The notes below the pieces were generated by a model, which did no database searches, was not told the DNA's origin, and saw only the letters and a program-made list of their open reading frames with translations. The translations under genes and the position numbers were made by a program. 64,000 bases of DNA from Streptomyces sp. NBC_01353 (GTDB lineage: Bacteria; Actinomycetota; Actinomycetes; Streptomycetales; Streptomycetaceae), in contig NZ_CP108352.1 of assembly GCF_036237275.1 (NCBI RefSeq), positions 1,922,001 to 1,986,000 on the forward strand, read 5' to 3'. Positions 1 through 64,000 of this stretch are shown here, in pieces. Positions within the stretch are counted from its first letter, which is position 1. Every line of letters begins with the position of its first letter.

Positions 1-124
1 CGTACATGGCGTCGGGCTCGCTGCGGCCGTAGAAGTCGATGTACGCGCGGAAGAGGCGCTCCCAGGCGTCACGGTCGTCCGGTCCCAGCGGGTCTATGGC
101 GATCTGGTGCTCATTGGTGATCAT
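1..124 (-). CDS. GNAT-type acetyltransferase, N-terminal fragment (runs off window)
   Basis: Only the first 41 codons are inside the window. The reading starts at ATG 124 and contains a segment of the form W-x-x-L-F-R-x-Y-x-x-F-Y, which is common at the N-terminus of Streptomyces GNAT acetyltransferases. It starts four bases after the stop codon of the Ada-like gene, in the same direction, so the two are probably co-transcribed. The acetyl-CoA-binding motif lies outside the window, so the GNAT call rests on the N-terminal pattern only. Confidence 0.55.
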   Translation of the reverse strand, partial: MITNEHQIAIDPLGPDDRDAWERLFRAYIDFYGRSEPDAMY

Positions 125-128
125 GAGC

Positions 129-1496
129 TCATTCTGCCGGTACGGGTACGAGCTCCAGATACCTCAGGGCGTACGACCGCCAGGGCCGCCAGGCTTCGGC
201 GTCCGGGGCGCCCTCGGGGGTGACGTCGGGGTCGCCCAGGGCGCGCATCCGGATGAGGGCGGACTGCGCGGCGGTGACGCCGGGGACGGCGTGCAGGGCC
301 CGTTCCGCCTCGTCGCGGTCGGCGCCCGGATCCAGGCGTACGGCTTCGGTGACGAGCGCCTGCGCGAGCGGGCCGGCGATCGGGTGGGTGGTGAGTGCGG
401 CGGGCTCGGGGAAGAGGTGAGTGAGGGTGCCGCAGGCGCTGTCCAGGGGCGTGCCGTGCGCCGCCACCAGCCGCGCCGCCTCCTCCGGGCCGACCAGGGT
501 CCGTACCGCGAACTCCTCCGGATCGGCGGCGCCCGGCGACCGTACGCCGGGGCGGGCCGCGACCCTGTCGGCGAGTTCGGGGTCGGCGCCGAGGCGCTCG
601 GCGACGGCGTAGGGGTCGGCGTCCAGGTCGAGGAGGCGGCGCAGCCGCTGGACGGCGGTGGTGAGGTCCCGCAGGTCGGTGAGGTGGATCCGGGCGTCCA
701 GCCAGGGCCACGCGGAGCGCTCGTCGACGGAGACGATGCCGGTGCCGTACGGGAGACGGAGCGTGCGGCGGTAGGTGCGGGTGCCAGGGGTGCCGAGCAC
801 CTCCTCGACGTGGGGCAGGGCCTCGGCGGCGAGCAGGTCGAAGACCTCGCGGGCGGCGTACGGGCCGCGGTGGGCGAGTCGCAGCGGCACCCCGGCGGCC
901 AGGGCGGTGCGGGGACCCGCCCCGGTGCCGGACTCGGTGCGCAGCTCGGAGGGGGTACGGGCGTAGATGCGGCGGATCGTGTCGTTGAACTGGCGCACGC
1001 TGGCGAAGCCGGAGGCGAACGCGATGTCCGTGATCGGGAGCCCGGTGGTCTGCAGGAGCAGCCGGGCGGTGTGGGCGCGCTGGGCGCGGGCGAGGGCCAC
1101 GGGGCCCGCGCCGAGTTCGGCGGTGAGCTGTCGCTGCACCTGCCGGGCGCTGTAGCCGAGGCGCCCGGCGAGCCCGGGCACGCCCTCCCGGTCGACGACC
1201 CCGTCCCCGATCATCCGCATGGCGCGCCCGACGACGTCGGCGCGTACGTTCCACTCGGCGGAGCCGGGCACGGCGTCGGGGCGGCAGCGCCGGCAAGCCC
1301 GGAAACCGTGGCCCTGGGCGGCGGCCGCGGTGGGGAAGAAGGTGACGTTCTTCCGCTTGGGCGTCACCGCGGGGCAGCTGGGCCGGCAGTAGATTCCGGT
1401 GGTCTCGACGGCGAAGAAGAACGCGCCGTCGAACCGGGCGTCGCGGCTGCTGACCGCCTCGTACCGGGTGTCCTCGCTGGTGTCGTGGTCGCTCAC
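129..1496 (-). CDS. Ada-type methylphosphotriester sensor fused to an AlkA-like glycosylase domain lacking the catalytic Asp
   Basis: The protein has three parts. An N-terminal Ada zinc/methyl-acceptor domain has Cys37, Cys41, Cys68 and Cys71 (motifs IYCRPSC and CRRC). An AraC-type helix-turn-helix follows at about residues 80-190. The rest is an AlkA-like DNA-3-methyladenine glycosylase region. Ada domains take methyl groups from DNA phosphotriesters and then activate transcription; AlkA excises alkylated bases. Here the helix-hairpin-helix (normally like GIGRWTA) reads GVTAAQS. The stretch that normally carries the catalytic aspartate, between MRALGDPD and AEAWRPWRSYA, is shortened to a few residues, so base excision is doubtful. 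The start is set at GTG 1496 because family members begin close before the Ada domain; GTG 1547 is an in-frame alternative. The GNAT gene follows directly. Confidence 0.85.
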   Translation of the reverse strand: MSDHDTSEDTRYEAVSSRDARFDGAFFFAVETTGIYCRPSCPAVTPKRKNVTFFPTAAAAQGHGFRACRRCRPDAVPGSAEWNVRADVVGRAMRMIGDGVVDREGVPGLAGRLGYSARQVQRQLTAELGAGPVALARAQRAHTARLLLQTTGLPITDIAFASGFASVRQFNDTIRRIYARTPSELRTESGTGAGPRTALAAGVPLRLAHRGPYAAREVFDLLAAEALPHVEEVLGTPGTRTYRRTLRLPYGTGIVSVDERSAWPWLDARIHLTDLRDLTTAVQRLRRLLDLDADPYAVAERLGADPELADRVAARPGVRSPGAADPEEFAVRTLVGPEEAARLVAAHGTPLDSACGTLTHLFPEPAALTTHPIAGPLAQALVTEAVRLDPGADRDEAERALHAVPGVTAAQSALIRMRALGDPDVTPEGAPDAEAWRPWRSYALRYLELVPVPAE

Positions 1497-1629
1497 GACA
1501 TCCAGTGTGCGGGAGCCCCGGGTACTCGGCTGGCGGTTTTCGGACACCGCGCTGCCCCCGGGGCTCCTCTGCCGGACGACCGCCCCGGACGGCCGGAGAC
1601 AGCCGTCGGCACGAGGTCACCGGCCTTCG

Positions 1630-2763
1630 CTACCAGCCGTGCCGTGACTCGCCCGCACGGCCGCCGCGCTTGATCTCCATCGCCGCGCGGCCCTCCGCGC
1701 CCTTGCGCTTCCAGTCCTTGAGGATCTCGGCGCGGAGCCGGGCGTCGGTCTTGGCGACGATGCGCTGGTTCTCGCGCAGGAGTTTGCGGTAGCTCTCCAG
1801 TCGGCGCACCGACAGCGAGCCGTCGTCGACCGCCGCCGTCACCGCACAGCCCGGTTCCGCTTCGTGGGCGCAGTCGTGGAATCGGCAGTCCTCGGCCAGC
1901 TGCTCGATCTCGGAGAAGACCTGGCCGACCCCGGACTCGGCGTCCCAGAGCCCGACACCGCGCAGACCGGGGGTGTCGATGAGGACGCCGCCCCCGGGCA
2001 GCACGAGCAGATTGCGGGTGGTCGTGGTGTGGCGGCCCTTGCCGTCCACGTCACGGGCCGCCTGGACGGTCATCACCTCCTGACCGAGGAGGGTGTTGGC
2101 GAGCGTGGACTTCCCGGCGCCGGAGGCCCCGAGCAGCACGCTGGTCCCGCCGGACACGACCGCGGCGAGCACGTCGAGCCCTTCGCCGGTCTGTGCGCTG
2201 ACCGGCACCACCTGCACCCCGGGCGCCACGGACTCCACGTCCTCCACGAGGTAGGAGAGCCCGACCGGGTCGGGGACGAGGTCGGCCTTGCTGAGCACGA
2301 CGAGGGGCTGCGCGCCGGACTCCCAGGCCAGGGCGAGGAAGCGTTCCACCCGGCCGAGGTCCAGTTCGACCGCGAGCGAGACGGTGATGATCGCGTGGTC
2401 GACGTTGGCGGCGAGGATCTGCCCCTCGGACCGCTTGGACGAGGTGGATCGTGCGAACGCCGTGCGGCGTGGCAGCAGGGTCCGTACGTACTGGGGGTCG
2501 CCGGCCGCGTCGACGGCGACCCAGTCCCCCGTGCAGACGACCTTCAGCGGGTCGTGGGGAACGACGAACTCGGTGTCGCCACGCACGATGCCGACGGGCG
2601 TGGCCACATCACACTGACCGCGGTCGACCCGCAGGACACGACCGGGAAGCAGTCCCTGCGCGGCGTACGGAGCGAACGCGTCCGCCCAGTCGTCGTCCCA
2701 GCCGTACGGGGCGAGCGGGTGCGCGGAGGTGGAGATGGATGCCTGAAGAGAGGCGAAAGACAA
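1630..2763 (-). CDS. rsgA: Ribosome small-subunit-dependent GTPase A (RsgA)
   Basis: This is a circularly permuted GTPase that acts late in 30S ribosomal subunit maturation. The permuted motif order is visible: G4 SKADL comes before G1 (GASGAGKST), followed by G3 DTPGLR. An OB-fold precedes them and a C-terminal zinc knuckle (CRFHDCAHEAEPGC) follows. The length, about 377 aa, is normal for actinobacterial RsgA. A TTG at 2763 has an AAGGG ribosome-binding sequence 7 nt upstream and is preferred. GTG 2778 is in frame but has no visible Shine-Dalgarno sequence. It runs opposite to argG and has its own upstream region with a possible micro-ORF. Confidence 0.92.
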   Translation of the reverse strand: MSFASLQASISTSAHPLAPYGWDDDWADAFAPYAAQGLLPGRVLRVDRGQCDVATPVGIVRGDTEFVVPHDPLKVVCTGDWVAVDAAGDPQYVRTLLPRRTAFARSTSSKRSEGQILAANVDHAIITVSLAVELDLGRVERFLALAWESGAQPLVVLSKADLVPDPVGLSYLVEDVESVAPGVQVVPVSAQTGEGLDVLAAVVSGGTSVLLGASGAGKSTLANTLLGQEVMTVQAARDVDGKGRHTTTTRNLLVLPGGGVLIDTPGLRGVGLWDAESGVGQVFSEIEQLAEDCRFHDCAHEAEPGCAVTAAVDDGSLSVRRLESYRKLLRENQRIVAKTDARLRAEILKDWKRKGAEGRAAMEIKRGGRAGESRHGW

Positions 2764-2822
2764 GGGGTGACCCTTCACAAGGGTGGCCCCGGCACGCGTC
2801 GTACGGACGCGAAAGAGGTAGG

Positions 2823-2894
2823 TCAGCCGGCGGCCACGGAGGTGGAGTGGACGAACATCGGGATGAGGGCAGCGCCCATCGACACGGCAGCCAC
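2823..2894 (-). CDS. Possible 23-aa micro-ORF upstream of rsgA
   Basis: A GTG at 2894 is preceded by a perfect AGGAGG with 7 nt spacing. It opens a 23-codon frame ending in TGA, rich in Ala, Val, Ser and Met (pattern M-G-A-A-L-I-P-M-F-V). The strong Shine-Dalgarno sequence is the only real evidence. No known family is recognised. It could be a short hydrophobic peptide or a leader controlling rsgA, which begins about 60 nt downstream. Confidence 0.4.
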   Translation of the reverse strand: MAAVSMGAALIPMFVHSTSVAAG

Positions 2895-2980
2895 AGTCAC
2901 ACCTCCTGGATCACGGAGAACGGCGGTTTGCGGGCGGCCCACTGGCCGGTCCCGCAAGAACGATCACACCCTAGCGAGGC

Positions 2981-3026
2981 TTCTCCCGGAAGCGCTACGC
3001 ATTTTCTGTCGCCGCTTCCGGGAGAA
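2981..3026. terminator. Perfect 14-bp inverted repeat (hairpin)
   Basis: The arms TTCTCCCGGAAGCG (2981-2994) and CGCTTCCGGGAGAA (3013-3026) pair perfectly around an 18-nt A/T-richer loop. It lies between the divergently oriented rsgA region and argG. It is terminator-like but has no T-run, as is usual in Streptomyces. A regulatory role is equally possible. Confidence 0.5.
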
Positions 3027-3071
3027 CGGGAGGATCACCCGGGCGTACGCCCTGAAGTCGCGGAACGGGCA

Positions 3072-3105
3072 GCCGGGGCCGCACCGTGGGTGGTGCGGCC
3101 CCGGC
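3072..3105. terminator. Perfect 14-bp GC-rich hairpin upstream of argG
   Basis: GCCGGGGCCGCACC (3072-3085) and GGTGCGGCCCCGGC (3092-3105) form a perfect stem with a 6-nt loop. It lies just upstream of the argG promoter. It probably insulates argG from read-through. Confidence 0.6.
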
Positions 3106-3121
3106 CCGGAAGAGCTCGACC

Positions 3122-4611
<1,490 letters not shown>

Positions 4612-4625
4612 CGAGCACAAGGAAG

Positions 4626-4664
4626 AGGCCGGCTCGGCGCCAACGGCGCCGAGCCGGCCTTTTC
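4626..4664 (+). terminator. Rho-independent-like terminator of argG
   Basis: A 16-nt arm, AGGCCGGCTCGGCGCC, pairs with its exact complement across a 3-nt AAC loop. It is followed by a short T-run (CTTTTCC). It lies 15 nt after the argG stop codon. Confidence 0.85.
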
Positions 4665-4775
4665 CTTGCCCCGGGGGCCGGCCGAACCCCCGGCTCTTCC
4701 TGTCATGGCATGGTCACGTCTACGAACTGTCCGTAGCATCGCGTCACACATGCAACATGGTCTCGGAGTCGGGGG

Positions 4776-7700
4776 ATGTCCATGGACGAGCAGCGCGCAG
4801 CCCTGCTGGAGGACGAGCTGCACGCATGGGCCAGCGAGCGGGGCAACGTGTACCGCTCGGCGAGGGACATGGTCGTCGTCCACGGCGGCGTGACCGAGCA
4901 CCACCACGAGCACTACCACTCCGGTGGGGAGTCCACGTCGAGGACTTCCTCGCCCTCCGAGGGCGAGGAGTGCCCGTACCCGGGACTGCGGGCGTTCGAC
5001 ACGGACGAGGCCGAGTGGTTCTTCGGCCGGGAAGCCCTCGTCAGCAGGGTCATGAACCGGCTCGAGCTCTGCGTGAGCGATCACAGCCCGCTGGCCGTCG
5101 TCGCTCCCTCCGGCGCGGGCAAGTCGTCGCTCCTCCGCGCGGGAGTGCTCCCGGGGCTGGCCCAGGGGCGGTTACCGGGATCCCGGCACTGGCCGCAGCT
5201 GCTGCTGACCCCCACGGCCGAACCGCTGGCGGCGCTCGCCTCGGGTCTCGGCCGGCTCACGGGCGCCGAACCGGCCCTGGTCACCGAGGCCATGGAGGCC
5301 GGCCTGCTGACCGCCTTCGTACGCGAACGGCTCGACCTCCGGCCGGACCGCCGGGTCGTGCTCGTCGTCGACCAGCTGGAGGAGCTCTTCACCGTCTGCC
5401 AGGACGAGCCGGTCCGCCGCCGCTTCGTCGACGTACTCGCCGAGCTGGCAGGTGCGGCACCGTCCGAGGGCGAGGCACCCGGCGGCGAAGCACCCGTCGC
5501 CCTGGCCGTCTACGGACTGCGCGCGGACTTCTACGGCCCTTGCAGCGCCTTCCCCTATCTGCGCGACGCCTTGGTGGAGCGTCAGGTCATCGTCGGACCG
5601 ATGAGCGACGACGAGGTCCGCCGGGCGGTGACCATGCCCGCCGAGCGCGCCCGTCTGACGCTCGCGCCCGGTCTCGTGGACGTCGTCCTGCGCGACCTGC
5701 GGGGCAGCGCCCCACGCGACGAGGGCGCGTACGAGACCGGACGGCTCCCTCTCCTCGCGCATGCGCTGCGGGCCACCTGGCTGGAGCGCAGGGGCGACAC
5801 GCTGACCGTGGACAGCTACCGCGACACCGGCGGCATCGACGGCGCGGTGGCGGCCACCGCGGAGGAGGAGTTCGGGAAGCTGACCCCGTCCGCGCAGCGG
5901 GCGGCACGGCTGATGTTCCTCGGCCTCGTCAGGATCGGCGAGGACGGCGAGGTGACCCGGCGGCGACGGACCCGCGCCGACCTGCTCCTCGCCGCCGCCG
6001 AGCCGAGGGAGGTGCCCGATCTCGCGGAGCGGTTCACCCGCGCCCGCCTGCTCACCCAGGGTGTGGAAGGGCGGGAGGGCACGGTCGTCGTCGAGGTCAC
6101 GCACGAGGCCCTGCTGTGGGCGTGGCCACGACTGCACCGGGACTGGATCGGGACGGGCAAGAGCGGCATGCCGGTACGGCAGGAGGTTGAGGAGGCGGCC
6201 GTGGCCTGGGAGCGCGGCGACCGCAAGGACGCGACGACGCTGCACCGGGGGGCCAAGCTCGTGCTCGCCCGCTCCTGGGCCTCGGGAGCGAGCCCCGAGG
6301 ACCTCACGCCCCTGGTCACGGAGTTCCTCGCCGCCTCCGAGCGGCAGCAGCGCCGGGGCCGCCGGCTCCGGCGCGGGGCGGTGGCCGCCGTCTCCCTGCT
6401 GGCGGTGCTGGCCATGGTGGCGGCGACGGTCGCGTTCCAGCAGAGCCGTAACGCCGTCGAACAGCGCGACAACGCCATCTTCGACCGGGTCAGCGCCGAG
6501 GCGGACCGCCAGCGGGAGACCAACGGCGCGCTGGCCGCGCAACTCGACCTCGTCGCCCATCGGATGCGGCCGACGGACCGACTGAACACGCGGCTGACGA
6601 CTGCGGCGACCTCGGTGCTGCCCTCGACCCTGCCGGGCCATTTCGGCACGGCCCCACCGGTCACGTTCGGCCCGGAAGGACGGCTGGCCACCGGCGGGAG
6701 CTCCCTGCGGTTCTGGGACACCAAGGACGCAGCCCGCCCGGCATCCCTGGCCGGCGAACCCGGCGCGGGAAAGGGGATCCACGCCTCCGCGATCGCGTAC
6801 AACGCGAAGGGCGACCTGCTCGCCCGTGGCGGCGGGGACGGCAAGGTACAGCTCCTGGACGTCTCCGACCCGAAGCGTCCTGTGGCGCTGAACGCACTTT
6901 GGTCGTCGGCCCAGCGGGGCCTCGTGGCAAGCCTGCAGTTCAGCCCCGACAGCCGGACCCTCGCCGTCGTCGTCACGGACATCAGCGGCAGCGAGACCAG
7001 CGGGACCGTGTACCTGATCGACGTCAGCGATCCGCGGCGTCCACGAACGGTGAGCACGGTGGTGTCCGTCGAATGGCAGGTCATCACGTCCGTGGCCTAC
7101 AGCCGTGACGGCCGCACCCTCGCCGTCACCGGGGGCACGGGACGCCCCGGCAGCGACCGCAGACTGCTCGTGCGCCTGTGGAACGTGTCGGATCCGGCCC
7201 GGCCCAAGGCGCTCGGTGGCGAGCTGGGCGAGCATGGGGGCATCGTCAACAAGGCGGCCTTCAGCCCCGTCGCCGCGGTTCTGGCCACCGCCGGGGGTGA
7301 CGGAAGGGTGCGGATCTGGGACGTGGCCGACCCGCGTCGGCCGAAGGTGACCAACACCTTGCTCCCCGGGACGACGGTCACCTCTCTCGCGTTCAGCCCG
7401 GGCGGCCACCTGCTCGCCGCCGGGGACAACTCCGGGAACATCAGCATCTGGAACATGGGAGACCCCGCACAGGCCAGGTGGCTCGTCCCGCCCCTGCGGG
7501 GACACAGCACGCTCGTCAGCAATCTCGCCTTCGCCCCGACCGGGCTCACGCTCGTCAGCGGCGGCGGGGACGGCAAGGTTCATCTGTGGCGGCTCCCCAC
7601 GGGCCTGTCCGTCCTGGGCGGCGGCAAGGCGGCCGAAGCGCTGGCGCTGACCGGCGAGGGACGGCTGCTCGCGGTCGCTTCAGGCCCCCACGTCACCCTG

Positions 7701-8687
7701 TACGACCTCTCCGACCCGACGCACCTCGATTACGTCGGTGTATTCACGGGGTCCTACGGCTCGGTGTCCTCCCTGGCCTTCATGCCGCGCAAACGCGGCT
7801 CGTCGGGCACGTCGGAGAAGAACGTGCTGGCCACCGGTGGCTGGCGCGGCGACGTCCGGCTGTGGGACGTGTCCGCCCCCACTCGGCCGATGGCGATAGG
7901 CAACTCGCTACCAGGGCAGACGAAACCGGTCTCCGCACTGGCCTTCGGCGCCGACGGGACCACGCTGGTCGCGGCGTCGATGGACCTCGACGGCGGTTAC
8001 TACGGTGGCCTCCGCGCCTGGAACGTGGCCGATCCGGCGCGCCCCGCCCCGCTCGGCGGCGAGCTGGACGCCGAGAAGCTGGCGACCAGGGCCCTGGCCG
8101 TCGGAGGCGGATCGGGCCACCTCTACTCGGCGGAGTTCGGCGGCGACGTCCGGGGCTGGCGAACGGGCGAGGGAACCGCTCTGGTCAGCGACGGCGGCCC
8201 GCTCGACTCCGAGGTGGTCATGTCCCTAGACGCCCATCCACGCGCCCCGCTGGTAGCGACGGGCGGTACGGACGGCCGGATCAGGCTCTTCGATGTGTCC
8301 CGGCCGTCCTTCCCCAAAGCCATCGGCAGGCCGCCGCTCAGCGGCGGCGCGTTGTGGAGCGTCGGCTTCGCTCCGGACGGCACCATGCTCGCGAGCGGCA
8401 GCTCCATCGGCCAGATCCGGTTCTGGAAGACGTCGGATCCCACTCGCATCACGGCCTACGGTCTCCCCGTCACCGGGCACAACGGCTCGGTCAACGCGCT
8501 GCGGTACACCCCGCGTGGCGATGTTCTGGTGACCGCCGGCCAAGACGGGACCGTCCGCCTCTGGCAGACCGATCCGGCCCGCGCCCGAGCGATCCTGTGC
8601 GCGTCGACGCGCTCGGCGATGAACCCCGACGTGTGGAAGGAGTTCGTGTCCCCGGCCCTGCCCTACGACCCGCCCTGCGGCAAGTGA
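4776..8687 (+). CDS. nSTAND-family NTPase with transmembrane helix and 14 WD40-like repeats
   Basis: The 1303-aa protein has a short N-terminal motif (GNVYRSARDMVVVHG, residues 23-37) followed by a His-rich linker. The nSTAND NTPase module has Walker A GAGKS at 113-117 and a Walker B-like LVVDQLEELF near 194-203. A hydrophobic helix lies at about 531-553. Residues from about 613 on hold 14 repeats ending in patterns such as V-R-L-W-D-V-S-D-P-x-R-P, enough for two seven-bladed propellers. STAND proteins are signal-operated NTPase switches; members act in development, cell death or phage defence. The architecture suggests the propellers sense a ligand and the NTPase oligomerises. The gene stands alone between argG and the sulfide-oxidation genes. 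The ligand and output are unknown. Confidence 0.85.
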   Translation: MSMDEQRAALLEDELHAWASERGNVYRSARDMVVVHGGVTEHHHEHYHSGGESTSRTSSPSEGEECPYPGLRAFDTDEAEWFFGREALVSRVMNRLELCVSDHSPLAVVAPSGAGKSSLLRAGVLPGLAQGRLPGSRHWPQLLLTPTAEPLAALASGLGRLTGAEPALVTEAMEAGLLTAFVRERLDLRPDRRVVLVVDQLEELFTVCQDEPVRRRFVDVLAELAGAAPSEGEAPGGEAPVALAVYGLRADFYGPCSAFPYLRDALVERQVIVGPMSDDEVRRAVTMPAERARLTLAPGLVDVVLRDLRGSAPRDEGAYETGRLPLLAHALRATWLERRGDTLTVDSYRDTGGIDGAVAATAEEEFGKLTPSAQRAARLMFLGLVRIGEDGEVTRRRRTRADLLLAAAEPREVPDLAERFTRARLLTQGVEGREGTVVVEVTHEALLWAWPRLHRDWIGTGKSGMPVRQEVEEAAVAWERGDRKDATTLHRGAKLVLARSWASGASPEDLTPLVTEFLAASERQQRRGRRLRRGAVAAVSLLAVLAMVAATVAFQQSRNAVEQRDNAIFDRVSAEADRQRETNGALAAQLDLVAHRMRPTDRLNTRLTTAATSVLPSTLPGHFGTAPPVTFGPEGRLATGGSSLRFWDTKDAARPASLAGEPGAGKGIHASAIAYNAKGDLLARGGGDGKVQLLDVSDPKRPVALNALWSSAQRGLVASLQFSPDSRTLAVVVTDISGSETSGTVYLIDVSDPRRPRTVSTVVSVEWQVITSVAYSRDGRTLAVTGGTGRPGSDRRLLVRLWNVSDPARPKALGGELGEHGGIVNKAAFSPVAAVLATAGGDGRVRIWDVADPRRPKVTNTLLPGTTVTSLAFSPGGHLLAAGDNSGNISIWNMGDPAQARWLVPPLRGHSTLVSNLAFAPTGLTLVSGGGDGKVHLWRLPTGLSVLGGGKAAEALALTGEGRLLAVASGPHVTLYDLSDPTHLDYVGVFTGSYGSVSSLAFMPRKRGSSGTSEKNVLATGGWRGDVRLWDVSAPTRPMAIGNSLPGQTKPVSALAFGADGTTLVAASMDLDGGYYGGLRAWNVADPARPAPLGGELDAEKLATRALAVGGGSGHLYSAEFGGDVRGWRTGEGTALVSDGGPLDSEVVMSLDAHPRAPLVATGGTDGRIRLFDVSRPSFPKAIGRPPLSGGALWSVGFAPDGTMLASGSSIGQIRFWKTSDPTRITAYGLPVTGHNGSVNALRYTPRGDVLVTAGQDGTVRLWQTDPARARAILCASTRSAMNPDVWKEFVSPALPYDPPCGK

Positions 8688-8712
8688 CGGGCGTTCGGGA
8701 ACCGTCCCGCTC

Positions 8713-9564
8713 TCATCCCAGTTCGACGGGTGCCCTCACCAGGGAGCCGTACTCCGTCCAGGAGCCGTCGTAGTTCTTGACGTCCGGGTAGCCGAGGAGT
8801 TCGTGAAGCGCGAACCAGGTGTGCGAGGAGCGCTCGCCGATGCGGCAGTAGGCGATGATCTCCCGCTCGGAGGTGATGCCCTTGCCCGCGTACAACTCCT
8901 TCAGTTCGTCCGCGGACTTGAACGTCCCGTCCTCGTTGGCCGCCTGTGACCAGGGGACGTTGGACGCGCCGGGAATGTGGCCGGGGACCTGGGCCTGTTC
9001 CTGGGGCAGGTGCGGCGGCGCCAGCCTCTCGCCGCGGTACTCCTCGGGGGACCGTACGTCGACCATGCGGGCAGCGGACCCGACGCTGTCGAGGACCTCA
9101 CTCCGCATCGCGCGGAACTGGGGGTTCTCCTGGCCGGTCACGGTGTAGTCGGTGCGCCGGTGTTCCGTGACCATCCGGGTCATGCCCCGGCTCTCCAGTT
9201 CCCACTTCTTCCGTCCGCCGTCGAGCAGCTTCGCCTTGTTGAAGCCGCGCAGCCGGAGGATCCAGTAGGCGTACGCCGCGAACCAGTTGTTGTTGCCCCC
9301 GTACAGGATCACGGTGGTGTCGTCGGCTACGCCCGCCGCGGCGAGAAGGTCGCCGAGCGCGTCCCGGTCCAGGTAGTCGCGGCCCACCGTGGCGTGCAGG
9401 TCGGTGGTCCAGTTCCAGCCCACGGCCCCCGGAATGTGGGCGTGTTCGAAGGCGGTCGTGTCCTCGTCCACGTCGATGACGCGAACGGTCGGGTCGTCGA
9501 GGTGGGCGGCCAGCCACTCGGTGTCCACCAGGGTCTCCGGATGCGCGTAGCCATTCGTGCCCAT
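8713..9564 (-). CDS. Thiosulfate/3-mercaptopyruvate sulfurtransferase (two rhodanese domains)
   Basis: The 283-aa protein has an inactive N-terminal rhodanese domain and a C-terminal one with active-site loop AYCRIGERS. It transfers sulfane sulfur from thiosulfate or mercaptopyruvate to an acceptor such as cyanide or a thiol. The motifs VDTEWLAAHLDD near the start and VRSPEEYRGE at the second domain are typical. It is the last gene of a same-strand group with a persulfide-dioxygenase/rhodanese fusion and a sulfite-oxidase-like enzyme, which points to sulfide detoxification. Confidence 0.9.
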   Translation of the reverse strand: MGTNGYAHPETLVDTEWLAAHLDDPTVRVIDVDEDTTAFEHAHIPGAVGWNWTTDLHATVGRDYLDRDALGDLLAAAGVADDTTVILYGGNNNWFAAYAYWILRLRGFNKAKLLDGGRKKWELESRGMTRMVTEHRRTDYTVTGQENPQFRAMRSEVLDSVGSAARMVDVRSPEEYRGERLAPPHLPQEQAQVPGHIPGASNVPWSQAANEDGTFKSADELKELYAGKGITSEREIIAYCRIGERSSHTWFALHELLGYPDVKNYDGSWTEYGSLVRAPVELG

Positions 9565-9607
9565 CGTCTTCTCCGTTCTCCCGTACGCCTCGTGCGCTTC
9601 GTGCGCC

Positions 9608-10972
9608 TCATCCGTGCGTCGTCAGTTCCCCGACACCTCCTCGCACCACCGCCGTGACGGGGATACCCGCCCGGTCGAGCAGGCCGGCCGCGATCGTCGC
9701 CCGGCGGCCGCTCCCACAGATCGTCCAGACCTCGCGGTCCCGCGGTATCTCGCCCAGCCGCCGGGGCAGTTCGGCGAGCGGGACGGCGTATGTGCCGGGG
9801 ATGCCGCCCTCCGGGCGCTCCGGCCGGACGTCGAGCACCCACCGGTCGGCGAGGGAGCCGGCCAGGTCGGACGCGTCCGCGGTACGGAAGGAGGCCACCG
9901 GTCGGCCCGCCTCGCGCCAGGCGTCGACACCACCGACCAGCCGGCCGGCGACGTTCTCGTAGCCGATCCGCAGCAGTTGGAGCATGGCCTCCTCGACGGC
10001 TTCGTCGGCGGGCTCCGGAGTGACGAGGACGAGCCGCGTGCCGAACGGCACGACCTCGCCGACGAGGCTCGCGAAGCGCTCGTCCAGTTCGTCGCAGAGG
10101 GAGCCCGGGACATGGCCCCCGGCGAAGGTCCGGCGGTCCCGCCCGTCGACGAGCTGCGCACCGCCCCCGATCAGCCCCTCGACCTCGTTCACCGAGAGCG
10201 GCCGCACGGCCGGGCGCCCGCCGAGCACCTCGGGGCCTGAGCGGTTGATCGGCGCCATGTAGCGGTAGTACGGGGGGTACGGCGGCAGGCCCGAGAGCCG
10301 TTCCCGTACGAACTCCTCCTCGTTGCGGGTGCCGAGCGTGGGGTTGGTGCGCCGTTCGTGGCCCATGGTGGTGGTCCGCTCGCCGGAGACCGGCCCTGCC
10401 GCGCACGAGCTGCCCGCCCCGTGGGTCGGCAGCACCCGGGTGGCGTCCGGGAGCAGCGAGAGCCGCCGTAGGGAACGGTACTGCGCCCGGGTGAGCTCGT
10501 TCGCGTGATCGGGACCGGACAGGTCGGTACGGCCCGCGCTGCCGACGAGCAGGCTGCCGCCGGTGAAGACGGCGGTCGGCACGTCACCGCCGTTCTCGCA
10601 GACGAGGTAGGCGGTGTGCTCGGCGGTGTGCCCGGGTGTCTCCATCGCCCGTACGACGATGTCGCCTACGGCGATCTCGTCCTCGTCGGCGAGCGGCAGG
10701 TGGTCGAAGGCGTAGGGCGCGCGAGCCGGCACGGCGACGGTGGCGCCGGTGGCGGCGCGGACCTCCAGGGCGCCGGAGACGTAGTCGTTGTGCACATGGG
10801 TCTCCAGGACGTACCGGATGCGCACCCCCTGGGAGGTACAGGACTCGATCAGGCCCCAGCTGTCGCGCTGGGGGTCTACCAGCGCGGCCTCGTCGCCGCT
10901 GACGAGGAGATAGCTGGTGTCGCCGAGCGAGGCCGTGGTCACGGGCCGGATCTCCATCGCGTTGGCGTTCAC
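9608..10972 (-). CDS. MBL-fold persulfide-dioxygenase-like protein fused to rhodanese domains
   Basis: The N-terminal half is a metallo-beta-lactamase fold with the metal-binding motifs THVHNDYVSG and ETPGHTAEHT, like ETHE1-type persulfide dioxygenases that oxidise glutathione or mycothiol persulfide to sulfite. The C-terminal part carries two rhodanese-like domains; the last has the loop TICGSGRRAT with a catalytic Cys. GTG 10972 is used as start; ATG 10957 is a nearby alternative. The sulfite-oxidase-like gene lies upstream and the sulfurtransferase downstream, so all three probably convert sulfide through persulfide and sulfite to sulfate or thiosulfate. Confidence 0.85.
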   Translation of the reverse strand: MNANAMEIRPVTTASLGDTSYLLVSGDEAALVDPQRDSWGLIESCTSQGVRIRYVLETHVHNDYVSGALEVRAATGATVAVPARAPYAFDHLPLADEDEIAVGDIVVRAMETPGHTAEHTAYLVCENGGDVPTAVFTGGSLLVGSAGRTDLSGPDHANELTRAQYRSLRRLSLLPDATRVLPTHGAGSSCAAGPVSGERTTTMGHERRTNPTLGTRNEEEFVRERLSGLPPYPPYYRYMAPINRSGPEVLGGRPAVRPLSVNEVEGLIGGGAQLVDGRDRRTFAGGHVPGSLCDELDERFASLVGEVVPFGTRLVLVTPEPADEAVEEAMLQLLRIGYENVAGRLVGGVDAWREAGRPVASFRTADASDLAGSLADRWVLDVRPERPEGGIPGTYAVPLAELPRRLGEIPRDREVWTICGSGRRATIAAGLLDRAGIPVTAVVRGGVGELTTHG

Positions 10973-11055
10973 GCCGTCACCTGCTCCCTGTCCTTCCCTG
11001 CGCGTTCCCTGAGCGGCGGAGACCCGCCGCGGCGGGCGCCCGGCCGCCCGTTGCC

Positions 11056-11083
11056 GGTCGCCGGTCGCCGGTCGCCGGTCGCC
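11056..11083. repeat. Four perfect tandem GGTCGCC heptamers
   Basis: Four contiguous copies of GGTCGCC end directly at the stop codon of the sulfite-oxidase-like gene. The region 10973-11083 otherwise holds no gene. This is a slippage-prone microsatellite with no evident role. Confidence 0.8.
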
Positions 11084-12202
11084 TCAGACGACGACCACGT
11101 CGACCGCCGCCACGGGGTTGCAGCCGTAGCCCTGGGCGTTCCATGGCGCCCGCGGCGGCTGGGTGTCGCCGTGCGCGTCGGTGGCCCGGGCCAGCAACCG
11201 GTACCGGCCCGGCCTCCTGGGCGTCCACCGGTACGACCAGCCCGTCCAGGCGTACGGCCCGGTCGGCGGCTCCAGGTCGGCGTCGTGCCAGTCCGCGTCG
11301 CCGGCGAGCTCCTCTCCCGGACGGTCCTCGTCCTCGTGCTCGGCCCGGACCTCGACCCGTCCCACGGCCAGTCCGGCCCCCGACCACGCCCGGCCGCGTA
11401 CGACGATCTGCGTGCCGCGCCGGAGATCGTCGTCCGGCTCGGGCGCGCTGATGAACGACTTGACCCGGATGGCCGCGACAGGGCCTTCGGGAATGCCCCG
11501 CGACGCGACGTACACGTACTCCTCGGCCTGGAAGACCCCGGTGAAGGGTTCCGTGACGGCCCTCGCCTCGACCAGCCACTTCACGTCGGCGACCGCATAC
11601 CGGCCGGGGACCACGAGACGGACCGGGGCGCCGTGCTCGGGCTGGAGCGGTTCGCCGTTCATATGGGTGGCGAGGAGCGTGTCCGGGTGGAGAGCCTCGG
11701 CGAGCGGGAGGCTGCGTTCGAACGCCGCCCGGTGACCGTGCACGGTGCCGACGTCGGCCCCGGCGAAGACGAACTCGACCGCCTCCGGCGCGACACCGGC
11801 GCGCTCGGCGACGAGGTGCAACGGAACGCCCGCGAACCGGGCGCAGCCGACCGCCCGTTGGTCCCAGGGCAGGCCCGGCGGGCGCGGGGTCATCAGAGCG
11901 CGGCCGTTGCCCGCGCACTCCAGGACGACGTCGAACTCCCGGCGTCCGAGGCGCCCCAGGGCGAGGAGGTCCTCGTAGCCGAGGGTGACCGGTGCGGTCA
12001 CCGCCCCGCCGATCCGCAGCCCCCAGTCGGCGACCGCCGTCCGGGGCACCCCGAAGTGGTCCCGGACGAACAGCGCGTCCGCGGGGGTGACGCGCTCGGC
12101 CAGCGCGGCCCTCGGCGTCTGGGCGTTGTACGGGTCGGTGGTCACCGTCTCGGGCGCCCAGGCGGTCGCACCGGGACCACGAGGAATGGCCGATGCGGTC
12201 AT
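11084..12202 (-). CDS. Molybdopterin-dependent sulfite oxidase-like oxidoreductase
   Basis: The 372-aa protein follows the sulfite oxidase fold: a molybdenum-cofactor domain with the conserved Cys in ECAGNGR, then a C-terminal dimerisation domain (VRAEHEDEDRPGE onward). The family oxidises sulfite to sulfate. No heme domain is present and no export signal is obvious, so it is probably cytoplasmic with a soluble acceptor. ATG 12202 is chosen because upstream in-frame sequence looks non-coding. It is the first gene of the sulfide/sulfite oxidation cluster. Confidence 0.87.
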   Translation of the reverse strand: MTASAIPRGPGATAWAPETVTTDPYNAQTPRAALAERVTPADALFVRDHFGVPRTAVADWGLRIGGAVTAPVTLGYEDLLALGRLGRREFDVVLECAGNGRALMTPRPPGLPWDQRAVGCARFAGVPLHLVAERAGVAPEAVEFVFAGADVGTVHGHRAAFERSLPLAEALHPDTLLATHMNGEPLQPEHGAPVRLVVPGRYAVADVKWLVEARAVTEPFTGVFQAEEYVYVASRGIPEGPVAAIRVKSFISAPEPDDDLRRGTQIVVRGRAWSGAGLAVGRVEVRAEHEDEDRPGEELAGDADWHDADLEPPTGPYAWTGWSYRWTPRRPGRYRLLARATDAHGDTQPPRAPWNAQGYGCNPVAAVDVVVV

Positions 12203-12376
12203 GACGGCACCTCCGTCAGGCACGGTCCCGTTCCAGCGTACGTCCGGCCGGGCCACCTCACGATGCCGGGAACCGCGAGCGGGAGCACGGCGCGCGGCGC
12301 CCCGGCCGTGCCCTTCGCCGCGCCCACGTCCGATTCGTACAAGACCCACGCTCCCCCACCTGCCTACGGTGCCCCC

Positions 12377-12746
12377 ATGAACACACCACGTCTCGACGTC
12401 ATCGGCCTCGTCGTCTCCGACATGGCCGCCTCGCTCGCCTTCTATCGCCGGCTCGGTCTGGAGATCCCGGTCGAGTCCGACACCGCGCCCCATGTGGAGG
12501 CTGACCTGCCCGGTGGGATTCGCCTCCTTCGATCCCGGCTGGTCCCGTCCCCAGGGCGGCGACCGGGTCGGGCTCGCGTTCCGCTGCGCCGCGCCGCAGG
12601 ACGTGGACGCCACCTACGAGTCGCTGGTCTCGGCCGGGTACCGCGGGCACCTCAAGCCGTGGGACGCCGTATGGGGGCAGCGCTACGCCGTCGTGCTCGA
12701 CCCGGACGGCTGCGGGGTGTCCCTCTTCGCCCAGTCCGAGACGTAG
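12377..12746 (+). pseudogene. VOC/glyoxalase-superfamily gene broken by a frameshifting deletion
   Basis: From ATG 12377 the frame reads like a typical Streptomyces VOC protein (DVIGLVVSDMAASLAFYRRL ... ADLPGGIRL) to about 12530. The remaining homologous part (SFDPGW ... VLDPDGCGVSLFA) is in another frame, ending at TAG 12746. About eight residues normally found between GGIRL and SFDPGW are missing at the break. That makes a short out-of-frame deletion more likely than a single-base error, though an assembly error cannot be excluded. The 3' end overlaps the convergent AraC gene by 64 bp. Confidence 0.75.
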
Positions 12747-13417
12747 GCGGACAGGGTGGTGCCGGCCAGTGCCCGGGTCTCGCGCGCCAGGTGGGCCTGG
12801 TCGACGCAGCCGGCCCGGAGCGCCGCCTCGGCGTACGGCAGCCCCGCCCTGACCAGGGCCAGCGCACGCTGAAGGCGGAGGATCCGCGCCAGGGTCTTGG
12901 GCCCGTAGCCGAACGCGTCCAGTGATCGCCGGTGCAGCTGCCGGGCCCCGAGCCCTACGGCCTCGGCCGTCTCGGCGACCGGCCGGCCCGCCTGGAGCCG
13001 CCGTACGACCGCCCGGAGCAGCAGGTCGGGGGCCGGGGCCTCGGCGGCCCGGCGCAGCGCGAGGGCCTCGAGGACGGCCGCGGGGTCGGGGGCGTCCGCC
13101 ACCCGTTCGCCGAGCCGTCGCGCACTCGCCCCGCCCCACAGCGCCCCGAGCTCGACCCGCCGGTCGCGCAGTTCGCTCGCCGGTACGCCGAGCAGCGCGG
13201 GCGCGTCTCCGGGTGCGAAGCGGATCCCGGCGTAGCGGTTCGCCCCGCCGTCGGGGACGTACGCGACGGTGTCGGGTCCCGCGACGAGGAGCCGGCCGTC
13301 GCACCAGATCACATCCATGCAGCCGTCGGGCAGCACGGGCACCGGTGGCACCCCCGCCCGGGTCGTGAGGGTCCAGAGGACGGCGCCGTCCAGGCGCGCG
13401 GGACGTTCCTCGTACAC
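12683..13417 (-). CDS. AraC-family transcriptional regulator
   Basis: The roughly 244-aa protein has an N-terminal sensing domain (VLPDGCMDVIW, GIRFAPGDAPALLGV) and a C-terminal AraC-type double helix-turn-helix with LGARQLHRRSLDAFGYGPKTLARILRL broken over residues 160-190. This layout is common in Streptomyces AraC regulators next to small VOC or ester-hydrolase genes. GTG 13417 is the best start, since the conserved region begins with YEERPARLDGAV. It converges on the broken VOC gene, its likely former target. Confidence 0.8.
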   Translation of the reverse strand: MYEERPARLDGAVLWTLTTRAGVPPVPVLPDGCMDVIWCDGRLLVAGPDTVAYVPDGGANRYAGIRFAPGDAPALLGVPASELRDRRVELGALWGGASARRLGERVADAPDPAAVLEALALRRAAEAPAPDLLLRAVVRRLQAGRPVAETAEAVGLGARQLHRRSLDAFGYGPKTLARILRLQRALALVRAGLPYAEAALRAGCVDQAHLARETRALAGTTLSAYVSDWAKRDTPQPSGSSTTA

Positions 13418-13523
13418 GCAGCCGAGGGTAGTCCGCCGGATACGACCCAGGGGGCGGGAGAGGTCGCGCCCGGTCGGCGTACCAGGGCGGGCGCTCCGGC
13501 GGGCCCGGGCCGAACCTGGAGTC

Positions 13524-14954
13524 ATGCACCTGCCCAGAGTGGTCGTGGCACCACCGGACAAGCGTGGCCTACGACCGGTCCGCCTGGGTGATCAGGTGGT
13601 CGGCGCGGCCTGGTCGGCACGCGAGCTGAGGGAGATCCTCGTCCGCGAGGGCTTCCCGGCGGACATGGATCTCGACGACCGCGCGCTGATCTGCTGGCGC
13701 GAAGTCGGTAGCGACACCTGGCCCGACCGGAGCCGCAAGAGACTGGTGACCGCCGCGGGCATGGCGGCGGGCCTGGTCGTCTCGGGGGCCGTCCTCATCA
13801 TCGTCGGCAGCGAGGACGCCTTCGGGGCGCTGACCTTCGCGTCGCGGGTGACCGGCTTCCTCTTCTTCCTCGCGGGCCTTCTCCAGCTGGCCGCCGCCCT
13901 CGCGGTGCGGGACTACTGGGGCAAACGGAACCTGCGGTACTCCGGGCTGCTGGTCCTGGTGGGCGTTCTCATCGCGCTGCAGGTCCACACCATGCTTCTG
14001 ACCCTCTGGTTCGAGGAGATGGAGTTCACGCCCTGGGTCTTCACCTACATGCCGCTGTCGCTCTGGGCGCTCTGGGCGACCTGGATCGTCATCCGGGAGA
14101 AGGCATGGCAGGGCATCCCGCACCCCAGGAAGGTCGCCGCGGGCGTGCTCGCGACCGCCCTGCTCGCCGCCACGAACTTCGCCTACTCGGCGGCGTACCA
14201 GCCGTACGCGGCGCACGTCCAGGTCACCCTCAGCGCCAAGTTCGGCAAGCCGGAACTGGACCCCAGGGAGCCGGTGATCCATGTCCCGGTGACCTTCTCC
14301 CTGCAGAACACCGGAAGGGTGCCGGTCAACGTCGTCGCCAGCGTGTTCTGGGTGAAGGGCAGAACGTCGGACTTCACCGGCGGCGCGAGGGAGCTGGCCG
14401 GGACCAAGGAGGACGTGGCGGGGGGACAGGACAGCGAGCTCTACGCCGGGTCGCCGACGTGGCGTGTGCTCGACACGGGGCTGATCGTCGTTCCCGGGGA
14501 CTGGTTCGACCCGGGGACGGGGCAGGTCGAGAACGTGGTGGTGCAGGTGCCCCGGGGGGCCGACTACGAGAGCCTGGAGGTCGACGGGGACATCACCGTG
14601 CTGAGGAAGGACCGGGGAAAGGTCGACAAGGCGTTCGTACGGCCCCGGTACTCCTGGGTGCAGGGGGCGACGGACATGGTCGAGTGTCCGGCTGAGTGCG
14701 GGGACTACGTCTTCTACATCGGCGAGCTGACCCACAACAACAACATCATCAACGTGACGCGGAGGCAGCGCTATGTCGTCGCGATCCGGCTCCTGGGCGC
14801 GGATTGGAAGATGTACGCGGCCGTCTCTCCGCTCAACGCCGCGGGAAAGGTGTCCGGCGTGAACCTCGATCCCGACGTGAAGTACGGAGTCGAGACGATC
14901 CGGACCGGAACCGTCGTGATCCCCTTCGCCACGGTCCTCAAGACCGCCACCTGA
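13524..14954 (+). CDS. Uncharacterised membrane protein with large extracellular domain
   Basis: The 476-aa protein has about 75 soluble N-terminal residues, four to five hydrophobic helices (about 77-215; for example AAGLVVSGAVLIIVG and GFLFFLAGLLQLAAAL) and then a mostly soluble beta-rich C-terminal half of about 250 residues. I do not recognise the family. The C-terminal half has an Ig-like pattern (VPVTFSLQNTGRVPVNVVASVFWVKG) and a Cys pair (VECPAECGDY), consistent with an exported domain. It ends just before a CTAG-bounded palindrome. Confidence 0.7.
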   Translation: MHLPRVVVAPPDKRGLRPVRLGDQVVGAAWSARELREILVREGFPADMDLDDRALICWREVGSDTWPDRSRKRLVTAAGMAAGLVVSGAVLIIVGSEDAFGALTFASRVTGFLFFLAGLLQLAAALAVRDYWGKRNLRYSGLLVLVGVLIALQVHTMLLTLWFEEMEFTPWVFTYMPLSLWALWATWIVIREKAWQGIPHPRKVAAGVLATALLAATNFAYSAAYQPYAAHVQVTLSAKFGKPELDPREPVIHVPVTFSLQNTGRVPVNVVASVFWVKGRTSDFTGGARELAGTKEDVAGGQDSELYAGSPTWRVLDTGLIVVPGDWFDPGTGQVENVVVQVPRGADYESLEVDGDITVLRKDRGKVDKAFVRPRYSWVQGATDMVECPAECGDYVFYIGELTHNNNIINVTRRQRYVVAIRLLGADWKMYAAVSPLNAAGKVSGVNLDPDVKYGVETIRTGTVVIPFATVLKTAT

Positions 14955-14963
14955 GTCCCGGCC

Positions 14964-15019
14964 CTAGGGGGTGTCCGGCGGATCAGGGCCGCGGCCCTGA
15001 TCCGCCGGACACCCCCTAG
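14964..15019. repeat. CTAG-bounded palindromic element, family A, copy 1
   Basis: This is a perfect 56-bp palindrome: 27-bp arms starting CTAGGGGGTGTCCGGCGG around a GC centre. The right CTAG supplies the TAG stop of the yihY-like gene on the minus strand. It would also act as a bidirectional terminator between the two convergent genes. Confidence 0.9.
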
Positions 15020-16131
15020 TCCTTCTCCCAGCCCGAGTGCAGGCGCGACTTGACGTCGTCCGGCGGCAGGAACCGGGACCAGCGCTCGGGGAACTCCGAC
15101 GGCATGTCCGGGTCGTCCTCGTCCACGTCGTCCGCCTCCGCCCGCAGCCGGGCGACGAGGTCGGCGGCCTGGGCGGCACGGGCGCGGTCGCTGGCCTCGC
15201 GGGCCGCGGCGGTGGCGACCGAGGGCCAGACACGGTCGATCGCGGCGTTCACCGCCGCGCCGACGAGCACGGCGAAGGCCGAGATGCCGATCCAGAGCAG
15301 CACGGCGATGGGCGCGGCGAGGGAGCCGTAGATCGTGGGTCCCTCGACCTGGCTGGTCAGGTAGATCCGCAGCAGGAAGCTGCCGAGCACCCACATCCCG
15401 AGCGCCATCAGGGCGCCCGGGATGTCCTCGATCCATGGGGAGCGGACCGGGACGGACACGTGGTAAAGCGTCGTCAGGAAGGCGATGGAGAGCAGGATGA
15501 CGACCGGCCAGTAGAGCACGGCGACGACTTCCGTGCCCCACGGGATCAGCTCCACCATCCGGTCCGGGCCGACGACGGCGAGCGGCAGGACGACCGCGCC
15601 GATGAGCAGCGCCACGAGGTAGAGCAGGAAGGCGAGCAGCCGGGTCTTGACGATGCCGCGGTGCCCGTCGAGCCCGTACATCACGGTGATGGTGTCGATG
15701 AAGACGTTCACGGCGCGCGAGCCGGACCAGAGGGCGATGGCGAAGCCGAGCGAGATGAGTTCGGGGCGTTTGCCCTGGGTGACGTCGTCCAGGAGGGGTT
15801 TGGCGATGTCGCGTACGCCGCGGTCGGAGAGGACCGTTCCGGCGGCGCGGAGGATGTTCTCCTGGATGCTCGCGACGGTGTCGGTGTTGGTCCAGTCGTC
15901 GGCGTAGCCGAGGAGGGCGATCAGACCGAGCAGCAGCGGGGGAAGGGACAGGAGGGTGAAGAACGCCGCTTCGGCGGCGAGGCCGAGGATGCGGTACTCG
16001 ATGCACGAGTTGACGGTGTCCTTCAGGAGCAGCCAGACCATCTTCCGCTTGGAGACGTTGCGGTAGAGGACTCGCGCCCGGTGGAGTCTGCCCCCGGGCC
16101 GCCGCTCGGGTGTTTCGTTTGCTGCCTGCAC
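15016..16131 (-). CDS. YihY/BrkB-family inner membrane protein
   Basis: The 371-aa protein has six hydrophobic segments, including AFFTLLSLPPLLLGLIALLG, RLLAFLLYLVALLIGAVVL and IYGSLAAPIAVLLWIGISAF, and the GS/YG-rich core typical of YihY/UPF0761 membrane proteins. The acidic cytoplasmic tail ends in a basic stretch. GTG 16131 is the only plausible early start, but its AGGAGG lies directly against it with no spacing. The stop codon is inside a palindromic element. It is divergent from the AidB-like gene with 17 bp between the starts. Function is unknown; transporter or nuclease roles have been proposed for the family. Confidence 0.85.
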   Translation of the reverse strand: MQAANETPERRPGGRLHRARVLYRNVSKRKMVWLLLKDTVNSCIEYRILGLAAEAAFFTLLSLPPLLLGLIALLGYADDWTNTDTVASIQENILRAAGTVLSDRGVRDIAKPLLDDVTQGKRPELISLGFAIALWSGSRAVNVFIDTITVMYGLDGHRGIVKTRLLAFLLYLVALLIGAVVLPLAVVGPDRMVELIPWGTEVVAVLYWPVVILLSIAFLTTLYHVSVPVRSPWIEDIPGALMALGMWVLGSFLLRIYLTSQVEGPTIYGSLAAPIAVLLWIGISAFAVLVGAAVNAAIDRVWPSVATAAAREASDRARAAQAADLVARLRAEADDVDEDDPDMPSEFPERWSRFLPPDDVKSRLHSGWEKD

Positions 16132-16148
16132 CTCCTTACCGTATCGGC

Positions 16149-17786
16149 ATGGCAGCCAGCACCCACACAGTGACCAACCAGGCTCCGCCCCTGGTGGGAT
16201 ACGACGCGTACACGTCCGACCGGGCTCTGGCGGAGGCCGTCGAGCGCCATCTGGCGCCGGAGGTCTTCGCGGAAGCGCGCGAGGAGCTCGTAGCCCAGGG
16301 CCGGTCCGTCGGGTCGGCGCAGTCGCAGAAGTGGGGGGCCCTCGCGAACGAGAATCCACCGCTGCTGCGGACGCACGACCGGTACGGGAACCGGATCGAC
16401 GAGGTGGAGTTCCATCCGTCGTGGCACCGGCTCCTGGGGCGGTCGGTGGCTGCGGGTCTGACCGATGCCTGGGGCCGTCCGGGTGGTCATGTGCGGCGGG
16501 CGGCCGGGTTCATGCTCGCGACGCAGACCGAGGCGGGGCACGGCTGCCCGCTGTCGATGACCCATGCCGCGGTGCCCGCGCTGCGGACGGACCCCGCGCT
16601 CGCCGCCGTCTGGGAGCCGCTGCTGACCTCGCACGTGTACGAGGAGGGGCTGCGGCCGCCCGGCGAGAAGGCGGGGGTGCTCCTCGGGATGGGGATGACG
16701 GAGAAGCAGGGCGGCAGCGACGTACGGGCGAACACGACCGAGGCGCGGCCGCTGTCCGGGGCCGGCGAGTACGTGCTGACCGGGCACAAGTGGTTCTGCT
16801 CGGCGCCGATGTCGGACGGCTTCCTGGTCCTCGCCCAGGCTCCGGAAGGACTGAGCTGCTTTCTGGTACCGCGGGTCCTGGAGGACGGTACGCGCAACGC
16901 GTTCGCGATCCAGCGGCTCAAGGACAAGCTGGGGAACAGGTCGAACGCCTCCGCCGAGGTGGAGTTCGACGGGACGACCTGGGCGCGCAGGGTCGGGGAC
17001 GAGGGGCGCGGGGTCCGCACGATCATCGGGATGGTGGCGGCGACCCGGCTCGACTGTGTGCTGGGCTCGGCGGCGCTGATGCGGCAGGCGCTGACGCAGG
17101 CCGTGCACCACACCGCGTACCGGGGTGCGTTCGGCGGTCCGCTGATCGACAAGCCGCTGATGCGCAATGTGCTGGCCGATCTGGCGCTGGAGTCGGAGGC
17201 GGCGACGGTGCTCGGCATGCGGCTCGCGGCCGCGTACGACGCCGATACGGAGGCAGAACGCGCTTTCCTGCGGATCGCCGTGCCGGCGGCGAAGTACTGG
17301 GTGACGAAGCGGTGCGTGCCGACGGTGGCGGAGGCCCTGGAGTGCCTCGGCGGCAACGGCTATGTGGAGGAGTCGGGGATGCCGCGGCTGCTGCGTGAGT
17401 CGCCGCTGAACTCGATCTGGGAGGGCTCCGGCAATGTGCAGGCGCTGGATGTGCTGCGGGCGTTGCAGAGGGAGCCGATGGCGCTGAACGCGTTCCTGAC
17501 GGAGGTCGGCAAGGCTCGGGGCGCGGACCACCGGCTCGACGGGGCGATCAAGGGCATGCTCACCGAACTGGCCGATCTGGACGGGATCGAGGGGCGGGCC
17601 CGACGGCTCGCGGAACGGATGGTGCTGGTCCTGCAGGGTTCGCTGCTGGTGCGGTGGGCGCCGGCGGAGGTGGCGGACGCGTTCTGTGCCTCGCGGCTGG
17701 GCGGCGACCGGGGCTCGGCGTTCGGGACGCTGCCGACCACGCTGGATCTGCGGGCGGTGGTGGAGAGAGCGCGCGTGGAGGCCTGA
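16149..17786 (+). CDS. AidB-like acyl-CoA dehydrogenase
   Basis: The 545-aa protein has the AidB layout: a long N-terminal region, the flavin-binding motif MGMTEKQGGSDVRAN, the segment LTGHKWFCSAPMSDGFLVLA, and C-terminal CLGGNGYVEESGMPRLLRE with SIWEGSGNV. AidB proteins are flavoproteins of the acyl-CoA dehydrogenase family that bind DNA and are linked to alkylation resistance in enterobacteria. The same window has an Ada-type protein, but 15 kb away with no shared operon. The start is ATG 16149. Confidence 0.88.
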   Translation: MAASTHTVTNQAPPLVGYDAYTSDRALAEAVERHLAPEVFAEAREELVAQGRSVGSAQSQKWGALANENPPLLRTHDRYGNRIDEVEFHPSWHRLLGRSVAAGLTDAWGRPGGHVRRAAGFMLATQTEAGHGCPLSMTHAAVPALRTDPALAAVWEPLLTSHVYEEGLRPPGEKAGVLLGMGMTEKQGGSDVRANTTEARPLSGAGEYVLTGHKWFCSAPMSDGFLVLAQAPEGLSCFLVPRVLEDGTRNAFAIQRLKDKLGNRSNASAEVEFDGTTWARRVGDEGRGVRTIIGMVAATRLDCVLGSAALMRQALTQAVHHTAYRGAFGGPLIDKPLMRNVLADLALESEAATVLGMRLAAAYDADTEAERAFLRIAVPAAKYWVTKRCVPTVAEALECLGGNGYVEESGMPRLLRESPLNSIWEGSGNVQALDVLRALQREPMALNAFLTEVGKARGADHRLDGAIKGMLTELADLDGIEGRARRLAERMVLVLQGSLLVRWAPAEVADAFCASRLGGDRGSAFGTLPTTLDLRAVVERARVEA

Positions 17787-17879
17787 GCCCTCGGGCGCAC
17801 GCCCCCGGCGCACGCGAGTAAAGCTGAGCCGCGCGCGCCAGGGGTGGACCCGGAAAGGGTCGGCACGGGCGGAAAAGCC

Positions 17880-17913
17880 GAGGGTGGTGCTGCGCCGACA
17901 CGGCACCACCCTC
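17880..17913. terminator. Hairpin after the AidB-like gene
   Basis: GAGGGTGGTGC (17880-17890) and GCACCACCCTC (17903-17913) form a perfect 11-bp stem with a 12-nt loop. It is about 95 nt after the acyl-CoA dehydrogenase stop and 170 nt before the GAF regulator. The rest of 17787-18079 shows no gene. Confidence 0.55.
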
Positions 17914-18079
17914 CGCTCGCACCACCCTCGTGTACGAGAGCGGTTGCGGCCAGAGTTGCAAAGGGTTGCAGGATTACACGAAACACGCTCTGCCGGACGG
18001 CACGGAGCGGCACGATGGGCACCACGACCCGGGAACGCGGCAGAACCGGTACAGCACTGCGGGTGGCTGGGAGAGACCG

Positions 18080-19390
18080 ATGAAGAACACTCAGCTGAAC
18101 AACACTCGGCTCGACATGAAGCGACTGGCCGCCATGGACGCCGCCCAGGCGACCCGGCTGCTGCACCGGGTCCGGGAGGAGACGCTGGCCGGCCGCAGGC
18201 CGCCGATCGCGCCCCGCCCGGTCATCGACGCCTCCTGGCAGCGGATGTTCCGGCTCGGTCTCGACCCGGACCGGACCACGAGCAGTGTCCTCCTCCAGCG
18301 CGACGAGCTGGAGGAGCGGCGGCGGTCGACGGTGCTCGGCGAAGTGATGCGCACGCTGAGCACCGGGCTCGCGGGGATCGCGGACGCCTCCATGCAGATC
18401 ATGGTGGTCACCGACGAGCAGGGCCGGGTGCTGTGGCGGGAGGGCAACGCCTCGGTGCTGCGGCAGGCCAACGGGATCTGCCTGGAGGAGGGCGCGGCCT
18501 GGACCGAGAACACCACCGGCACGAACGCGGTGGGGACGGCGCTGGCGATGCGTCGGGCGGTCCAGGTCCACTCGGCCGAGCACTACGTCCAGACCCTCCA
18601 CAACTGGACCTGCGCCGCGGCGCCGGTCCACGATCCGCGCGACCAGCGACTGTTGGGGATCGTGGACGTGAGCGGTCCGGCGTCCAGCTTCCATCCGGCG
18701 ACGCTGGCGCTGGTCGGCTCGGTGGCACAGCTCGCCGAGGCGGAGATGCGCGACCGCCATCTGCGGTCGATCGAGCGGCTGCGCTCGGTGGCCGCGCCGA
18801 TCCTGTGCCGGGTGGGCGGCCGCGCGGTCGCGGTGGACACGCACGGCTGGACGGCGGCGGTGACCGGGATGGCGCCGGTGGACCGGCTCGCGCTGCCGAA
18901 GTCCTTCCGCGCGGGGCGCACCTGGCTGCCGTCGCTGGGGATGTGCGCGGTGGAGCCCCTGCCGGGCGGCTGGCTGCTGCGGGTCGAGGAGGAGACCCGG
19001 GCGGCGGCCTCGGACGCGCGGGCGGCGAGCCGGGTGGTCCTCGATCTGAGCCGGCCGCGCCGCTGGACGGTGGCGGTGTCGGGGGCGGCGGGCAGCTGGA
19101 CGCAGGAGCTGAGCCCGCGCCATGCCGAGCTGCTGTACGTCCTGGCCCTGCACCGCGACGGGCGGACGGCGGCGGAGCTGGCCGAGGACGTGTTCGGCGA
19201 CCGGACGAGGACGGTGACGGTAAGGGCGGAGATGTCACGGGTCCGCCGCAACCTGGCGAGCGTGCTCGCCCACCGCCCGTACCGCTTCAGCGAGGAGGTG
19301 GAGGTCGAGATCGTCCCCCCGGCCCACCCGGCCGACCTCCTCCCCCACTCGACGGCCCCGGTGGTCCGGGCCTCCCGCACGGGGCCGTGA
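18080..19390 (+). CDS. GAF-domain transcriptional regulator (AcoR-like N-terminus, no sigma-54 domain)
   Basis: The 436-aa protein starts with R-P-x-I-x-x-S-W-x-R-(x)n-G-L-D-P, the signature shared by AcoR-type activators. A GAF sensor domain follows (about 60-230; WTENTTGTNAVGTAL). The C-terminal helical segment (LSPRHAELLYVLALHRDG then EDVFGDRTRTVTVRAEMSRVRR) looks like a winged-helix DNA-binding domain. The sigma-54 AAA+ domain is absent, as usual in Streptomyces. Homologues often control alcohol or aldehyde oxidation genes, but none lies next to it here. ATG 18080 follows GGGAGAGACCG. Confidence 0.8.
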   Translation: MKNTQLNNTRLDMKRLAAMDAAQATRLLHRVREETLAGRRPPIAPRPVIDASWQRMFRLGLDPDRTTSSVLLQRDELEERRRSTVLGEVMRTLSTGLAGIADASMQIMVVTDEQGRVLWREGNASVLRQANGICLEEGAAWTENTTGTNAVGTALAMRRAVQVHSAEHYVQTLHNWTCAAAPVHDPRDQRLLGIVDVSGPASSFHPATLALVGSVAQLAEAEMRDRHLRSIERLRSVAAPILCRVGGRAVAVDTHGWTAAVTGMAPVDRLALPKSFRAGRTWLPSLGMCAVEPLPGGWLLRVEEETRAAASDARAASRVVLDLSRPRRWTVAVSGAAGSWTQELSPRHAELLYVLALHRDGRTAAELAEDVFGDRTRTVTVRAEMSRVRRNLASVLAHRPYRFSEEVEVEIVPPAHPADLLPHSTAPVVRASRTGP

Positions 19391-19424
19391 CGACCCGGGC
19401 GTGAGGGCTCCCGCTCCGCGGTGA

Positions 19425-19738
19425 GCCGCGTCGGACCGCCGTGGCGAGTTCCTCCGCCCGGGGCGGATTCGCCCCGGGCACGGCGCAGGTGGCCGCCGCG
19501 ACCGTCGTGCCGTGCGACGGCCTCGTCCAGGGTCTTCCGTTCGAGGGTGTCGAGGCGACCGCCGAGCGCGCCGGTCTCGTGGAGGCGGTGGAGCAGGCCG
19601 GCGGTGAAGGCGTCGCCCGCGCCGACGGTGTCGACGACGTCGATCTACGGATCCGGGTGGCGGCTGCGGACGCCGTCGTACGAGACGAGGGCGCCAGGCC
19701 CGCCGGGGGTGACCGCGACGAGCGGGACGCCGGCCCGG
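19425..19738 (-). pseudogene. 3' remnant of a PfkB/ribokinase-family sugar kinase
   Basis: Read leftwards from 19738, the sequence gives VPLVAVTPGGPGALVSYDG, an in-frame TAG, then IDVVDTVGAGDAFTAGLLHRL, the anion-hole motif of PfkB sugar kinases. After a frameshift comes VAAATCAVPGANPP, the usual C-terminal segment. The N-terminal two-thirds is missing. A stop, a frameshift and a 5' truncation together make this a dead gene. It abuts a LacI remnant pointing the other way. Confidence 0.8.
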
Positions 19739-19740
19739 TG

Positions 19741-19957
19741 GCGGGGACACGCTTCGACGACCTGCCGCTCGCCGCGGTCCTGGGGCCCGGCCTGACGGTC
19801 GTGGCCCAGGACCCGGCGGCGGTCGGCCGCGCGGCGGCGGAGCAGATCCTGGCCCGCCTGGGCGGTGACCGCTCCCCGCGCGGTGACCCACACGGTCCCG
19901 GTCGCCCTGATCGAGCGCGGCTCGGGCGTGCTGCCGCCGCCCCGCACGGCCCGCTGA
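19741..19957 (+). pseudogene. 3' remnant of a LacI-family sugar regulator
   Basis: The frame gives DDLPLAAVLGPGLTVVAQDP and AAVGRAAAEQILARLGGDRS, the effector-domain end of a LacI-type repressor. After a frameshift near 19877 it continues as VTHTVPVALIERGSGV to TGA 19957. The DNA-binding domain and most of the effector domain are absent. It is back to back with the kinase remnant, as if one deletion removed both 5' halves and their shared promoter. Confidence 0.78.
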
Positions 19958-20027
19958 GGCCCGGTCGGGGCGTCCCACCGGACGGACCCCTGTGGGATCC
20001 GCGCGCTCCGCATGATGCGATGGACGT

Positions 20028-20597
20028 ATGAGCATCACTCTCACCACCTGGTCCCTCGAGCAGACCGCGCCGTCCGACCTCCGTCCCTCCCCCGCCCCCG
20101 AGGGCGACGAGGTGACGATCAAGCGGGCCGAGGTGCCCTCGCCCGAGTACAGCCGCTTCCTCTATACGGCGGTCGGTGGCGACATCCGCTGGAACGATCG
20201 GCTGTCGCTCACGTACAAGCAGTGGCTGGAGATCGTCGAGAAGCCGGGGGCCGAGATCTGGGTCGCGTACGACCGGGGCACGCCGGCCGGATACGTCGAG
20301 CTCGACCCGCAGGACGACGGCGTCGTCGAGATCGTCTACTTCGGACTGGTCCCGGCCTTCCGCGGGCGCCGGATCGGCGGCCATCTGCTCTCGTACGGCG
20401 TCCGGCGCGCCTGGGACCTGGCCGACCGCTGGCCGGGCCGCGAGGAGACGCGCCGCGTGTGGCTCCACACCTGCTCGCTGGACGGACCGCACGCGATGGA
20501 CAACTACCTGCGGCGGGGCTTCCGGCTCTTCGACACCAAGGTGGAGGAGGTCGAGGAGTCCGAGACGCCCGGCCCCTGGCCCGGCGCGCACGCCTGA
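20028..20597 (+). CDS. GNAT-family N-acetyltransferase
   Basis: The 189-aa protein shows the GNAT acetyl-CoA-binding core: IVYFGLVPAFRGRRIGGHLLSYGV, with the R-x-x-x-I-G-G loop in the Q/RxxGxG/A position, and a C-terminal DNYLRRGFRLFDT strand. The acceptor is unknown. It lies just before the sulfur-assimilation leader region but has its own frame and a 116-nt gap, so it is probably independent. Confidence 0.85.
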   Translation: MSITLTTWSLEQTAPSDLRPSPAPEGDEVTIKRAEVPSPEYSRFLYTAVGGDIRWNDRLSLTYKQWLEIVEKPGAEIWVAYDRGTPAGYVELDPQDDGVVEIVYFGLVPAFRGRRIGGHLLSYGVRRAWDLADRWPGREETRRVWLHTCSLDGPHAMDNYLRRGFRLFDTKVEEVEESETPGPWPGAHA

Positions 20598-20713
20598 CCC
20601 CTCCTCACCTCCCGAAAGTGACCCACGGCACACCGTCTCGCGATGCGGGACGGTCGTGTCCACATTTCGGACGAAGCTGGACTGGGTCCAAAGTCCCGTG
20701 ACACGCTTCCGTC

Positions 20714-20797
20714 ATGTCTGGAACTGGAATTGCCTTGGTGAGTCGGCGGCACGTCGACCTCGGCCGCATGTCCAGCGCCATGTGTCCGGTGCGCTGA
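20714..20797 (+). CDS. 27-aa leader peptide upstream of the sulfite reductase operon
   Basis: ATG 20714 opens a 27-codon frame starting MSGTGIALVSRRHVDL and ending Met-Cys-Pro-Val-Arg-stop. Tiny ORFs of exactly this type precede sulfur-assimilation genes in many Streptomyces and are annotated as putative leader peptides. The single Cys codon four positions from the stop fits ribosome stalling on low charged tRNA-Cys. About 126 nt and a hairpin separate it from the reductase start. The attenuation mechanism is an inference from related actinobacterial cysteine attenuators. Confidence 0.8.
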   Translation: MSGTGIALVSRRHVDLGRMSSAMCPVR

Positions 20798-20860
20798 GAG
20801 AACCAGCACCGCCGCGATCTCCCTTTCTGACCCACCTGCTGCGCACCGTCGCGCCATCCC

Positions 20861-20888
20861 CTGACCTGAGCACGAGTGTGCAGGTCAG
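20861..20888 (+). promoter_or_regulatory. Hairpin between leader peptide and sulfite reductase
   Basis: CTGACCTG (20861-20868) pairs with CAGGTCAG (20881-20888), and CAC/GTG can extend the stem inside. It is downstream of the leader stop and upstream of the GAAGGA ribosome-binding sequence of the reductase. It may be the switching element of an attenuator. Confidence 0.45.
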
Positions 20889-20923
20889 AGCCGCCCTCCC
20901 GCAGTCCCGAAGGACAAAACGCC

Positions 20924-22621
20924 ATGGCCGCCACCCCGGAAATCCCCGCACCCGCAACGCCCCGCCGCAAGGTGAGCCGTCACCGTGGCGAGGGTCAGTG
21001 GGCCGTGGGGCACTTCACCCCGCTGAACGGCAATGAGCAGTTCAAGAAGGACGACGACGGTCTCAATGTGCGGACACGTATTGAGACGATCTACTCCAAG
21101 CGTGGATTCGACTCCATCGACCCCAACGACCTGCGCGGCCGTATGCGGTGGTGGGGCCTCTACACCCAGCGCAAGGAAGGCCTCGACGGCACCAAGACGG
21201 GTGTCCTGGAGCCGGAGGAGCTGGACGCGGAGTACTTCATGCTCCGGGTCCGTATCGACGGCGGCCGGCTGACGACCGAGCAGCTGCGGGTCGTCGGCGA
21301 GATCTCGCAGGAGTTCGCGCGGGGCACCGCCGACATCACCGACCGGCAGAACGTCCAGTACCACTGGATCCGCATCGAGGACGTCCCGGAGATCTGGAAC
21401 CGCCTGGAGGCGGTCGGCCTGTCGACGACCGAGGCCTGCGGTGACACCCCGCGTGTCATCCTCGGCTCGCCCGTCGCGGGAATCGCCGAGGACGAGATCA
21501 TCGACGGCACCCCCGCCATCGACGAGATCTACCGCCGGATCGTGGGCAACAAGGACTTCTCCAACCTGCCCCGTAAGTTCAAGTCGGCCGTCTCGGGCTC
21601 GCCTCTGCTCGACGTGGCGCACGAGATCAACGACATCGCCTTCGTCGGCGTGAACCACCCGGAGCACGGCCCCGGCTTCGACGTCTGGGTCGGCGGCGGC
21701 CTCTCCACCAACCCCAAGCTGGGCGTCCGCCTGGGCACCTGGGTCTCGCTCGACGAGGTCCCGGACGTGTACGAGGGCGTCATCTCGATCTTCCGCGACT
21801 ACGGCTACCGCCGGCTGCGCACCCGCGCCCGGCTGAAGTTCCTCGTCGCCGACTGGGGCCCGGAGAAGTTCCGCCAGGTCCTGGAGGACGAGTACCTGAA
21901 GCGCAAGCTGACGGACGGGCCCGCCCCCGAGCAGCCCGCCGGCCAGTGGCGCGACCACGTCGGCGTCCACAAGCAGCAGGACGGCCGCTACTACGTCGGC
22001 TTCGCCCCGCGCGTCGGCCGCGTCGACGGCACCACGCTCACCAAGATCGCGGAGATCGCCGAGGCGCACGGCTCGGGCCGGGTCCGTACCACCGCCGAGC
22101 AGAAGATGATCGTCCTGGACATCGAGGAGGCGCAGGTCGAGTCGATCGTCTCCGCCCTCGAGTCCATGGACCTGCGGGTCAACCCCTCGCCGTTCCGGCG
22201 CGGCACGATGGCCTGCACCGGTATCGAGTTCTGCAAGCTGGCGATCGTCGAGACCAAGGCGCGCGGCGCCTCGCTCATCGACGAACTCGAGCGCCGCATC
22301 CCCGAGTTCGACGAGCCGATCACCATCAACATCAACGGCTGCCCCAACGCCTGCGCCCGTATCCAGGTGGCGGACATCGGTCTCAAGGGCCAGTTGGTCC
22401 TGGACGACGAGGGCAACCGCGTCGAGGGCTACCAGGTCCACCTGGGCGGCGCCCTCGGCCTGGAGGCCGGCTTCGGCCGCAAGGTCCGTGGCCTGAAGGT
22501 CACCTCGACCGAGCTGCCGGACTACGTCGAGCGGGTCCTCACGCGCTTCCAGGAGCAGCGCGAGGACGGCGAGCGCTTCGCCACCTGGGCGGCGCGTGCC
22601 TCGGAAGAGGCCCTCTCATGA
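20924..22621 (+). CDS. Ferredoxin-type siroheme sulfite (nitrite) reductase
   Basis: The 565-aa enzyme catalyses the six-electron reduction of sulfite to sulfide; homologues may reduce nitrite. The siroheme-[4Fe-4S] ligands appear as ACTGIEFCKLA and NGCPNACAR (near residues 428-475). The two ferredoxin-like half domains and VRTTAEQKMIVLDI are typical. Its position directly before cysH and after a Cys-codon leader supports sulfite as substrate. ATG 20924 is preceded by GAAGGA. Its stop overlaps the ATG of the small zinc-ribbon gene. Confidence 0.92.
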   Translation: MAATPEIPAPATPRRKVSRHRGEGQWAVGHFTPLNGNEQFKKDDDGLNVRTRIETIYSKRGFDSIDPNDLRGRMRWWGLYTQRKEGLDGTKTGVLEPEELDAEYFMLRVRIDGGRLTTEQLRVVGEISQEFARGTADITDRQNVQYHWIRIEDVPEIWNRLEAVGLSTTEACGDTPRVILGSPVAGIAEDEIIDGTPAIDEIYRRIVGNKDFSNLPRKFKSAVSGSPLLDVAHEINDIAFVGVNHPEHGPGFDVWVGGGLSTNPKLGVRLGTWVSLDEVPDVYEGVISIFRDYGYRRLRTRARLKFLVADWGPEKFRQVLEDEYLKRKLTDGPAPEQPAGQWRDHVGVHKQQDGRYYVGFAPRVGRVDGTTLTKIAEIAEAHGSGRVRTTAEQKMIVLDIEEAQVESIVSALESMDLRVNPSPFRRGTMACTGIEFCKLAIVETKARGASLIDELERRIPEFDEPITININGCPNACARIQVADIGLKGQLVLDDEGNRVEGYQVHLGGALGLEAGFGRKVRGLKVTSTELPDYVERVLTRFQEQREDGERFATWAARASEEALS

Positions 22622-22797
22622 GCGAGCGTGCCGCGCCCTTCTACTGCCCGTACTGCGGCGACGAGGACCTGTTCCCGCACGAGACCGGGCACGGGGCCTG
22701 GGAATGCCGGGCGTGCAGTCGAGCCTTCCAGTTGAAGTTCCTGGGGCTCCTCGCCCCGGGCACTTCGAGCAACTCCACTGGAGGGGAAACGATATGA
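22618..22797 (+). CDS. 59-aa zinc-ribbon protein of the sulfur operon
   Basis: The reading overlaps the reductase stop (ATGA) and ends overlapping the cysH start (ATGA). It is therefore translationally coupled on both sides. Two CxxC pairs (CPYCGD and CRACSR) form a rubredoxin/zinc-ribbon-like site, followed by FQLKFLGL. Such small proteins are conserved between sulfite reductase and cysH in Streptomyces. The role is unknown; electron transfer or assembly of the reductase is possible. Confidence 0.85.
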   Translation: MSERAAPFYCPYCGDEDLFPHETGHGAWECRACSRAFQLKFLGLLAPGTSSNSTGGETI

Positions 22798-23504
22798 CGA
22801 CGACTCAGGCCATCACCGAGGCCACCGACCTGAAGACGCTCGCCGAGCAGGCCGGCCGCGACCTGGAGGACGCCTCCGCACTGGAGATCCTCCGGTGGGC
22901 GGCCGACACCTTCGGCAAGAGCTTCTGCGTCACCTCCTCCATGGAGGACGCCGTGGTCGCCCACCTCGCCTCGCGCACCATGCCCGGAGTGGACGTCGTC
23001 TTCCTCGACACCGGATACCACTTCCCCGAGACCATCGGCACCCGTGACGCGGTCGACGCGGTGATGGACGTCAACGTCATCACCCTGACCCCGCGGCAGA
23101 CGGTCGCCGAGCAGGACGCCGAGTACGGCCCGAAGCTGCACGACCGCGACCCGGACCTGTGCTGCGCGCTGCGCAAGGTCAAGCCGCTCGAGGACGGCCT
23201 GGCCGCCTACCGCGCCTGGGCGACGGGTCTGCGCCGCGACGAGTCCCCGACCCGGGCGAACACCCCGGTCGTCGGCTGGGACGAGAAGCGGCAGAAGGTC
23301 AAGATCTCCCCGATCGCCCGCTGGACGCAGGACGACGTCGACGCGTACGTCGCCGAGCACGGCGTCCTCACCAACCCGCTCCTCATGGACGGTTACGCCT
23401 CCGTCGGCTGCGCGCCCTGCACCCGCCGCGTCGCCGAGGGCGAGGACGCCAGGGCCGGCCGCTGGGCCGGCCGGGCCAAGACCGAATGCGGGCTGCACGG
23501 CTGA
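22794..23504 (+). CDS. cysH: Phosphoadenylyl/adenylyl-sulfate reductase (iron-sulfur type)
   Basis: The 236-aa enzyme reduces activated sulfate (APS or PAPS) to sulfite using thioredoxin. It has VTSSMEDAVVAHL and FLDTGYHFPET of the PAPS-reductase fold, the [4Fe-4S] ligands LCCALRK and CAPC, and the catalytic tail ECGLHG. The CC...CxxC pair is characteristic of the APS-reducing branch, so APS may be the true substrate, even though cysC follows. It is coupled to neighbours at both ends. Confidence 0.93.
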   Translation: MTTTQAITEATDLKTLAEQAGRDLEDASALEILRWAADTFGKSFCVTSSMEDAVVAHLASRTMPGVDVVFLDTGYHFPETIGTRDAVDAVMDVNVITLTPRQTVAEQDAEYGPKLHDRDPDLCCALRKVKPLEDGLAAYRAWATGLRRDESPTRANTPVVGWDEKRQKVKISPIARWTQDDVDAYVAEHGVLTNPLLMDGYASVGCAPCTRRVAEGEDARAGRWAGRAKTECGLHG

Positions 23505-24070
23505 TGACCACCAAAGAGACTTCCCAGGAGAATCACGTGACCGGTGCCACCATCTGGCTCACGGGCCTGCCGAGCGCCGGCAAGACCACGATCGCGTACG
23601 AACTCGCCGGCCGGCTGCGCGGCGAGGGACACCGCGTCGAGGTGCTCGACGGCGACGAGATCCGCGAGTTCCTCTCCGCGGGCCTCGGCTTCGGCCGCGA
23701 GGACCGGCACACCAATGTGCAGCGGATCGGCTTCGTCTCCGAGCTGCTCGCCTCGAACGGCGTGAAGGTCCTGGTCCCGGTCATCGCTCCGTACGAGGAC
23801 AGCCGCGAGGCCGTCCGCAAGCGTCACCGGTCCGAAGGCACCCCCTACGTCGAGGTGCATGTCGCCACTCCGGTGGACGTGTGCTCCGTACGCGATGTGA
23901 AGGGGCTGTACGCCAAGCAGGCCGCGGGCGAGCTCAGCGGCCTGACCGGGGTCGACGACCCGTACGACGAGCCGCGGAACCCCGATCTGCGGATCGAGTC
24001 CCAGAACCAGACCGTGCAGGAGTCCGCGGCGCAGCTCCACGCGCTGCTCACCGAGAGGGGCCTGGCGTGA
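23504..24070 (+). CDS. cysC: Adenylyl-sulfate kinase
   Basis: The 188-aa kinase phosphorylates APS to PAPS. The P-loop is TGLPSAGKTT (about residue 20), with DGDEIREFLSAGLGF and FGREDRHTNVQRI typical of CysC, and the 'DVKGLYAKQAAGE' region near 130. ATG 23504 overlaps the cysH stop (TGATG). GTG 23537 is an alternative closer to the conserved start. Its stop overlaps the cysD GTG. Confidence 0.93.
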   Translation: MTTKETSQENHVTGATIWLTGLPSAGKTTIAYELAGRLRGEGHRVEVLDGDEIREFLSAGLGFGREDRHTNVQRIGFVSELLASNGVKVLVPVIAPYEDSREAVRKRHRSEGTPYVEVHVATPVDVCSVRDVKGLYAKQAAGELSGLTGVDDPYDEPRNPDLRIESQNQTVQESAAQLHALLTERGLA

Positions 24071-25005
24071 CGACCACCGTTGCCCATGTTCATGAGGAGA
24101 CCGACAGCCCGTTCGCGCTGTCGCACCTGGACTCGCTCGAGTCCGAGGCCGTCCACATCTTCCGTGAAGTGGCGGGCGAGTTCGAGCGGCCGGTGATCCT
24201 CTTCTCCGGCGGCAAGGACTCCATCGTCATGCTGCACCTGGCGCTCAAGGCGTTCGCGCCGGCGCCGGTGCCGTTCACGCTGCTGCACGTCGACACGGGG
24301 CACAACTTCCCCGAGGTCCTCGACTACCGCGACCGCGTCGTGGCCCAGCACGGACTGCGGCTGCACGTCGCCTCCGTGCAGGAGTACATCGACGCCGGGA
24401 AGCTGCGCGAGCGTCCCGACGGGACGCGCAACCCGCTCCAGACGGTGCCGCTGACCGAGGCGATCCAGCAGCACCGTTTCGACGCCGTCTTCGGCGGCGG
24501 CCGTCGGGACGAGGAGAAGGCCCGTGCCAAGGAGCGGGTGTTCTCACTGCGCGACGAGTTCTCGCAGTGGGACCCGCGCCGGCAGCGCCCGGAGCTGTGG
24601 CAGCTCTACAACGGCCGCCACGCCCCCGGCGAGCACGTCCGCGTCTTCCCGCTCTCCAACTGGACCGAGCTCGACGTGTGGCAGTACATCCAGCGGGAGA
24701 AGATCGAGCTCCCCGAGATCTACTTCGCCCACGAGCGCGAGGTGTTCGCGCGCAGCGGCATGTGGCTGACGGCCGGCGAGTGGGGCGGTCCGAAGGAGTC
24801 CGAGACGGTCGAGACGCGGCTCATCCGCTACCGCACCGTCGGTGACATGTCCTGCACGGGCGCCGTCGACTCCGACGCGACCACGCTGGACGCCGTGATC
24901 GCCGAGATCGCCGCCTCCCGCCTCACCGAGCGGGGCGCGACCCGCGCCGACGACAAGATGTCCGAGGCCGCGATGGAAGACCGCAAGCGCGAAGGGTACT
25001 TCTAG
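24067..25005 (+). CDS. cysD: Sulfate adenylyltransferase subunit 2
   Basis: The 312-aa catalytic subunit makes APS from sulfate and ATP. The ATP pyrophosphatase P-loop is LFSGGKDSIVMLHL near residue 47. Other family stretches are HVDTGHNFPEV, FGGGRRDEEKARAKER, PLSNWTELDVW and the C-terminal KREGYF. GTG 24067 overlaps the cysC stop, which fixes the start. The partner GTPase subunit cysN follows after two bases. Confidence 0.95.
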   Translation: MTTTVAHVHEETDSPFALSHLDSLESEAVHIFREVAGEFERPVILFSGGKDSIVMLHLALKAFAPAPVPFTLLHVDTGHNFPEVLDYRDRVVAQHGLRLHVASVQEYIDAGKLRERPDGTRNPLQTVPLTEAIQQHRFDAVFGGGRRDEEKARAKERVFSLRDEFSQWDPRRQRPELWQLYNGRHAPGEHVRVFPLSNWTELDVWQYIQREKIELPEIYFAHEREVFARSGMWLTAGEWGGPKESETVETRLIRYRTVGDMSCTGAVDSDATTLDAVIAEIAASRLTERGATRADDKMSEAAMEDRKREGYF

Positions 25006-25007
25006 CC

Positions 25008-26354
25008 ATGACGAGCACCACCGAGCAGTTCGCCGACGTGGCGGCCACCACTCTGCTGCGCTTCGCCACCGCCGGCTCCGTCGACGACGGCAAGTCCACC
25101 CTGGTGGGACGTCTCCTGCACGACTCCAAGTCGGTCCTCACCGACCAGCTGGAGGCCGTCGAGGCCGCGTCCCTCAAGCGCGGCCAGGAGGCGCCCGACC
25201 TGGCGCTGCTGACCGACGGACTGCGCGCCGAGCGCGAGCAGGGCATCACCATCGACGTGGCCTACCGCTACTTCGCGACCCCGCGGCGCCGCTTCATCCT
25301 GGCCGACACCCCGGGTCATGTGCAGTACACCCGCAACATGGTCACCGGCGCCTCGACCGCCGAGCTGGCCGTGGTCCTGGTCGACGCCCGTAACGGTGTG
25401 GTCGAGCAGACCCGCCGCCACGCGGCCGTCGCCGCCCTGCTGCGCGTGCCGCACGTGGTCCTGGCCGTCAACAAGATGGACCTCGTCGACTACGCGGAGC
25501 CCGTCTTCGCCGCGATCGCCGAGGAGTTCACGCAGTACGCGTCCGAGCTCGGCGTCCCGGAGATCACCGCGATCCCGATCTCCGCGCTGGCCGGCGACAA
25601 CGTGGTGGAGCCCTCCTCCAACATGGACTGGTACGGCGGTCCGACCGTCCTGGAGCACCTGGAGACCGTCCCGGTCAGCCATGACCTGACGGCCTGCCAC
25701 GCGCGCTTCCCTGTGCAGTACGTGATCCGTCCGCAGACCGCCGAGCACCCCGACTACCGGGGTTACGCCGGGCAGATCGCGGCCGGTGCCTTCCGGGTCG
25801 GCGAGCAGATCACCGTCCTGCCCTCGGGCAGGACGTCCACGATCACCGGGATCGACGCGCTGGGCGAGTCGGTCGACATCGCCTGGGCCCCGCAGTCGGT
25901 GACGATCCGGCTGGCCGACGACATCGACATCTCGCGCGGCGACCTCCTCGCCCCGAGCGGTGACGCCCCCGCCACCAGCCAGGACGTCGAGGCGACGGTC
26001 TGCCACGTGGCGGACCGGCCGCTGGCCGTCGGGCAGCGGGTGCTGCTGAAGCACACCACCCGCACGGTCAAGGCGATCGTCAAGGAGATCCCGTCCCGGC
26101 TGACCCTGGACGACCTCTCCCAGCACCCCGAGCCAGGGCAGCTGGTCGCCAACGACATCGGCCGGGTCAAGGTCCGTACCGCCGAGCCGCTCGCGCTCGA
26201 CGCGTACAAGGACTCCCGCCGTACCGGCTCGTTCCTGCTGATCGACCCCGCGGACGGCACCACGCTCGCGGCCGGCATGGCGGGCGAGTCCTTCGCCGGT
26301 GCCAAGGCGGCGGCCGTCGCGGAGACCACGGAAGACGAAGGGTGGGACTTCTGA
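25008..26354 (+). CDS. cysN: Sulfate adenylyltransferase subunit 1 (GTPase)
   Basis: The 448-aa EF-Tu-like GTPase drives APS synthesis by CysD. G1 is GSVDDGKST, G2/G3 region has EQGITIDVAYRYF and DTPGHVQYTRN, and G4 is NKMDLVD. Two beta-barrel domains follow. No CysC domain is fused; the kinase is separate upstream. The stop overlaps the start of a micro-ORF (TGATG). Confidence 0.95.
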   Translation: MTSTTEQFADVAATTLLRFATAGSVDDGKSTLVGRLLHDSKSVLTDQLEAVEAASLKRGQEAPDLALLTDGLRAEREQGITIDVAYRYFATPRRRFILADTPGHVQYTRNMVTGASTAELAVVLVDARNGVVEQTRRHAAVAALLRVPHVVLAVNKMDLVDYAEPVFAAIAEEFTQYASELGVPEITAIPISALAGDNVVEPSSNMDWYGGPTVLEHLETVPVSHDLTACHARFPVQYVIRPQTAEHPDYRGYAGQIAAGAFRVGEQITVLPSGRTSTITGIDALGESVDIAWAPQSVTIRLADDIDISRGDLLAPSGDAPATSQDVEATVCHVADRPLAVGQRVLLKHTTRTVKAIVKEIPSRLTLDDLSQHPEPGQLVANDIGRVKVRTAEPLALDAYKDSRRTGSFLLIDPADGTTLAAGMAGESFAGAKAAAVAETTEDEGWDF

Positions 26355-26455
26355 TGAGCATCGACGTCTACAGCACCTTCGCCAAGGAGGGCGGCCGGGT
26401 GGGTTCCGGCGCCCTCGGTGCGGGCCGCGGAGGTGTCGCGCGATGTGCGTGTTGA
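26354..26455 (+). CDS. 33-codon micro-ORF ending Cys-Ala-Cys, coupled to cysN
   Basis: ATG 26354 overlaps the cysN TGA. The frame begins MSIDVYSTFAKEGG, is Gly/Ala-rich in the middle and ends Arg-Cys-Ala-Cys-stop. Its last codons overlap a second micro-ORF that starts Met-Cys. The terminal Cys codons before an ABC importer for sulfur compounds suggest a cysteine-sensing uORF. Expression is inferred only from position. Confidence 0.5.
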   Translation: MSIDVYSTFAKEGGRVGSGALGAGRGGVARCAC

Positions 26456-26541
26456 CGCCGATGCGCCGCGTACGCGGCGCGATTCCGCTCCACCTGCTCC
26501 ACCTCGAACGACATAGACGAAGAAGACTTCGAAAACCCTGA
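26443..26541 (+). CDS. 32-codon Arg-rich leader-like ORF before the sulfonate ABC genes
   Basis: The frame starts Met-Cys-Val-Leu-Thr, has an Arg-rich run (RHRRRRLRKP) and stops 13 nt before the substrate-binding-protein GTG. It overlaps the end of the preceding micro-ORF by 13 nt. Length, Cys at codon 2, basic composition and position match the annotated putative leader peptides of Streptomyces sulfur genes. Confidence 0.6.
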   Translation: MCVLTPMRRVRGAIPLHLLHLERHRRRRLRKP

Positions 26542-26554
26542 GGGGAACACCTCC

Positions 26555-27661
26555 GTGCCTGCCTCCCGTACCACCCTGCGCCGCTCACTCGCCGCCGCCG
26601 CGGCTCTGCCGCTGCTGATCGGCGCGCTCGCCTCCTGCGGCTACGGCTCACAGGCCAAGAACGACGAGAAGAAGGTGGCCGCCGAGGGCGAGAAGCTCTC
26701 GGCCGACACGGTACGACTCGGGTACTTCCCGAACCTGACGCACGCCACCGCCCTGGTGGGCGACCAAGAGGGCATCATCCAGAAGGAGCTGGGCGGCACG
26801 CAGCTGAAGGTCTCGACCTTCAACGCCGGCCCGTCCGAGATCGAGGCGCTCAACGCCGACTCGATCGACATCGGCTTCATCGGCCCCTCCCCGGCGATCA
26901 ACGGCTACGCCAAGTCCAAGGGCAAGAACCTGCGCATCGTCTCCGGCTCCGCGTCGGGTGGTGTGAAGCTGGTCGTGAACCCGGACAAGATCAAGACCCT
27001 GGACGACATCAAGGGCAAGAGGATCGCCACCCCGCAGCTCGGCAACACGCAGGACGTGGCCTTCCTCAACTGGATCTCGGAGAAGGGCTGGAAGGTCGAC
27101 GCCCAGAGCGGCAAGGGCGACGTCTCCGTGGTCCGTACGGACAACAAGGTCACCCCGAACGCCTACACCTCGGGCGCCATCGACGGCGCCTGGGTGCCGG
27201 AGCCGACCGCGTCCAAGCTGGTCAGCGAAGGCGCGAAGGTACTCCTCGACGAGTCCACGCTGTGGCCCGACAAGAAGTTCGTGATCACGAACATCATCGT
27301 GTCGCAGAAGTTCCTCACCGAGCACCCGGACGTCGTCGAGGCGGTGCTCCGCGGCACGGTGAAGACCAACGAGTGGATCAACGCCAACCAGGCGAAGGCC
27401 AAGGAGTCGGCGAACACCAAGCTCAAGGAGCTCACCGGCAAGCCGCTGGGCGCGAAGGTCATCGACGGTGCATGGCCGTCGATCCAGTTCACCAACGACC
27501 CGCTGGCCGCCACGCTGCAGGCCCAGGCCGACCACGCGGTGAAGGCCGGTCTCCTCAAGGAGCCCGACCTGGCCGGGATCTACGACCTGAAGCCGCTCAA
27601 CAAGGTCCTGAAGGCCGCGGGGCGGTCCGAGCTCGCCGACGCCGGTCTCGGCGCCAAGTAA
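26555..27661 (+). CDS. Sulfonate/sulfate-ester ABC transporter substrate-binding lipoprotein
   Basis: The 368-aa protein has a lipoprotein signal with lipobox LASC (Cys about residue 28) and the SsuA/NMT1-type fold: VRLGYFPNLTHATALVG, FNAGPSEIEALNADSIDIGFIGPSPAINGY. It captures an alkanesulfonate, taurine or related anion outside the membrane. The partner ATPase and permease follow. GTG 26555 with upstream GAGGGG is the start. The position after cysN ties uptake to sulfur supply. Confidence 0.87.
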   Translation: MPASRTTLRRSLAAAAALPLLIGALASCGYGSQAKNDEKKVAAEGEKLSADTVRLGYFPNLTHATALVGDQEGIIQKELGGTQLKVSTFNAGPSEIEALNADSIDIGFIGPSPAINGYAKSKGKNLRIVSGSASGGVKLVVNPDKIKTLDDIKGKRIATPQLGNTQDVAFLNWISEKGWKVDAQSGKGDVSVVRTDNKVTPNAYTSGAIDGAWVPEPTASKLVSEGAKVLLDESTLWPDKKFVITNIIVSQKFLTEHPDVVEAVLRGTVKTNEWINANQAKAKESANTKLKELTGKPLGAKVIDGAWPSIQFTNDPLAATLQAQADHAVKAGLLKEPDLAGIYDLKPLNKVLKAAGRSELADAGLGAK

Positions 27662-27695
27662 CAAGTACGCCGCTCATACCCAGGAGGTGACGACC

Positions 27696-28490
27696 ATGGC
27701 CACGACCGCGACGCTCGCCAAGGCCGAGGACCGTACGGCGGTGACGCACGCCGCCCGTATCGAGCACGTCTCGAAGTCCTTCGGCGGACCCACCGGCGGG
27801 CAGCTCGTGCTCGACGACATCTCGCTCGATGTCGCCCCGGGCGAGTTCGTCACCCTCCTGGGGGCCTCCGGGTGCGGAAAGTCCACCCTGCTCAACCTGG
27901 TCGCCGGGCTCGACCGGCCGTCCGCGGGGTCCATCGAGACCCCCGGCGGCCGGCCGGCCCTGATGTTCCAGGAGCACGCCCTCTTCCCGTGGCTCACCGC
28001 GGGCAAGAACATCGAACTGGCCCTGCGACTGCGCGGGGTGCCGAAGGCCGAGCGCCGCCCGGAGGCCGAGCGCCTGCTCGAACTCGTACGGCTCTCCGGC
28101 TCGTACGGCAAGCGGGTGCACGAGCTGTCCGGCGGTATGCGCCAGCGTGTGGCGCTGGCCCGGGCGCTCGCCCAGGCCAGCGATCTGCTGCTGATGGACG
28201 AGCCGTTCGCCGCGCTCGACGCGATCACCCGCGACGTACTGCACGACGAACTGACCCGCATCTGGCGGGAGACGCAGCTGTCGGTGCTGTTCGTCACCCA
28301 CAACGTGCGCGAGGCCGTGCGACTGGCCGAGCGCGTGGTGCTGCTGTCGTCCCGGCCGGGGCGGATCGCCCGGGAGTGGACCATCGACATCCCGCAGCCG
28401 CGCCGTATCGAGGACGCCGCCGTGGCGGAGCTGTCCGTCGAGATCACCGAAGAACTGCGTGGGGAGATCCGCCGCCATGGCCAGCACTGA
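27696..28490 (+). CDS. Sulfonate-type ABC transporter ATP-binding protein
   Basis: The 264-aa SsuB/TauB-like ATPase has Walker A GASGCGKST, the signature LSGGMRQRVALARAL, Walker B LLLMDEPFAALDA and the switch His in LFVTHNVREAV. ATG 27696 is preceded by AGGAGG at 7 nt. The permease start lies inside its 3' end, so the two are coupled. Confidence 0.92.
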   Translation: MATTATLAKAEDRTAVTHAARIEHVSKSFGGPTGGQLVLDDISLDVAPGEFVTLLGASGCGKSTLLNLVAGLDRPSAGSIETPGGRPALMFQEHALFPWLTAGKNIELALRLRGVPKAERRPEAERLLELVRLSGSYGKRVHELSGGMRQRVALARALAQASDLLLMDEPFAALDAITRDVLHDELTRIWRETQLSVLFVTHNVREAVRLAERVVLLSSRPGRIAREWTIDIPQPRRIEDAAVAELSVEITEELRGEIRRHGQH

Positions 28491-29373
28491 TACGACCACC
28501 ACGACGGCCGCGAAGGCCGACGACCTGGCCGGTCTGGAGGCGGGTCTCGACGCGCTGGACGCGGTGCAGCTCCGCCGCACCCCGGTGCGCGAGGTCCTCA
28601 CCGGCAAGGTCCTGCCGCCCGTCATCGCCGTCGTCCTGGTGCTGGTGGTCTGGCAGCTCCTGGTGACGGCCAAGGTCACCGACGAGTCCAAGCTGCCGGC
28701 GCCGTCCGCGGTGTGGGACAGCGTGACCACCATGTGGCTGGAGGGCACGCTCCTCGAAGTCCTCTGGACGAGCGTGTCGCGCGCCCTGCTCGGCTTCCTG
28801 ATGGCGCTCGCCATCGGCACCCCGCTGGGTCTGCTCGTCGCCCGGGTGAAGTTCGTCCGGGCCGCCATCGGCCCTGTCCTCGCGGGTCTGCAGTCGCTGC
28901 CGTCGGTGGCCTGGGTCGCCCCGGCCGTGCTGTGGATCGGCCTCAACGACTCGATGATGTACGCGGTGATCCTGCTGGGCGCCGTGCCGTCGATCGCCAA
29001 CGGTCTGGTGGCCGGCGTCGACCAGGTCCCGCCGCTCTTCCTGCGCGCCGGCCGCACCCTCGGCGCCACCGGACTGAAGGGCGCCTGGCACATCGTGATG
29101 CCGGCCGCGCTGCCGGGCTATCTCGCGGGTCTGAAGCAGGGCTGGGCGTTCTCCTGGCGTTCGCTGATGGCCGCCGAGATCATCGCCTCCTCGCCCGAGC
29201 TGGGTCTGGGGCTCGGCCAGTTGCTGGAGAACGGCCGCAACAACTTCGACATGCCGGGGATCTTCCTCGCCATCATCCTGATCCTGCTCGTCGGTGTCGC
29301 CATCGACCTGCTGATCTTCAGCCCGCTGGAGCGCGCGGTGCTGCGCCGCCGCGGCCTGCTGGTGAAGGCCTGA
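28477..29373 (+). CDS. Sulfonate-type ABC transporter permease
   Basis: The 298-aa protein has six hydrophobic segments and the cytoplasmic coupling loop around AGRTLGATGLKGAWHIVMPAALPGYLAGLKQG, typical of SsuC/TauC permeases. ATG 28477 lies 14 bp inside the ATPase gene. It completes the importer with the lipoprotein and ATPase. The CbiX-like gene begins two bases after its stop. Confidence 0.92.
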   Translation: MASTDTTTTTAAKADDLAGLEAGLDALDAVQLRRTPVREVLTGKVLPPVIAVVLVLVVWQLLVTAKVTDESKLPAPSAVWDSVTTMWLEGTLLEVLWTSVSRALLGFLMALAIGTPLGLLVARVKFVRAAIGPVLAGLQSLPSVAWVAPAVLWIGLNDSMMYAVILLGAVPSIANGLVAGVDQVPPLFLRAGRTLGATGLKGAWHIVMPAALPGYLAGLKQGWAFSWRSLMAAEIIASSPELGLGLGQLLENGRNNFDMPGIFLAIILILLVGVAIDLLIFSPLERAVLRRRGLLVKA

Positions 29374-29375
29374 CC

Positions 29376-30152
29376 ATGAGCGCCCCTGTCCTCCTCGTCA
29401 TCGCCCACGGCAGCCGCGATCCGCGGCACGCGGCGACCGTGCACGCGCTGGTGCGCCGTGCCCGGGCGCTGCGGCCCGAGCTGCGCGTGGAGACGGCGTT
29501 CCTGGACTTCAACCTGCCGTCGGTGTCGGGGGTCCTGGACCGGCTCGCTGCCGACGGGATACGGGACGTGGTGGCCCTGCCGCTGCTGCTGACCCGGGCC
29601 TTCCACGCGAAGGCCGACATCCCCGCCGTACTGCGCCAGGCCCCTCCCGCCCTGCGGATCCGCCGCGCGGAGGTGCTCGGCCCGTCGCCGCTGCTGATCG
29701 CGGCGGTGGAGCGACGGCTGTACGAGGCCGGGCTGACCCCCGGCGACAAGAGCGCGACCGGGGTCGTCCTGGCCTCGGCGGGCTCCACGGACCCGGAGGC
29801 GATCGCAGCGATCGCAGAAACGGCGCGGGAGCTGCGGCGCACCGGTTGGTGCTCCGTGCGGCCTGCGTTCGCCTCCGCATCACTCCCACGGACCGAGGAC
29901 GCCGTCCGCGCCCTGCGCGCCGACGGCGTGCGCCGCGTGGCGGTAGCCCCGTACGTCATCGCCCCCGGCCGGCTGCCGGACCGCATCGCGGCGGGCGCGG
30001 CGGAGGCCGACCACCTGGCGGACGTCCTCGGCCCGTCCCCGGAGCTGGCCCGGCTGCTGATCGAACGGTACGAGCAGCGCTGCGCGTCGGCGGCCGGCGA
30101 ACTGCCGGGCGCACTCCGGGCGGAGAGCCTCACGGCGCAGGCGGCGGGCTAG
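29376..30152 (+). CDS. Sirohydrochlorin chelatase-like protein (CbiX/SirB family)
   Basis: The 258-aa protein has two tandem chelatase half domains. The first has VIAHGSRDPRHAATV with the metal-binding His, followed by LPLLLTRAFHAKADIP. In the second half the usual HG is replaced (VVLASAGSTDPEA), so one active site may be lost. The family inserts Fe(II) or Co(II) into sirohydrochlorin. Here the iron product, siroheme, serves the sulfite reductase of the same operon. Its TAG stop lies in a CTAG bordering a repeat element. Confidence 0.87.
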   Translation: MSAPVLLVIAHGSRDPRHAATVHALVRRARALRPELRVETAFLDFNLPSVSGVLDRLAADGIRDVVALPLLLTRAFHAKADIPAVLRQAPPALRIRRAEVLGPSPLLIAAVERRLYEAGLTPGDKSATGVVLASAGSTDPEAIAAIAETARELRRTGWCSVRPAFASASLPRTEDAVRALRADGVRRVAVAPYVIAPGRLPDRIAAGAAEADHLADVLGPSPELARLLIERYEQRCASAAGELPGALRAESLTAQAAG

Positions 30153-30314
30153 GGCCTCTCGTTTGGATCTTGCCGGGCCCGCGTGCCCTGGTGCCGCACC
30201 TCGCCGCGTCGTCGTCGGTCGGCATGGCTCCGCCATGCCTCCCTCCTCCGCCTTGCGATCCACGGCACCAGACCCCGCTCACCGATCCGGCCTGATCCAA
30301 ACGAAAGACCCTAG
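30149..30314. repeat. CTAG-bounded MITE-like element, family B
   Basis: The element has imperfect terminal inverted repeats CTAGGGCCTCTCGTTTGGATC and GATCCAAACGAAAGACCCTAG. Internal nested arms TGGTGCCG/CGGCACCA and a central GGCATGG-CTCCG-CCATGCC hairpin mean the whole piece can fold into one long cruciform. There is no ORF. The left CTAG gives the TAG stop of the chelatase gene. The right CTAG is shared with a family A copy. Confidence 0.85.
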
Positions 30315-30371
30315 GGGGCGTCCGGCGGATCACGCCGCAGCCCCGGCCATGATCCGCCGGACCACCCCTAG
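30311..30371. repeat. CTAG-bounded palindromic element, family A, copy 2
   Basis: The 61-bp piece has arms CTAGGGGGCGTCCGGCGGAT and, inverted, CTAGGGGTGGTCCGGCGGAT. They are nearly complementary around a GC-rich centre. The right CTAG supplies the TAG stop of the serine hydrolase on the minus strand. It sits back to back with the family B element. Confidence 0.87.
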
Positions 30372-31609
30372 CGCCCGTCCGACCGCACTCCCCGGTCCGG
30401 GGCGCACAGCGCCCGGTCGTCGAGCGTCGCCAGTGCGTCGTCGATGGGGTGGTGCTGCGGGGTCCCCGAGGCGTCCACTGCGTTCCACCTCTGGAGGTTG
30501 ACCGCGAAGGACATCTGGCGGGCGCCGTCGGCCCGGGTCCAGGAGGCCGTTCCGGCGCCCCAGACCGTGCCGTCGTGGCCCCAGAAGGTGCCGCATCCCG
30601 GGATGTCGAGCCTGTGCAGACCGAGTCCGTACTGGATCATCGATCCGTCCAGGGCGACGACCGGGATCGTGCGCTGCATCTCCGTCAGCGACGACCGGCT
30701 GACGACCGCGCCGTCGAGGAGCTTGCCGTAGAAGCGGTTGAGATCCGGCATGGTCGACACCAGCGCGGCTCCCGTCCCGGTCCAGGACATGTCGTAGACG
30801 CTGTAGTCGCGCGGCGGGTCGAGCGCGCCCCACAGGGCCTCGTACATCCGCGAATGTGGTCCCTTGATGCGCGGCCCGGTCGGGAACCCGGTGTGCCGGA
30901 GCCCGGCGCGCTCGATGACGTTCCGGGTGATGTACTCCTCGGCCGCGGTGCCGGTCACCCGCTCCAGGAGTTGGCCGAGCAGCAGGTAGTTGGTGTTCGA
31001 GTACACCCCGACCGGGCCTCCGGGCTCGCCGGTCGGAGGCGCGTCGAGCCCCAGCTTGATCAGCTCGGCGGAGTGGAACCGCCGGAACCGGTTGTCGTCC
31101 AGGCTCTTGGACGAGACGTCAGGGATTCCCTGGAGGGATGGGAACGCGTAGCGGATGTAGTCGGGGATGCCGCTGGTGTTGTTCAGCAGCATCCGTACCG
31201 TGATCTTCCTGCCGCGCTCTCCCGGCACCAGATGCGGCAGATGGTCGCCGATCGGCGCATCGAGCCGGATCCGGCCCTGCTCCACCTGCTGCATGACCGC
31301 GGCGGCGGTGAAGGTCTTGGTGATGCTGCCGACGCGGTGCCGCATGTCGGGCGTGACGGGGCGTCCGGTCCTGACATCGGCGACCCCGGAGGCGCCTCGC
31401 CATGTCCTGCCGGCATCGCGCACCTCGGCGTACACACCCGGTACCCCTGCCCGGTGGACACCGTCCAGGGCGGACCTCAGCTCCGCCCGATCGAAGCCGG
31501 TCGACGGCACCGTCCCTGTCTCGTGGGTCGGCGCGGGGGCTGCCGCGACCGTGCCGGCACCCACGCTCAGCGCGATCACGCTCGCGCACAACACCATGCG
31601 GATCTTCAA
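30368..31609 (-). CDS. Secreted serine hydrolase, beta-lactamase/D-Ala-D-Ala carboxypeptidase family
   Basis: The 413-aa protein has a signal peptide (MKIRM then VLCASVIALSVGAGTVAAA) and the three class C beta-lactamase motifs: SxxK in GSITKTF, YSN in VGVYSNTNYLL, and HDG in WGHDGTVWG. These enzymes hydrolyse peptidoglycan stem peptides or esters outside the membrane. A TTG start at 31609 is preferred because AAGGA lies 8 nt upstream; ATG 31597 would have 20 nt spacing. The stop codon is in a palindromic element. The esterase gene lies 43 nt upstream in the same direction. Confidence 0.88.
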   Translation of the reverse strand: MKIRMVLCASVIALSVGAGTVAAAPAPTHETGTVPSTGFDRAELRSALDGVHRAGVPGVYAEVRDAGRTWRGASGVADVRTGRPVTPDMRHRVGSITKTFTAAAVMQQVEQGRIRLDAPIGDHLPHLVPGERGRKITVRMLLNNTSGIPDYIRYAFPSLQGIPDVSSKSLDDNRFRRFHSAELIKLGLDAPPTGEPGGPVGVYSNTNYLLLGQLLERVTGTAAEEYITRNVIERAGLRHTGFPTGPRIKGPHSRMYEALWGALDPPRDYSVYDMSWTGTGAALVSTMPDLNRFYGKLLDGAVVSRSSLTEMQRTIPVVALDGSMIQYGLGLHRLDIPGCGTFWGHDGTVWGAGTASWTRADGARQMSFAVNLQRWNAVDASGTPQHHPIDDALATLDDRALCAPDRGVRSDGR

Positions 31610-31652
31610 GACGTCGGTCCTTTCGTGTTCGATTCGGGGAACGGCCGGATGC

Positions 31653-32549
31653 TCACTCGGACAGAGCGCGGCGCAGCACGGCGCCGAGGTCGGCGATCTG
31701 CCGCTGGGAGATCTCGGCGGAGAGGATCGCCTGCGAGCCGTGGAAGGTCCCGGGCCACTGGTGCAGCTCGACGGAGACACCCGCCTGCAACAGGCGCAGC
31801 GCGTAGGTGATGTCCTCGTCGCGGTTCGGGTCGAACTCGGCGGTGGCGATGTAGGCGGGTGGCAGGCCGGACAGGTCGGCCGCGCGGGCCGGGGCGGCGT
31901 ACGGGGTGGCGGGCGCGGAGCCCAGGTAGTGCCGCCACGAGGCGGTGACGACGTCGCGGTTCGACCAGGGCGTGTCGCTGAAGTGCCGTGCCGACCAGGT
32001 CTCTTGACGGTCGTCGAGCTCGGCCTCGTTGAGCAGCTGGAAGCAGATCCGCGGCCCCTGCTCGTCGCGCGCTCGCAAGGTCACCGCTGCCGTGATCCCC
32101 GCGCCGGCGCTGTGACCGCCGACCGCGATCCGCTCCGGGTCGATGCCGAGTTCGGCCGCGTGCTCGGCCGCCCAGGTCAGGACGGCGTACGCGTCGTCCA
32201 GGGCGGCCGGGAACGGGTGCTCGGGGGCCAGACGGTAGCCCACCGAGATCACCACCGCGCCGGAGTCCTTCGCCAGCCGGGTGGCCCACGGGTGCTCGGT
32301 GTCCACGTCACCCATGACGTATCCGCCGCCGTGCAGCCAGATGACGGCACCGCGGGCACCGCGCGGGCGGTAGATCCGCACCGGCACGTCCGGATCGGCG
32401 GGCACCGTGCGGTCCTCGATCTCCAGGTCCGAGGTGTCAGGAGCCGGCTTCGCGGCGGCCAGCTCGGCGTACGTCTTGCGGCCTGCGACCGGGTCGGTCA
32501 CGGGGAGACGGGGGAACAGCGGGACGAATGCTTCGAGTTCGGGATCCAT
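31653..32549 (-). CDS. Alpha/beta hydrolase, hormone-sensitive-lipase-type esterase
   Basis: The 298-aa enzyme has the oxyanion motif WLHGGGYVMGD, the nucleophile elbow GHSAGAG, acid EFDPNRDED and base His in TFHGSQ. It hydrolyses small carboxylic esters in the cytoplasm. ATG 32549 is supported by GAGGA at 8 nt; ATG 32558 would overlap that signal. It is divergent from a PucR-like regulator, which probably controls it. Confidence 0.88.
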   Translation of the reverse strand: MDPELEAFVPLFPRLPVTDPVAGRKTYAELAAAKPAPDTSDLEIEDRTVPADPDVPVRIYRPRGARGAVIWLHGGGYVMGDVDTEHPWATRLAKDSGAVVISVGYRLAPEHPFPAALDDAYAVLTWAAEHAAELGIDPERIAVGGHSAGAGITAAVTLRARDEQGPRICFQLLNEAELDDRQETWSARHFSDTPWSNRDVVTASWRHYLGSAPATPYAAPARAADLSGLPPAYIATAEFDPNRDEDITYALRLLQAGVSVELHQWPGTFHGSQAILSAEISQRQIADLGAVLRRALSE

Positions 32550-32656
32550 GCCGATCATCCTCGGGCTCGCCGCTCGAGGGGTCATCCGCCATCCGTCGCG
32601 CATCCCGCCCCGATGACGCGCCGATCGGCGCGCCCTCGTCCTTCTATCCTTCAGGC

Positions 32657-33691
32657 ATGGAGGCACTGGCGGTACGGCTGTCGGGACTTGATCCGTACGT
32701 CGACGGCGCGATCCGCATCGTCGCGTTCTACGACACCTTGATGCGCCGGCGGGTGGACCTCCCGGCGCTCGCGCGGGCCTCGGCGGGGCTTGCCGAGTGC
32801 GTGGCGGGGATCCGGATCCACGGCACGGGGCGGGCGATCCGGGTCTCCCCCGAGGGCAGGGACGCCACCGCCCCGCCGGCACCCGCCACGACCACGGTGC
32901 CGATCACCCTCGACGAGGAGGAGATCGGCACGGTGTGGCTGGAACGCACCGGCCCCGCCAACCCGCTCGACGACGTCCTCCTCGACCGGCTCGCCCTCGC
33001 CGCGGCGGCGGCAGTCGAGCGGTACGGCCCGGCCCGCACCACCATGGCCGACCCGGCCCTCGTCGAACTGGCGATCAGCTCCGACAGCGACGAGGCCGCC
33101 AGAGCACGGGCGTTACGGCTCCTGGGGTTCGCGGCCGACCTGCCGGTCCGCGTCGTCGCCGTACGCTCTCCGCTCCCGCTCGACCGGATCGGCGGCCTGG
33201 TCTGCCCGGCCCGTCCGGTGAAGGCGGCACCGCTCGCCGACGTGGGCGTCATCCTGGCGACCACCGTGGACGTGGCCCGCTTTCCGGCAGGGGCTCGCGC
33301 GGGAATCGGCGCCGCCGACAGCCCCGACCGGTCCTGGCGGGAGGCCCGCACGGCCCTCCGCTTCGCCACCTCGCGCGAACCCGTCGTCCGCCACGCCGAC
33401 TTGGGCGCGCTGGCGCTGCTGGCCGAGGTTCCTCGGGCAGCCTCACGGGACAACGCCGACGTGGCCGGGATCGCCCGCGTCGCCGGCAATCCGGAAGACC
33501 TGGAGACGCTGGACACGTACTGCGCCACCGGCTCCCTCCGCCGGGCCGCCGAACTCCTCCACCTGCACCACAGCAGCGTCGCCCGCCGCGTCGAACAGAT
33601 CGGCAGGACGCTGGACATCGACCTCACCGACCCCACCGGCCTGACCCGTGCCAGGCTCGCCCTCACGGCGTGGCGGCTGCTCGAGGACTGA
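32657..33691 (+). CDS. PucR/CdaR-type transcriptional regulator
   Basis: The 344-aa protein lacks an N-terminal HTH but ends with the PucR-type C-terminal HTH: TYCATGSLRRAAELLHLHHSSVARRVEQI. A middle region (ARALRLLGFAADLPVRVVAV) resembles GGDEF-like sensor modules of this family. It is divergent from the esterase gene with a 107-bp shared intergenic region, a usual regulator-target arrangement. Confidence 0.82.
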   Translation: MEALAVRLSGLDPYVDGAIRIVAFYDTLMRRRVDLPALARASAGLAECVAGIRIHGTGRAIRVSPEGRDATAPPAPATTTVPITLDEEEIGTVWLERTGPANPLDDVLLDRLALAAAAAVERYGPARTTMADPALVELAISSDSDEAARARALRLLGFAADLPVRVVAVRSPLPLDRIGGLVCPARPVKAAPLADVGVILATTVDVARFPAGARAGIGAADSPDRSWREARTALRFATSREPVVRHADLGALALLAEVPRAASRDNADVAGIARVAGNPEDLETLDTYCATGSLRRAAELLHLHHSSVARRVEQIGRTLDIDLTDPTGLTRARLALTAWRLLED

Positions 33692-33705
33692 CGTACCGGC
33701 GTTCG

Positions 33706-36700
33706 TCAGTTGGGGGACAGCAGCGCGGGCAGGGCGAAGGCGGGACTCCGGTCGGTTGTCGGGGCGGTGAGACGGGCATGCACGCGCTGCCAGGCGTCGG
33801 TGTCGTGCCCGAGTCGCTCGGCCACGAGCAGCGTGACCTCCGTCAGGGCGACGTGCACGTCCTCGGGCGCGTCCGAGCGGCGGCGGGCTCGGTTCAGGTA
33901 GCTCAGCACGACGGCTGCCGGGGCGGCCAGGTGGACGAGATCGCGGCCGGTCAGCTGTCCGGTCGTCAGCAGACTGTCCAGGAGGGCGTCCACCGGACTT
34001 CGGTAGTGCCCTTCGACGCCGTGCCGGGCGCGTGCCACGGTCAGCTCCGGGCCCAACGGCCTGTCGACCGACAGCCCGTGGAGGTGCGCGGCGTTGCGAA
34101 GTCTGAAGGCGTGCGGGGCGGTGGGGTGGCGGGCGATGTGCTCCCATGCGGGGATGGGGTCCTCGGCGTGCTCGGCCTCCAGGGCGTCCCAGGACAGGGG
34201 GCCCGGGATGGTGTCGAGGATCTCCCGGGTCTGCCAGTGCGCCCGCGCCCGGCGCAGCCGTTTCGCGAGGCGGGCCGGCGCCAGTTCCTTTCCGGCCCGG
34301 GCGGCGAGAGGTGCGGCGGGGTCGTCGGTGGCCAGGGCCTTCTGGCAGAGGCGGGTGGCGGTGGCGCCGAGCCGTCCGCTCTCCGTCAGCGCGGTCAGCC
34401 GCCGACGTCCGCCGTGGCGCAGGAGGTTGAGGCTTCCCACGAGTTGCTGGGCCAGGGTGAGGTGCTTGCCCGCCCTGGCGAAGACGAGCTCGATGAGTTC
34501 CGGTTCGGCCGACTCGAGCCATGCCGTACGGCTGCCGGGGAGTTCGGCGAGGGGGTCGGCATGCAGATCGGCGGCGAGCCGCGTTGTCAGTGTGCCCGGG
34601 CGGGCGGCGATGCGTCGGCACACGGCGAGGTCGCCGTGGGAACGCAGCACGGCCAGGTCCACCTCGGGGTCGGCGAGGTCGAGACGCCGGTGCAGGGCGG
34701 TGTCGTCGAGCCACCGGGACTGCTCCGAGAGAACGTTCAGCGCCCCTCGGTCACGGTGGTGGAGCAGGTATGCGAGCGGGGTGCGGTCGGTCGGGGTGGA
34801 CCGCAGGAGGAAGGCGGCGAGCATCCACGGGCCGTCGGCGCCGAGGCGAGACATCACCGAGGCGAGCGCGTCGGGCCGTGCCTCGCGCAGCAGGGTGCCC
34901 AGCGGCCACACCCACAGATGATTGCCACGAGCGAGGAGGTTCACCGCCATCTCGGGTGAGGTGGGCGGTTCCGTTGTGGAGAGCCTGGAGGTCAGGCCGA
35001 TGGCGGTCCGCGCCTCTTCGAGGGGGTCGGCTTCGGTGGGGGCGGTGTCGAGGCGCGACCGGGCGAGCAGTTCGGGCCACGTGACCGCGGGACGCCGGCC
35101 GGGGCCCTCGTCGTCCGCCGCCGCCATCGACCGCCGTGCGGCAGCGGCGAGCCGCAGCCAGGCGTCCGCGTCGGTCCCGAGCTCGCGCTCCAGGAACGCC
35201 GCGAGGGAGCGCCGCCACGCGGTGATGAAGGCCAGGTCCTTCCAGTCGTGGGGTACGAGCAGCAGGTGGGCGGCCGGTAGATGGTGCAGCAGATCGTCGG
35301 CATGCACGATGCCGTGCAGATAGGCCCGTTCGGCGATGCGGGCGAGAGAACCGAGCTCGGACGTCTCCTCGATCCGGGCGAGCACGTCCGCGCGCGCGGG
35401 GGCGTCGCACCGGTGCGCCAGGTCGTTCAGCCCTCGCCGGAGGCACGCCTCGCGCAGCCAGTCCGGATGCCGCCGACCGGGCACGTCGTCCACGTCATGC
35501 GCCGACAGGCGCCGCAGGACCGCCAGGTCGTCCGGAAGCGGGGCGGCACCGGGCGCGGCCAGCGAACGCAGCAGATCGATCGCACCGAGTGCGGCGCGCT
35601 CCCGCTCCCCTACGGGGGCAGGCGCGGGCCCCTCGTCCACGCCCGCGCTCGCCACGGGGGCGGCGCGGACGGCGGGGGACGCGTCGCTGTCGGGTGCGGC
35701 AGCCCCGCGCTCCCCGACGGACCCTTGGCCGGACCACTCCTCCACACCCGCGCTCGCCACGGGGGCGGCGCGGACGGCGGGGGACGCGTCGCTGTCGGGT
35801 GCGGCAGCCCCGCGCTCCCCGACGGACCCCTGGCCGGACCACTCCTCCACGCCCGCCCCCGCCACAGGGGCGGCGCGGACGGCGGGGGCTGTGTCGGAAG
35901 CCGCGTCCTCGCGCGCGTCCGCGCTGCTCGGCGCCGGCCGATCGTTCCTCGAAGCCTCGTCGTCCGCAGCTCCCGCATCCCGGATGGCCTCGTTCACCGG
36001 GCCCGGGTGAGTGGAGAGGTTCCGCAGCAGCGCCTCCTCGGCGAGCGGCCCGGTCGCGAGATGCTCCCGGTACAGCGCCGCGAGCCTGTCGCAGGCCGCT
36101 CCCACCTCCAAGCCCCGCTCGGCCACGGCGTGGAGGGCCGCCAGGGCGCGGGCTGCCGGCCGGGCCAGGGTGACCAGCTCCACCGGGTCGAGAAGTCCTG
36201 CCGCCACCATGCCGACGGCCCAGTCCGAGGCCGTGTCGTCCAGTTCTTCCTCGGCCAGGCGCCGGGACGGCCCCGTGAGGTTGCCGGCGATGCGCCCACC
36301 GGCCCGCCACGGTTCGTTGAGCAGGGTCAGCTGGAGCTCCGCGCGCTCGGCGTCCGTGGCGTCCTCGTGGCGGATCAGCTCCTCCGCCGCCTTCGGCATG
36401 AAGGGAGTCGTCCGGTTGGCCGAAGCCAGTGCGCGGAAGTCGTGGGTGTACGGCTCGTTGAGCAGGTCACGCAAGGTGCTGGTGCCACGGCTGACGCCGA
36501 GGAGCCGGGGCAGCGTGGCCGGGTCCTCGTACGGTTCGCCCGCGGCGCGCAGCCGGGCGGCGGAGTCCGGCGCGTCGAGCGCGGCGGCGACCTCGGCCCG
36601 GATCTCCGGGTGCACGTGCGCAACGACGGCCGGGTCGGCGAGCATGGCACGGACGGCGTCGGCGCCCCGGCACTCCAGGACCCGCAGGAGGGCGTGGCGC

Positions 36701-37524
36701 TGCGCCACTTTGCGTACCCCCCAGGCCAGCGCCTGGGCGGCCAGCGGCGGATCCCCGCTGCCCAGCAGCGGTGCCGTGCGGCTGCGCGAGGCCGCGCCGG
36801 CCGACGAGAGCAGCTCCTCCCTGAGCGTGTCCTCCAGGAGGACGCGGCCCTGTGCGTGCGCGTCGACGACCGCGCGGCGCAGGGACGGGGTGCAGCGGTT
36901 GTTGCGGTAGACGGCCGCGCTCACCATCGGGTCCTCCGCGGCCAGCAGCTGCTTGAGGGCTCTCGCGTCGATCCGTGGGTGCCGGGCCAGCGCGGTGCGT
37001 GTCCGGCTGTCGCCGTGCAGGGCCACGGCGGAGGTCAGTGACGGGCCGGGCAGGGACCCGCCCGCGAGCATCGTCTCCACCGTCCGGTCGGGCAGCGCGA
37101 CGAGCGCGTCTGCGGCACCTTCGGGGGCCGCCTGCTCCAGGAGCAGGGCCAGCGTGTCGCAGACCGACTTCGGCGGCAGCCGGTCGGCGCCCTCGGCCTG
37201 CTCGGGCAGGTCGGCGAGCAGCTCCGGCAGTGTGCGGGGAGACGTGGCGAGGGCGTCATGGAGTCGGCGCCAACGCGCTGGGGACCCTGCGAGATGACGC
37301 TCCGTCAACTCGCGGAGCAGCACGGCAGCGTCACTCGCCGGCGGAAGCGTTCCGACGAGGTGCCGTGCGAGGGTGCGGGCGGGGCGTGTCGACCGCACCA
37401 AGGCGACGGCGAGGCCCTCGTCGTGCTCGCCCGGGACGACCTTGTCCTCGCCGGGCAGGCCTCGGCCGAGCAACTCGACGATCGGACGGCGCAGTCCGGC
37501 CGGCCTCGTGGACGTACGGGACAT
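33706..37524 (-). CDS. 1272-aa alpha-helical-repeat protein of unknown function
   Basis: No catalytic motif is recognised. The chain is rich in Leu, Ala, Arg and Asp, with helical-repeat stretches like leucine-rich-repeat-variant units: RHPRIDARALKQLLAAEDPM, then VYRNNRCTPSLRRAVV, and LRSHGDLAVCRRIAARPGTL. A low-complexity Ala/Pro/Gly linker near residues 540-630 contains three 35-aa tandem repeats. No signal peptide or membrane helix is seen. ATG 37524 has a clear GGAGGGAGAGCG upstream. It stands alone, opposite to its left neighbour and upstream of a palindromic element. It may be a scaffold or a binding protein. Confidence 0.75.
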   Translation of the reverse strand: MSRTSTRPAGLRRPIVELLGRGLPGEDKVVPGEHDEGLAVALVRSTRPARTLARHLVGTLPPASDAAVLLRELTERHLAGSPARWRRLHDALATSPRTLPELLADLPEQAEGADRLPPKSVCDTLALLLEQAAPEGAADALVALPDRTVETMLAGGSLPGPSLTSAVALHGDSRTRTALARHPRIDARALKQLLAAEDPMVSAAVYRNNRCTPSLRRAVVDAHAQGRVLLEDTLREELLSSAGAASRSRTAPLLGSGDPPLAAQALAWGVRKVAQRHALLRVLECRGADAVRAMLADPAVVAHVHPEIRAEVAAALDAPDSAARLRAAGEPYEDPATLPRLLGVSRGTSTLRDLLNEPYTHDFRALASANRTTPFMPKAAEELIRHEDATDAERAELQLTLLNEPWRAGGRIAGNLTGPSRRLAEEELDDTASDWAVGMVAAGLLDPVELVTLARPAARALAALHAVAERGLEVGAACDRLAALYREHLATGPLAEEALLRNLSTHPGPVNEAIRDAGAADDEASRNDRPAPSSADAREDAASDTAPAVRAAPVAGAGVEEWSGQGSVGERGAAAPDSDASPAVRAAPVASAGVEEWSGQGSVGERGAAAPDSDASPAVRAAPVASAGVDEGPAPAPVGERERAALGAIDLLRSLAAPGAAPLPDDLAVLRRLSAHDVDDVPGRRHPDWLREACLRRGLNDLAHRCDAPARADVLARIEETSELGSLARIAERAYLHGIVHADDLLHHLPAAHLLLVPHDWKDLAFITAWRRSLAAFLERELGTDADAWLRLAAAARRSMAAADDEGPGRRPAVTWPELLARSRLDTAPTEADPLEEARTAIGLTSRLSTTEPPTSPEMAVNLLARGNHLWVWPLGTLLREARPDALASVMSRLGADGPWMLAAFLLRSTPTDRTPLAYLLHHRDRGALNVLSEQSRWLDDTALHRRLDLADPEVDLAVLRSHGDLAVCRRIAARPGTLTTRLAADLHADPLAELPGSRTAWLESAEPELIELVFARAGKHLTLAQQLVGSLNLLRHGGRRRLTALTESGRLGATATRLCQKALATDDPAAPLAARAGKELAPARLAKRLRRARAHWQTREILDTIPGPLSWDALEAEHAEDPIPAWEHIARHPTAPHAFRLRNAAHLHGLSVDRPLGPELTVARARHGVEGHYRSPVDALLDSLLTTGQLTGRDLVHLAAPAAVVLSYLNRARRRSDAPEDVHVALTEVTLLVAERLGHDTDAWQRVHARLTAPTTDRSPAFALPALLSPN
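35635..35895. repeat. 105-bp in-frame tandem repeat inside the 1272-aa gene
   Basis: Marker GCCAC positions at 35655, 35760 and 35865 show an exact 105-bp period. Two full copies and partial flanking copies are nearly identical, with a few substitutions. Each unit encodes 35 residues, including AVRAAPVASAGVEEW and GQGSVGERGAAAPDSD. The near identity points to recent duplication. Confidence 0.9.
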
Positions 37525-37611
37525 CGCTCTCCCTCCCCCGTTCGATCATGTGTCGGGCGACGAGGAGCATTCCAGCATGCGGCACTGACAACGCCGCGCG
37601 GCCTGCGAGTC

Positions 37612-37845
37612 CTAGGGGGTGTCCGGTGGATCAGGGTCGGATAGGACGCGGCGGCTGGTGCATGGGGTCTCCCCAGGCCCCCTGGGCCTAGGGACGCATC
37701 GCCAGGCGCCGGAGCGCCCTGATAGCGGAGCTATTGGGGCGTTTCGGCAACGCGGCGTGGGGGCACCTCCCGTGCCCGAAGGGCTACGGGGGAGTGCCGT
37801 GCCAGGCGCCGTGGCCCCGGCCATGGTCCGCCGGACACCCCCTAG
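37612..37845. mobile_element. 234-bp MITE-like element with family A ends (copy 3)
   Basis: It is bounded by CTAG on both sides. The terminal inverted repeats CTAGGGGGTGTCCGG match family A copy 1. The interior has no convincing gene and holds several short inverted repeats (for example around 37667-37692 and 37745-37805). The right CTAG supplies the TAG stop of the maleylpyruvate-isomerase-like gene. This looks like the full-length form whose ends make up the short copies. Confidence 0.8.
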
Positions 37846-38414
37846 CCCCTGGGGTCCCGGCCGCTGGTCGCGAGGGCGCGGGCGAAGGCCGGGGCGGTGT
37901 CCCGTACCTCGAAGGGCTCGGCGAAGCCGTCGTACTGGCGGTAGGTCTCGGCGTGTTCCTCGACGACCCCGAGCAGGAAACGCCCCGTCGCCTCCGGGAC
38001 GGTGAAGTCCTGACCGGTGGAGCGGGCCAGGTCCCAGCCGTGCAGGGCGAGTTCCTTGACGAGCAGCGAGGCGATGACCGTCGCCGGCATGGCCACGTAG
38101 CCGGTGTCCACCTCGCCCTGCCAGACGTCCGGCTTCTCCCAGGCCGCGAGCGCGCGGTCGAGCTGGGCCGCGTACCGCTCCGCCCAGTCGGCGTCGGACG
38201 TGAAGTCCCGCTGGACGGTCTCCTCGGGGAGTTGCTTGCGCAGGGCGCGGTGCTCCAGGCCGTGGGCGGAGTAGAGGACGAGGTGGTTGACCAGCTCGCG
38301 GACGGTCCAGTCGGCACAGACGGACGGCTGAGCGAGCTGGTCGGCGGTGACACCGCGGGCGACGCGGGCGGCCTCGGCGGCGGCGACGGTGAGGTGCGTG
38401 TGGATGTCGTTCAT
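37842..38414 (-). CDS. TIGR03086-type maleylpyruvate isomerase family protein (DinB-like, mycothiol-linked)
   Basis: The 190-aa protein has the DinB/MDMPI four-helix pattern: DWTVRELVNHLVLYSAHGLEH and VKELALHGWDLARSTGQ, with metal-binding His residues. Family members are metal-dependent and often use mycothiol. The substrate is not known. ATG 38414 is the start, since upstream in-frame sequence is not conserved-looking. Its stop codon is inside the MITE-like element. The next gene upstream is a mycothiol-type DsbA-fold reductase. Confidence 0.83.
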   Translation of the reverse strand: MNDIHTHLTVAAAEAARVARGVTADQLAQPSVCADWTVRELVNHLVLYSAHGLEHRALRKQLPEETVQRDFTSDADWAERYAAQLDRALAAWEKPDVWQGEVDTGYVAMPATVIASLLVKELALHGWDLARSTGQDFTVPEATGRFLLGVVEEHAETYRQYDGFAEPFEVRDTAPAFARALATSGRDPRG

Positions 38415-38475
38415 GCCACCGAGGCTAGGACGGGTCGCTGCCCCCGCTCTTGAAGAATTGCGACAGCCGGCGCGC

Positions 38476-39099
38476 TCAGCTGAAGTCGAGTCCGCCCGTC
38501 CGGGTCCGCTTGATCTCGAAGAGGTCGGAGTGGCCGGCGAGCACCCGGAAGCCGTCGAAGAGCTCGGCCGCCTTCGGGCCGCGCGGGACGGCCCGCAGGA
38601 CCGGCCCGAACCAGACCGTGCCGTCGACATGGATGGTCGGCGTGCCGACGTAGCCGTCCGCCTCCGGGTCCTTGCCGGCGTCGTGGCTGCGGCGGACCGC
38701 CTCGTCGTAGGTGTCGTCGTGCGCGGCCTCGGCGAGCTCGGCCGGCAAGCCGACCTCCGCCAGGGACTCGGCGATCACCGCGTCGAAGTCCTTCTGCTTC
38801 TCCTGATGGATGCGGGTGCCGTACGCGGTGTAGAGCGGGCGCAGGACCTCGTCACCGTGCTTCTCGGCCGCCGCGGCCGCCACCCGCACCGGGCCGATCG
38901 ACTTGTCGACGAGTTCCCGGTACCAGTCGGGCAGCTCGTTGCCGACGTTGTGGAAGTACAGGCTCATCACCCGGAAGCGCAGCTCGATGTCCCGGTGCTG
39001 TTCGACCTCCAGCATCCAGCGGGAGGAGATCCAGGCGAAGGGGCACGCGGGGTCGAAGTAGAAGTCGACGACGGTCCTGGGCTGCGTTTCGGTGGTCAT
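38476..39099 (-). CDS. DsbA-fold mycothiol-dependent reductase (Rv2466c-like)
   Basis: The 207-aa protein begins [19 protein letters not shown]. The active site CPFA has one Cys and no resolving Cys, as in mycobacterial Rv2466c, a mycothiol-dependent nitroreductase. The all-helical insert and the cis-Pro loop GTPTIHV complete the thioredoxin fold. No signal peptide is present, so it is cytoplasmic. It is divergent from the aldo/keto reductase gene. The start region lacks a clear ribosome-binding sequence. Confidence 0.87.
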
Positions 39100-39202
39100 G
39101 GCAGGAGCCTAGCCAGCAGGCGGCCGCCGGTGGCGGTCCATTCACGACTCCGTCAACTGGGCCACTTCCGGCGGCCGTCCATGATTGTTGTAGCGTCCAC
39201 CC

Positions 39203-40072
39203 ATGGTCTCGGAGACGTACACGCTGGGCGGCGATCTTCCCGTACGGCGGCTCGGTTACGGCACGGCTCAGCTCACCGGCCCCGGCTACTGGGGGCCGCG
39301 CGGCGAGCGGGCGGACGCGGTCGCCGTCCTGCGGCGGGCCGTGGAGCGGGGCGTCACGCTGATCGACACCGCCGACAACTACGGTCCCGGCCTCGCCGAG
39401 GAGCTGGTCGCGGAGGCGCTGCACCCCTACCGGGACGAGCTGGTGATCGCGACCAAGGGCGGGGTCGTACGGACCGGTGACAGCACCTGGCACATCGAGG
39501 GGCGGCCGGAGCGGTTGCGCGCGATGTGCGAGGCGAGCCTGCGGCGGCTGCGGACGGACCGGATCGACCTCTACCAGCTGCACCGGCTCGACCCGCGGGT
39601 GCCGATGGCGGAGCAGCTCGGCGCGCTCGACGAGCTGCGCGCGGAGGGGAAGATCCGGCACATCGGCCTGGACTCGGTGACCGCGGAGCAGCTGACGCGG
39701 GCGCTGACCCTGACGCCCTCGATCGTCTCGGTGCAGAACCGCTTCAACCTCCTCGACCGGGAGTCGGCGGCGGTGCTGAAGGTGTGCGAGGCACACGGCC
39801 TGGCGTTCCTGCCGTGGTTCCCGCTGGCCAACGGCGCGCTGACCGTTGATGCCGCGGCCACGCTGGACACGGTGGCGGGCCGGCTCGGGGCGAGCCGGGG
39901 GCAGACCGCGCTGGCCTGGCTGCTGCACCACTCCCCCGCGCTGCTGCCGACGCCCGGCACCGGTTCGCTCGCACACCTGGAGGAGAACCTGGACGCCGCC
40001 GCACTCCGGCTCGACGCGTCCGAGGTCTCCGTCCTGGACGCGCTCACCCCAAACCCTGTCAACCATGGTTGA
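39203..40072 (+). CDS. Aldo/keto reductase
   Basis: The 289-aa TIM-barrel NADPH oxidoreductase has the catalytic set LIDTADNYGPG (Asp, Tyr), ATKGG (Lys) and YQLHRLD (His), and the nucleotide-binding VTAEQL / LPTPGTGSLAHLEEN segments. It is close to YajO/YhdN-like general reductases, whose substrate cannot be told from sequence. The stop codon lies inside an 18-bp operator-like palindrome of the next operon. Confidence 0.88.
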   Translation: MVSETYTLGGDLPVRRLGYGTAQLTGPGYWGPRGERADAVAVLRRAVERGVTLIDTADNYGPGLAEELVAEALHPYRDELVIATKGGVVRTGDSTWHIEGRPERLRAMCEASLRRLRTDRIDLYQLHRLDPRVPMAEQLGALDELRAEGKIRHIGLDSVTAEQLTRALTLTPSIVSVQNRFNLLDRESAAVLKVCEAHGLAFLPWFPLANGALTVDAAATLDTVAGRLGASRGQTALAWLLHHSPALLPTPGTGSLAHLEENLDAAALRLDASEVSVLDALTPNPVNHG

Positions 40073-40101
40073 CACGAGGGTGGTGTCAACGTAAGTTGAC
40101 A
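40057..40101 (+). promoter_or_regulatory. Consensus promoter with twin 18-bp operators; leaderless start predicted
   Basis: Two inverted repeats share arms TGTCAAC/GTTGACA: a perfect one at 40057-40074 (TGTCAACCATGGTTGACA) and one with a GTAA centre at 40084-40101. Their centres are 27 bp apart. A perfect -35 TTGACA (40069-40074) and a -10 TAAGTT (40092-40097) are spaced 17 bp, putting the transcript start at about the ATG 40104. Operator 1 covers the -35 and operator 2 the -10, so a bound repressor would block the promoter. The HTH protein just downstream is the obvious candidate. Confidence 0.85.
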
Positions 40102-40103
40102 GC

Positions 40104-40313
40104 ATGACCGATGCAACCGATCTCGCCGAGCGGGCGGGTGATCGCGACCCCCGGGTCGGGCTCCGCGCCGTCTCCGCACTGAGGCGGCTCCTCGAACAGC
40201 TGGAGGCCGTTCAGGTACGCAGCGCCCGCGCCCAGGGCTGGTCGTGGCAGGAGATCGCCGCGGAGCTGGGCGTGAGCCGTCAGGCCGTCCACAAGAAGCA
40301 CGGGAGGCATTGA
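40104..40313 (+). CDS. Small helix-turn-helix protein, probable autoregulator
   Basis: The 69-aa protein has a C-terminal HTH, QGWSWQEIAAELGVSRQAVHKKH, after a helical dimerisation-like segment. The HTH is of the sigma-region-4/Fis-like kind. The stop overlaps the ATG of the ClpN-domain gene (TGATG), so both are made together. Twin operators cover the promoter directly upstream, which suggests the pair is autoregulated in response to protein damage or a related stress. Confidence 0.85.
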   Translation: MTDATDLAERAGDRDPRVGLRAVSALRRLLEQLEAVQVRSARAQGWSWQEIAAELGVSRQAVHKKHGRH

Positions 40314-40852
40314 TGTTCGAACGGTTCACGAAGGGGGCCCGGGCGGTGGTGAAGGGGGCGGTGGTCCAGGCCGAACGCCAGGGCGCCCCCGTGGTCACCG
40401 AGGAGCACCTGCTGCTCGCGCTTCTCGACGCGGAAGGCACCAAGGCGTCCTTCGCCCTGCGGGCCCTGGGTGTGACGGATCGGCGGGAGTCGCTGGAGGC
40501 TGCGCTCACGGACGCGCGTCGCCGAGGCGGGCTGTCCAAGGCGGACACGGACGCGCTGGCCGGACTCGGAATCGATGTGACCGAGATCGTCGCCCGGGTC
40601 GAGGAGACGCACGGCCCGGGCGCGCTCGCCGACGACCGTGACGAGCGGGTCCGTCGCTCCGGGCACCGGCCCTTCACCAGCGAGGCGAAGGGTGTTCTGG
40701 AGCGGTCCCTGCGCGTCTGTCTCGGGCGCCGCGAAAAGGCGATCGGTGACGAGCATCTGCTCCTCGCGCTCACGGCCCGCCCCGGTGTCGTCGCCGAGAC
40801 CCTGGCGGACCACGGCGTCACCTACGCCACGGTGGAACGGGCCCTCGGCTAG
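40313..40852 (+). CDS. Clp N-domain (double) protein
   Basis: The 179-aa protein contains two Clp-N repeats with TEEHLLLALLDAEGTKASFALRALGV and GDEHLLLALTARPGVVAETLADHGV, as found at the N-terminus of ClpA/ClpC unfoldases. No AAA+ domain follows. Stand-alone Clp-N proteins may act as adaptors or decoys for Clp proteases. It is coupled to the HTH gene. The TAG stop is part of a CTAG that starts a palindromic element remnant. Confidence 0.88.
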   Translation: MFERFTKGARAVVKGAVVQAERQGAPVVTEEHLLLALLDAEGTKASFALRALGVTDRRESLEAALTDARRRGGLSKADTDALAGLGIDVTEIVARVEETHGPGALADDRDERVRRSGHRPFTSEAKGVLERSLRVCLGRREKAIGDEHLLLALTARPGVVAETLADHGVTYATVERALG

Positions 40853-40901
40853 GGCCTGATCCGCCGGACAGGCCCCAGGAGAGCCGCCCTGTCCGGCGAT
40901 C
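40849..40901. repeat. Family A palindromic element remnant (copy 4), hairpin
   Basis: CTAG at 40849-40852 is followed by GGGCCTGATCCGCCGGACAGG, matching the inner part of family A. GCCGGACAGG (40863-40872) pairs perfectly with CCTGTCCGGC (40888-40897). It acts at least as a terminator for the HTH-ClpN operon. The next gene's coding-like sequence starts right after it. Confidence 0.75.
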
Positions 40902-41024
40902 TTTGAGAAGCTGGACGAGGGCCACCCCCAGCTGAAAGCCTCTCCGCACCAGGCCGAGGCCGACGAGGAGGACACCATCGACACCGCCGAAGAGGGCCAG
41001 CACCCGCTGGACTCCGCCAGCGTC

Positions 41025-41747
41025 ATGAACGCGAAGAAGACCCTCCTTGAACTCCTCGGCCGGGCGGGAGTGTTCCACCTGGACGCCGAGGAGCTGATCG
41101 CGCTGGTCGAGGCCGGTGCGATCACGGAGGCCCACAGCGAGATCGGCAAGATCGTCGGGGTCCCGCCGGAAGGCGGTGAGCCGTACGCCTCCGGCTGGCT
41201 CGCCGGCGCCCAGGCCGTCGACGACGAACTCGTCCACCTCGCCGAGCGGGCACTCCGGCGCGCCATCGGCCCGGCGATGACCGACCACCCTCTGCGCGGG
41301 AGTGGCCAGGACGGCGCCACGCGCGTCCGTACCCCGGTCGGGATGGTGGACGTGGAGCGGGCGAAGGTCGCCGTGACACCGCTCTACCTCGCGTTCAGCC
41401 ACACCTCGGACCTCGACCCCGAGGTGTCGGACGAGGTCCTCACCGCGGTCCTCGGCACGATGGGCGTCGTCGAACGGGTCGGGTACGCGGGGCGGCTCGA
41501 GGAGTTCGCCGAGACCCATCGGGGCCGACTGACCCAGGTGTACGCGCAGTACGGGCCCGGCAGCCGCATCGCCGTCCACGGCCGCTACTCCCTCATCCAC
41601 TCCCCCACCAGCATCGCCGTCCTCGAACGCCTCACCGCCACTCCGTCCGTGCTGCGGACGGAGTGGGAGGACGCCGAGCTGCCCCCGGCGTGGTTGGAGG
41701 GTCTGGCGATCGCCTGGCGCGCCGCGGACGACGCGCCGTCGGCCTGA
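41025..41747 (+). CDS. Hypothetical 240-aa protein, possibly 5'-truncated
   Basis: The frame from ATG 41025 to TGA 41747 is clearly coding but of no family I recognise; it reads KKTLLELLGRAGVFHLDAEE, then VPPEGGEPYASGWLAGAQAV, and VRTPVGMVDVERAKVAVTPL. Upstream of the ATG the same frame stays open back to 40899 with coding-like, acidic sequence (IFEKLDEGHPQLKAS) but no ATG, GTG or TTG. It begins exactly at the edge of a palindromic element. The gene may have lost its 5' end to that element and now start at an internal ATG, or be dead. Confidence 0.6.
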   Translation: MNAKKTLLELLGRAGVFHLDAEELIALVEAGAITEAHSEIGKIVGVPPEGGEPYASGWLAGAQAVDDELVHLAERALRRAIGPAMTDHPLRGSGQDGATRVRTPVGMVDVERAKVAVTPLYLAFSHTSDLDPEVSDEVLTAVLGTMGVVERVGYAGRLEEFAETHRGRLTQVYAQYGPGSRIAVHGRYSLIHSPTSIAVLERLTATPSVLRTEWEDAELPPAWLEGLAIAWRAADDAPSA

Positions 41748-41753
41748 CTTTCG

Positions 41754-42371
41754 CTACGCAGCCTCGGGGCCGCGCGGTTCGCGCCACATGCCCCACAGCA
41801 CCGGCCCGTTCCCCGGCAGCCGGAACTCCTCGCGCACGGCGAAGCCGAAGTGCTCGTAGAAGGGCAGGTTGGACGGCTTGGACGACTCCAGATAGGTGGG
41901 CAGACCCGCCGCGTCGGCCTTGGCGAGACCCGAGCGCAGCAGGGCCGCCCCGTGCCCCTGCCCCTGGGCGGCCGGGTCGGCGCCGATCAGCGCCAGCGAC
42001 CAGTGCGGCTCCTGGGGCGTGTGTGCGGCGGCCGTCTCGACGGCGTCCCTGAACAGCGGGGCCCGGTCACCGAGGATGTCCTGGAGTTCCCGGATGGTCT
42101 CCGCGTCGGGAACGGCCTTGGCCTGCGCCTCCGGCGGCGCCCAGAAGGCGGCCGCAGCCTCGGTGTGCTCGCACACTCCGTGGCGGACGTACTGACGCGT
42201 GAAGATCGTGGTGAAGTAGCGGCCCAACCGCGCCTCGCGCGAGGCGTCGTCGGGGAAGAACCAGCGCATCATCGGGTCGTGGTCGAAGGCGCGGGTCAGG
42301 GTGCGGCCGATCGGCGCAGCATCGTCGATCGTTGCCGTTTTCGGTGTGTTCGTCATCGACATACGGGCCAT
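41754..42371 (-). CDS. GNAT-family N-acetyltransferase
   Basis: The roughly 205-aa protein shows a GNAT core: WSLALIGADPAAQGQGHGAALL, with Q-G-Q-G-H-G as the acetyl-CoA loop, and FYEHFGFAVREEF near the end. The N-terminal ALTRAFDHDPMMRWFFPD type is common to a Streptomyces subgroup whose acceptors are unknown. ATG 42362 (MSMTN) is an alternative start. It converges with the preceding hypothetical gene. Confidence 0.87.
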   Translation of the reverse strand: MARMSMTNTPKTATIDDAAPIGRTLTRAFDHDPMMRWFFPDDASREARLGRYFTTIFTRQYVRHGVCEHTEAAAAFWAPPEAQAKAVPDAETIRELQDILGDRAPLFRDAVETAAAHTPQEPHWSLALIGADPAAQGQGHGAALLRSGLAKADAAGLPTYLESSKPSNLPFYEHFGFAVREEFRLPGNGPVLWGMWREPRGPEAA

Positions 42372-42417
42372 TCTGCACCCGGATGATCTTGAACGAGGAG
42401 GTGGGGTCCCCTCGGCG

Positions 42418-42969
42418 CTACGACCGGGTCATCTCCACCAGCTTGACCACGGTGTTCCAGTTGCGCGAGGTGGCCACGATCCCCTTGAAGAGGGCGGGGC
42501 GGGAAAGCGCCTCGCCGAGCTTGGACCGGCCGAGGCCGTCGGGCGCGTAGAGATAGAGCGCGCGGTCGCCGAGCCGGAACTCCTCCGGCAGGAAGGCCTC
42601 CTGGTCGATGGCGGCGAAGCGCTCGGGGTCGACCCGCTCGGAGAGGTACGTGACGTGGAGCTGCTTCCCCTCCAGCTCGGCGGCGGGGAAGGGGCAGTCG
42701 TCGGCGACGGCGGCGAGGTACTCCGCGTCGCGGACGAGACAGTCGACGCGGAAGCCGAAGCGCTTCTCGATGGCGTCCTCGATGACGGCGGCGAGTTCCC
42801 GCTCGTCGGCGTCGGTGGTGAAGACGGCGTTCCCGCTCTGGAGATAGGTCTTGACGTCGCGGTGACCGAGGCCCTCGAGGAGGGGACGGAACTCCGCCAT
42901 GGGCACCTTGCGGTGTCCTCCCACGTTGATTCCGCGCAGCAGAACGGCGTACGTCTTCGTCATGGTCAC
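42418..42969 (-). CDS. DUF1697 family protein
   Basis: The 183-aa protein matches DUF1697: YAVLLRGINVGGHRKVPMAE, then LQSGNAVFTT and the C-terminal TSRNWNTVVKLVEM. The family is widespread and uncharacterised. The ATG at 42963 is a close alternative start. It has a strong hairpin at its upstream side that ends the convergent protease transcript region. Confidence 0.9.
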   Translation of the reverse strand: MTMTKTYAVLLRGINVGGHRKVPMAEFRPLLEGLGHRDVKTYLQSGNAVFTTDADERELAAVIEDAIEKRFGFRVDCLVRDAEYLAAVADDCPFPAAELEGKQLHVTYLSERVDPERFAAIDQEAFLPEEFRLGDRALYLYAPDGLGRSKLGEALSRPALFKGIVATSRNWNTVVKLVEMTRS

Positions 42970-42975
42970 ACGATA

Positions 42976-43016
42976 GGCGGCCGCCGTGCCCCGTGGGGGA
43001 GGGCACGGCGGCCGCC
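42976..43016. terminator. Perfect 16-bp hairpin downstream of the S8 protease gene
   Basis: GGCGGCCGCCGTGCCC (42976-42991) pairs with GGGCACGGCGGCCGCC (43001-43016) with a 9-nt loop. It follows the protease stop on the minus strand and precedes the DUF1697 start. It should terminate the protease transcript. Confidence 0.8.
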
Positions 43017-43035
43017 GGTCATCGGGCCGGGGCCG

Positions 43036-44238
43036 CTACTCGACGATCTTGAGCAGCTTGTTGGCGGTGCCCTCGGAGGGGTTGGAGATCTTGTCGGGGG
43101 TCGCTCCGCCGACCAGTGCCTGGGCGACCTGGTCCGGGGTGGCGTCCGGGTGTCCCGCGAGGTAGACGGCTGCGGCGCCGACCACGTGCGGGGTCGCCAT
43201 GGACGTACCGGAGATGGTCTTGGTGCCGGTGTCGCTGTCGTTCCAGGCCGAGGTGATCTCCGAGCCAGGGGCGTAGAGGTCCACCACGGAACCGAAGTTG
43301 GAGAAGCTGGACTGCTGGTCGTCCTCGGTGGAGGAGGCGACCGTGATCGCCTCCTGGACGCGGGAGGGGGAGCCCTGACCCGCGTCGGAGGACTCGTTGC
43401 CCGCGGCGACGCCGAAGGTGACGCCGGCGGCGATGGCCTTCTTGACGGCGTCGTCGAGGGCGGGGTCGGCGCCTCCGCCGAGGCTCATGTTGGCGACGGA
43501 CGGGCCCTGGTGGTTCTTGGTGACCCAGTCGATGCCGGCGACGACCTGCTCGGTGGTGCCGGAGCCGTTGTCGTCGAGGACGCGGACGGCGACGATCTTG
43601 GCCTTCTTGGCGACACCGTGGGCGGTACCCGCGATGGTGCCGGCGACGTGCGTGCCGTGGCCGTTGCCGTCCTGGGCCGTGTTGTCGTTGTCGATGGCGT
43701 CGAAGCCGTCGACGGCACGGCCGCCGAAGTCCTCGTGGCTGACGCGGACTCCGGTGTCGATGACGTACGCGGTGACGCCCTCGCCGCCCTTGTCGGGGTA
43801 CGTGTACTTCTTGTCCCCGGCGGTCTCGGCCTGGTCGACCCGGTCCAGACCCCAGGAGGGCGGGTCCGTCTGGGTGGCGTTGATGGAGAACTTCTTGTTC
43901 TGGACGACCTTGGCCACGGCCGGGTCGGCGGCGAGGCGCTTGGCCTCGGTCTCCGAGAGGTCGTTGACCGAGAAGCCGTTGACCGCGGAGTCGTAGCTGC
44001 GGCGCAGGGTGCCGCCGTACTCCTTCGCGAGCTCGCTCTTGTCGGCCTTCTCGTCCAGCAGGACGACGTAGCTACCTGCGACGGCGCCTTCCGCGCCGAG
44101 GCCGTAGACAGTTCCGAGGGCGGGCGTGGGGGCCGCGCCGGCGAACTGGGTGGTGAAGACGGTGACTCCGGCCGCGGCCGCGATCGCGGTCGAGACGGCG
44201 ATGAGCTTCGTCCGGCGTACACGCTTGTGTATTGCCAT
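43036..44238 (-). CDS. Secreted subtilisin-like (S8) serine protease
   Basis: The 400-aa preproprotein has a signal peptide (KRVRRTKLIAVSTAIAAAAG to AGA), an I9-type inhibitor propeptide (GSYVVLLDEKADKSELAKEY) and a catalytic domain with Asp in YVIDTGVRVSHEDF, His in GNGHGTHVAGT and Ser in SGTSMATPH. It acts outside the cell after propeptide removal. GAGGAGA precedes ATG 44238. The 224-bp region before it is markedly AT-rich for this genome (runs such as TAATAATAAATCGG near 44390) and probably holds its promoter. Confidence 0.93.
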   Translation of the reverse strand: MAIHKRVRRTKLIAVSTAIAAAAGVTVFTTQFAGAAPTPALGTVYGLGAEGAVAGSYVVLLDEKADKSELAKEYGGTLRRSYDSAVNGFSVNDLSETEAKRLAADPAVAKVVQNKKFSINATQTDPPSWGLDRVDQAETAGDKKYTYPDKGGEGVTAYVIDTGVRVSHEDFGGRAVDGFDAIDNDNTAQDGNGHGTHVAGTIAGTAHGVAKKAKIVAVRVLDDNGSGTTEQVVAGIDWVTKNHQGPSVANMSLGGGADPALDDAVKKAIAAGVTFGVAAGNESSDAGQGSPSRVQEAITVASSTEDDQQSSFSNFGSVVDLYAPGSEITSAWNDSDTGTKTISGTSMATPHVVGAAAVYLAGHPDATPDQVAQALVGGATPDKISNPSEGTANKLLKIVE

Positions 44239-44423
44239 GAAGAGGGGTCTCCTCGTCAGGATTTGTGGGGGGATGAGCCACTGGAAGGAAACTCTCCGGT
44301 AGCTGCCTCGAAACCCTTGCTCATTGACGAGTGCAAATCAAGACCTTCGTACACCTGTGACTTACTCAACAAGCTTTCGTAATAATAAATCGGTCAACTC
44401 GACCCAACTCGGCGCACGCGTAA

Positions 44424-44445
44424 GGCCCCCGACCATCCGGGGGCC
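44424..44445. terminator. Terminator hairpin after the macrolide-type glycosyltransferase gene
   Basis: GGCCCCCG and CGGGGGCC pair around a 6-nt loop, 18 bp beyond the glycosyltransferase stop codon on the minus strand. It is short but strongly GC-paired. Confidence 0.7.
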
Positions 44446-44462
44446 CTCAAGTGCGACGCGTT

Positions 44463-45659
44463 CTACGGCAGTTCGGCCTCGATCAGGTCCGCCGCCCGAC
44501 GCGCTCCACCCTCGCTCGCCATCCGCCCCTGGATCTCCTTGGCACGGAGGGCCACTTCGGGGTCGTCGACGAGGGCGAGCACCGCTTCACGCAAACGCTC
44601 GGCGGTCGCCTCCTCCATCGGCAGGTGCCGGGCCACACCCAGGGCCTGGAGCATGTCCGCGTTGCCGAACTGGTCGACGGCCTGCGGGACCGCGACCATC
44701 GGGGTGGCGGTGGCCAGTCCCTCCTGACTGCCGCCCGCTCCTGCGTGGGTGATGAAGGCGTCCGCCTGCTGCAGGATCGCCAGTTGGGGGACCCAGGAGC
44801 GCACATCGACGCCGGCCGGGATCTCGCCGAGCTCCGACGGGTCGACGAAGGCGCCGATCTGGAGCACGACATGCCAGCCGGGCAGGTCGCCGAAGGCGGC
44901 GATGCACGCCTTGTAGAAGTCGGGCTGCTTGGTGAAGGCCGAGCCCAGCGAGACCAGGAGCACCTTCTCCGCGTCCGCCGGCCGCTGCCACTCCCCCTGG
45001 TCCGCCCGGTCGCCCTGACAGGCTCCGACGAAGGTGAAGACGGACTCGTCGACCCGCTCGGCGTGCGGCTGGAGCGCCCGGGGGATGAGCACGATCGCCC
45101 GGCGGGGGCGGGCCATGAGCCGGCCGGGGTGGGTGTCGACGCCGTGCTCGGCCAGCCAGTTCCCGAAGCGCGCGTAGTACGCCTTGCCCCGCTCGGAGGC
45201 CTTGAGCTCGGCGAACATCGGCTCGGCGACCTCCTCCTCGTACCCCTCCCACGGGACGAGATTCGGCCAGAGTCCCACCACGGGGACATCCCACCGGTGT
45301 GCGAGGACCGGAGCGGGGTAGGCGGTGATGTCGTGGAGGACGAGATCCGGACGGTCGCCGTCGAAGGCCTCCGCTAGCTGCGGGAGCGCCTGCACGGCGT
45401 CATGGAGGAAGGGTTCGATGTTGTCGATGAGTTCGGTACCCCAGGCGTCCGGGTCGTCGTCGGTCGGAAGCGTGGAGGTGTAGACGACGGGGGTCGCGCC
45501 GGTCGCGGCGACCTTCTCGGCGAAGGAGGCGGGGATGGCGTAACTGACGCGGTGCCCGCGGGCGACGAGCTCGCGGATCACTTCGAGGCTCGGGTTCACA
45601 TGGCCGTGGGCGGCGATGGAGAACATGGCGATGTGGGCGGGGCGCGGAGTGGCGGTCAT
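44463..45659 (-). CDS. Macrolide-type (MGT/OleD-like) glycosyltransferase
   Basis: The 398-aa GT-B enzyme begins [20 protein letters not shown] with the catalytic His, and its C-terminal donor site reads [22 protein letters not shown] then [20 protein letters not shown]-like sequence. It belongs to the group of S. lividans Mgt and S. antibioticus OleD/OleI, which inactivate macrolides by adding a sugar to the desosamine 2'-OH. No macrolide cluster is present in the window, so it is more likely a resistance or detoxification enzyme. A 16-bp operator-like palindrome lies in its promoter. Confidence 0.88.
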
Positions 45660-45676
45660 GCGTTCACAGTAAACGA

Positions 45677-45692
45677 GACGAGACGTCTCGTC
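45677..45692 (-). promoter_or_regulatory. Operator-like palindrome in the glycosyltransferase promoter
   Basis: GACGAGACGTCTCGTC is a perfect 16-bp palindrome 18 bp before the start codon. On the minus strand a -35-like TTGGAC lies just outside it, with a -10-like TTTACT about 16 bp on, so the palindrome occupies the spacer. This is the usual TetR-type layout. No regulator gene is adjacent. Confidence 0.7.
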
Positions 45693-45728
45693 CAATTGTT
45701 GAGGTGCGCGCCGACGCGAGCGGGCGAC

Positions 45729-47024
45729 TCAGCGACGCTGGTAGCGGGCGAGGACCAGATTCCCGTCCTCCACCAGACGCTTGCGCAGCTCTTCGGTGTC
45801 GATCGCGCCGCTGTAGTACTCCTGATACGCCGGGGTGGCCACCTTGTCCTTCCATTCCGGGTAGCCGCGCACCGATTGCGCAGGCGCAGGCAGCAAATAT
45901 TCGGCCACGGCGGCTCCGGTCGCCCAGCCGTCCTTCGCGGTGCGCAGGGACGGGTCCGCGAGCGCGGCCGTGCCGGTCGGCAGCATCCAGTCGCCGCGCG
46001 CCAGGCGGACCATGCTGTCCGGCTGGAGGAAGAAGTCGAGGAACCGCGCCGCCTCCTTCTTGTACGGGCTGTCCTCGGCGATGGAGAGCGTCTGCGGGCT
46101 GACGCCCTGCGCGAGCCCGTCCTTCCCGGCGGGCGCCGGCAGCACGATCCACGCGAAGCCCTTGGGAGCCTGCTGGGTGATCTGCTGGCGGTACGAGAAG
46201 CCGAGCGGGACCATCGCGTACTTGCCGCCGAAGAAGCCCGGCAGAGCGTCGGAGCCGCCGGTGCCCAGGGTGGAGCGCGAGGCGCTGAGGTCGGTGTTCA
46301 CCTGGTCGTCGATGGTGCCGGGGACGACGCCGTCGTCCTCGGTGAAGCGGATGGTCACCCTTCCGTCGGGTTCCCGGTGGAAGAGCTGCCCGCCCGCCGA
46401 GAGCCCCAGGTTGAGGCTGACCGAGACCGGTTCCTTGAGGGGCCAGGCGACCGCGTATCTCCCCTTGCCCATCGTGGCCGTCAGGTCCCTGGTGATCCGC
46501 CGGAACTCCTCCCAGGTCCAGGGCTTCTCCGGGGTCGGGATCCGGACGCCGGAGGACTCCAGGATCTGCTTGTTCGCCATGATCATGCGGGGTTCCTGGA
46601 GGAAGGGAACGCCGTAGATCCCGTCGCCGAAGGTCGTGGTCTCCCAGCTGCGCGCCGGGATGTCTGTCTTGAGGCGCTCGGGCAGGAGGGAGCGGAGATC
46701 GGCGAGGTAGCCGCCGTAGGCGAAGTCGGCCAGGTCGTCGGAGGCGTCGTGGATGATGTCGGGCGCCTCGCCGCCCTCGAAGGAGGTGAGGAGCTGGTCG
46801 TGGACGGAGTCCCAGCTGCCCTGGACGTAGTCGACCTGGATGTCGGGGTGGGCCGCGTTCCACTCCTTCACCAGTTCCTTGTTGGCGTCGACGGACTCCT
46901 TCTGCCAGGCCAGCGACTGGAAGCGGAGCCGGATCGGGCCGCCGTCGGAGTCGTCGTCGGCGGAGCATCCGGTGAGGAGCAGCGCCAGCGCGGCCGCGGC
47001 CGCCGTGAACACCCGTACACGCAT
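45729..47024 (-). CDS. Sugar ABC transporter substrate-binding lipoprotein
   Basis: The 431-aa protein has a signal with lipobox LLTGC (Cys about residue 19) and the solute-binding family 1 pattern: VKEWNAAHPDIQVDYVQGSWDSVHDQLLTSFEGGEAPDI broken over residues 50-90 and EKPWTWEEFRR. It should bind an oligosaccharide outside the membrane. Its ATG overlaps the permease stop (ATGA). It is the last gene of a three-gene importer whose first permease is truncated. Confidence 0.9.
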   Translation of the reverse strand: MRVRVFTAAAAALALLLTGCSADDDSDGGPIRLRFQSLAWQKESVDANKELVKEWNAAHPDIQVDYVQGSWDSVHDQLLTSFEGGEAPDIIHDASDDLADFAYGGYLADLRSLLPERLKTDIPARSWETTTFGDGIYGVPFLQEPRMIMANKQILESSGVRIPTPEKPWTWEEFRRITRDLTATMGKGRYAVAWPLKEPVSVSLNLGLSAGGQLFHREPDGRVTIRFTEDDGVVPGTIDDQVNTDLSASRSTLGTGGSDALPGFFGGKYAMVPLGFSYRQQITQQAPKGFAWIVLPAPAGKDGLAQGVSPQTLSIAEDSPYKKEAARFLDFFLQPDSMVRLARGDWMLPTGTAALADPSLRTAKDGWATGAAVAEYLLPAPAQSVRGYPEWKDKVATPAYQEYYSGAIDTEELRKRLVEDGNLVLARYQRR

Positions 47025-47866
47025 CAGGACTTCACCGCCCCGGTCAGCATCCCGCCCGTGATGCGCTTCTGGATGAGCGCGAAGATGACGAGCGAGGGGA
47101 TCGTGGCGAGGAACGCGGCCGCGGCGAGCGGCCCGAGGTCGGCGACGCCCTCGGCGCCGAGGAAGTGGGTGAGGACGACCGGCAAGGTCTGCTTCTCCGG
47201 GGTCTTGAGCAGGACGAGCGCGAAGAAGAACTCGTTCCATGCGGTGATGAAGGCGAAGAGCGCGGTGGCGACGATGCCGGGAGCGAGCAGCGGGGCGGTG
47301 ACCGAGACGAGCGTACGGAGCTTCCCGGCGCCGTCGACGGCCGCTGCCTCCTCCAACTCGGCCGGGACGGCCCGTACGTATCCGACGAGCATCCACAGCG
47401 CGAACGGCAGCGACCAGACGACGTACACCATGACCAGGCCGAAGAGGCTGTTGATCAGATGCAGGTTCTTCAGGACGAGGAAGAGCGGGATGATCACCAG
47501 CACGAACGGGAAGGCCTGGCTGATCACGACCCAGCCGGTGGCGGCGGTGGAGAGCTTGCTCCGGTGACGGGCCATCACATAGGCCATCGGCGTGGCGATG
47601 ACGACGGCGATCAGGGCCGCCGCGAGGGCGGCGATCAGGCTGTTGCCCGCGGCCTGGAGCAGTGGCTGCTCCTCGAACGCCTGCCGGAAGTTGGCGAGGG
47701 TCGGGTCCCTCGGGATCCACGTCGGGTGCAGCGAGCCCAGTTCCGTCGCCGGCTTGAAGGCGGTGGAGATCAGCCAGAGGAACGGGAAGGCGAGGAAGAC
47801 CAGATACGCCAGAAGGGCGAGGTACTGGCCGAACCGCGCGGGCTTGCTGGTGCGGAGCGTGCTCAC
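47024..47866 (-). CDS. Sugar ABC transporter permease (MalG type)
   Basis: The 280-aa protein has six hydrophobic helices and the EAA loop PAELEEAAAVDGAGKLRTLV. It would pair with a MalF-type permease, here reduced to a C-terminal fragment. Start ATG 47866 overlaps the fragment's stop. The gene looks intact but can hardly function without its partner. Confidence 0.9.
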   Translation of the reverse strand: MSTLRTSKPARFGQYLALLAYLVFLAFPFLWLISTAFKPATELGSLHPTWIPRDPTLANFRQAFEEQPLLQAAGNSLIAALAAALIAVVIATPMAYVMARHRSKLSTAATGWVVISQAFPFVLVIIPLFLVLKNLHLINSLFGLVMVYVVWSLPFALWMLVGYVRAVPAELEEAAAVDGAGKLRTLVSVTAPLLAPGIVATALFAFITAWNEFFFALVLLKTPEKQTLPVVLTHFLGAEGVADLGPLAAAAFLATIPSLVIFALIQKRITGGMLTGAVKS

Positions 47867-48120
47867 CGGTCCTGGTCCCCCTTCAGCCGTCCGACGAGAT
47901 AGAGGGCGAGGAGCACGGAGATGACGGCGACCATGACACAGCCCATCGCGGCGGCGTAACCGAACTGCCCGTAGCGGAACGCCTCTTCGTAGGCGAAGAG
48001 CATGGGGAGCCGGGTGCGGCCGCCGGGTCCGCCGTTGGTCAGGACGTAGACCAGGGCGAAGGAGTTGAAGTTCCAGATGAAGTTGGTCCCCTTCGAGCGG
48101 GGAAGCGTCCTACCTGCCAT
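47863..48120 (-). pseudogene. MalF-type sugar ABC permease, 5'-truncated at the prophage junction
   Basis: Only the last 70 or so codons are genuine: FIWNFNSFALVYVLTNGGPGG, then PMLFAYEEAFRYGQFGYAAA, plus a final helix. These are the C-terminal end of a roughly 300-aa permease. The first residues (AGRTLPRSKGTN) are unlike the family. The homology begins abruptly at about 48090. The missing 5' part should lie at the other end of the inserted prophage. It heads the transporter operon with the intact permease and lipoprotein. Confidence 0.82.
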
Positions 48121-48175
48121 ACGTCAAGCAAGAACCCCGCTGACCTGCGGTTTCCCTCCCCGCGCATGGACATGA

Positions 48176-48203
48176 CTAGACACGACTACCCCATACCTAG
48201 ACA
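48176..48203. repeat. Direct repeat CTAGACA, spaced 21 bp, in the prophage left intergenic region
   Basis: CTAGACA occurs at 48176-48182 and 48197-48203, two helical turns apart, in a stretch less GC-rich than its surroundings. CTAGA also forms the arms of the palindrome before the GntR gene. They may be half-sites for that regulator or arm sites for the integrase. The region 48125-48604 holds no gene. Confidence 0.5.
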
Positions 48204-48255
48204 AGATCATCTCCCATTGGTTTCCCATCGGCTCCCACAAGGCGGGCAAACGAGA

Positions 48256-48308
48256 CCAGGGCCGAGCCGCTCGCACCCTCGAAGGCGACGACAGCGGCTC
48301 GGCCCTGG
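48256..48308. terminator. Perfect 16-bp hairpin at the prophage left end
   Basis: CCAGGGCCGAGCCGCT (48256-48271) pairs with AGCGGCTCGGCCCTGG (48293-48308) across a 21-nt loop, followed by CTCTTG. It could insulate host from prophage transcription or form part of the attachment region. Confidence 0.65.
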
Positions 48309-48367
48309 CTCTTGTCCAACGAGTGCCTCGTACAGCGATCACGAAATACGGTTCACTCGTTGGGGTG

Positions 48368-48394
48368 GATACCCGTCATTGCTGGACGGGTATC
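48368..48394. repeat. Perfect 10-bp inverted repeat in the prophage left intergenic region
   Basis: GATACCCGTC (48368-48377) and GACGGGTATC (48385-48394) pair with a 7-nt loop. A further CCCCGC/GCGGGG pair lies at 48406-48426. No coding frame is convincing here. Together with the neighbouring hairpin they mark a structured non-coding segment. Confidence 0.6.
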
Positions 48395-48534
48395 TGCTGG
48401 GGTCGCCCCGCGGTTGCGATGCGGGGTACAGGCAGCCACGAGGCGGCCCCGTCGGCAATCCGAAGACCTGAACTCCGGCGCCGAACTCTCCACTGTTCAG
48501 TTGCCCTAGGCATAGGCATCCGGCCAAGCGGAAC

Positions 48535-48548
48535 CTAGATATATCTAG
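48535..48548 (+). promoter_or_regulatory. Operator-like palindrome upstream of the GntR gene
   Basis: CTAGATATATCTAG is a perfect 14-bp palindrome, very AT-rich for this genome, 56 bp before the GntR start. Its arms match the CTAGA part of the direct repeats at 48176 and 48197. GntR regulators of Streptomyces mobile elements commonly repress their own promoters. Confidence 0.65.
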
Positions 48549-48604
48549 CCATCACGGTACCTCTTACTGTGCGACGTCACGCCATGATCGTCGCCAGGGG
48601 TCCC

Positions 48605-49228
48605 ATGTCAGCCGACGCGCGCTACCGCCGCATCGCCGCCGACATCCGCGACCGCATCCAGGCCGGCGAATGGCAAGTGGGAGACAAGCTCCCCTCGCGC
48701 GAGGCCATGGCCCTCGAGTACGACGTCCACCCCCAGACGATGCGCCTCGCCCATCTCCTCCTCCGTCGGACTGGAATTCTCGAAGGCGAGAAGCGCAAGG
48801 GGGTGTTCGTGGCGCACCCTCCTGCTATGCGCACCCTCACGGACGCGGACGCCGACTGGCCCCACTCATCCGAGACGACCGACACCCGCACCCGGCGGGC
48901 CGACGCCGAGCTCGCCGCCCGCCTTGACGTACCCGTGGGGGCCACCCTGCAGCACGAGACCGTCGAGTGCCTGGACCCCGGCGGCCGGTCGGCCATGCTC
49001 GTGTCGTCGTGGTGGCGAGGCCAGCGCCGCCCGCACGTGAGCTACGTCGTCGAGCTGGGGGTGGCGCCGCTGGACGAGGACCAGGCGGCCGCGCTCGGGC
49101 TGGTGGCGGACATGCCGGCGTACCGTCTGGTGCGGACCCGGCTGGATGAGTCTGGGCGCCCTGTGGAGACTGCTGATCTCGTCCTCCCGATGGATCGGTG
49201 GCTGATCCGCCTGAGCGGCACGGCGTAG
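48605..49228 (+). CDS. GntR-family regulator of the prophage
   Basis: The 207-aa protein has an N-terminal winged HTH, ADIRDRIQAGEWQVGDKLPSREAMALEYDVHPQTMRLAHLLLRR broken over residues 10-55, and a UTRA-like effector domain (TLQHETVECLDPGG, ADMPAYRLVRTRLDESGRPVETADLVLP). Such regulators (KorSA-like) control transfer or replication in Streptomyces mobile elements. It is the first gene inside the left end. It may hold the lysogenic state, since no CI-like repressor is visible. Confidence 0.85.
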   Translation: MSADARYRRIAADIRDRIQAGEWQVGDKLPSREAMALEYDVHPQTMRLAHLLLRRTGILEGEKRKGVFVAHPPAMRTLTDADADWPHSSETTDTRTRRADAELAARLDVPVGATLQHETVECLDPGGRSAMLVSSWWRGQRRPHVSYVVELGVAPLDEDQAAALGLVADMPAYRLVRTRLDESGRPVETADLVLPMDRWLIRLSGTA

Positions 49229-49413
49229 CACGTCAGCGGGGGCGCCCAGTAGTGCCGGGCCTGACGTGCATTACGGAGCATGGCGCATCCGGCATATGCC
49301 TGGGAACGGGTGTACGAGTGAAATTTTTACGTTCCGTTCGTGCCCGGTGTGAATATGTAACCGACAGCGAAGCTCGGGGGTCCGATGTCAGACCCGGCCC
49401 GTAGCCTTGCTCC

Positions 49414-49578
49414 ATGACATCGACGCCGCAGGAGAAGCCCACCGCGGCCGCGGTGAACGCACGGATCCGTGCGCTCTGGGCCGGCGGCGCGCTGACCGCC
49501 GAGCAGCAGGCCGAGTACCACCAGCTGCTCGTCGAATGGGCCGAGGCGATGCGCGCCGAGCAGGAGCTCGCGGCTTAG
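49414..49578 (+). CDS. Small phage protein, 54 aa
   Basis: ATG 49414 opens a 54-codon frame: IRALWAGGALTAEQQAEYHQ followed by LLVEWAEAMRAEQELA. Ala/Glu-rich and helical. Similar short proteins are frequent in Streptomyces phages. It is followed 9 nt later by another small gene in the same direction. No function is known. Confidence 0.6.
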   Translation: MTSTPQEKPTAAAVNARIRALWAGGALTAEQQAEYHQLLVEWAEAMRAEQELAA

Positions 49579-49587
49579 GATCCGCCC

Positions 49588-49788
49588 GTGGCAATCGAAC
49601 TCACCGACGAACTCATCCAGCTCGAGCAGAAGGCATGGGCCGAGATCCAGGCCAAGGAGCTGGCTGCGGACACCGCGCAAGCGGTGCAAGCGGCGATCAC
49701 GGAGCACGCCGAGGCGACCGGGCAGAGCCGGTTCGACGTCGAGGCGGCACTGAAGAAGCGGGTGCGACACCCGGAGCCTGACGCCTGA
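49588..49788 (+). CDS. Small phage protein, 66 aa, helical
   Basis: GTG 49588 starts a charged, helical protein: ELTDELIQLEQKAWAEIQAK and TEHAEATGQSRFDVEAALKK. No domain is recognised. It ends 5 nt before a strong terminator and is probably co-transcribed with the 54-aa gene. Confidence 0.6.
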   Translation: MAIELTDELIQLEQKAWAEIQAKELAADTAQAVQAAITEHAEATGQSRFDVEAALKKRVRHPEPDA

Positions 49789-49793
49789 CACGA

Positions 49794-49826
49794 CTCCGCC
49801 CCACACGTCGAGCGTGTGGGGCGGAG
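49794..49826. terminator. Bidirectional terminator between convergent phage genes
   Basis: CTCCGCCCCACACG (49794-49807) and CGTGTGGGGCGGAG (49813-49826) form a perfect 14-bp stem with a 5-nt loop. It lies between the 66-aa gene and the convergent endonuclease VII-like gene. Confidence 0.85.
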
Positions 49827-49838
49827 GTTCGAGTTCCG

Positions 49839-50399
49839 CTAGGTCCGTCCCTGTCTGCTGGTTACGTAGGCGCCAGCCGTGCCACCACCGTGCAGGCGAA
49901 GGTACTCCGCGGCGGCTAGCGCCAACGCAGGACTGTCCCGGAGATGACCGAGCGCGAAGTTGCACTGCGTACAGAGGAGTCCCCGAACCATTCCGGTTCG
50001 GTGATCGTGATCGACGCAGAGAAAGGTGGGCTGGATGCGGCAGATCTGGCAGAGGCCTTGCTGCTCAGCCACCCGACGCCTGAACTCCTCGCGACTGATG
50101 CCGTACTCCTGCTTGAACTCCCGATCCCGCTTGCGTCGAATGTGGTTCCTCTTGCACTCGGCGGGGCGACGCTTGTCGTCCCTGATCCGAACGGCCGCTC
50201 CCGGCCCACAGAGGGAGCAGTCGGCAGTCCTCGCCTCGCGGTTCACGTTGGATAAGCGATGTGTCGGCCTGGCGGGGGCACCCGCTTCCGCAGGCGGAAG
50301 CTCGCCCCTCTTCCTTGCGGCTTGGTAGTGCATCTCGCACAGGCCACGCGCTTTGTGCTTCCGTGCGCATCCGGGGTTCGAGCAGGTACGCTCGCCCAC
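49839..50399 (-). CDS. Recombination endonuclease VII-like protein
   Basis: The 186-aa protein has an N-terminal zinc-binding motif (CSNPGCARKHKARGLCEMHY) and a C-terminal endonuclease VII domain: QGLCQICRIQPTFLCVDHDH then GMVRGLLCTQCNFALG. The CxxC pairs bind zinc, and the VDHDH stretch is the catalytic HNH-like site. These enzymes cut branched DNA or nick DNA during packaging or homing. It points opposite to its neighbours in the prophage regulatory arm. Confidence 0.88.
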   Translation of the reverse strand: MGERTCSNPGCARKHKARGLCEMHYQAARKRGELPPAEAGAPARPTHRLSNVNREARTADCSLCGPGAAVRIRDDKRRPAECKRNHIRRKRDREFKQEYGISREEFRRRVAEQQGLCQICRIQPTFLCVDHDHRTGMVRGLLCTQCNFALGHLRDSPALALAAAEYLRLHGGGTAGAYVTSRQGRT

Positions 50400-50498
50400 G
50401 CGGCACCTCCTAGATAGGTGGTCGCGGAGCCCTTGGGTGTTACAGCACCTGAGGGCTCACTTGTGTCTAAGTCAGCAACGGCTTCTCGCTGGCGCAGT

Positions 50499-50528
50499 CC
50501 CGCCCCCGCTGCATCAGGCGGGGGCGGG
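50499..50528. terminator. GC-rich hairpin in the 50400-50651 gap
   Basis: CCCGCCCCCGC (50499-50509) and GCGGGGGCGGG (50518-50528) pair around an 8-nt loop. The 250-bp gap between the endonuclease VII-like gene and the DUF6233-like gene holds no other clear feature. Confidence 0.65.
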
Positions 50529-50651
50529 TCCGAGTGCGCTGCAGCCAGCAAGCGCGAATGGGATGGACTCACTGTAGGGCCGGTCACTGACAACGCCGGG
50601 TGGCTGCGGACGACTGGCCATTCAAATTCGAACAGACGTAGCATTTGAGCC

Positions 50652-51041
50652 ATGAGCCCCCTGTCCATCTCCCAGCGCCTCGAGAAGAAGCGCACCGTCC
50701 TCGTCTGGCTGCAATGGCAGACCGAGCAGACCGCCAAGGAGATCCGGCAGCTCGAAGCCGAGGAGAAGGAAGAGCAGCGGCGCCGGGACGTCGCCCGCGC
50801 CGAGATGTCCTGGAAGATCATGCCGTCCCGGGCGGCCGAGGGGCAGCCGATGCTTCACCGCGGCGGCTGCCACATCGACCCGCGGCAGACCGGCCTCCTC
50901 TCCCAGGACGAGGTCTTCGTCGCACTCCGAGAGTTCCCGGCCATGGAGATGTGCGAGATCTGCAACGTGATCCACAGCCTCGCCCAGTTCGGCATCGAGA
51001 AGCCGGCACCCAGGAAGCTGCCCGGCGGCGGGAAACCGTAG
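50652..51041 (+). CDS. DUF6233-like small protein
   Basis: The 129-aa protein has a helical, charged N-terminal half (VLVWLQWQTEQTAKEIRQLE) and a C-terminal part with MLHRGGCHIDPRQTGLLSQDE and MCEICNVI. This His/Cys pattern is that of the DUF6233 proteins common in Streptomyces genomes and phages. The three cysteines and His suggest metal binding. Function is unknown. Confidence 0.72.
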   Translation: MSPLSISQRLEKKRTVLVWLQWQTEQTAKEIRQLEAEEKEEQRRRDVARAEMSWKIMPSRAAEGQPMLHRGGCHIDPRQTGLLSQDEVFVALREFPAMEMCEICNVIHSLAQFGIEKPAPRKLPGGGKP

Positions 51042-51065
51042 GCGGAACTCGCGGTGCACACCCCC

Positions 51066-51094
51066 TTGCAACTTCGACTCACGTGAGTCATAGT
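51066..51094 (+). promoter_or_regulatory. Promoter with perfect palindrome in its spacer
   Basis: A -35-like TTGCAA (51066-51071) and -10-like CATAGT (51089-51094) are spaced 17 bp. The perfect 14-bp palindrome GACTCACGTGAGTC (51076-51089) fills the spacer. It lies 28 bp before the next phage gene. This looks like a repressed prophage promoter; the repressor is unknown. Confidence 0.65.
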
Positions 51095-51122
51095 TAAGTC
51101 ATCGCAAGGGGAGGAGCCCACG

Positions 51123-51650
51123 ATGAACACCACCGCCGCCGCCATCCAGGCCAAGGTCACCGTCGCCACCATCCGCACCTGGTGCCGGGTCGGCGCCGTT
51201 GCCGCCGCCAAGGCTGCCGGGCGCTGGGTCATCGACGCCGCCTCCCTCGCCCACCGCATCGCCATCGGCGCACGCCGCACCAGGAAGGCCATCGCCGTCC
51301 TCACCGTTGATGCGGTCAAGGCCATCGGCGGCAACGAATGGATCCGCGGCACCTACCACCGCGTGTACCTCAACGACTGGGCCCAGTACGCCGGCATCGA
51401 GGTCACCCGGTACAACACCGGCCGGATCTCCTCCGCCTCCCTCGGAGGTCGCGGCATCTCCAACGACCGCGCCGGCCGACTCCTCGGCCTCGTCGACAAG
51501 CTCTACTTCGACGCCGCCGACGGCCGCCTCCACATTCAGCACTCCGGTGCCCGGGAGGTCGAGATCCGCTACCTCGACGGCGACCGCGACTACGTCGACC
51601 TCGTCTCCATCATCTTCGCCAACGTCCGCGCGGCCGTCGCCGCCATCTGA
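51123..51650 (+). CDS. Phage DNA-binding-like protein, 175 aa
   Basis: The N-terminus reads AIQAKVTVATIRTWCRVGAVAAAKAAGRWVI as one helix-turn-helix of MerR/excisionase-like kind (residues 7-40). The rest is a mixed domain (YFDAADGRLHIQHSGAREVEI). The ATG at 51123 has GGAGG upstream and a palindrome-bearing promoter. It may be an excisionase or early regulator; the family is not recognised. Confidence 0.6.
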   Translation: MNTTAAAIQAKVTVATIRTWCRVGAVAAAKAAGRWVIDAASLAHRIAIGARRTRKAIAVLTVDAVKAIGGNEWIRGTYHRVYLNDWAQYAGIEVTRYNTGRISSASLGGRGISNDRAGRLLGLVDKLYFDAADGRLHIQHSGAREVEIRYLDGDRDYVDLVSIIFANVRAAVAAI

Positions 51651-51667
51651 CCCGGGAGAAGCTCACC

Positions 51668-52204
51668 ATGGCCACCACCACCAACTACGGATCCTGGTAC
51701 AACCACACCGGCGAAGCGACCGTCAGCGCCAGCATCGCTGCCGCAGTAGCAGAGTTCGCCGACGACTTCGACCTGGACGCCATCGAGTCGGACTACCTCG
51801 ACGCGATCGACGAAGCCTTGCCCAGCGGCGTCGGGCTGTCCGGCGACCAGTTCCTCGGCCCCGCCTACGAGGACGACCAGGACTTCGACGGCTACCCCCT
51901 CGACGACTTCGGCGCCCTCGACATCAAGGCCATCATCGCCGACATCGACCTGATGGCGATCGTCGAGCGCCACGAACTGTGGACCGCAGACGACGCCGCC
52001 GGCCACCTCGGCTATAAGGGCGACAACCGGGCTGCCACCGCTCGCAAGAAGCTCTCCTCCTGGGGCATCAAGGCACATAGCTACCGCAGCCACCCCTCGT
52101 CTGGACGCCCGCAGGCCGTCTACAAGGCGGGAGAGATTCGGGAGGCGCAGGCCAGCCGCCCTGGTCGCGGCGCGCGTACAGACCTGAAGACTGAAGGAGC
52201 GTAG
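51668..52204 (+). CDS. Phage protein, 178 aa, acidic with HTH-like C-terminus
   Basis: The N-terminal two-thirds is acidic (DDFDLDAIESDYLDAIDEAL, EDDQDFDGYPLDDFG). The C-terminal part, ELWTADDAAGHLGYKGDNRA followed by KKLSSWGIKAHSY, resembles a helix-turn-helix. It follows the preceding gene by 17 nt with GGGAGAAG upstream, so both share one transcript. A strong terminator follows. Function unknown. Confidence 0.6.
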   Translation: MATTTNYGSWYNHTGEATVSASIAAAVAEFADDFDLDAIESDYLDAIDEALPSGVGLSGDQFLGPAYEDDQDFDGYPLDDFGALDIKAIIADIDLMAIVERHELWTADDAAGHLGYKGDNRAATARKKLSSWGIKAHSYRSHPSSGRPQAVYKAGEIREAQASRPGRGARTDLKTEGA

Positions 52205-52228
52205 GCCGGAAGGTCGCCCGTGAACGCG

Positions 52229-52254
52229 AAATGCCCCCGACGCCGGGGGCATTT
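52229..52254. terminator. Terminator after the prophage plus-strand early operon
   Basis: AAATGCCCCCG (52229-52239) pairs with CGGGGGCATTT (52244-52254), loop 4 nt, with the ATTT end serving both directions. It separates the rightward operon from the leftward integrase operon. The remaining 52255-52434 shows nothing further. Confidence 0.85.
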
Positions 52255-52434
52255 CGGCTTTGCACTGCGTCCGGCTGACGGCTCACCTCCGCTCACGCAG
52301 AGAATCCCTCACACCCGCTCGCGCGGGCTGGGCGGCCAGCCACAGACACCATGCCATACGTCGCGCGCAGTCGTGCCCGGAACGACTGATGCACGGCTGG
52401 CGCGGCAGCGCATAACGTTCCCTTATCCGCTACC

Positions 52435-52836
52435 TCACGCCTGGTGCAGTGGCCCCTTGAAGTGCGGCGGTTCATTGAGTCCAGCCTCAGCGAGCGCCAG
52501 GCGCAGCACCTCGCCCATGGGAACGTCGACATGGTCAGGCGTGAGCGTCGGCTCGGGCGCCCGCCCGCGCCAGACATCGAAGACGTCCACGCCGTCGACC
52601 ACCTCGGCCCGGATCGGGTTATGGGAGCTCTCGACGTCCACGACAGTTACGTTCTGCTCGATGGCGGGGAGTAGATGCCGCCGGACCAGGGCGGCGAGCG
52701 GGTACCCGAGCTGGTTGTAATCGATGCCCTGCTGCTCGCACCAGTCCAGCCAGGCGTCTGGGTCGTCGCCGTCGTTGAACCCCCACTTGGACAGCAGGTC
52801 GCGACTGAACAGGGTGATGGTGGGCTCGTCGTTCAT
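52435..52836 (-). CDS. Phage hypothetical protein, 133 aa
   Basis: It reads FSRDLLSKWGFNDGDDPDAW, then GYPLAALVRRHLLPAIEQNV, and HVDVPMGEVLRLALAEAG. It is acidic with several Trp residues and no recognised domain. It is 10 nt after the integrase stop in the same direction, so it is probably the last gene of the integrase operon. Confidence 0.65.
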   Translation of the reverse strand: MNDEPTITLFSRDLLSKWGFNDGDDPDAWLDWCEQQGIDYNQLGYPLAALVRRHLLPAIEQNVTVVDVESSHNPIRAEVVDGVDVFDVWRGRAPEPTLTPDHVDVPMGEVLRLALAEAGLNEPPHFKGPLHQA

Positions 52837-52846
52837 GCGATCTCCT

Positions 52847-53863
52847 CTACAACCCGATGTCGTCAGATGCGGCGTCGACCCAGCGGTCGGCTTCCTGGAT
52901 GTACCCCCAGAACACGGGGCTGTTGGCGGCGTGCCCGGATTGGGCGCGGATCTTCTCCTCGCGCTTCCCGGCCTTGCGGGACGTGGTGATGAACCCGGCC
53001 CGCATCGAGTGGCCGGTGAGCCGGACCGCAACGCCCGCGCGTTCGGCGCTGCGGGAGATGATCTCCTGACAGCCGGACGCGGTGAGGCCGTCGTCGCCGA
53101 GGTGTCCGTGGACGCTGACGGGTCGGAACGCGGGGCCGCTGGTGAGTCCAGCCGCAGCCTTCCAAGTGAGCCAGGCGCGGACGGGGCACGTGTCGGGGTT
53201 CTTGCCGTAGGCGACGACGACGTCCCGGGGCGGGCGCTGCTTGACGGAGGGGACGTGGACGTCGAGGCCTTCGCTGACGAGTTGGATGCCGTCGGTTCGG
53301 AGGGCGGAGACTTCGGCGGAGCGGCCGGCGATCCCGAAGGCGACGAGCCAGAGTGCGCGGTCGCGGAGTCCGGCGAGTCCTGCCGGGGCGGCGGCGTACA
53401 TCTGGCGGAGCTGGGCGGGCGTGGCGGCGGGGGCCTTGCCGCGTCCTCGGGCGATCCGATCGGGGTCGAGCTTGAGGGGCTTGAGGGCCTTACGGGCGGC
53501 GACGGTTGCTTCCTTGGGGACCTCGACTCCCTCCGCCCGCGCGGTGACGGTAACTCCGGTGATCCGTCGGTCGATGCTGGCGGGCGCCGCGAGCCTCACC
53601 GTGTCGAGCCAGACCACGAAGCCCACGAGCGTGCCCTTGGTGACGGCGGTCAGCGGCAGTCCGTGGCCCGTTCGTTCGGCGAGCCAGTCATGGAACTCGG
53701 CCCAGAGGTTCCAGTCGTTCTCGTACCCGCGCTTGGTGTTGTGGGGGCGGATCCGGTCGAGGTGTTCCTCGGCGGCTTGTTCCATGGCGGCGAGGACGGC
53801 GAGGGTCGCCGGGTCGTAGGCGGCCGGGGCCGCGCCCGTCTGGAGCGGAACGAGGTCGGTCAC
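52847..53863 (-). CDS. Tyrosine-type site-specific recombinase (prophage integrase)
   Basis: The 338-aa protein has an N-terminal SAM-like core-binding domain (RIRPHNTKRGYENDWNLW) and a catalytic domain with Arg in GIAGRSAEVSAL, His-x-x-Arg in LTGHSMRAGF, a second His in SGHAANSPVFWGY and a candidate nucleophile Tyr in WGYIQEADRW. It should integrate and excise the prophage. GTG 53863 overlaps the stop of the upstream gene (GTGA), so it is preferred over the in-frame GTG further up. The apparent left junction is 4.7 kb away and interrupts a protein gene, not a tRNA. Confidence 0.9.
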   Translation of the reverse strand: MTDLVPLQTGAAPAAYDPATLAVLAAMEQAAEEHLDRIRPHNTKRGYENDWNLWAEFHDWLAERTGHGLPLTAVTKGTLVGFVVWLDTVRLAAPASIDRRITGVTVTARAEGVEVPKEATVAARKALKPLKLDPDRIARGRGKAPAATPAQLRQMYAAAPAGLAGLRDRALWLVAFGIAGRSAEVSALRTDGIQLVSEGLDVHVPSVKQRPPRDVVVAYGKNPDTCPVRAWLTWKAAAGLTSGPAFRPVSVHGHLGDDGLTASGCQEIISRSAERAGVAVRLTGHSMRAGFITTSRKAGKREEKIRAQSGHAANSPVFWGYIQEADRWVDAASDDIGL

Positions 53864-54123
53864 GTCTTGTCCTCCAGCTGTTCCCAGAGCCATGGGGTAT
53901 GTGCCGTGTGGCGTCGCTCTCGGCCGCAGGGCTTGCAGTGCGAGGGCTGGATCCGCTTGGGGGTGAACCTGTGCAGCGGTAGCAGCCAGTGCCCTTGGGC
54001 TTGGAGGTGGTCGCCGCGGTGCTGCCCGCAGCGGTCGCAGATCCAGTAGCCGTCCGATCCGTCGGGGCGCACTGGTCCCTCGCGGAACCAGTGGTCGGCG
54101 ATGAGCGGCGGTCGGGCGGTCAC
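53860..54123 (-). CDS. Small zinc-binding phage protein, 87 aa
   Basis: Two CxxC pairs (ICDRCGQHRGDH and CKPCGRERRH) would bind zinc. GTG 54123 overlaps the upstream gene's stop, and its own stop overlaps the integrase start. It is thus coupled on both sides. It may assist recombination directionality, but no family is known. Confidence 0.7.
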   Translation of the reverse strand: MTARPPLIADHWFREGPVRPDGSDGYWICDRCGQHRGDHLQAQGHWLLPLHRFTPKRIQPSHCKPCGRERRHTAHTPWLWEQLEDKT

Positions 54124-54518
54124 GCTTCCCTCCACCAGCGGAGCCCCTCGGGCTCGTCGGTCGTCGGCTCTCCGTCGTGCGCGTTGATCGCGGCCGACCA
54201 GCGGGCTACCGCGTCGGCCGCGAGTTCGCGTTCTGCCGTGGTCATCTGGCTGGTGATGTAGCGCCACTTGCTGTGGAGCCACACGGTTCCCCACGCTTCG
54301 CCGCCGAGCGCCTGCTGGGCCTTCACTGCATCGGCTGCCCAATCCAGCTGCATGGCGAGCCCGAGGAGGGTGCCCCGCTGGTCGCGGGTTGCCGGGTCGG
54401 CGAGCTGGTCGTGGATCTCGGTGAGCTTCTGGGATGCGTAGCGGATCTTGCCTTCGGTGCTCCGCTCGCTGAGTACAAGGGGGGCGATGCCCGCTCCGTC
54501 GGCAGGGTTCTGAGGCAT
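54120..54518 (-). CDS. Phage hypothetical protein, 132 aa, first gene of integrase operon
   Basis: The helical protein reads GKIRYASQKLTEIHDQLADP, then AMQLDWAADAVKAQQALGGE and TAERELAADAVARWSAAINA. No domain is recognised. ATG 54518 follows a palindromic promoter region. Its stop overlaps the next gene (GTGA). Confidence 0.65.
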   Translation of the reverse strand: MPQNPADGAGIAPLVLSERSTEGKIRYASQKLTEIHDQLADPATRDQRGTLLGLAMQLDWAADAVKAQQALGGEAWGTVWLHSKWRYITSQMTTAERELAADAVARWSAAINAHDGEPTTDEPEGLRWWREA

Positions 54519-54522
54519 GCTC

Positions 54523-54535
54523 AATTGTACCAATT
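54523..54535 (-). promoter_or_regulatory. Palindrome in the integrase-operon promoter
   Basis: AATTGTACCAATT has 5-bp complementary arms and lies 5 bp before the first start codon of the operon, in a short AT-rich stretch. It is a candidate operator controlling integrase expression. Confidence 0.5.
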
Positions 54536-54593
54536 CTGGGCGCCGATATGGCATCTTATCGAGGCTCAACTCCCCTAGCAGGCACAGCAGAAG

Positions 54594-54619
54594 GCCCCCG
54601 CTGCCGAAGCAGCGGGGGC
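54594..54619. terminator. Terminator of the prophage late operon
   Basis: GCCCCCGCTGC (54594-54604) and GCAGCGGGGGC (54609-54619) form a perfect 11-bp stem with a CGAA tetraloop, 5 bp past the last late gene. It separates the late operon from the integrase operon. Confidence 0.88.
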
Positions 54620-54623
54620 TCTG

Positions 54624-54824
54624 TCATTCCTCAGGTACAGGCTCGGGGGCCGGTTCCTCCGGCGGGGGTTCTGCGGGCGGCGGCTCTGGCTGTTCCTCCA
54701 CCACGCCCATGTCGATGAGGGTGCCCATGTCGGCCGCCGTCTCGTCGACCCGGCGGGTGACTGGCCGCTGGGCCGGGAGCTCGGCCGGCGGCACGGGCAG
54801 AAGCTCGGCTTCGACGTCGCTCAT
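54624..54824 (-). CDS. Pro/Glu-rich small phage protein, 66 aa
   Basis: The C-terminal half is nearly all Pro and Glu (EPPPAEPPPEEPAPEPV), preceded by TAADMGTLIDMGVVEE. Such tails occur in structural or lysis-accessory proteins. It is the last gene of the late operon. Function unknown. Confidence 0.6.
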   Translation of the reverse strand: MSDVEAELLPVPPAELPAQRPVTRRVDETAADMGTLIDMGVVEEQPEPPPAEPPPEEPAPEPVPEE

Positions 54825-54837
54825 CGCACTCCAGTTC

Positions 54838-55188
54838 TCACACGATGCGGTCGAGGTAGGTGCGCACGCCGTCGGGCATCGGCGGCGGGGACGGCGGTTC
54901 CATGCCGGCCTGGCGGATGTAGCCGACGAGCGTGCCCACCCAGCGCTGCAGGTAGGAGAGCGCGGCGTCTTGGTCGTTGATGCGCTCGCGCTGCTTCTCC
55001 ATGTCCTCGTCGCGCTGAGCGACCCGCCTCTCGAGCCGCTCGATCGCCTTGCCCTGCTGCTCGGTAACGACGGTGAAATCGTCGCGGCGCTCCTGCTTCG
55101 GAGTACGTCGTGCAGCGCGGGCCGCCCACACGCCTGCGCCGGCGGTGGCCACCGACACACCGACCGACGCCCAGGTCTCAACATTCAT
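54838..55188 (-). CDS. Phage membrane-anchored coiled-coil protein, 116 aa
   Basis: An N-terminal hydrophobic helix (WASVGVSVATAGAGVWAARA) is followed by a charged coiled coil (EQQGKAIERLERRVAQRDED). This is the layout of spanin-like or holin-associated proteins. Its start overlaps the upstream gene by 11 bp. It probably belongs to the lysis module. Confidence 0.65.
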   Translation of the reverse strand: MNVETWASVGVSVATAGAGVWAARAARRTPKQERRDDFTVVTEQQGKAIERLERRVAQRDEDMEKQRERINDQDAALSYLQRWVGTLVGYIRQAGMEPPSPPPMPDGVRTYLDRIV

Positions 55189-55615
55189 ACGGGGGCTCCG
55201 CTCTCTTGGGTCGCGGCGGCTCCCGCCATCCGGCCACTACTACGACCGGGAGGGTGAGCGCACCGTAGACCGCTGCCGCCACCCATCCCCTAGGGAACAC
55301 GCCGAGGGGCCACCAGCTGAGGAGGTAGCCGAGCATCCACGGCAGAACAATGAGGACGAGGGCCACGAAGCCCCAGGCGTCGCGTCCCTGCGGCAGGAAC
55401 GCGGACACAGCGGCGACGAGACCGGCGGCGACCCAGCACCAGCCCCATGCCTGCAACGGCATGACGGCGAGCAGCACCGTCAGCCCGCGCTGGTCAGCCT
55501 GCGGAGTGCTGATCTGCCCATAGCCGATGACGGTCCACACGACCCCGTAGCTCAGAAGGATCGTGCCGCGGCGCCCGAGTATTCGCGTCAGGCGCCGCAG
55601 TAGTGCGCACCGCAC
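55178..55615 (-). CDS. Phage membrane protein with four helices, 145 aa
   Basis: Hydrophobic segments include GTILLSYGVVWTVIGYG, GLTVLLAVMPLQAWGWCWVA, AWGFVALVLIVLPWMLGYLL and VYGALTLPVVVVAGW. GTG 55615 follows the preceding stop directly. Its place between the holin-like and coiled-coil genes suggests a lysis or superinfection role. Confidence 0.7.
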   Translation of the reverse strand: MRCALLRRLTRILGRRGTILLSYGVVWTVIGYGQISTPQADQRGLTVLLAVMPLQAWGWCWVAAGLVAAVSAFLPQGRDAWGFVALVLIVLPWMLGYLLSWWPLGVFPRGWVAAAVYGALTLPVVVVAGWREPPRPKRAEPPYEC

Positions 55616-55939
55616 CTACACCCCTCGCGGCTCGGACCGCGCGGTGATGAGGCTGTCCTGCGCCTTGCGCGAGAGCCCGGCCGGCTTCCACAGGCCGAAG
55701 TGGGCGAGGACGCCGGTGGCGAAGCTGACCAGGGCGAGGACCGCAGCGGTGCCGAGGTCGAACCCGGGGCCCGGGTTCGCGACCTCGACGAGCAGGCCGT
55801 TGAGGGTGCTGAGCGCGAGCAGCAGCACAGCCTTCGCGCCGGCGTGGGTGACACGGGTCGTGACCAGGCCGACGAGGACCGGGAGCACGACGGAGATGAG
55901 CAGGCCCAGCCAGTAGGCCCTGTCGAGCTGAACGTTCAT
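55616..55939 (-). CDS. Holin-like phage membrane protein, 107 aa
   Basis: Three hydrophobic segments (YWLGLLISVVLPVLVGLV, AKAVLLLALSTLNGLLVEV, AAVLALVSFATGVLAHFGL) and a charged tail. It starts 15 nt after the endolysin stop. Size, topology and place match actinophage holins. Confidence 0.75.
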   Translation of the reverse strand: MNVQLDRAYWLGLLISVVLPVLVGLVTTRVTHAGAKAVLLLALSTLNGLLVEVANPGPGFDLGTAAVLALVSFATGVLAHFGLWKPAGLSRKAQDSLITARSEPRGV

Positions 55940-55953
55940 GGGAACTCTCTTCT

Positions 55954-56889
55954 CTACGAGTTGGTGGGACCGGTGACGTCGACGTGGACCTGCACGACCG
56001 CCTCGGCGATGGCGCGTTCGACGGCGGCCACGACGGCGGCGGTGTCGACGTCTTCGCCGAGCTGGGCCGCGAGTGCGGCGATCGCGGCGGACTGCGCCTT
56101 GATGGTCGCGTTGGCCTGGGACGCGTTCGCCCCGGTCCACCACAGGACCGTCTTGAGCGGCACGTACTGGGTGCCCTCGGTGCGCGGGTCGTCGATCTGG
56201 TACTCCATGACGGCAGCAGCGACTTCAGCGGCGGTAGGCATGTCTTCCTCCTCAGAGGGGTCGGCGCCGCCCTTTGCGACGGCCAGGATGCGGGAGAACG
56301 GCAGCGCGCCAGGGTCGCCGTGGTCGTTCTCGGGGACGTGCTGGTGGCCGCACCAGCCGCGGAAGTTGGTCCACTCGGCGAAGCTCATGCGGACCCGGCT
56401 GTTGCCGTAACTCGCCGGGTACGAGAGCCACTCGGGCCGGCCGGTCAGTGGGACGCCGTGCTGGTCGTAGAGCCACCGCATGAGAGCGGCGACGTCTCGC
56501 ACTGCCCAGTCCGGCGGGTTGGGCCAGTAGATGTGCTGGATGCCCTTGGCCGTCCACTTCTGGCTGGTGGCCGCGTCGCAGGTGCCGACGAGCTCCCACT
56601 GAAAGGCGTTGGCCTGGTTGGTCTGCACGCCGCCGGGCTTGTTGACGAGGGCGCGGGCGGACTCGTCGACCTCGAAGTGCTGGTGGTGTACCAGCCGCTT
56701 GGCCTTGAAGTCGGGCACCGACGTCACCGTGGGGGCGCTGGCGCCGCCGCCGTAGTTGTAGAGGGTGGGCCCCTCGGTGGTGTGGATGACGCCGCAGTTG
56801 ACCTCCATGTCGGAGCCGCTGTACTGGCCGCTGCCGAAGAAGAGGTCAAAGACCGCGCCAGGGATGCGTTGCGGTCCGGTTCTGGCCAT
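55954..56889 (-). CDS. Phage endolysin, N-acetylmuramoyl-L-alanine amidase type
   Basis: The 311-aa protein has an amidase_2/PGRP fold: zinc ligands in CGVIHTTEG, VHHQHFEVDESARALV and GHQHVPENDHGDPG. It cleaves the bond between MurNAc and the stem peptide. The C-terminal roughly 90 residues (PTAAEVAAAVMEYQIDDPRT onward) resemble the linker/binding tail of actinophage lysins. No signal peptide is present, so it needs the holin. Confidence 0.9.
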   Translation of the reverse strand: MARTGPQRIPGAVFDLFFGSGQYSGSDMEVNCGVIHTTEGPTLYNYGGGASAPTVTSVPDFKAKRLVHHQHFEVDESARALVNKPGGVQTNQANAFQWELVGTCDAATSQKWTAKGIQHIYWPNPPDWAVRDVAALMRWLYDQHGVPLTGRPEWLSYPASYGNSRVRMSFAEWTNFRGWCGHQHVPENDHGDPGALPFSRILAVAKGGADPSEEEDMPTAAEVAAAVMEYQIDDPRTEGTQYVPLKTVLWWTGANASQANATIKAQSAAIAALAAQLGEDVDTAAVVAAVERAIAEAVVQVHVDVTGPTNS

Positions 56890-56949
56890 GAGGGCTCCAG
56901 GAATGACAAAGGCCCCGGCCAGCGGCGCGGGGCGTGCGGGGTGATGAGG

Positions 56950-57489
56950 TCAGCTGGTGGCCTGGCTGACGCACGTCATGCCGAAGGTGGCCGCAAGGGA
57001 AATCGAGCCTCCGCTGTTCTGGTTGCAGACGAGCTCGATGTACTGGCTCGCGGCGGTGAAGACCGCGACGCCCGAGATGGTGCTCTGCATGTTGCCAGTG
57101 CTGCCGCGCTGGGTACCCGCCTTCGCCGTGGTGATGGTGCTGCCGCCGCCGTTTATGCGGAGCTCCGTGCGCGCGTCGTTCGCACCGAGCGTGCCCGGCC
57201 ACGTGATGCCGCCGTGGAGGATGTACGTCCCGGCGCGCGGTGCGACCAGCCGAGTTGCCGCGCCTGAGGACCACATGCTCGTGTCGTTCGAGGACGCGAT
57301 CGACGCCCACGAGATGGCGGTGTAGTTCGATGCGTGGGACGGCAGAGAGAACGCGGTGGCGATCACCTGCGTGGAGCAGAAGATGCCAACCAGCCCCGTC
57401 ATCTGGTCGCGGATCTCGGCGTTCATGTAGGCGGCGGTGACGACCTCGCCGACGACCCAGGTTCGCGGTGTGACTACGGGTGCGGCCAT
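56950..57489 (-). CDS. Phage minor structural / receptor-binding protein, 179 aa
   Basis: The N-terminus PRTWVVGEVVTAAYMNAEIRDQ is a recurring start of actinophage tail-tip proteins. The remainder is a beta-rich, C1q/TNF-like domain (APRAGTYILHGGITWPG, ISGVAVFTAASQYIEL). It probably forms a trimeric fibre head. Its start overlaps the preceding gene's stop. Confidence 0.75.
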   Translation of the reverse strand: MAAPVVTPRTWVVGEVVTAAYMNAEIRDQMTGLVGIFCSTQVIATAFSLPSHASNYTAISWASIASSNDTSMWSSGAATRLVAPRAGTYILHGGITWPGTLGANDARTELRINGGGSTITTAKAGTQRGSTGNMQSTISGVAVFTAASQYIELVCNQNSGGSISLAATFGMTCVSQATS

Positions 57490-57914
57490 CAGCGGGCCCC
57501 CTTTCTGGGCGGCGACGGCTGCGTCGCGCGGGCCGGCGGAGGCGCGTCAGGGTTCGACCAGTTCCGTTCATGTGGCGGCAGCTCATCGAGCGCGGCTTCG
57601 ACCGCGGACGGGTCGGCAGGGAAGACGACCGTGACCCAGCCGCGGCCGCACTCGGTGCAGGCCATTCGCGGGTCGGCGGGGGTGACAATCTGCGCCGAGC
57701 CGCAGATGCAGTCCGCGAGCCATCTGTTGTGGTTGATCCGGGCCCACGCCTCCTCGCCGACGAGGAACCCGTCCGGCGGGGCGACGCGGCGCTGCTGCTG
57801 GTACTCGACCCACCGCCACACCCGCTCGGCGATGGGCACCAGTTCCCAGGCGTCAGTCGCGAGTTCGGGAGGGGGGAGGTAGAACGTCTCGGCCCGCACG
57901 ACAGCGATCGACAC
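57489..57914 (-). CDS. Phage tail-region protein with zinc ribbon, 141 aa
   Basis: Cys pairs in DCICGSAQIV and ACTECGRGW form a likely zinc ribbon. GTG 57914 has AAAGGAG at 5-6 nt spacing, which decides the start over an upstream TTG. No family is recognised. It lies between two tail genes. Confidence 0.65.
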   Translation of the reverse strand: MSIAVVRAETFYLPPPELATDAWELVPIAERVWRWVEYQQQRRVAPPDGFLVGEEAWARINHNRWLADCICGSAQIVTPADPRMACTECGRGWVTVVFPADPSAVEAALDELPPHERNWSNPDAPPPARATQPSPPRKGAR

Positions 57915-57968
57915 GGGGGCTCCTTTCAATGAAGGTGCTCGGAACGTTGACTAGCCTCGAGCGGGCGA

Positions 57969-59828
57969 TCAATAAGCCAACCGCGTTGTGGACCCGAGGA
58001 CGGAATAGGTGGAGTCGCCGAGAACCCAGACCGCGTCCGTGTTGCTGCGTGAGGCGTGAAAGTCGAGCCTGTGAGTGGACTGCCCGATGGTCTCGACGTA
58101 GCCCTCGACGGTCACGGTCGCGGTCGGCGCCGGGGCAGTGGCCGGCAGGTTGGTGATGGTCAGAACCGTGCTGATGTCGGCGGCGAGCAGTGCCTCGAGC
58201 GTGGCATCGGGCAGGCTGTACCCGTCGACGGGCACCTGCCGGATCTCCGGCTGCGGGTCGGCGTACCGGGACACCAGCCACCAGGCCGCGTCCAGAACTT
58301 CGCCGTCGCTCATCTTCAGCAGGCTGAGTTCCTGGCGCTTCGGCCCGAACGCCAGCCGGGACGAGTCGCTTGCAACCCGCTGCGTCGCACCATTCGGCCG
58401 GGACGCAGTGACCGTGTTGACCAGCTTCTGATCATCCGTCGTCGACTCGACCGCATCGGTCTCCAGGTCCGCGTAGTTCAGCGACAGTGCGGAGGTCGCG
58501 TTGTAGCGGACCGACCGCGCCTGGAAGATCAGCGACGCTGTCCCCCGATCGGCGGCCAGCTTCCCACCCTCGGTCGACTCAACCTGACGCATCATCTCCA
58601 GCGCCGTCTGCCCGCCCTCGCCCTGCGATGCCACCGGCGAGAAGTCCCCGGATGGCACGATCGCGGCGATGCCCGCGTAGCCCGCCAGTCGCAGGACCCG
58701 CGCATCAGCGTCCTCGCCGGAGAACCCAGTCGCGCCGGCGTCGTAGTGCGACGTGTAGACCGAGGCCGGGGGTGCGGACGCAGGCGCGTGGATCGCGATG
58801 TGGCTGATGGTGCCCGACCAGAGCCGGTCGTTGGCGTAGGCGCCGACGGTCATGTGCCGCAGCTCATACATCCCGTCGAGTCCTACGGCGAGCGCCGAAC
58901 CGTCGTCGACGTAGATGTCGCCGGCCAGTTCATCGAAAACGATGTGGTGCTGTGAGCCGTCGGCGAGGTTGCTGGTGGCGGCGACGGTCGAGCCGAACCC
59001 GGCGAGCGGTCCCCCGATGGACGTCCACTGAATCCGAAGCTTTCCAGTCCCGCTCTCCAAGCTGAAGATGATCACGTACTGGCTGGACGCAGACCGCAGG
59101 GAGAACAGGACACGGCCGGTCGTCGAGGTGCTGAACCAGCACTCCATGAATGTCCAGTTGTCCGACACCGCATCGGCGAACTGGACGCCGCAGTCACCGC
59201 TCAGGTACTTGCCTGCTGAACTCGAGGCCGGCGTGAACAGCGGCGTGGACAGCCCATCCGCGCCGGGGCCGGTACCCTCACCGAACTCCAACGTTCCGCC
59301 GGCCCCGGCCTGCGCGATGGACAGCGCCCCCGCGCCGGCGCCGGCGATGTCGCCGGCCGACGTGGACCCAGACGGCTCGGACAGCGGGTAGTAGGCGTGG
59401 GGGCCGAGCTGCAGAATCTCCTCGACGAGGAGGGCCTGCAGGTTCTCGTCCCCGCCCAGGAGCTTGAAGAGGTCCGAGCAGGAGATCCGGACGGTGTCCT
59501 GCAGGCCCTTCCACTTCTGGCCCCAGTCTGTGATCAGCCCGTAGAACCGGTGGTAGGTGGTGCCGTCCACGGTCTTGCTGACACGGATCGGGCAGCCGGG
59601 GCGGACGTAGGGGTAGTACGGCGAGGAGGCGTTGCCCGCAGTGAACCTGCCGTCGAGGTTGTCCAGGGTGATGCCGCAGGTCCCGGCCTGGGTCTGCGAC
59701 AGCTCGTCGGACGCACCACGGGTGATCCGGATCGCCTGCCGCAGGTCCACCCACTGGGTGACGTCGGTCCATGTGATCGTCGTTGCGGTCGGGGCGAACC
59801 CGAAGGCCATTTCGATCGTGAGCGTCAC
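57969..59828 (-). CDS. Phage tail / baseplate protein with LamG-like domain, 619 aa
   Basis: The N-terminal part (TWTDVTQWVDLRQAIRITRG, RFYGLITDWGQKWKG) and C-terminal part resemble distal-tail/baseplate hub proteins of actinophages. A central insertion (about 190-370; GRVLFSLRSASSQYVIIFSL, HHIVFDELAGDIYVDDG) looks like a concanavalin/LamG carbohydrate-binding domain. Its start overlaps the tape-measure stop. It probably contacts the cell surface. Confidence 0.8.
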   Translation of the reverse strand: MTLTIEMAFGFAPTATTITWTDVTQWVDLRQAIRITRGASDELSQTQAGTCGITLDNLDGRFTAGNASSPYYPYVRPGCPIRVSKTVDGTTYHRFYGLITDWGQKWKGLQDTVRISCSDLFKLLGGDENLQALLVEEILQLGPHAYYPLSEPSGSTSAGDIAGAGAGALSIAQAGAGGTLEFGEGTGPGADGLSTPLFTPASSSAGKYLSGDCGVQFADAVSDNWTFMECWFSTSTTGRVLFSLRSASSQYVIIFSLESGTGKLRIQWTSIGGPLAGFGSTVAATSNLADGSQHHIVFDELAGDIYVDDGSALAVGLDGMYELRHMTVGAYANDRLWSGTISHIAIHAPASAPPASVYTSHYDAGATGFSGEDADARVLRLAGYAGIAAIVPSGDFSPVASQGEGGQTALEMMRQVESTEGGKLAADRGTASLIFQARSVRYNATSALSLNYADLETDAVESTTDDQKLVNTVTASRPNGATQRVASDSSRLAFGPKRQELSLLKMSDGEVLDAAWWLVSRYADPQPEIRQVPVDGYSLPDATLEALLAADISTVLTITNLPATAPAPTATVTVEGYVETIGQSTHRLDFHASRSNTDAVWVLGDSTYSVLGSTTRLAY

Positions 59829-62563
59829 GCCATCACCGTCCCCGGAGGTAGACCCATGTTCCGCTGAAGGCCGTTCAACATCTGCCGGATCTGCTGGGCG
59901 ACCGCGACCGCGTCGAGGGCGCCGTTAACTGTGAGGTGCACCGTCAGCCCGCCTCCGCCTCCGCCACCCGTTCCCATCGATCCCACGGACCGGCCGGCCG
60001 TCGGCGCCCCCATGCGCATCGAGGTACGGCTGTCGTAGACCCGAGCGCCAGCGCCCTGGAAGTGGATGAGCTCTGGGCCTTGTTCGCCGACCCATGCCCA
60101 TTCGCCCGCGCGCGGCGTTCCGCCTCCTGCGTAGCCGCCGATCGACTTGGCGAAGTCGGACGCCCCAGAGTTCCTCGTCCGGTAGTCGATCATGACGGAG
60201 ACGGTCTTGCCCCGGACGGACGCAATCGCTCCCTTGGCCTGCCGGATCTTTTCCTGCAGCTGGCCAATCTCCGCCCGGACCTGTGCCTTACGGGAGTCCG
60301 GCACCGACCCCAGCCGTCGCTTGGCGTCGGCCAGTTTCGCCTGGAGATCCTCTAGATTTCCCTTCAACCTGGCCGTCTTGTCGGGGGTCTTCAGGATCTG
60401 ATCCGCGAGCCTCTTGGCCTGGTCCCGGTTGAGGCCCATCTGCATGGCGACTTGGATGAGCTTGCCGCGGCCGCGCTCGTAGATCCCGTTCACCGTGTTC
60501 CACGACGCGCCAGACTCCCGCGCGGCTGCCGCCGCTTCGTCCGTCTTCGACGCCAGGTTGTTCAGCGACGTGGCCGCATTCCGGCCCTTCTCGGTCGTGA
60601 CGTCGAGCCGCCCACCCGTCGACACCCAGATGTCCTTGTACTTCTTTGCCGCCTCCGTCCCGTCGTCGATGGCCTGCTCGAAAGCAATCTGCGCACCGAG
60701 ACCCGCACGATTGACGTCGTTGAGAGCGACCAGCGCCTGCCGCAGACCGTCGGCCGAGACCTTCTGCGCGTCGAGCTTCGCCTTGGTCTGCAACGCCTGC
60801 TGACCGAACAGGCCCATCGAGTCCGCGGCAAGCTGCTGCTCGAACTTCGCATCCGCGAGAGCAGACTGGTAGGCGTCCAGCTCCTTGGTGAACGCTTTGG
60901 TGTCCCGGCCACCCTTGCCGTACTCGACAGTGAGCCGCTTCAGCGCAGCCGACGCCATCTCGGCGTTCCCGCTGGACACCATGGACGCCAGCGCCTGATC
61001 GATGGCGTCCAGGTTCTCCTTGGCGTCCTCGACCGGGGTCGAGTCCCAGGTGCCCAACCCTCCCAGCGTGACGATGAACTGCTGCACGTCGTCCGTCGTC
61101 GACGGGTCGGTCAGTGAGCGGACCTTGTCGTACAGGCCGCCGAGGTCGTTCCCGAACGCCTTGGCCGCCTCGCCGGTGATCTTCCCTGAGTACGCCAGTT
61201 CCTTCAGCGAAGACGTCAGCCTGTCGACGTCCGGAGGCGCCTGGCGGCCCGCCTGAGACAGTTCCGTGAGAGCGATGACCAGCAGACCGATACCCGTCCC
61301 GGCGAGCGCCAGCTTCGCACCCCGGGACATCGTCCCGAAGGAAGCGGTGAGCGCAGCCATTGGCCCGGTCGTTCCCGCCGCCGCGGCCCGCATGACGAGG
61401 ATCTGCGTTCCGAACGCGGCCAGGGCAACCCGGCCGGCCGCCAGGCCCGCAGCTGCGAGCCGCACCACCTTGATGGCGATGGCCAGCTGCAGCAGGGCGG
61501 CGATGGCGCCGGGCGGGACCGCGGCGACGAGCTTGGCCAGAACGCTGACGACGGACAGCATCCCGACGCCGACGTCTGCGCCGGCCTCCAGAACGTTGAC
61601 CAGCGCCGTGCTGATGTTGCGGAGCACGTCGGCCACGACGGGGCCCTGCTCGCGGGCGAACGCCAGGAACCGGTTCAGGCCCTCGCCGACGCCGTCGGTG
61701 TCGGCGACCCGCAGGAAGTGCACGAGCTTGTCGTTGGCGCGCACCATCGTCTTGTCGGCGAAGCTGGTGACGCGGGCCATGAACGCGTCGAAGCCAGGAG
61801 AAGCGACACCTCCGGCGGCCAGGGTGACGGTGCGGTCCAGCTCGTGGCTGAAGTTTCGGACCATCGGGGTCAGTTTCGGCAGGATGGCCTGCAGAACGCC
61901 CATGCCCTTGGTCAGGGGCGACATCGTGTCCGCTGCGAGGGAGTCGGACCACTCCTTGTACTCGTCCTTGAGGACGGATAGGGCGGCCGCGGCCTCACGG
62001 GTCGCGGGCGGCAGCTTCGCCATCGCCTTGGCGTAGGCGGTCTGCGCCTTGACCGCCGCCTCGGAGCGGGCCCCGGATTCCTCGACGGCGTCGCGGTACT
62101 TCTGCTCTGCCTCGGCCGCCTCAGTAAGTGCGCTGATCTGCTTGCCGATCGCCAGCATGTAGACGCCGGCCGCTGCGGCACCTGCCAGTACGGCAGGCGC
62201 GATCGGCGCCATCGACGCAGCCGCCGGGATCGCGGCAGGGGCAAGGCTGATGAGGCTCTTCTTCAGGGCCTCTCCGGCCTTGGCGCCCTCCCGCGCAGCG
62301 TCGGCCCAGTCAGTGGTGGGCCTGACCGCCCGCCCGGTCTGGTGAGCCATCAGCGCCGCAGCGTCCGCCGTGGAGACGAAGCGGCCTTCCAGGTCACGGA
62401 GTCGGCCGTCGGCGTCCTGCGTCAGGGTGAGCAGCGCCTGCCCGGAGCCGTCCGCGGCGTCGGTCATCTGCTGCCGCAGACGCTCGGCGGAGTCGCCGGC
62501 GTGCCCGAGGACGCTCGACAGCTGGTCCCGGCCGTCGAGGACGAACGTGAGACGCTCCGCCAT
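59825..62563 (-). CDS. Phage tail tape measure protein
   Basis: The 912-aa protein sets tail length. It starts AERLTFVLDGRDQLSSVLGH, has long Ala/Leu-rich helical stretches, several hydrophobic segments in the middle (AAIPAAASMAPIAPAVLAGA, ALAGTGIGLLVIALTELS), a coiled coil (LEDLQAKLADAKRRL) and a C-terminal GYAGGGTPRAGEWAWVGEQG motif typical of actinophage tape measures. ATG 62563 overlaps the stop of the frameshifted chaperone, with GGAGG upstream. Confidence 0.92.
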   Translation of the reverse strand: MAERLTFVLDGRDQLSSVLGHAGDSAERLRQQMTDAADGSGQALLTLTQDADGRLRDLEGRFVSTADAAALMAHQTGRAVRPTTDWADAAREGAKAGEALKKSLISLAPAAIPAAASMAPIAPAVLAGAAAAGVYMLAIGKQISALTEAAEAEQKYRDAVEESGARSEAAVKAQTAYAKAMAKLPPATREAAAALSVLKDEYKEWSDSLAADTMSPLTKGMGVLQAILPKLTPMVRNFSHELDRTVTLAAGGVASPGFDAFMARVTSFADKTMVRANDKLVHFLRVADTDGVGEGLNRFLAFAREQGPVVADVLRNISTALVNVLEAGADVGVGMLSVVSVLAKLVAAVPPGAIAALLQLAIAIKVVRLAAAGLAAGRVALAAFGTQILVMRAAAAGTTGPMAALTASFGTMSRGAKLALAGTGIGLLVIALTELSQAGRQAPPDVDRLTSSLKELAYSGKITGEAAKAFGNDLGGLYDKVRSLTDPSTTDDVQQFIVTLGGLGTWDSTPVEDAKENLDAIDQALASMVSSGNAEMASAALKRLTVEYGKGGRDTKAFTKELDAYQSALADAKFEQQLAADSMGLFGQQALQTKAKLDAQKVSADGLRQALVALNDVNRAGLGAQIAFEQAIDDGTEAAKKYKDIWVSTGGRLDVTTEKGRNAATSLNNLASKTDEAAAAARESGASWNTVNGIYERGRGKLIQVAMQMGLNRDQAKRLADQILKTPDKTARLKGNLEDLQAKLADAKRRLGSVPDSRKAQVRAEIGQLQEKIRQAKGAIASVRGKTVSVMIDYRTRNSGASDFAKSIGGYAGGGTPRAGEWAWVGEQGPELIHFQGAGARVYDSRTSMRMGAPTAGRSVGSMGTGGGGGGGLTVHLTVNGALDAVAVAQQIRQMLNGLQRNMGLPPGTVMA

Positions 62564-63185
62564 CACTCACCACCTCCGGTCTGCTGGACCTGGTACTGGT
62601 CGAGCCAGGCGACGAGGTTCTCGAAGTCCTCGATGAGCAGGTCGTCGACATCGCGGGCTGTGTAGTGCAGGAGGTGACCGAACAGGCCGAGGTACTCGCT
62701 CCTCAGCTCGGCGATATCTCGGCCGGGCCGCTCGTCCCGCTGCTCAGGCTGGGGTCGGGATCCTCTTTTGGGGCCTTGGCCAGCCGTTTGATGACGTCCT
62801 GAGCGTGCTCACGGTCCAGGGCGGTGGCGGGCACGATCAGCAGGCGGGCGAGGACGGTTTCTGGTGTGGCGTCGGGCTGCTGCCATGCGATCTGCGCTGT
62901 CGCCTCCGCCCACTGCTCGGCCTCCTTGCGGTCGATGCGCGTGCACATCTCCTCGAACCCGGGGTCGAAGTCACCGAACCGCAGCGAGGGGTTGCCGCGC
63001 TTCTTGATGACCCAGGCGACGCCGCGTAGCACGTCGAGGTCCTCCTCGGACAGCGCCGTGTGGAGTTGCTGCCGTGACAGCGGCTGGTCAATGGTGCGCG
63101 ACACGATCGCCACCTCGGAGACCCGGAGTGAGCGGGCGTCGAAGTGCTCGACCTCGCCCTCTGCAGGCGTGTACACGATGATCAA
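62563..63185 (-). CDS. Tail assembly chaperone, long frameshifted form (GT)
   Basis: After 140 codons of G, the ribosome is predicted to slip -1 at C CCA AAA (62772-62766). The -1 frame then stays open for 67 codons, ending TGA 62563-62565: PGRDIAELRSEYLGLFGHLL and ARDVDDLLIEDFENLVAWLD are typical T-domain sequence. The product would be 207 aa. The stop overlaps the tape-measure ATG. The arrangement matches the conserved G/GT system. Confidence 0.85.
62703..63185 (-). CDS. Tail assembly chaperone, short form (G)
   Basis: The 160-aa protein lies directly before the tape measure, the fixed place of the G protein in siphoviruses. It reads SLRVSEVAIVSRTIDQPLSR, then RGVAWVIKKRGNPSLRFGDF and DREHAQDVIKRLAKAPKEDP. 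A TTG at 63185 has AGGAG at 5 nt. The slippery sequence CCCAAAA lies near its 3' end. Confidence 0.85.
   Translation of the reverse strand: MIIVYTPAEGEVEHFDARSLRVSEVAIVSRTIDQPLSRQQLHTALSEEDLDVLRGVAWVIKKRGNPSLRFGDFDPGFEEMCTRIDRKEAEQWAEATAQIAWQQPDATPETVLARLLIVPATALDREHAQDVIKRLAKAPKEDPDPSLSSGTSGPAEISPS
62766..62772 (-). promoter_or_regulatory. Programmed -1 frameshift slippery site
   Basis: The heptamer C CCA AAA fits X XXY YYZ in the frame of G, about 60 nt before its stop. The downstream -1 frame encodes a T-like domain up to the tape measure. Confidence 0.85.
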
Positions 63186-63193
63186 CGGGTCTC

Positions 63194-63712
63194 CTAGGTG
63201 ATCTGGCGGCGGACGTCGTCGAGGACCCGCGCGACCTCGGCGGTCATGCGGGGTGTGTGGCTGCGGACGGTGGTCTCCCACCACAAGGGGGTGGTCCATT
63301 GGTTCGCCCAGCGGCGCCGGTTGCCGAACACTGGATGCCGGATCCGACCGTTGGCCTTGTTCATCCCTTCGGGCATGAACTTCAGGTCGGACGGCAAGGC
63401 TGACCGGTCAATCCAGACGCGGGCGCCCGGGTTCGCCGACGTCCTCACGGACAGCCGGACCGCGTTGGCGATCGTGGCGCGCAGTGGCCGGCTCGTGGGG
63501 GAAGGGCCGCCCCGGTTCCCCGCCTTGCGGGGCTCGGCCCTGATCGGGAGGTTGCGGATGGTCTGCCGCATGTCGTTGTGCAGCGGCTCGGCCGCGCGAC
63601 GAATTCGGCGCTGCATGTTCTGGCGGAGACGGGGGCCGCCGGCCGCGCGGAGTCGACGGGACAGTTCGAGGAGCTGCCCGGTGCCCGTGATCTGGACGGA
63701 GCCGACGGCCAT
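63194..63712 (-). CDS. Phage tail-completion / HK97 gp10-like protein
   Basis: The 172-aa basic protein reads QITGTGQLLELSRRLRAAGG, RRIRRAAEPLHNDMRQTIRN and FGNRRRWANQWTTPLWWETT, the pattern of HK97 gp10-like head-tail connector proteins. It lies between tail tube and chaperone genes, slightly unusual in order for gp10. Nine nt separate it from G. Confidence 0.72.
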   Translation of the reverse strand: MAVGSVQITGTGQLLELSRRLRAAGGPRLRQNMQRRIRRAAEPLHNDMRQTIRNLPIRAEPRKAGNRGGPSPTSRPLRATIANAVRLSVRTSANPGARVWIDRSALPSDLKFMPEGMNKANGRIRHPVFGNRRRWANQWTTPLWWETTVRSHTPRMTAEVARVLDDVRRQIT

Positions 63713-63722
63713 GGTGCGCCTC

Positions 63723-64000
63723 CTACAGAGTCACGTCCGCGCTCATGTACTCGATGGCGACCGCGTTGGTGCCGTCGTACAACGCAGTGAAGTTGAACGT
63801 CGTCCTCACGACCTCGAACCCGTCGACAGTCGGCGGAGCGTCGTCGACCTTGATCGCCGGGAGCTTGATCCGGAAGGTTTCCGCGAAGGTGGACGCGATG
63901 ATCGGGCCGATGAACTCCAGGACCAGGCTGGTCGCGCCGTCGCTGGTGTGGAGATCGTCGAGCGTGGTGGCGACGTAGTCCGTCTCCAGGCTGCCGGTGA
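63723..64000 (-). CDS. Phage tail tube (major tail) protein, C-terminal part
   Basis: The last 91 codons are inside the window: GSLETDYVATTLDDLHTSDG, FAETFRIKLPAIKVDD and EVVRTTFNFTALYDGTNAVA. This beta-rich sequence just before the chaperone region fits a siphovirus tail tube protein. The N-terminal part is beyond the edge. Confidence 0.7.
   Translation of the reverse strand, partial: TGSLETDYVATTLDDLHTSDGATSLVLEFIGPIIASTFAETFRIKLPAIKVDDAPPTVDGFEVVRTTFNFTALYDGTNAVAIEYMSADVTL

Follow-up and report, generated by a model that had tools for sequence, protein, structure and literature searches.

Why should short palindromic elements end exactly on the stop codons of the genes beside them? The question arises from a window of 64,000 nt (the whole stretch of Streptomyces sp. 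NBC_01353 DNA analyzed), in which four palindromic elements with CTAG bounds and one remnant can be read directly. These elements and the adjoining genes are as follows.

14964..15019, no strand: putative family A MITE, 56 bp; a perfect 28+28 palindrome with CTAG bounds, the right CTAG (15016-15019) holding the BrkB/YihY TAG stop
15016..16041, minus strand: BrkB/YihY membrane protein gene (PF03631); ends ...GACTAG
29376..30152, plus strand: CbiX-type chelatase gene (PF01903); ends ...GGCTAG within the left CTAG of the family B element
30149..30314, no strand: family B MITE-like element, 166 bp; one of five genomic copies
30311..30371, no strand: putative family A MITE, 61 bp; arranged in tandem with the family B element, its right CTAG being the serine hydrolase stop
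30368..31579, minus strand: serine hydrolase gene (PF00144); ends ...CGCTAG
37612..37845, no strand: family A element, 234 bp; putative MITE ends and a long internal hairpin fold, its right CTAG being the stop of the MDMPI gene
37842..38414, minus strand: maleylpyruvate-isomerase-type gene (TIGR03086, MDMPI_N); ends ...GGCTAG
40313..40852, plus strand: Clp_N-domain gene (Pfam Clp_N); ends ...GGCTAG
40849..40878, no strand: family A remnant; CTAGGGCC fused to a right-end arm, with CCAG on the outer side and the stop-side CTAG kept

A sequence-only reading had placed the neighbor's TAG inside the bounding CTAG, and gene calling agrees: All five named genes end NNC-TAG. The outer edges at 14964 and 37612 carry no stop codon. 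The CTAG at 30311 is common to the 166-bp family B and 61-bp family A elements, and the arms of the 234-bp element span 29 nt at 86% complementarity. The remnant, originally drawn as 40849-40901, holds up over 40849-40878 (CTAGGGCC, right-end arm, and CCAG) but not beyond, and no inverted pair of at least 12 nt occurs at 40830-40930.

Judged by their sequences, the elements of both families look like MITEs. The same genome carries a 957-bp IS (7546410-7547366) with CTAG on either side and an IS5 transposase encoded by two overlapping ORFs (NF033580 above cut-off on both; PF13340, PF01609); its right CTAG doubles as the stop codon of a DinB_2 gene. Family A ends match those of this IS over 24 nt at 100% (61-bp copy) and over 34 nt at 88% (234-bp copy), so the proposed IS5-group link and MITE nature hold for family A, whose ends are common to a CTAG-bounded IS5-family IS. 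Family B comprises five 166-bp genomic copies identical at 162-166 of 166 bases. Its arm pattern, allowing up to three mismatches, retrieved only these five copies and three lone arms from the genome, and the arm pair was absent from 38 transposase loci, three of which held single weak matches; with no transposase-bearing relative found in this genome, family B is filed as MITE-like. Across both families pooled, CTAG lies on both sides in 14 of 17 own-genome arm pairs.

One locus preserves the state before insertion. There, a 169-bp element (2339394-2339562) separates two convergent genes, both of which stop in its edges; two of eight relatives (G098 and G006) have no element there, and the same two genes share one CTAG. 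At this single locus, the earlier proposals of a CTAG target and of a stop kept by target duplication are both supported.

The answer we consider probable is that non-autonomous IS5-type relatives insert at CTAG and that their association with stops reflects the distribution of CTAG together with the survival of harmless copies. Elements moved in trans by an IS transposase would insert into the palindrome CTAG, duplicating its 4 bp or its central TA, and would bring the host no benefit. In this genome of 71% GC, coding CTAG is rare except in NNC-TAG stops, and in short convergent gaps nearly every CTAG is a stop. Most copies landing in genes, promoter regions, or operons would be lost; those at convergent ends would be harmless because each neighbor keeps a CTAG and hence its TAG stop. 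Given the scarcity of CTAG in genes other than as a TAG stop, many surviving copies would lie exactly on gene ends. Since two CTAGs remain after every insertion, tandem B+A pairs with one shared CTAG would also be explained.

Counted across the genome, TAG stops in bounding CTAGs are in excess, as the sequence-only reading implied: 14 of 15 independent two-ended element sites lie at a TAG stop versus 78 of 214 background CTAGs (Fisher P = 1.5e-5). The background covers 55 regularly spaced 20-kb stretches (1.1 Mb), with CTAGs taken outside two-ended elements but still including one-ended edges of decayed elements; its 214 CTAGs divide into 78 stops, 115 intergenic sites, and 21 sites inside called genes. 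For the element count, the tandem at 1952149 entered as one site, pairs >400 bp were left out, two weak pairs (4666551-4666597 and 7898169-7898222; 11/18 matches, both touching stops) were dropped, and own-genome places with two mismatches are those among the matches listed. Own-genome copies are extreme, in the 14/15 sites and in family B, with 5/5 copies at stops. In other actinobacterial genomes and species, 25 of 41 two-ended family A sites touch a TAG stop, as do 19 of 24 for family B (41 places, of which 25 loci were read); ordinary CTAGs fall at TAG stops in 36% of cases in the own genome and 26% in other actinobacterial genomes.

Because the two-ended search patterns start with CTAG, they favor copies that have kept CTAG, especially on the stop side. 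Sites ascertained by arms were at stops in 9 of 20 cases versus 120 of 330 background CTAGs (P = 0.48). This sample comprises 20 sites out of some 70, taken in listing order, with eight places skipped (one partner of a distant arm, one TTAG/CTTG, and others with chance-like flanks); scoring all eight as non-stops gives 9/28 (P = 0.84).

Most of the stop excess follows from gene orientation. Among 16 two-ended own elements, 11 lie between convergent and 5 between codirectional genes. Overall, 25 elements are convergent and 4 divergent versus 72 and 79 in the background (P = 1.6e-4); elements favor the ends of convergent genes over promoter regions, and four elements of other species sit between divergent genes.

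Such placement might also arise if hairpins at convergent ends were kept by positive selection for stopping the transcription of both neighbors. The four window elements do fold very stably, at -62.2, -46.8, -86.3, and -181.3 kcal/mol (z -7.8 to -12.8, with -62.2 kcal/mol and z -12.8 for the 56-bp element at 14964-15019), each forming the stable GC-rich hairpin of an intrinsic terminator. Streptomyces terminators often lack a T-run, and on their predicted folds the window hairpins are plausible candidate terminators. Selection for that role is nevertheless doubtful: Convergent placement is also predicted by tolerance alone, no T-run follows a stem in the scanned stretch 29900-30600, arm differences among own copies show no compensated change by eye, and the remnant at 40849 folds scarcely better than shuffles (z -2.1).

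A more direct account would have a transposase or host factor prefer CTAG at sites of translation or transcription termination. Beyond the 14/15 own sites and the family A and B counts elsewhere, it can draw on an excess left over in convergent gaps. With gaps limited to ≤800 bp, convergent elements are at stops in 25/25 cases versus 61/72 in the background (P = 0.06); without this filter, which took 20 non-stop convergent CTAGs out of the own background to leave 40 stop and 3 non-stop, the figures are 25/26 versus 67/98 (P = 0.002). For loci outside the own genome with the filter on, they are 15/15 versus 21/29 (P = 0.04). CTAGs that end two genes at once are likewise overrepresented (8/39 element sites versus 5/133, P = 0.002, counting 7898169-7898222 as the outer edge of a tandem), an excess that insertion at CTAG with survival does not clearly predict. 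However, codirectional gaps show no excess (11/20 versus 53/119, P = 0.47), nor does the arm-ascertained sample; the divergent placements in other species and the search bias toward kept stop-side CTAGs point the same way, and flanks beyond CTAG yield no clear motif (2 of 20 positions near P = 0.05). The sequence-only reading had MITEs targeting CTAG at stop codons: The CTAG part stands, whereas support for the targeting of stop codons in itself is weak. We set such targeting aside as the main cause after the orientation split and the arm-ascertained sample, and judge it improbable, though a residual preference in convergent gaps may exist.

Decay of the edges brings us back to insertion at CTAG followed by selective survival. 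At the 20 arm-ascertained loci, a hand count finds CTAG at 8 of 10 stop edges versus 4 of 24 non-stop edges (P = 0.0009), and survivorship contributes to the association: Stop-side CTAGs are kept and other CTAGs decay. After insertion, a CTAG serving as a stop would be preserved, and an unused one would decay, often to CCAG or CTGG, sharpening the link between element and stop. Seven outward flanks read CTAA and none TTAG, which suggests duplication of 2 bp (TA) within a target of the form YTAR. At five edges that lack CTAG, a TAG stop preceded by T or G persists; synonymous drift may fit these as well.

Could the element instead supply the stop, its TAG gained from the element end through extension, truncation, or conversion of the gene? 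Comparison with relatives, the check named with the earlier proposal of a CTAG target, gave a mixed outcome: CTAG at 2339394, but TGA at the yihY site in all six of the 15 relatives that end at the same position, and mostly GTAG in close relatives at three further element sites. An ancestral CTAG at those sites is therefore inferred, and these differences, with the overrepresented double stops, count in favor of a stop gained from the element. Element-free stops turn over as well, however: In G098 the stop is not CTAG at 4 of 6 element-free CTAG-stop genes versus 6 of 7 element sites, with three more genes lacking a match. Stop positions agree with those of relatives at yihY (six), the isomerase (two), 4655425 (6/8), and 3184143 (one), and truncation or extension to the element edge was rejected at these four comparable sites. 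Chelatase gene tails vary too much for such a comparison, and five syntenic stretches of relatives contain no serine hydrolase counterpart. With a double-stop CTAG present without the element in two relatives at one site, gain of the stop from the element is very improbable.

That these are ordinary, immobile 3'-end hairpins alike through shared function, as their positions at gene 3' ends might suggest, is contradicted both by the empty site and by the near-identical 166-bp copies, as well as by arms shared with a transposase-bearing element, and can practically be dismissed.

Insertion at CTAG with survival of harmless copies draws on what was observed: ends shared with an IS in family A, boundaries formed by CTAG, a single empty site, a shift in gene orientation, and decay of the edges. 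More broadly, and tentatively, CTAG-targeting transposons in high-GC bacteria may have a built-in refuge in codon usage, which confines CTAG largely to stops and intergenic DNA. Stop-restoring duplication, split convergent overlaps, and two CTAGs per insertion could then slowly fill gene 3' ends with bidirectional hairpins, later recruitable as terminators. A plain 4-bp target can mimic a sophisticated stop preference through codon usage, gene orientation, and survivorship. These elements also offer an instance of two overlapping genes that are split and each keep a stop. Gene-end annotation and terminator searches in Streptomyces will meet these hairpins.

The titles and abstract openings listed, with few subscription journals among them, contained no report of elements on stop-codon CTAGs. 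A close likeness is ISMysh01 of Mycobacterium shottsii, described as an IS5-family element with CTAG direct repeats (PMC9241763): Here, too, an actinobacterial IS5-type element has 4-bp CTAG direct repeats. ISMysh01 is described there as autonomous with one ORF, whereas the window copies are MITE-like and their related IS carries a pair of overlapping ORFs. Such a pair, together with a frameshift motif, is reported for some members of the Paracoccus IS427 group (IS5 family; 832-865 bp long, with short inverted repeats and repeats of 2 or 4 bp; PMC3281130), which differ in host phylum and in the absence of CTAG from that paper's main text; the group name could be lent to the 957-bp IS by analogy only. 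Haloquadratum MITEs, defined in their description as depending on a transposase in trans (PMC3119063), resemble our elements in being short, lacking a transposase, and having IS-like inverted repeats (family A) and target duplication; they differ from ours, whose target coincides with stop codons and which include a very short, fully palindromic form of 56 bp. Finally, 4-bp tail-to-tail gene overlaps are described as CTAA, TTAA, CTAG, or TTAG (PMC2174442), and the empty site at 2339394 is one of these. Unlike the plain overlaps of that account, here an insertion splits the overlap and both genes keep their stop.

All element coordinates proposed in the sequence-only reading are borne out when the sequence is read directly, with one correction: the outer limit of the remnant, a decayed family A copy at the Clp_N gene.

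CTAG-bounded palindromic elements in the window (direct reading of the sequence)
14964-15019: family A element, a perfect palindrome
30149-30314: family B element, sharing one CTAG with the next family A copy
30311-30371: family A element, adjoining the family B copy, with one CTAG common to both
37612-37845: family A element
40849-40878: remnant (best reading)

A TAG stop within the bounding CTAG, claimed for five named genes, is present at all five by sequence and gene calls; their protein families are BrkB/YihY, CbiX, PF00144, MDMPI_N/TIGR03086, and Clp_N. Across the host genome (8.57 Mb; GC ~71% in sampled stretches), patterns of the arms, the terminal inverted repeats, match many places. 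Family B comprises five 166-bp copies with 162–166 bases identical, and is therefore recent; family A is of mixed lengths and more decayed. Two larger elements are related to family A.

Related insertion sequences (genome positions)
7546410-7547366: insertion sequence of 957 bp with family A ends, bounded left and right by CTAG; two overlapping frames encode an IS5-family transposase
G000:C1:358067-359669 (own contig; locus L095:4068-5670): second CTAG-bounded element, 1603 bp, perfect 18-bp ends, IS5 transposase region plus passenger gene

The 957-bp end matches the 61-bp family A copy over 24 nt at 100% and the 234-bp copy over 34 nt at 88%; the 1603-bp element matches the 957-bp one at 79.5% over 942 nt. 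The passenger is of mycothiol-S-transferase/DinB type (PF04978), and DinB/MDMPI-type genes also lie beside the 957-bp element (7547363-7547983) and the 234-bp element (window 37842-38414), a recurrence that is possibly chance because such genes are common in Streptomyces. No family B parent was found in the own genome: apart from the five copies, the arm pattern with up to three mismatches matched nothing but three lone arms, and the arm pair was absent from 38 transposase loci. Among 150 members of the genus, 13 carry family B arms, the own genome being one of them. In one draft genome (G028; loci L189, L191, L194, and others), nine of 24 family B arm matches lie no more than 70 bases from where a contig begins, which suggests that copies break the assembly. 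At G000:C1:6227612-6227741, two left arms are nested, the outer edge being GTAG, the stop of a called gene, and the inner edge CTAG.

The association with stop codons is real. Arm searching placed a TAG stop in an edge of 15 of 16 own-genome two-ended elements below 300 bp in the examined stretches (14 of 15 with the tandem taken once), including 5/5 family B copies; in other genomes, family B touched a stop at 19 of 24 sites (25 loci read, out of 41 outside places listed). Among the family A matches listed from the genome collection (at least 117 loci), 25 of 41 two-ended elements below 400 bp carried a stop (five at both edges), as did 39 of 74 one-ended loci; two further two-ended elements were longer, and stops made up 47/180 of the remaining CTAGs. 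Gene calls came from a codon-usage caller trained on the own genome and used for the others too, so that some will be wrong, and all P values are nominal, from many tests.

Much of this excess follows where CTAGs lie. A sample of the own genome, 55 stretches of 20 kb at regular spacing, contained 214 CTAGs outside two-ended elements: 78 stops, 115 intergenic sites, and 21 within called genes, at a coding share of ~86% (300 kb measured). With own and outside sites pooled and gaps held to 800 bp, elements lay at stops in 39/54 cases versus 120/330 for background (P = 1e-6). The largest difference was orientation (25 convergent and 4 divergent elements versus 72 and 79 background sites; P = 1.6e-4), and by orientation the stop difference shrinks: 25/25 versus 61/72 in convergent gaps (P = 0.06) and 11/20 versus 53/119 in codirectional ones (P = 0.47). 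The 800-bp filter matters, with 25/26 versus 67/98 for convergent sites without it (P = 0.002) and 15/15 versus 21/29 for outside loci alone with it (P = 0.04). Convergent gaps up to 800 bp in the 55 stretches held 40 stops and 3 non-stops; larger ones held 20 further non-stops, and likely contain missed genes. CTAGs ending two genes at once were commoner among element sites (8/39 versus 5/133; P = 0.002), and CTAG flanks showed no clear preference between 39 element sites and 78 background stops. A plain CTAG target with loss of harmful insertions covers most of the stop excess; a small true stop preference is possible.

Retention of CTAG adds to the appearance of targeting. We ran an arm pattern leaving the four flanking bases free, save that the first was not G, in 41 genomes, and read 20 of ~70 sites outside the own genome, skipping eight on the way. 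A gene stop lay exactly at the edge in 9/20 (background 120/330; P = 0.48), or 9/28 with the skipped places entered as non-stops. CTAG stood at 8/10 stop edges versus 4/24 non-stop edges (P = 0.0009; a hand count in which some partner arms are weak, with matches at 13 of 18 positions), and the two stop edges lacking it still carry TAG. Stop edges thus mostly keep CTAG and non-stop edges mostly do not, so that CTAG-bounded searching enriches for copies whose CTAG is a stop. Among the matches listed from the genome collection, 34 one-ended loci had a good second arm; the stop lay at the CTAG edge in 17, and in five more the opposite edge carried a TAG stop; single-sided flanks there were mostly outward CTGG (11) and CTAA (7), with CCAG in 3.

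The stop-codon association as first noticed stands; the apparent targeting of stops is mostly secondary, arising because CTAG is scarce in coding sequence, gene ends tolerate insertions, and stop-side CTAGs are retained. Elements would insert into plain CTAG, scarce in coding DNA except at stops; insertions at gene ends would be tolerated and harmful ones lost; stop-side CTAGs would be retained afterwards; and each insertion would offer a new target. Tandems sharing a CTAG are expected on that last step, and two of five family B copies adjoin a family A copy in this way, at the common CTAGs 1952311 and 7898169. The second tandem (G000:C1:7898007-7898222), whose family A part is a weak pair, has convergent genes' stops at both outer edges, an architecture equal to window 30149-30371. 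A selected terminator role is an improbable candidate: predicted folds of the four window elements have high stability, and a hairpin between convergent genes would be well placed to end transcription from both sides; no T-run terminator appeared in the one stretch scanned (29900-30600), and arm differences among own-genome copies showed no compensated changes by eye.

CTAG as target with the stop preserved is supported by CTAG edges and one empty site, 2339394. Elsewhere the relatives' sequences are less clear and partly against the plain-CTAG model: the yihY gene ends at the same position in 6/15 relatives, always in TGA (five CTGA, one GTGA), the isomerase stop is GTAG in two, site 3184143 is GTAG in G098, a related genome, and family B site 4655425 reads GTAG in four of eight relatives, CTAG in one, and TGA in three. 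Counterparts in G098 lacked CTAG for 4/6 element-free CTAG-stop genes versus 6/7 element sites; such stops thus turn over quickly, and relatives at ~90% identity cannot settle the ancestral CTAG. At the clearest site, a 169-bp element (2339394-2339562) has two convergent genes' stops at its edges; in two of eight relatives (G098, G006) the element is absent and both genes end in one common CTAG, and in the remaining six they end otherwise or stand apart. Tail-to-tail gene overlaps of 4 bp are a recognized class (PMC2174442), and the element-free site in G098 and G006 is one such overlap.
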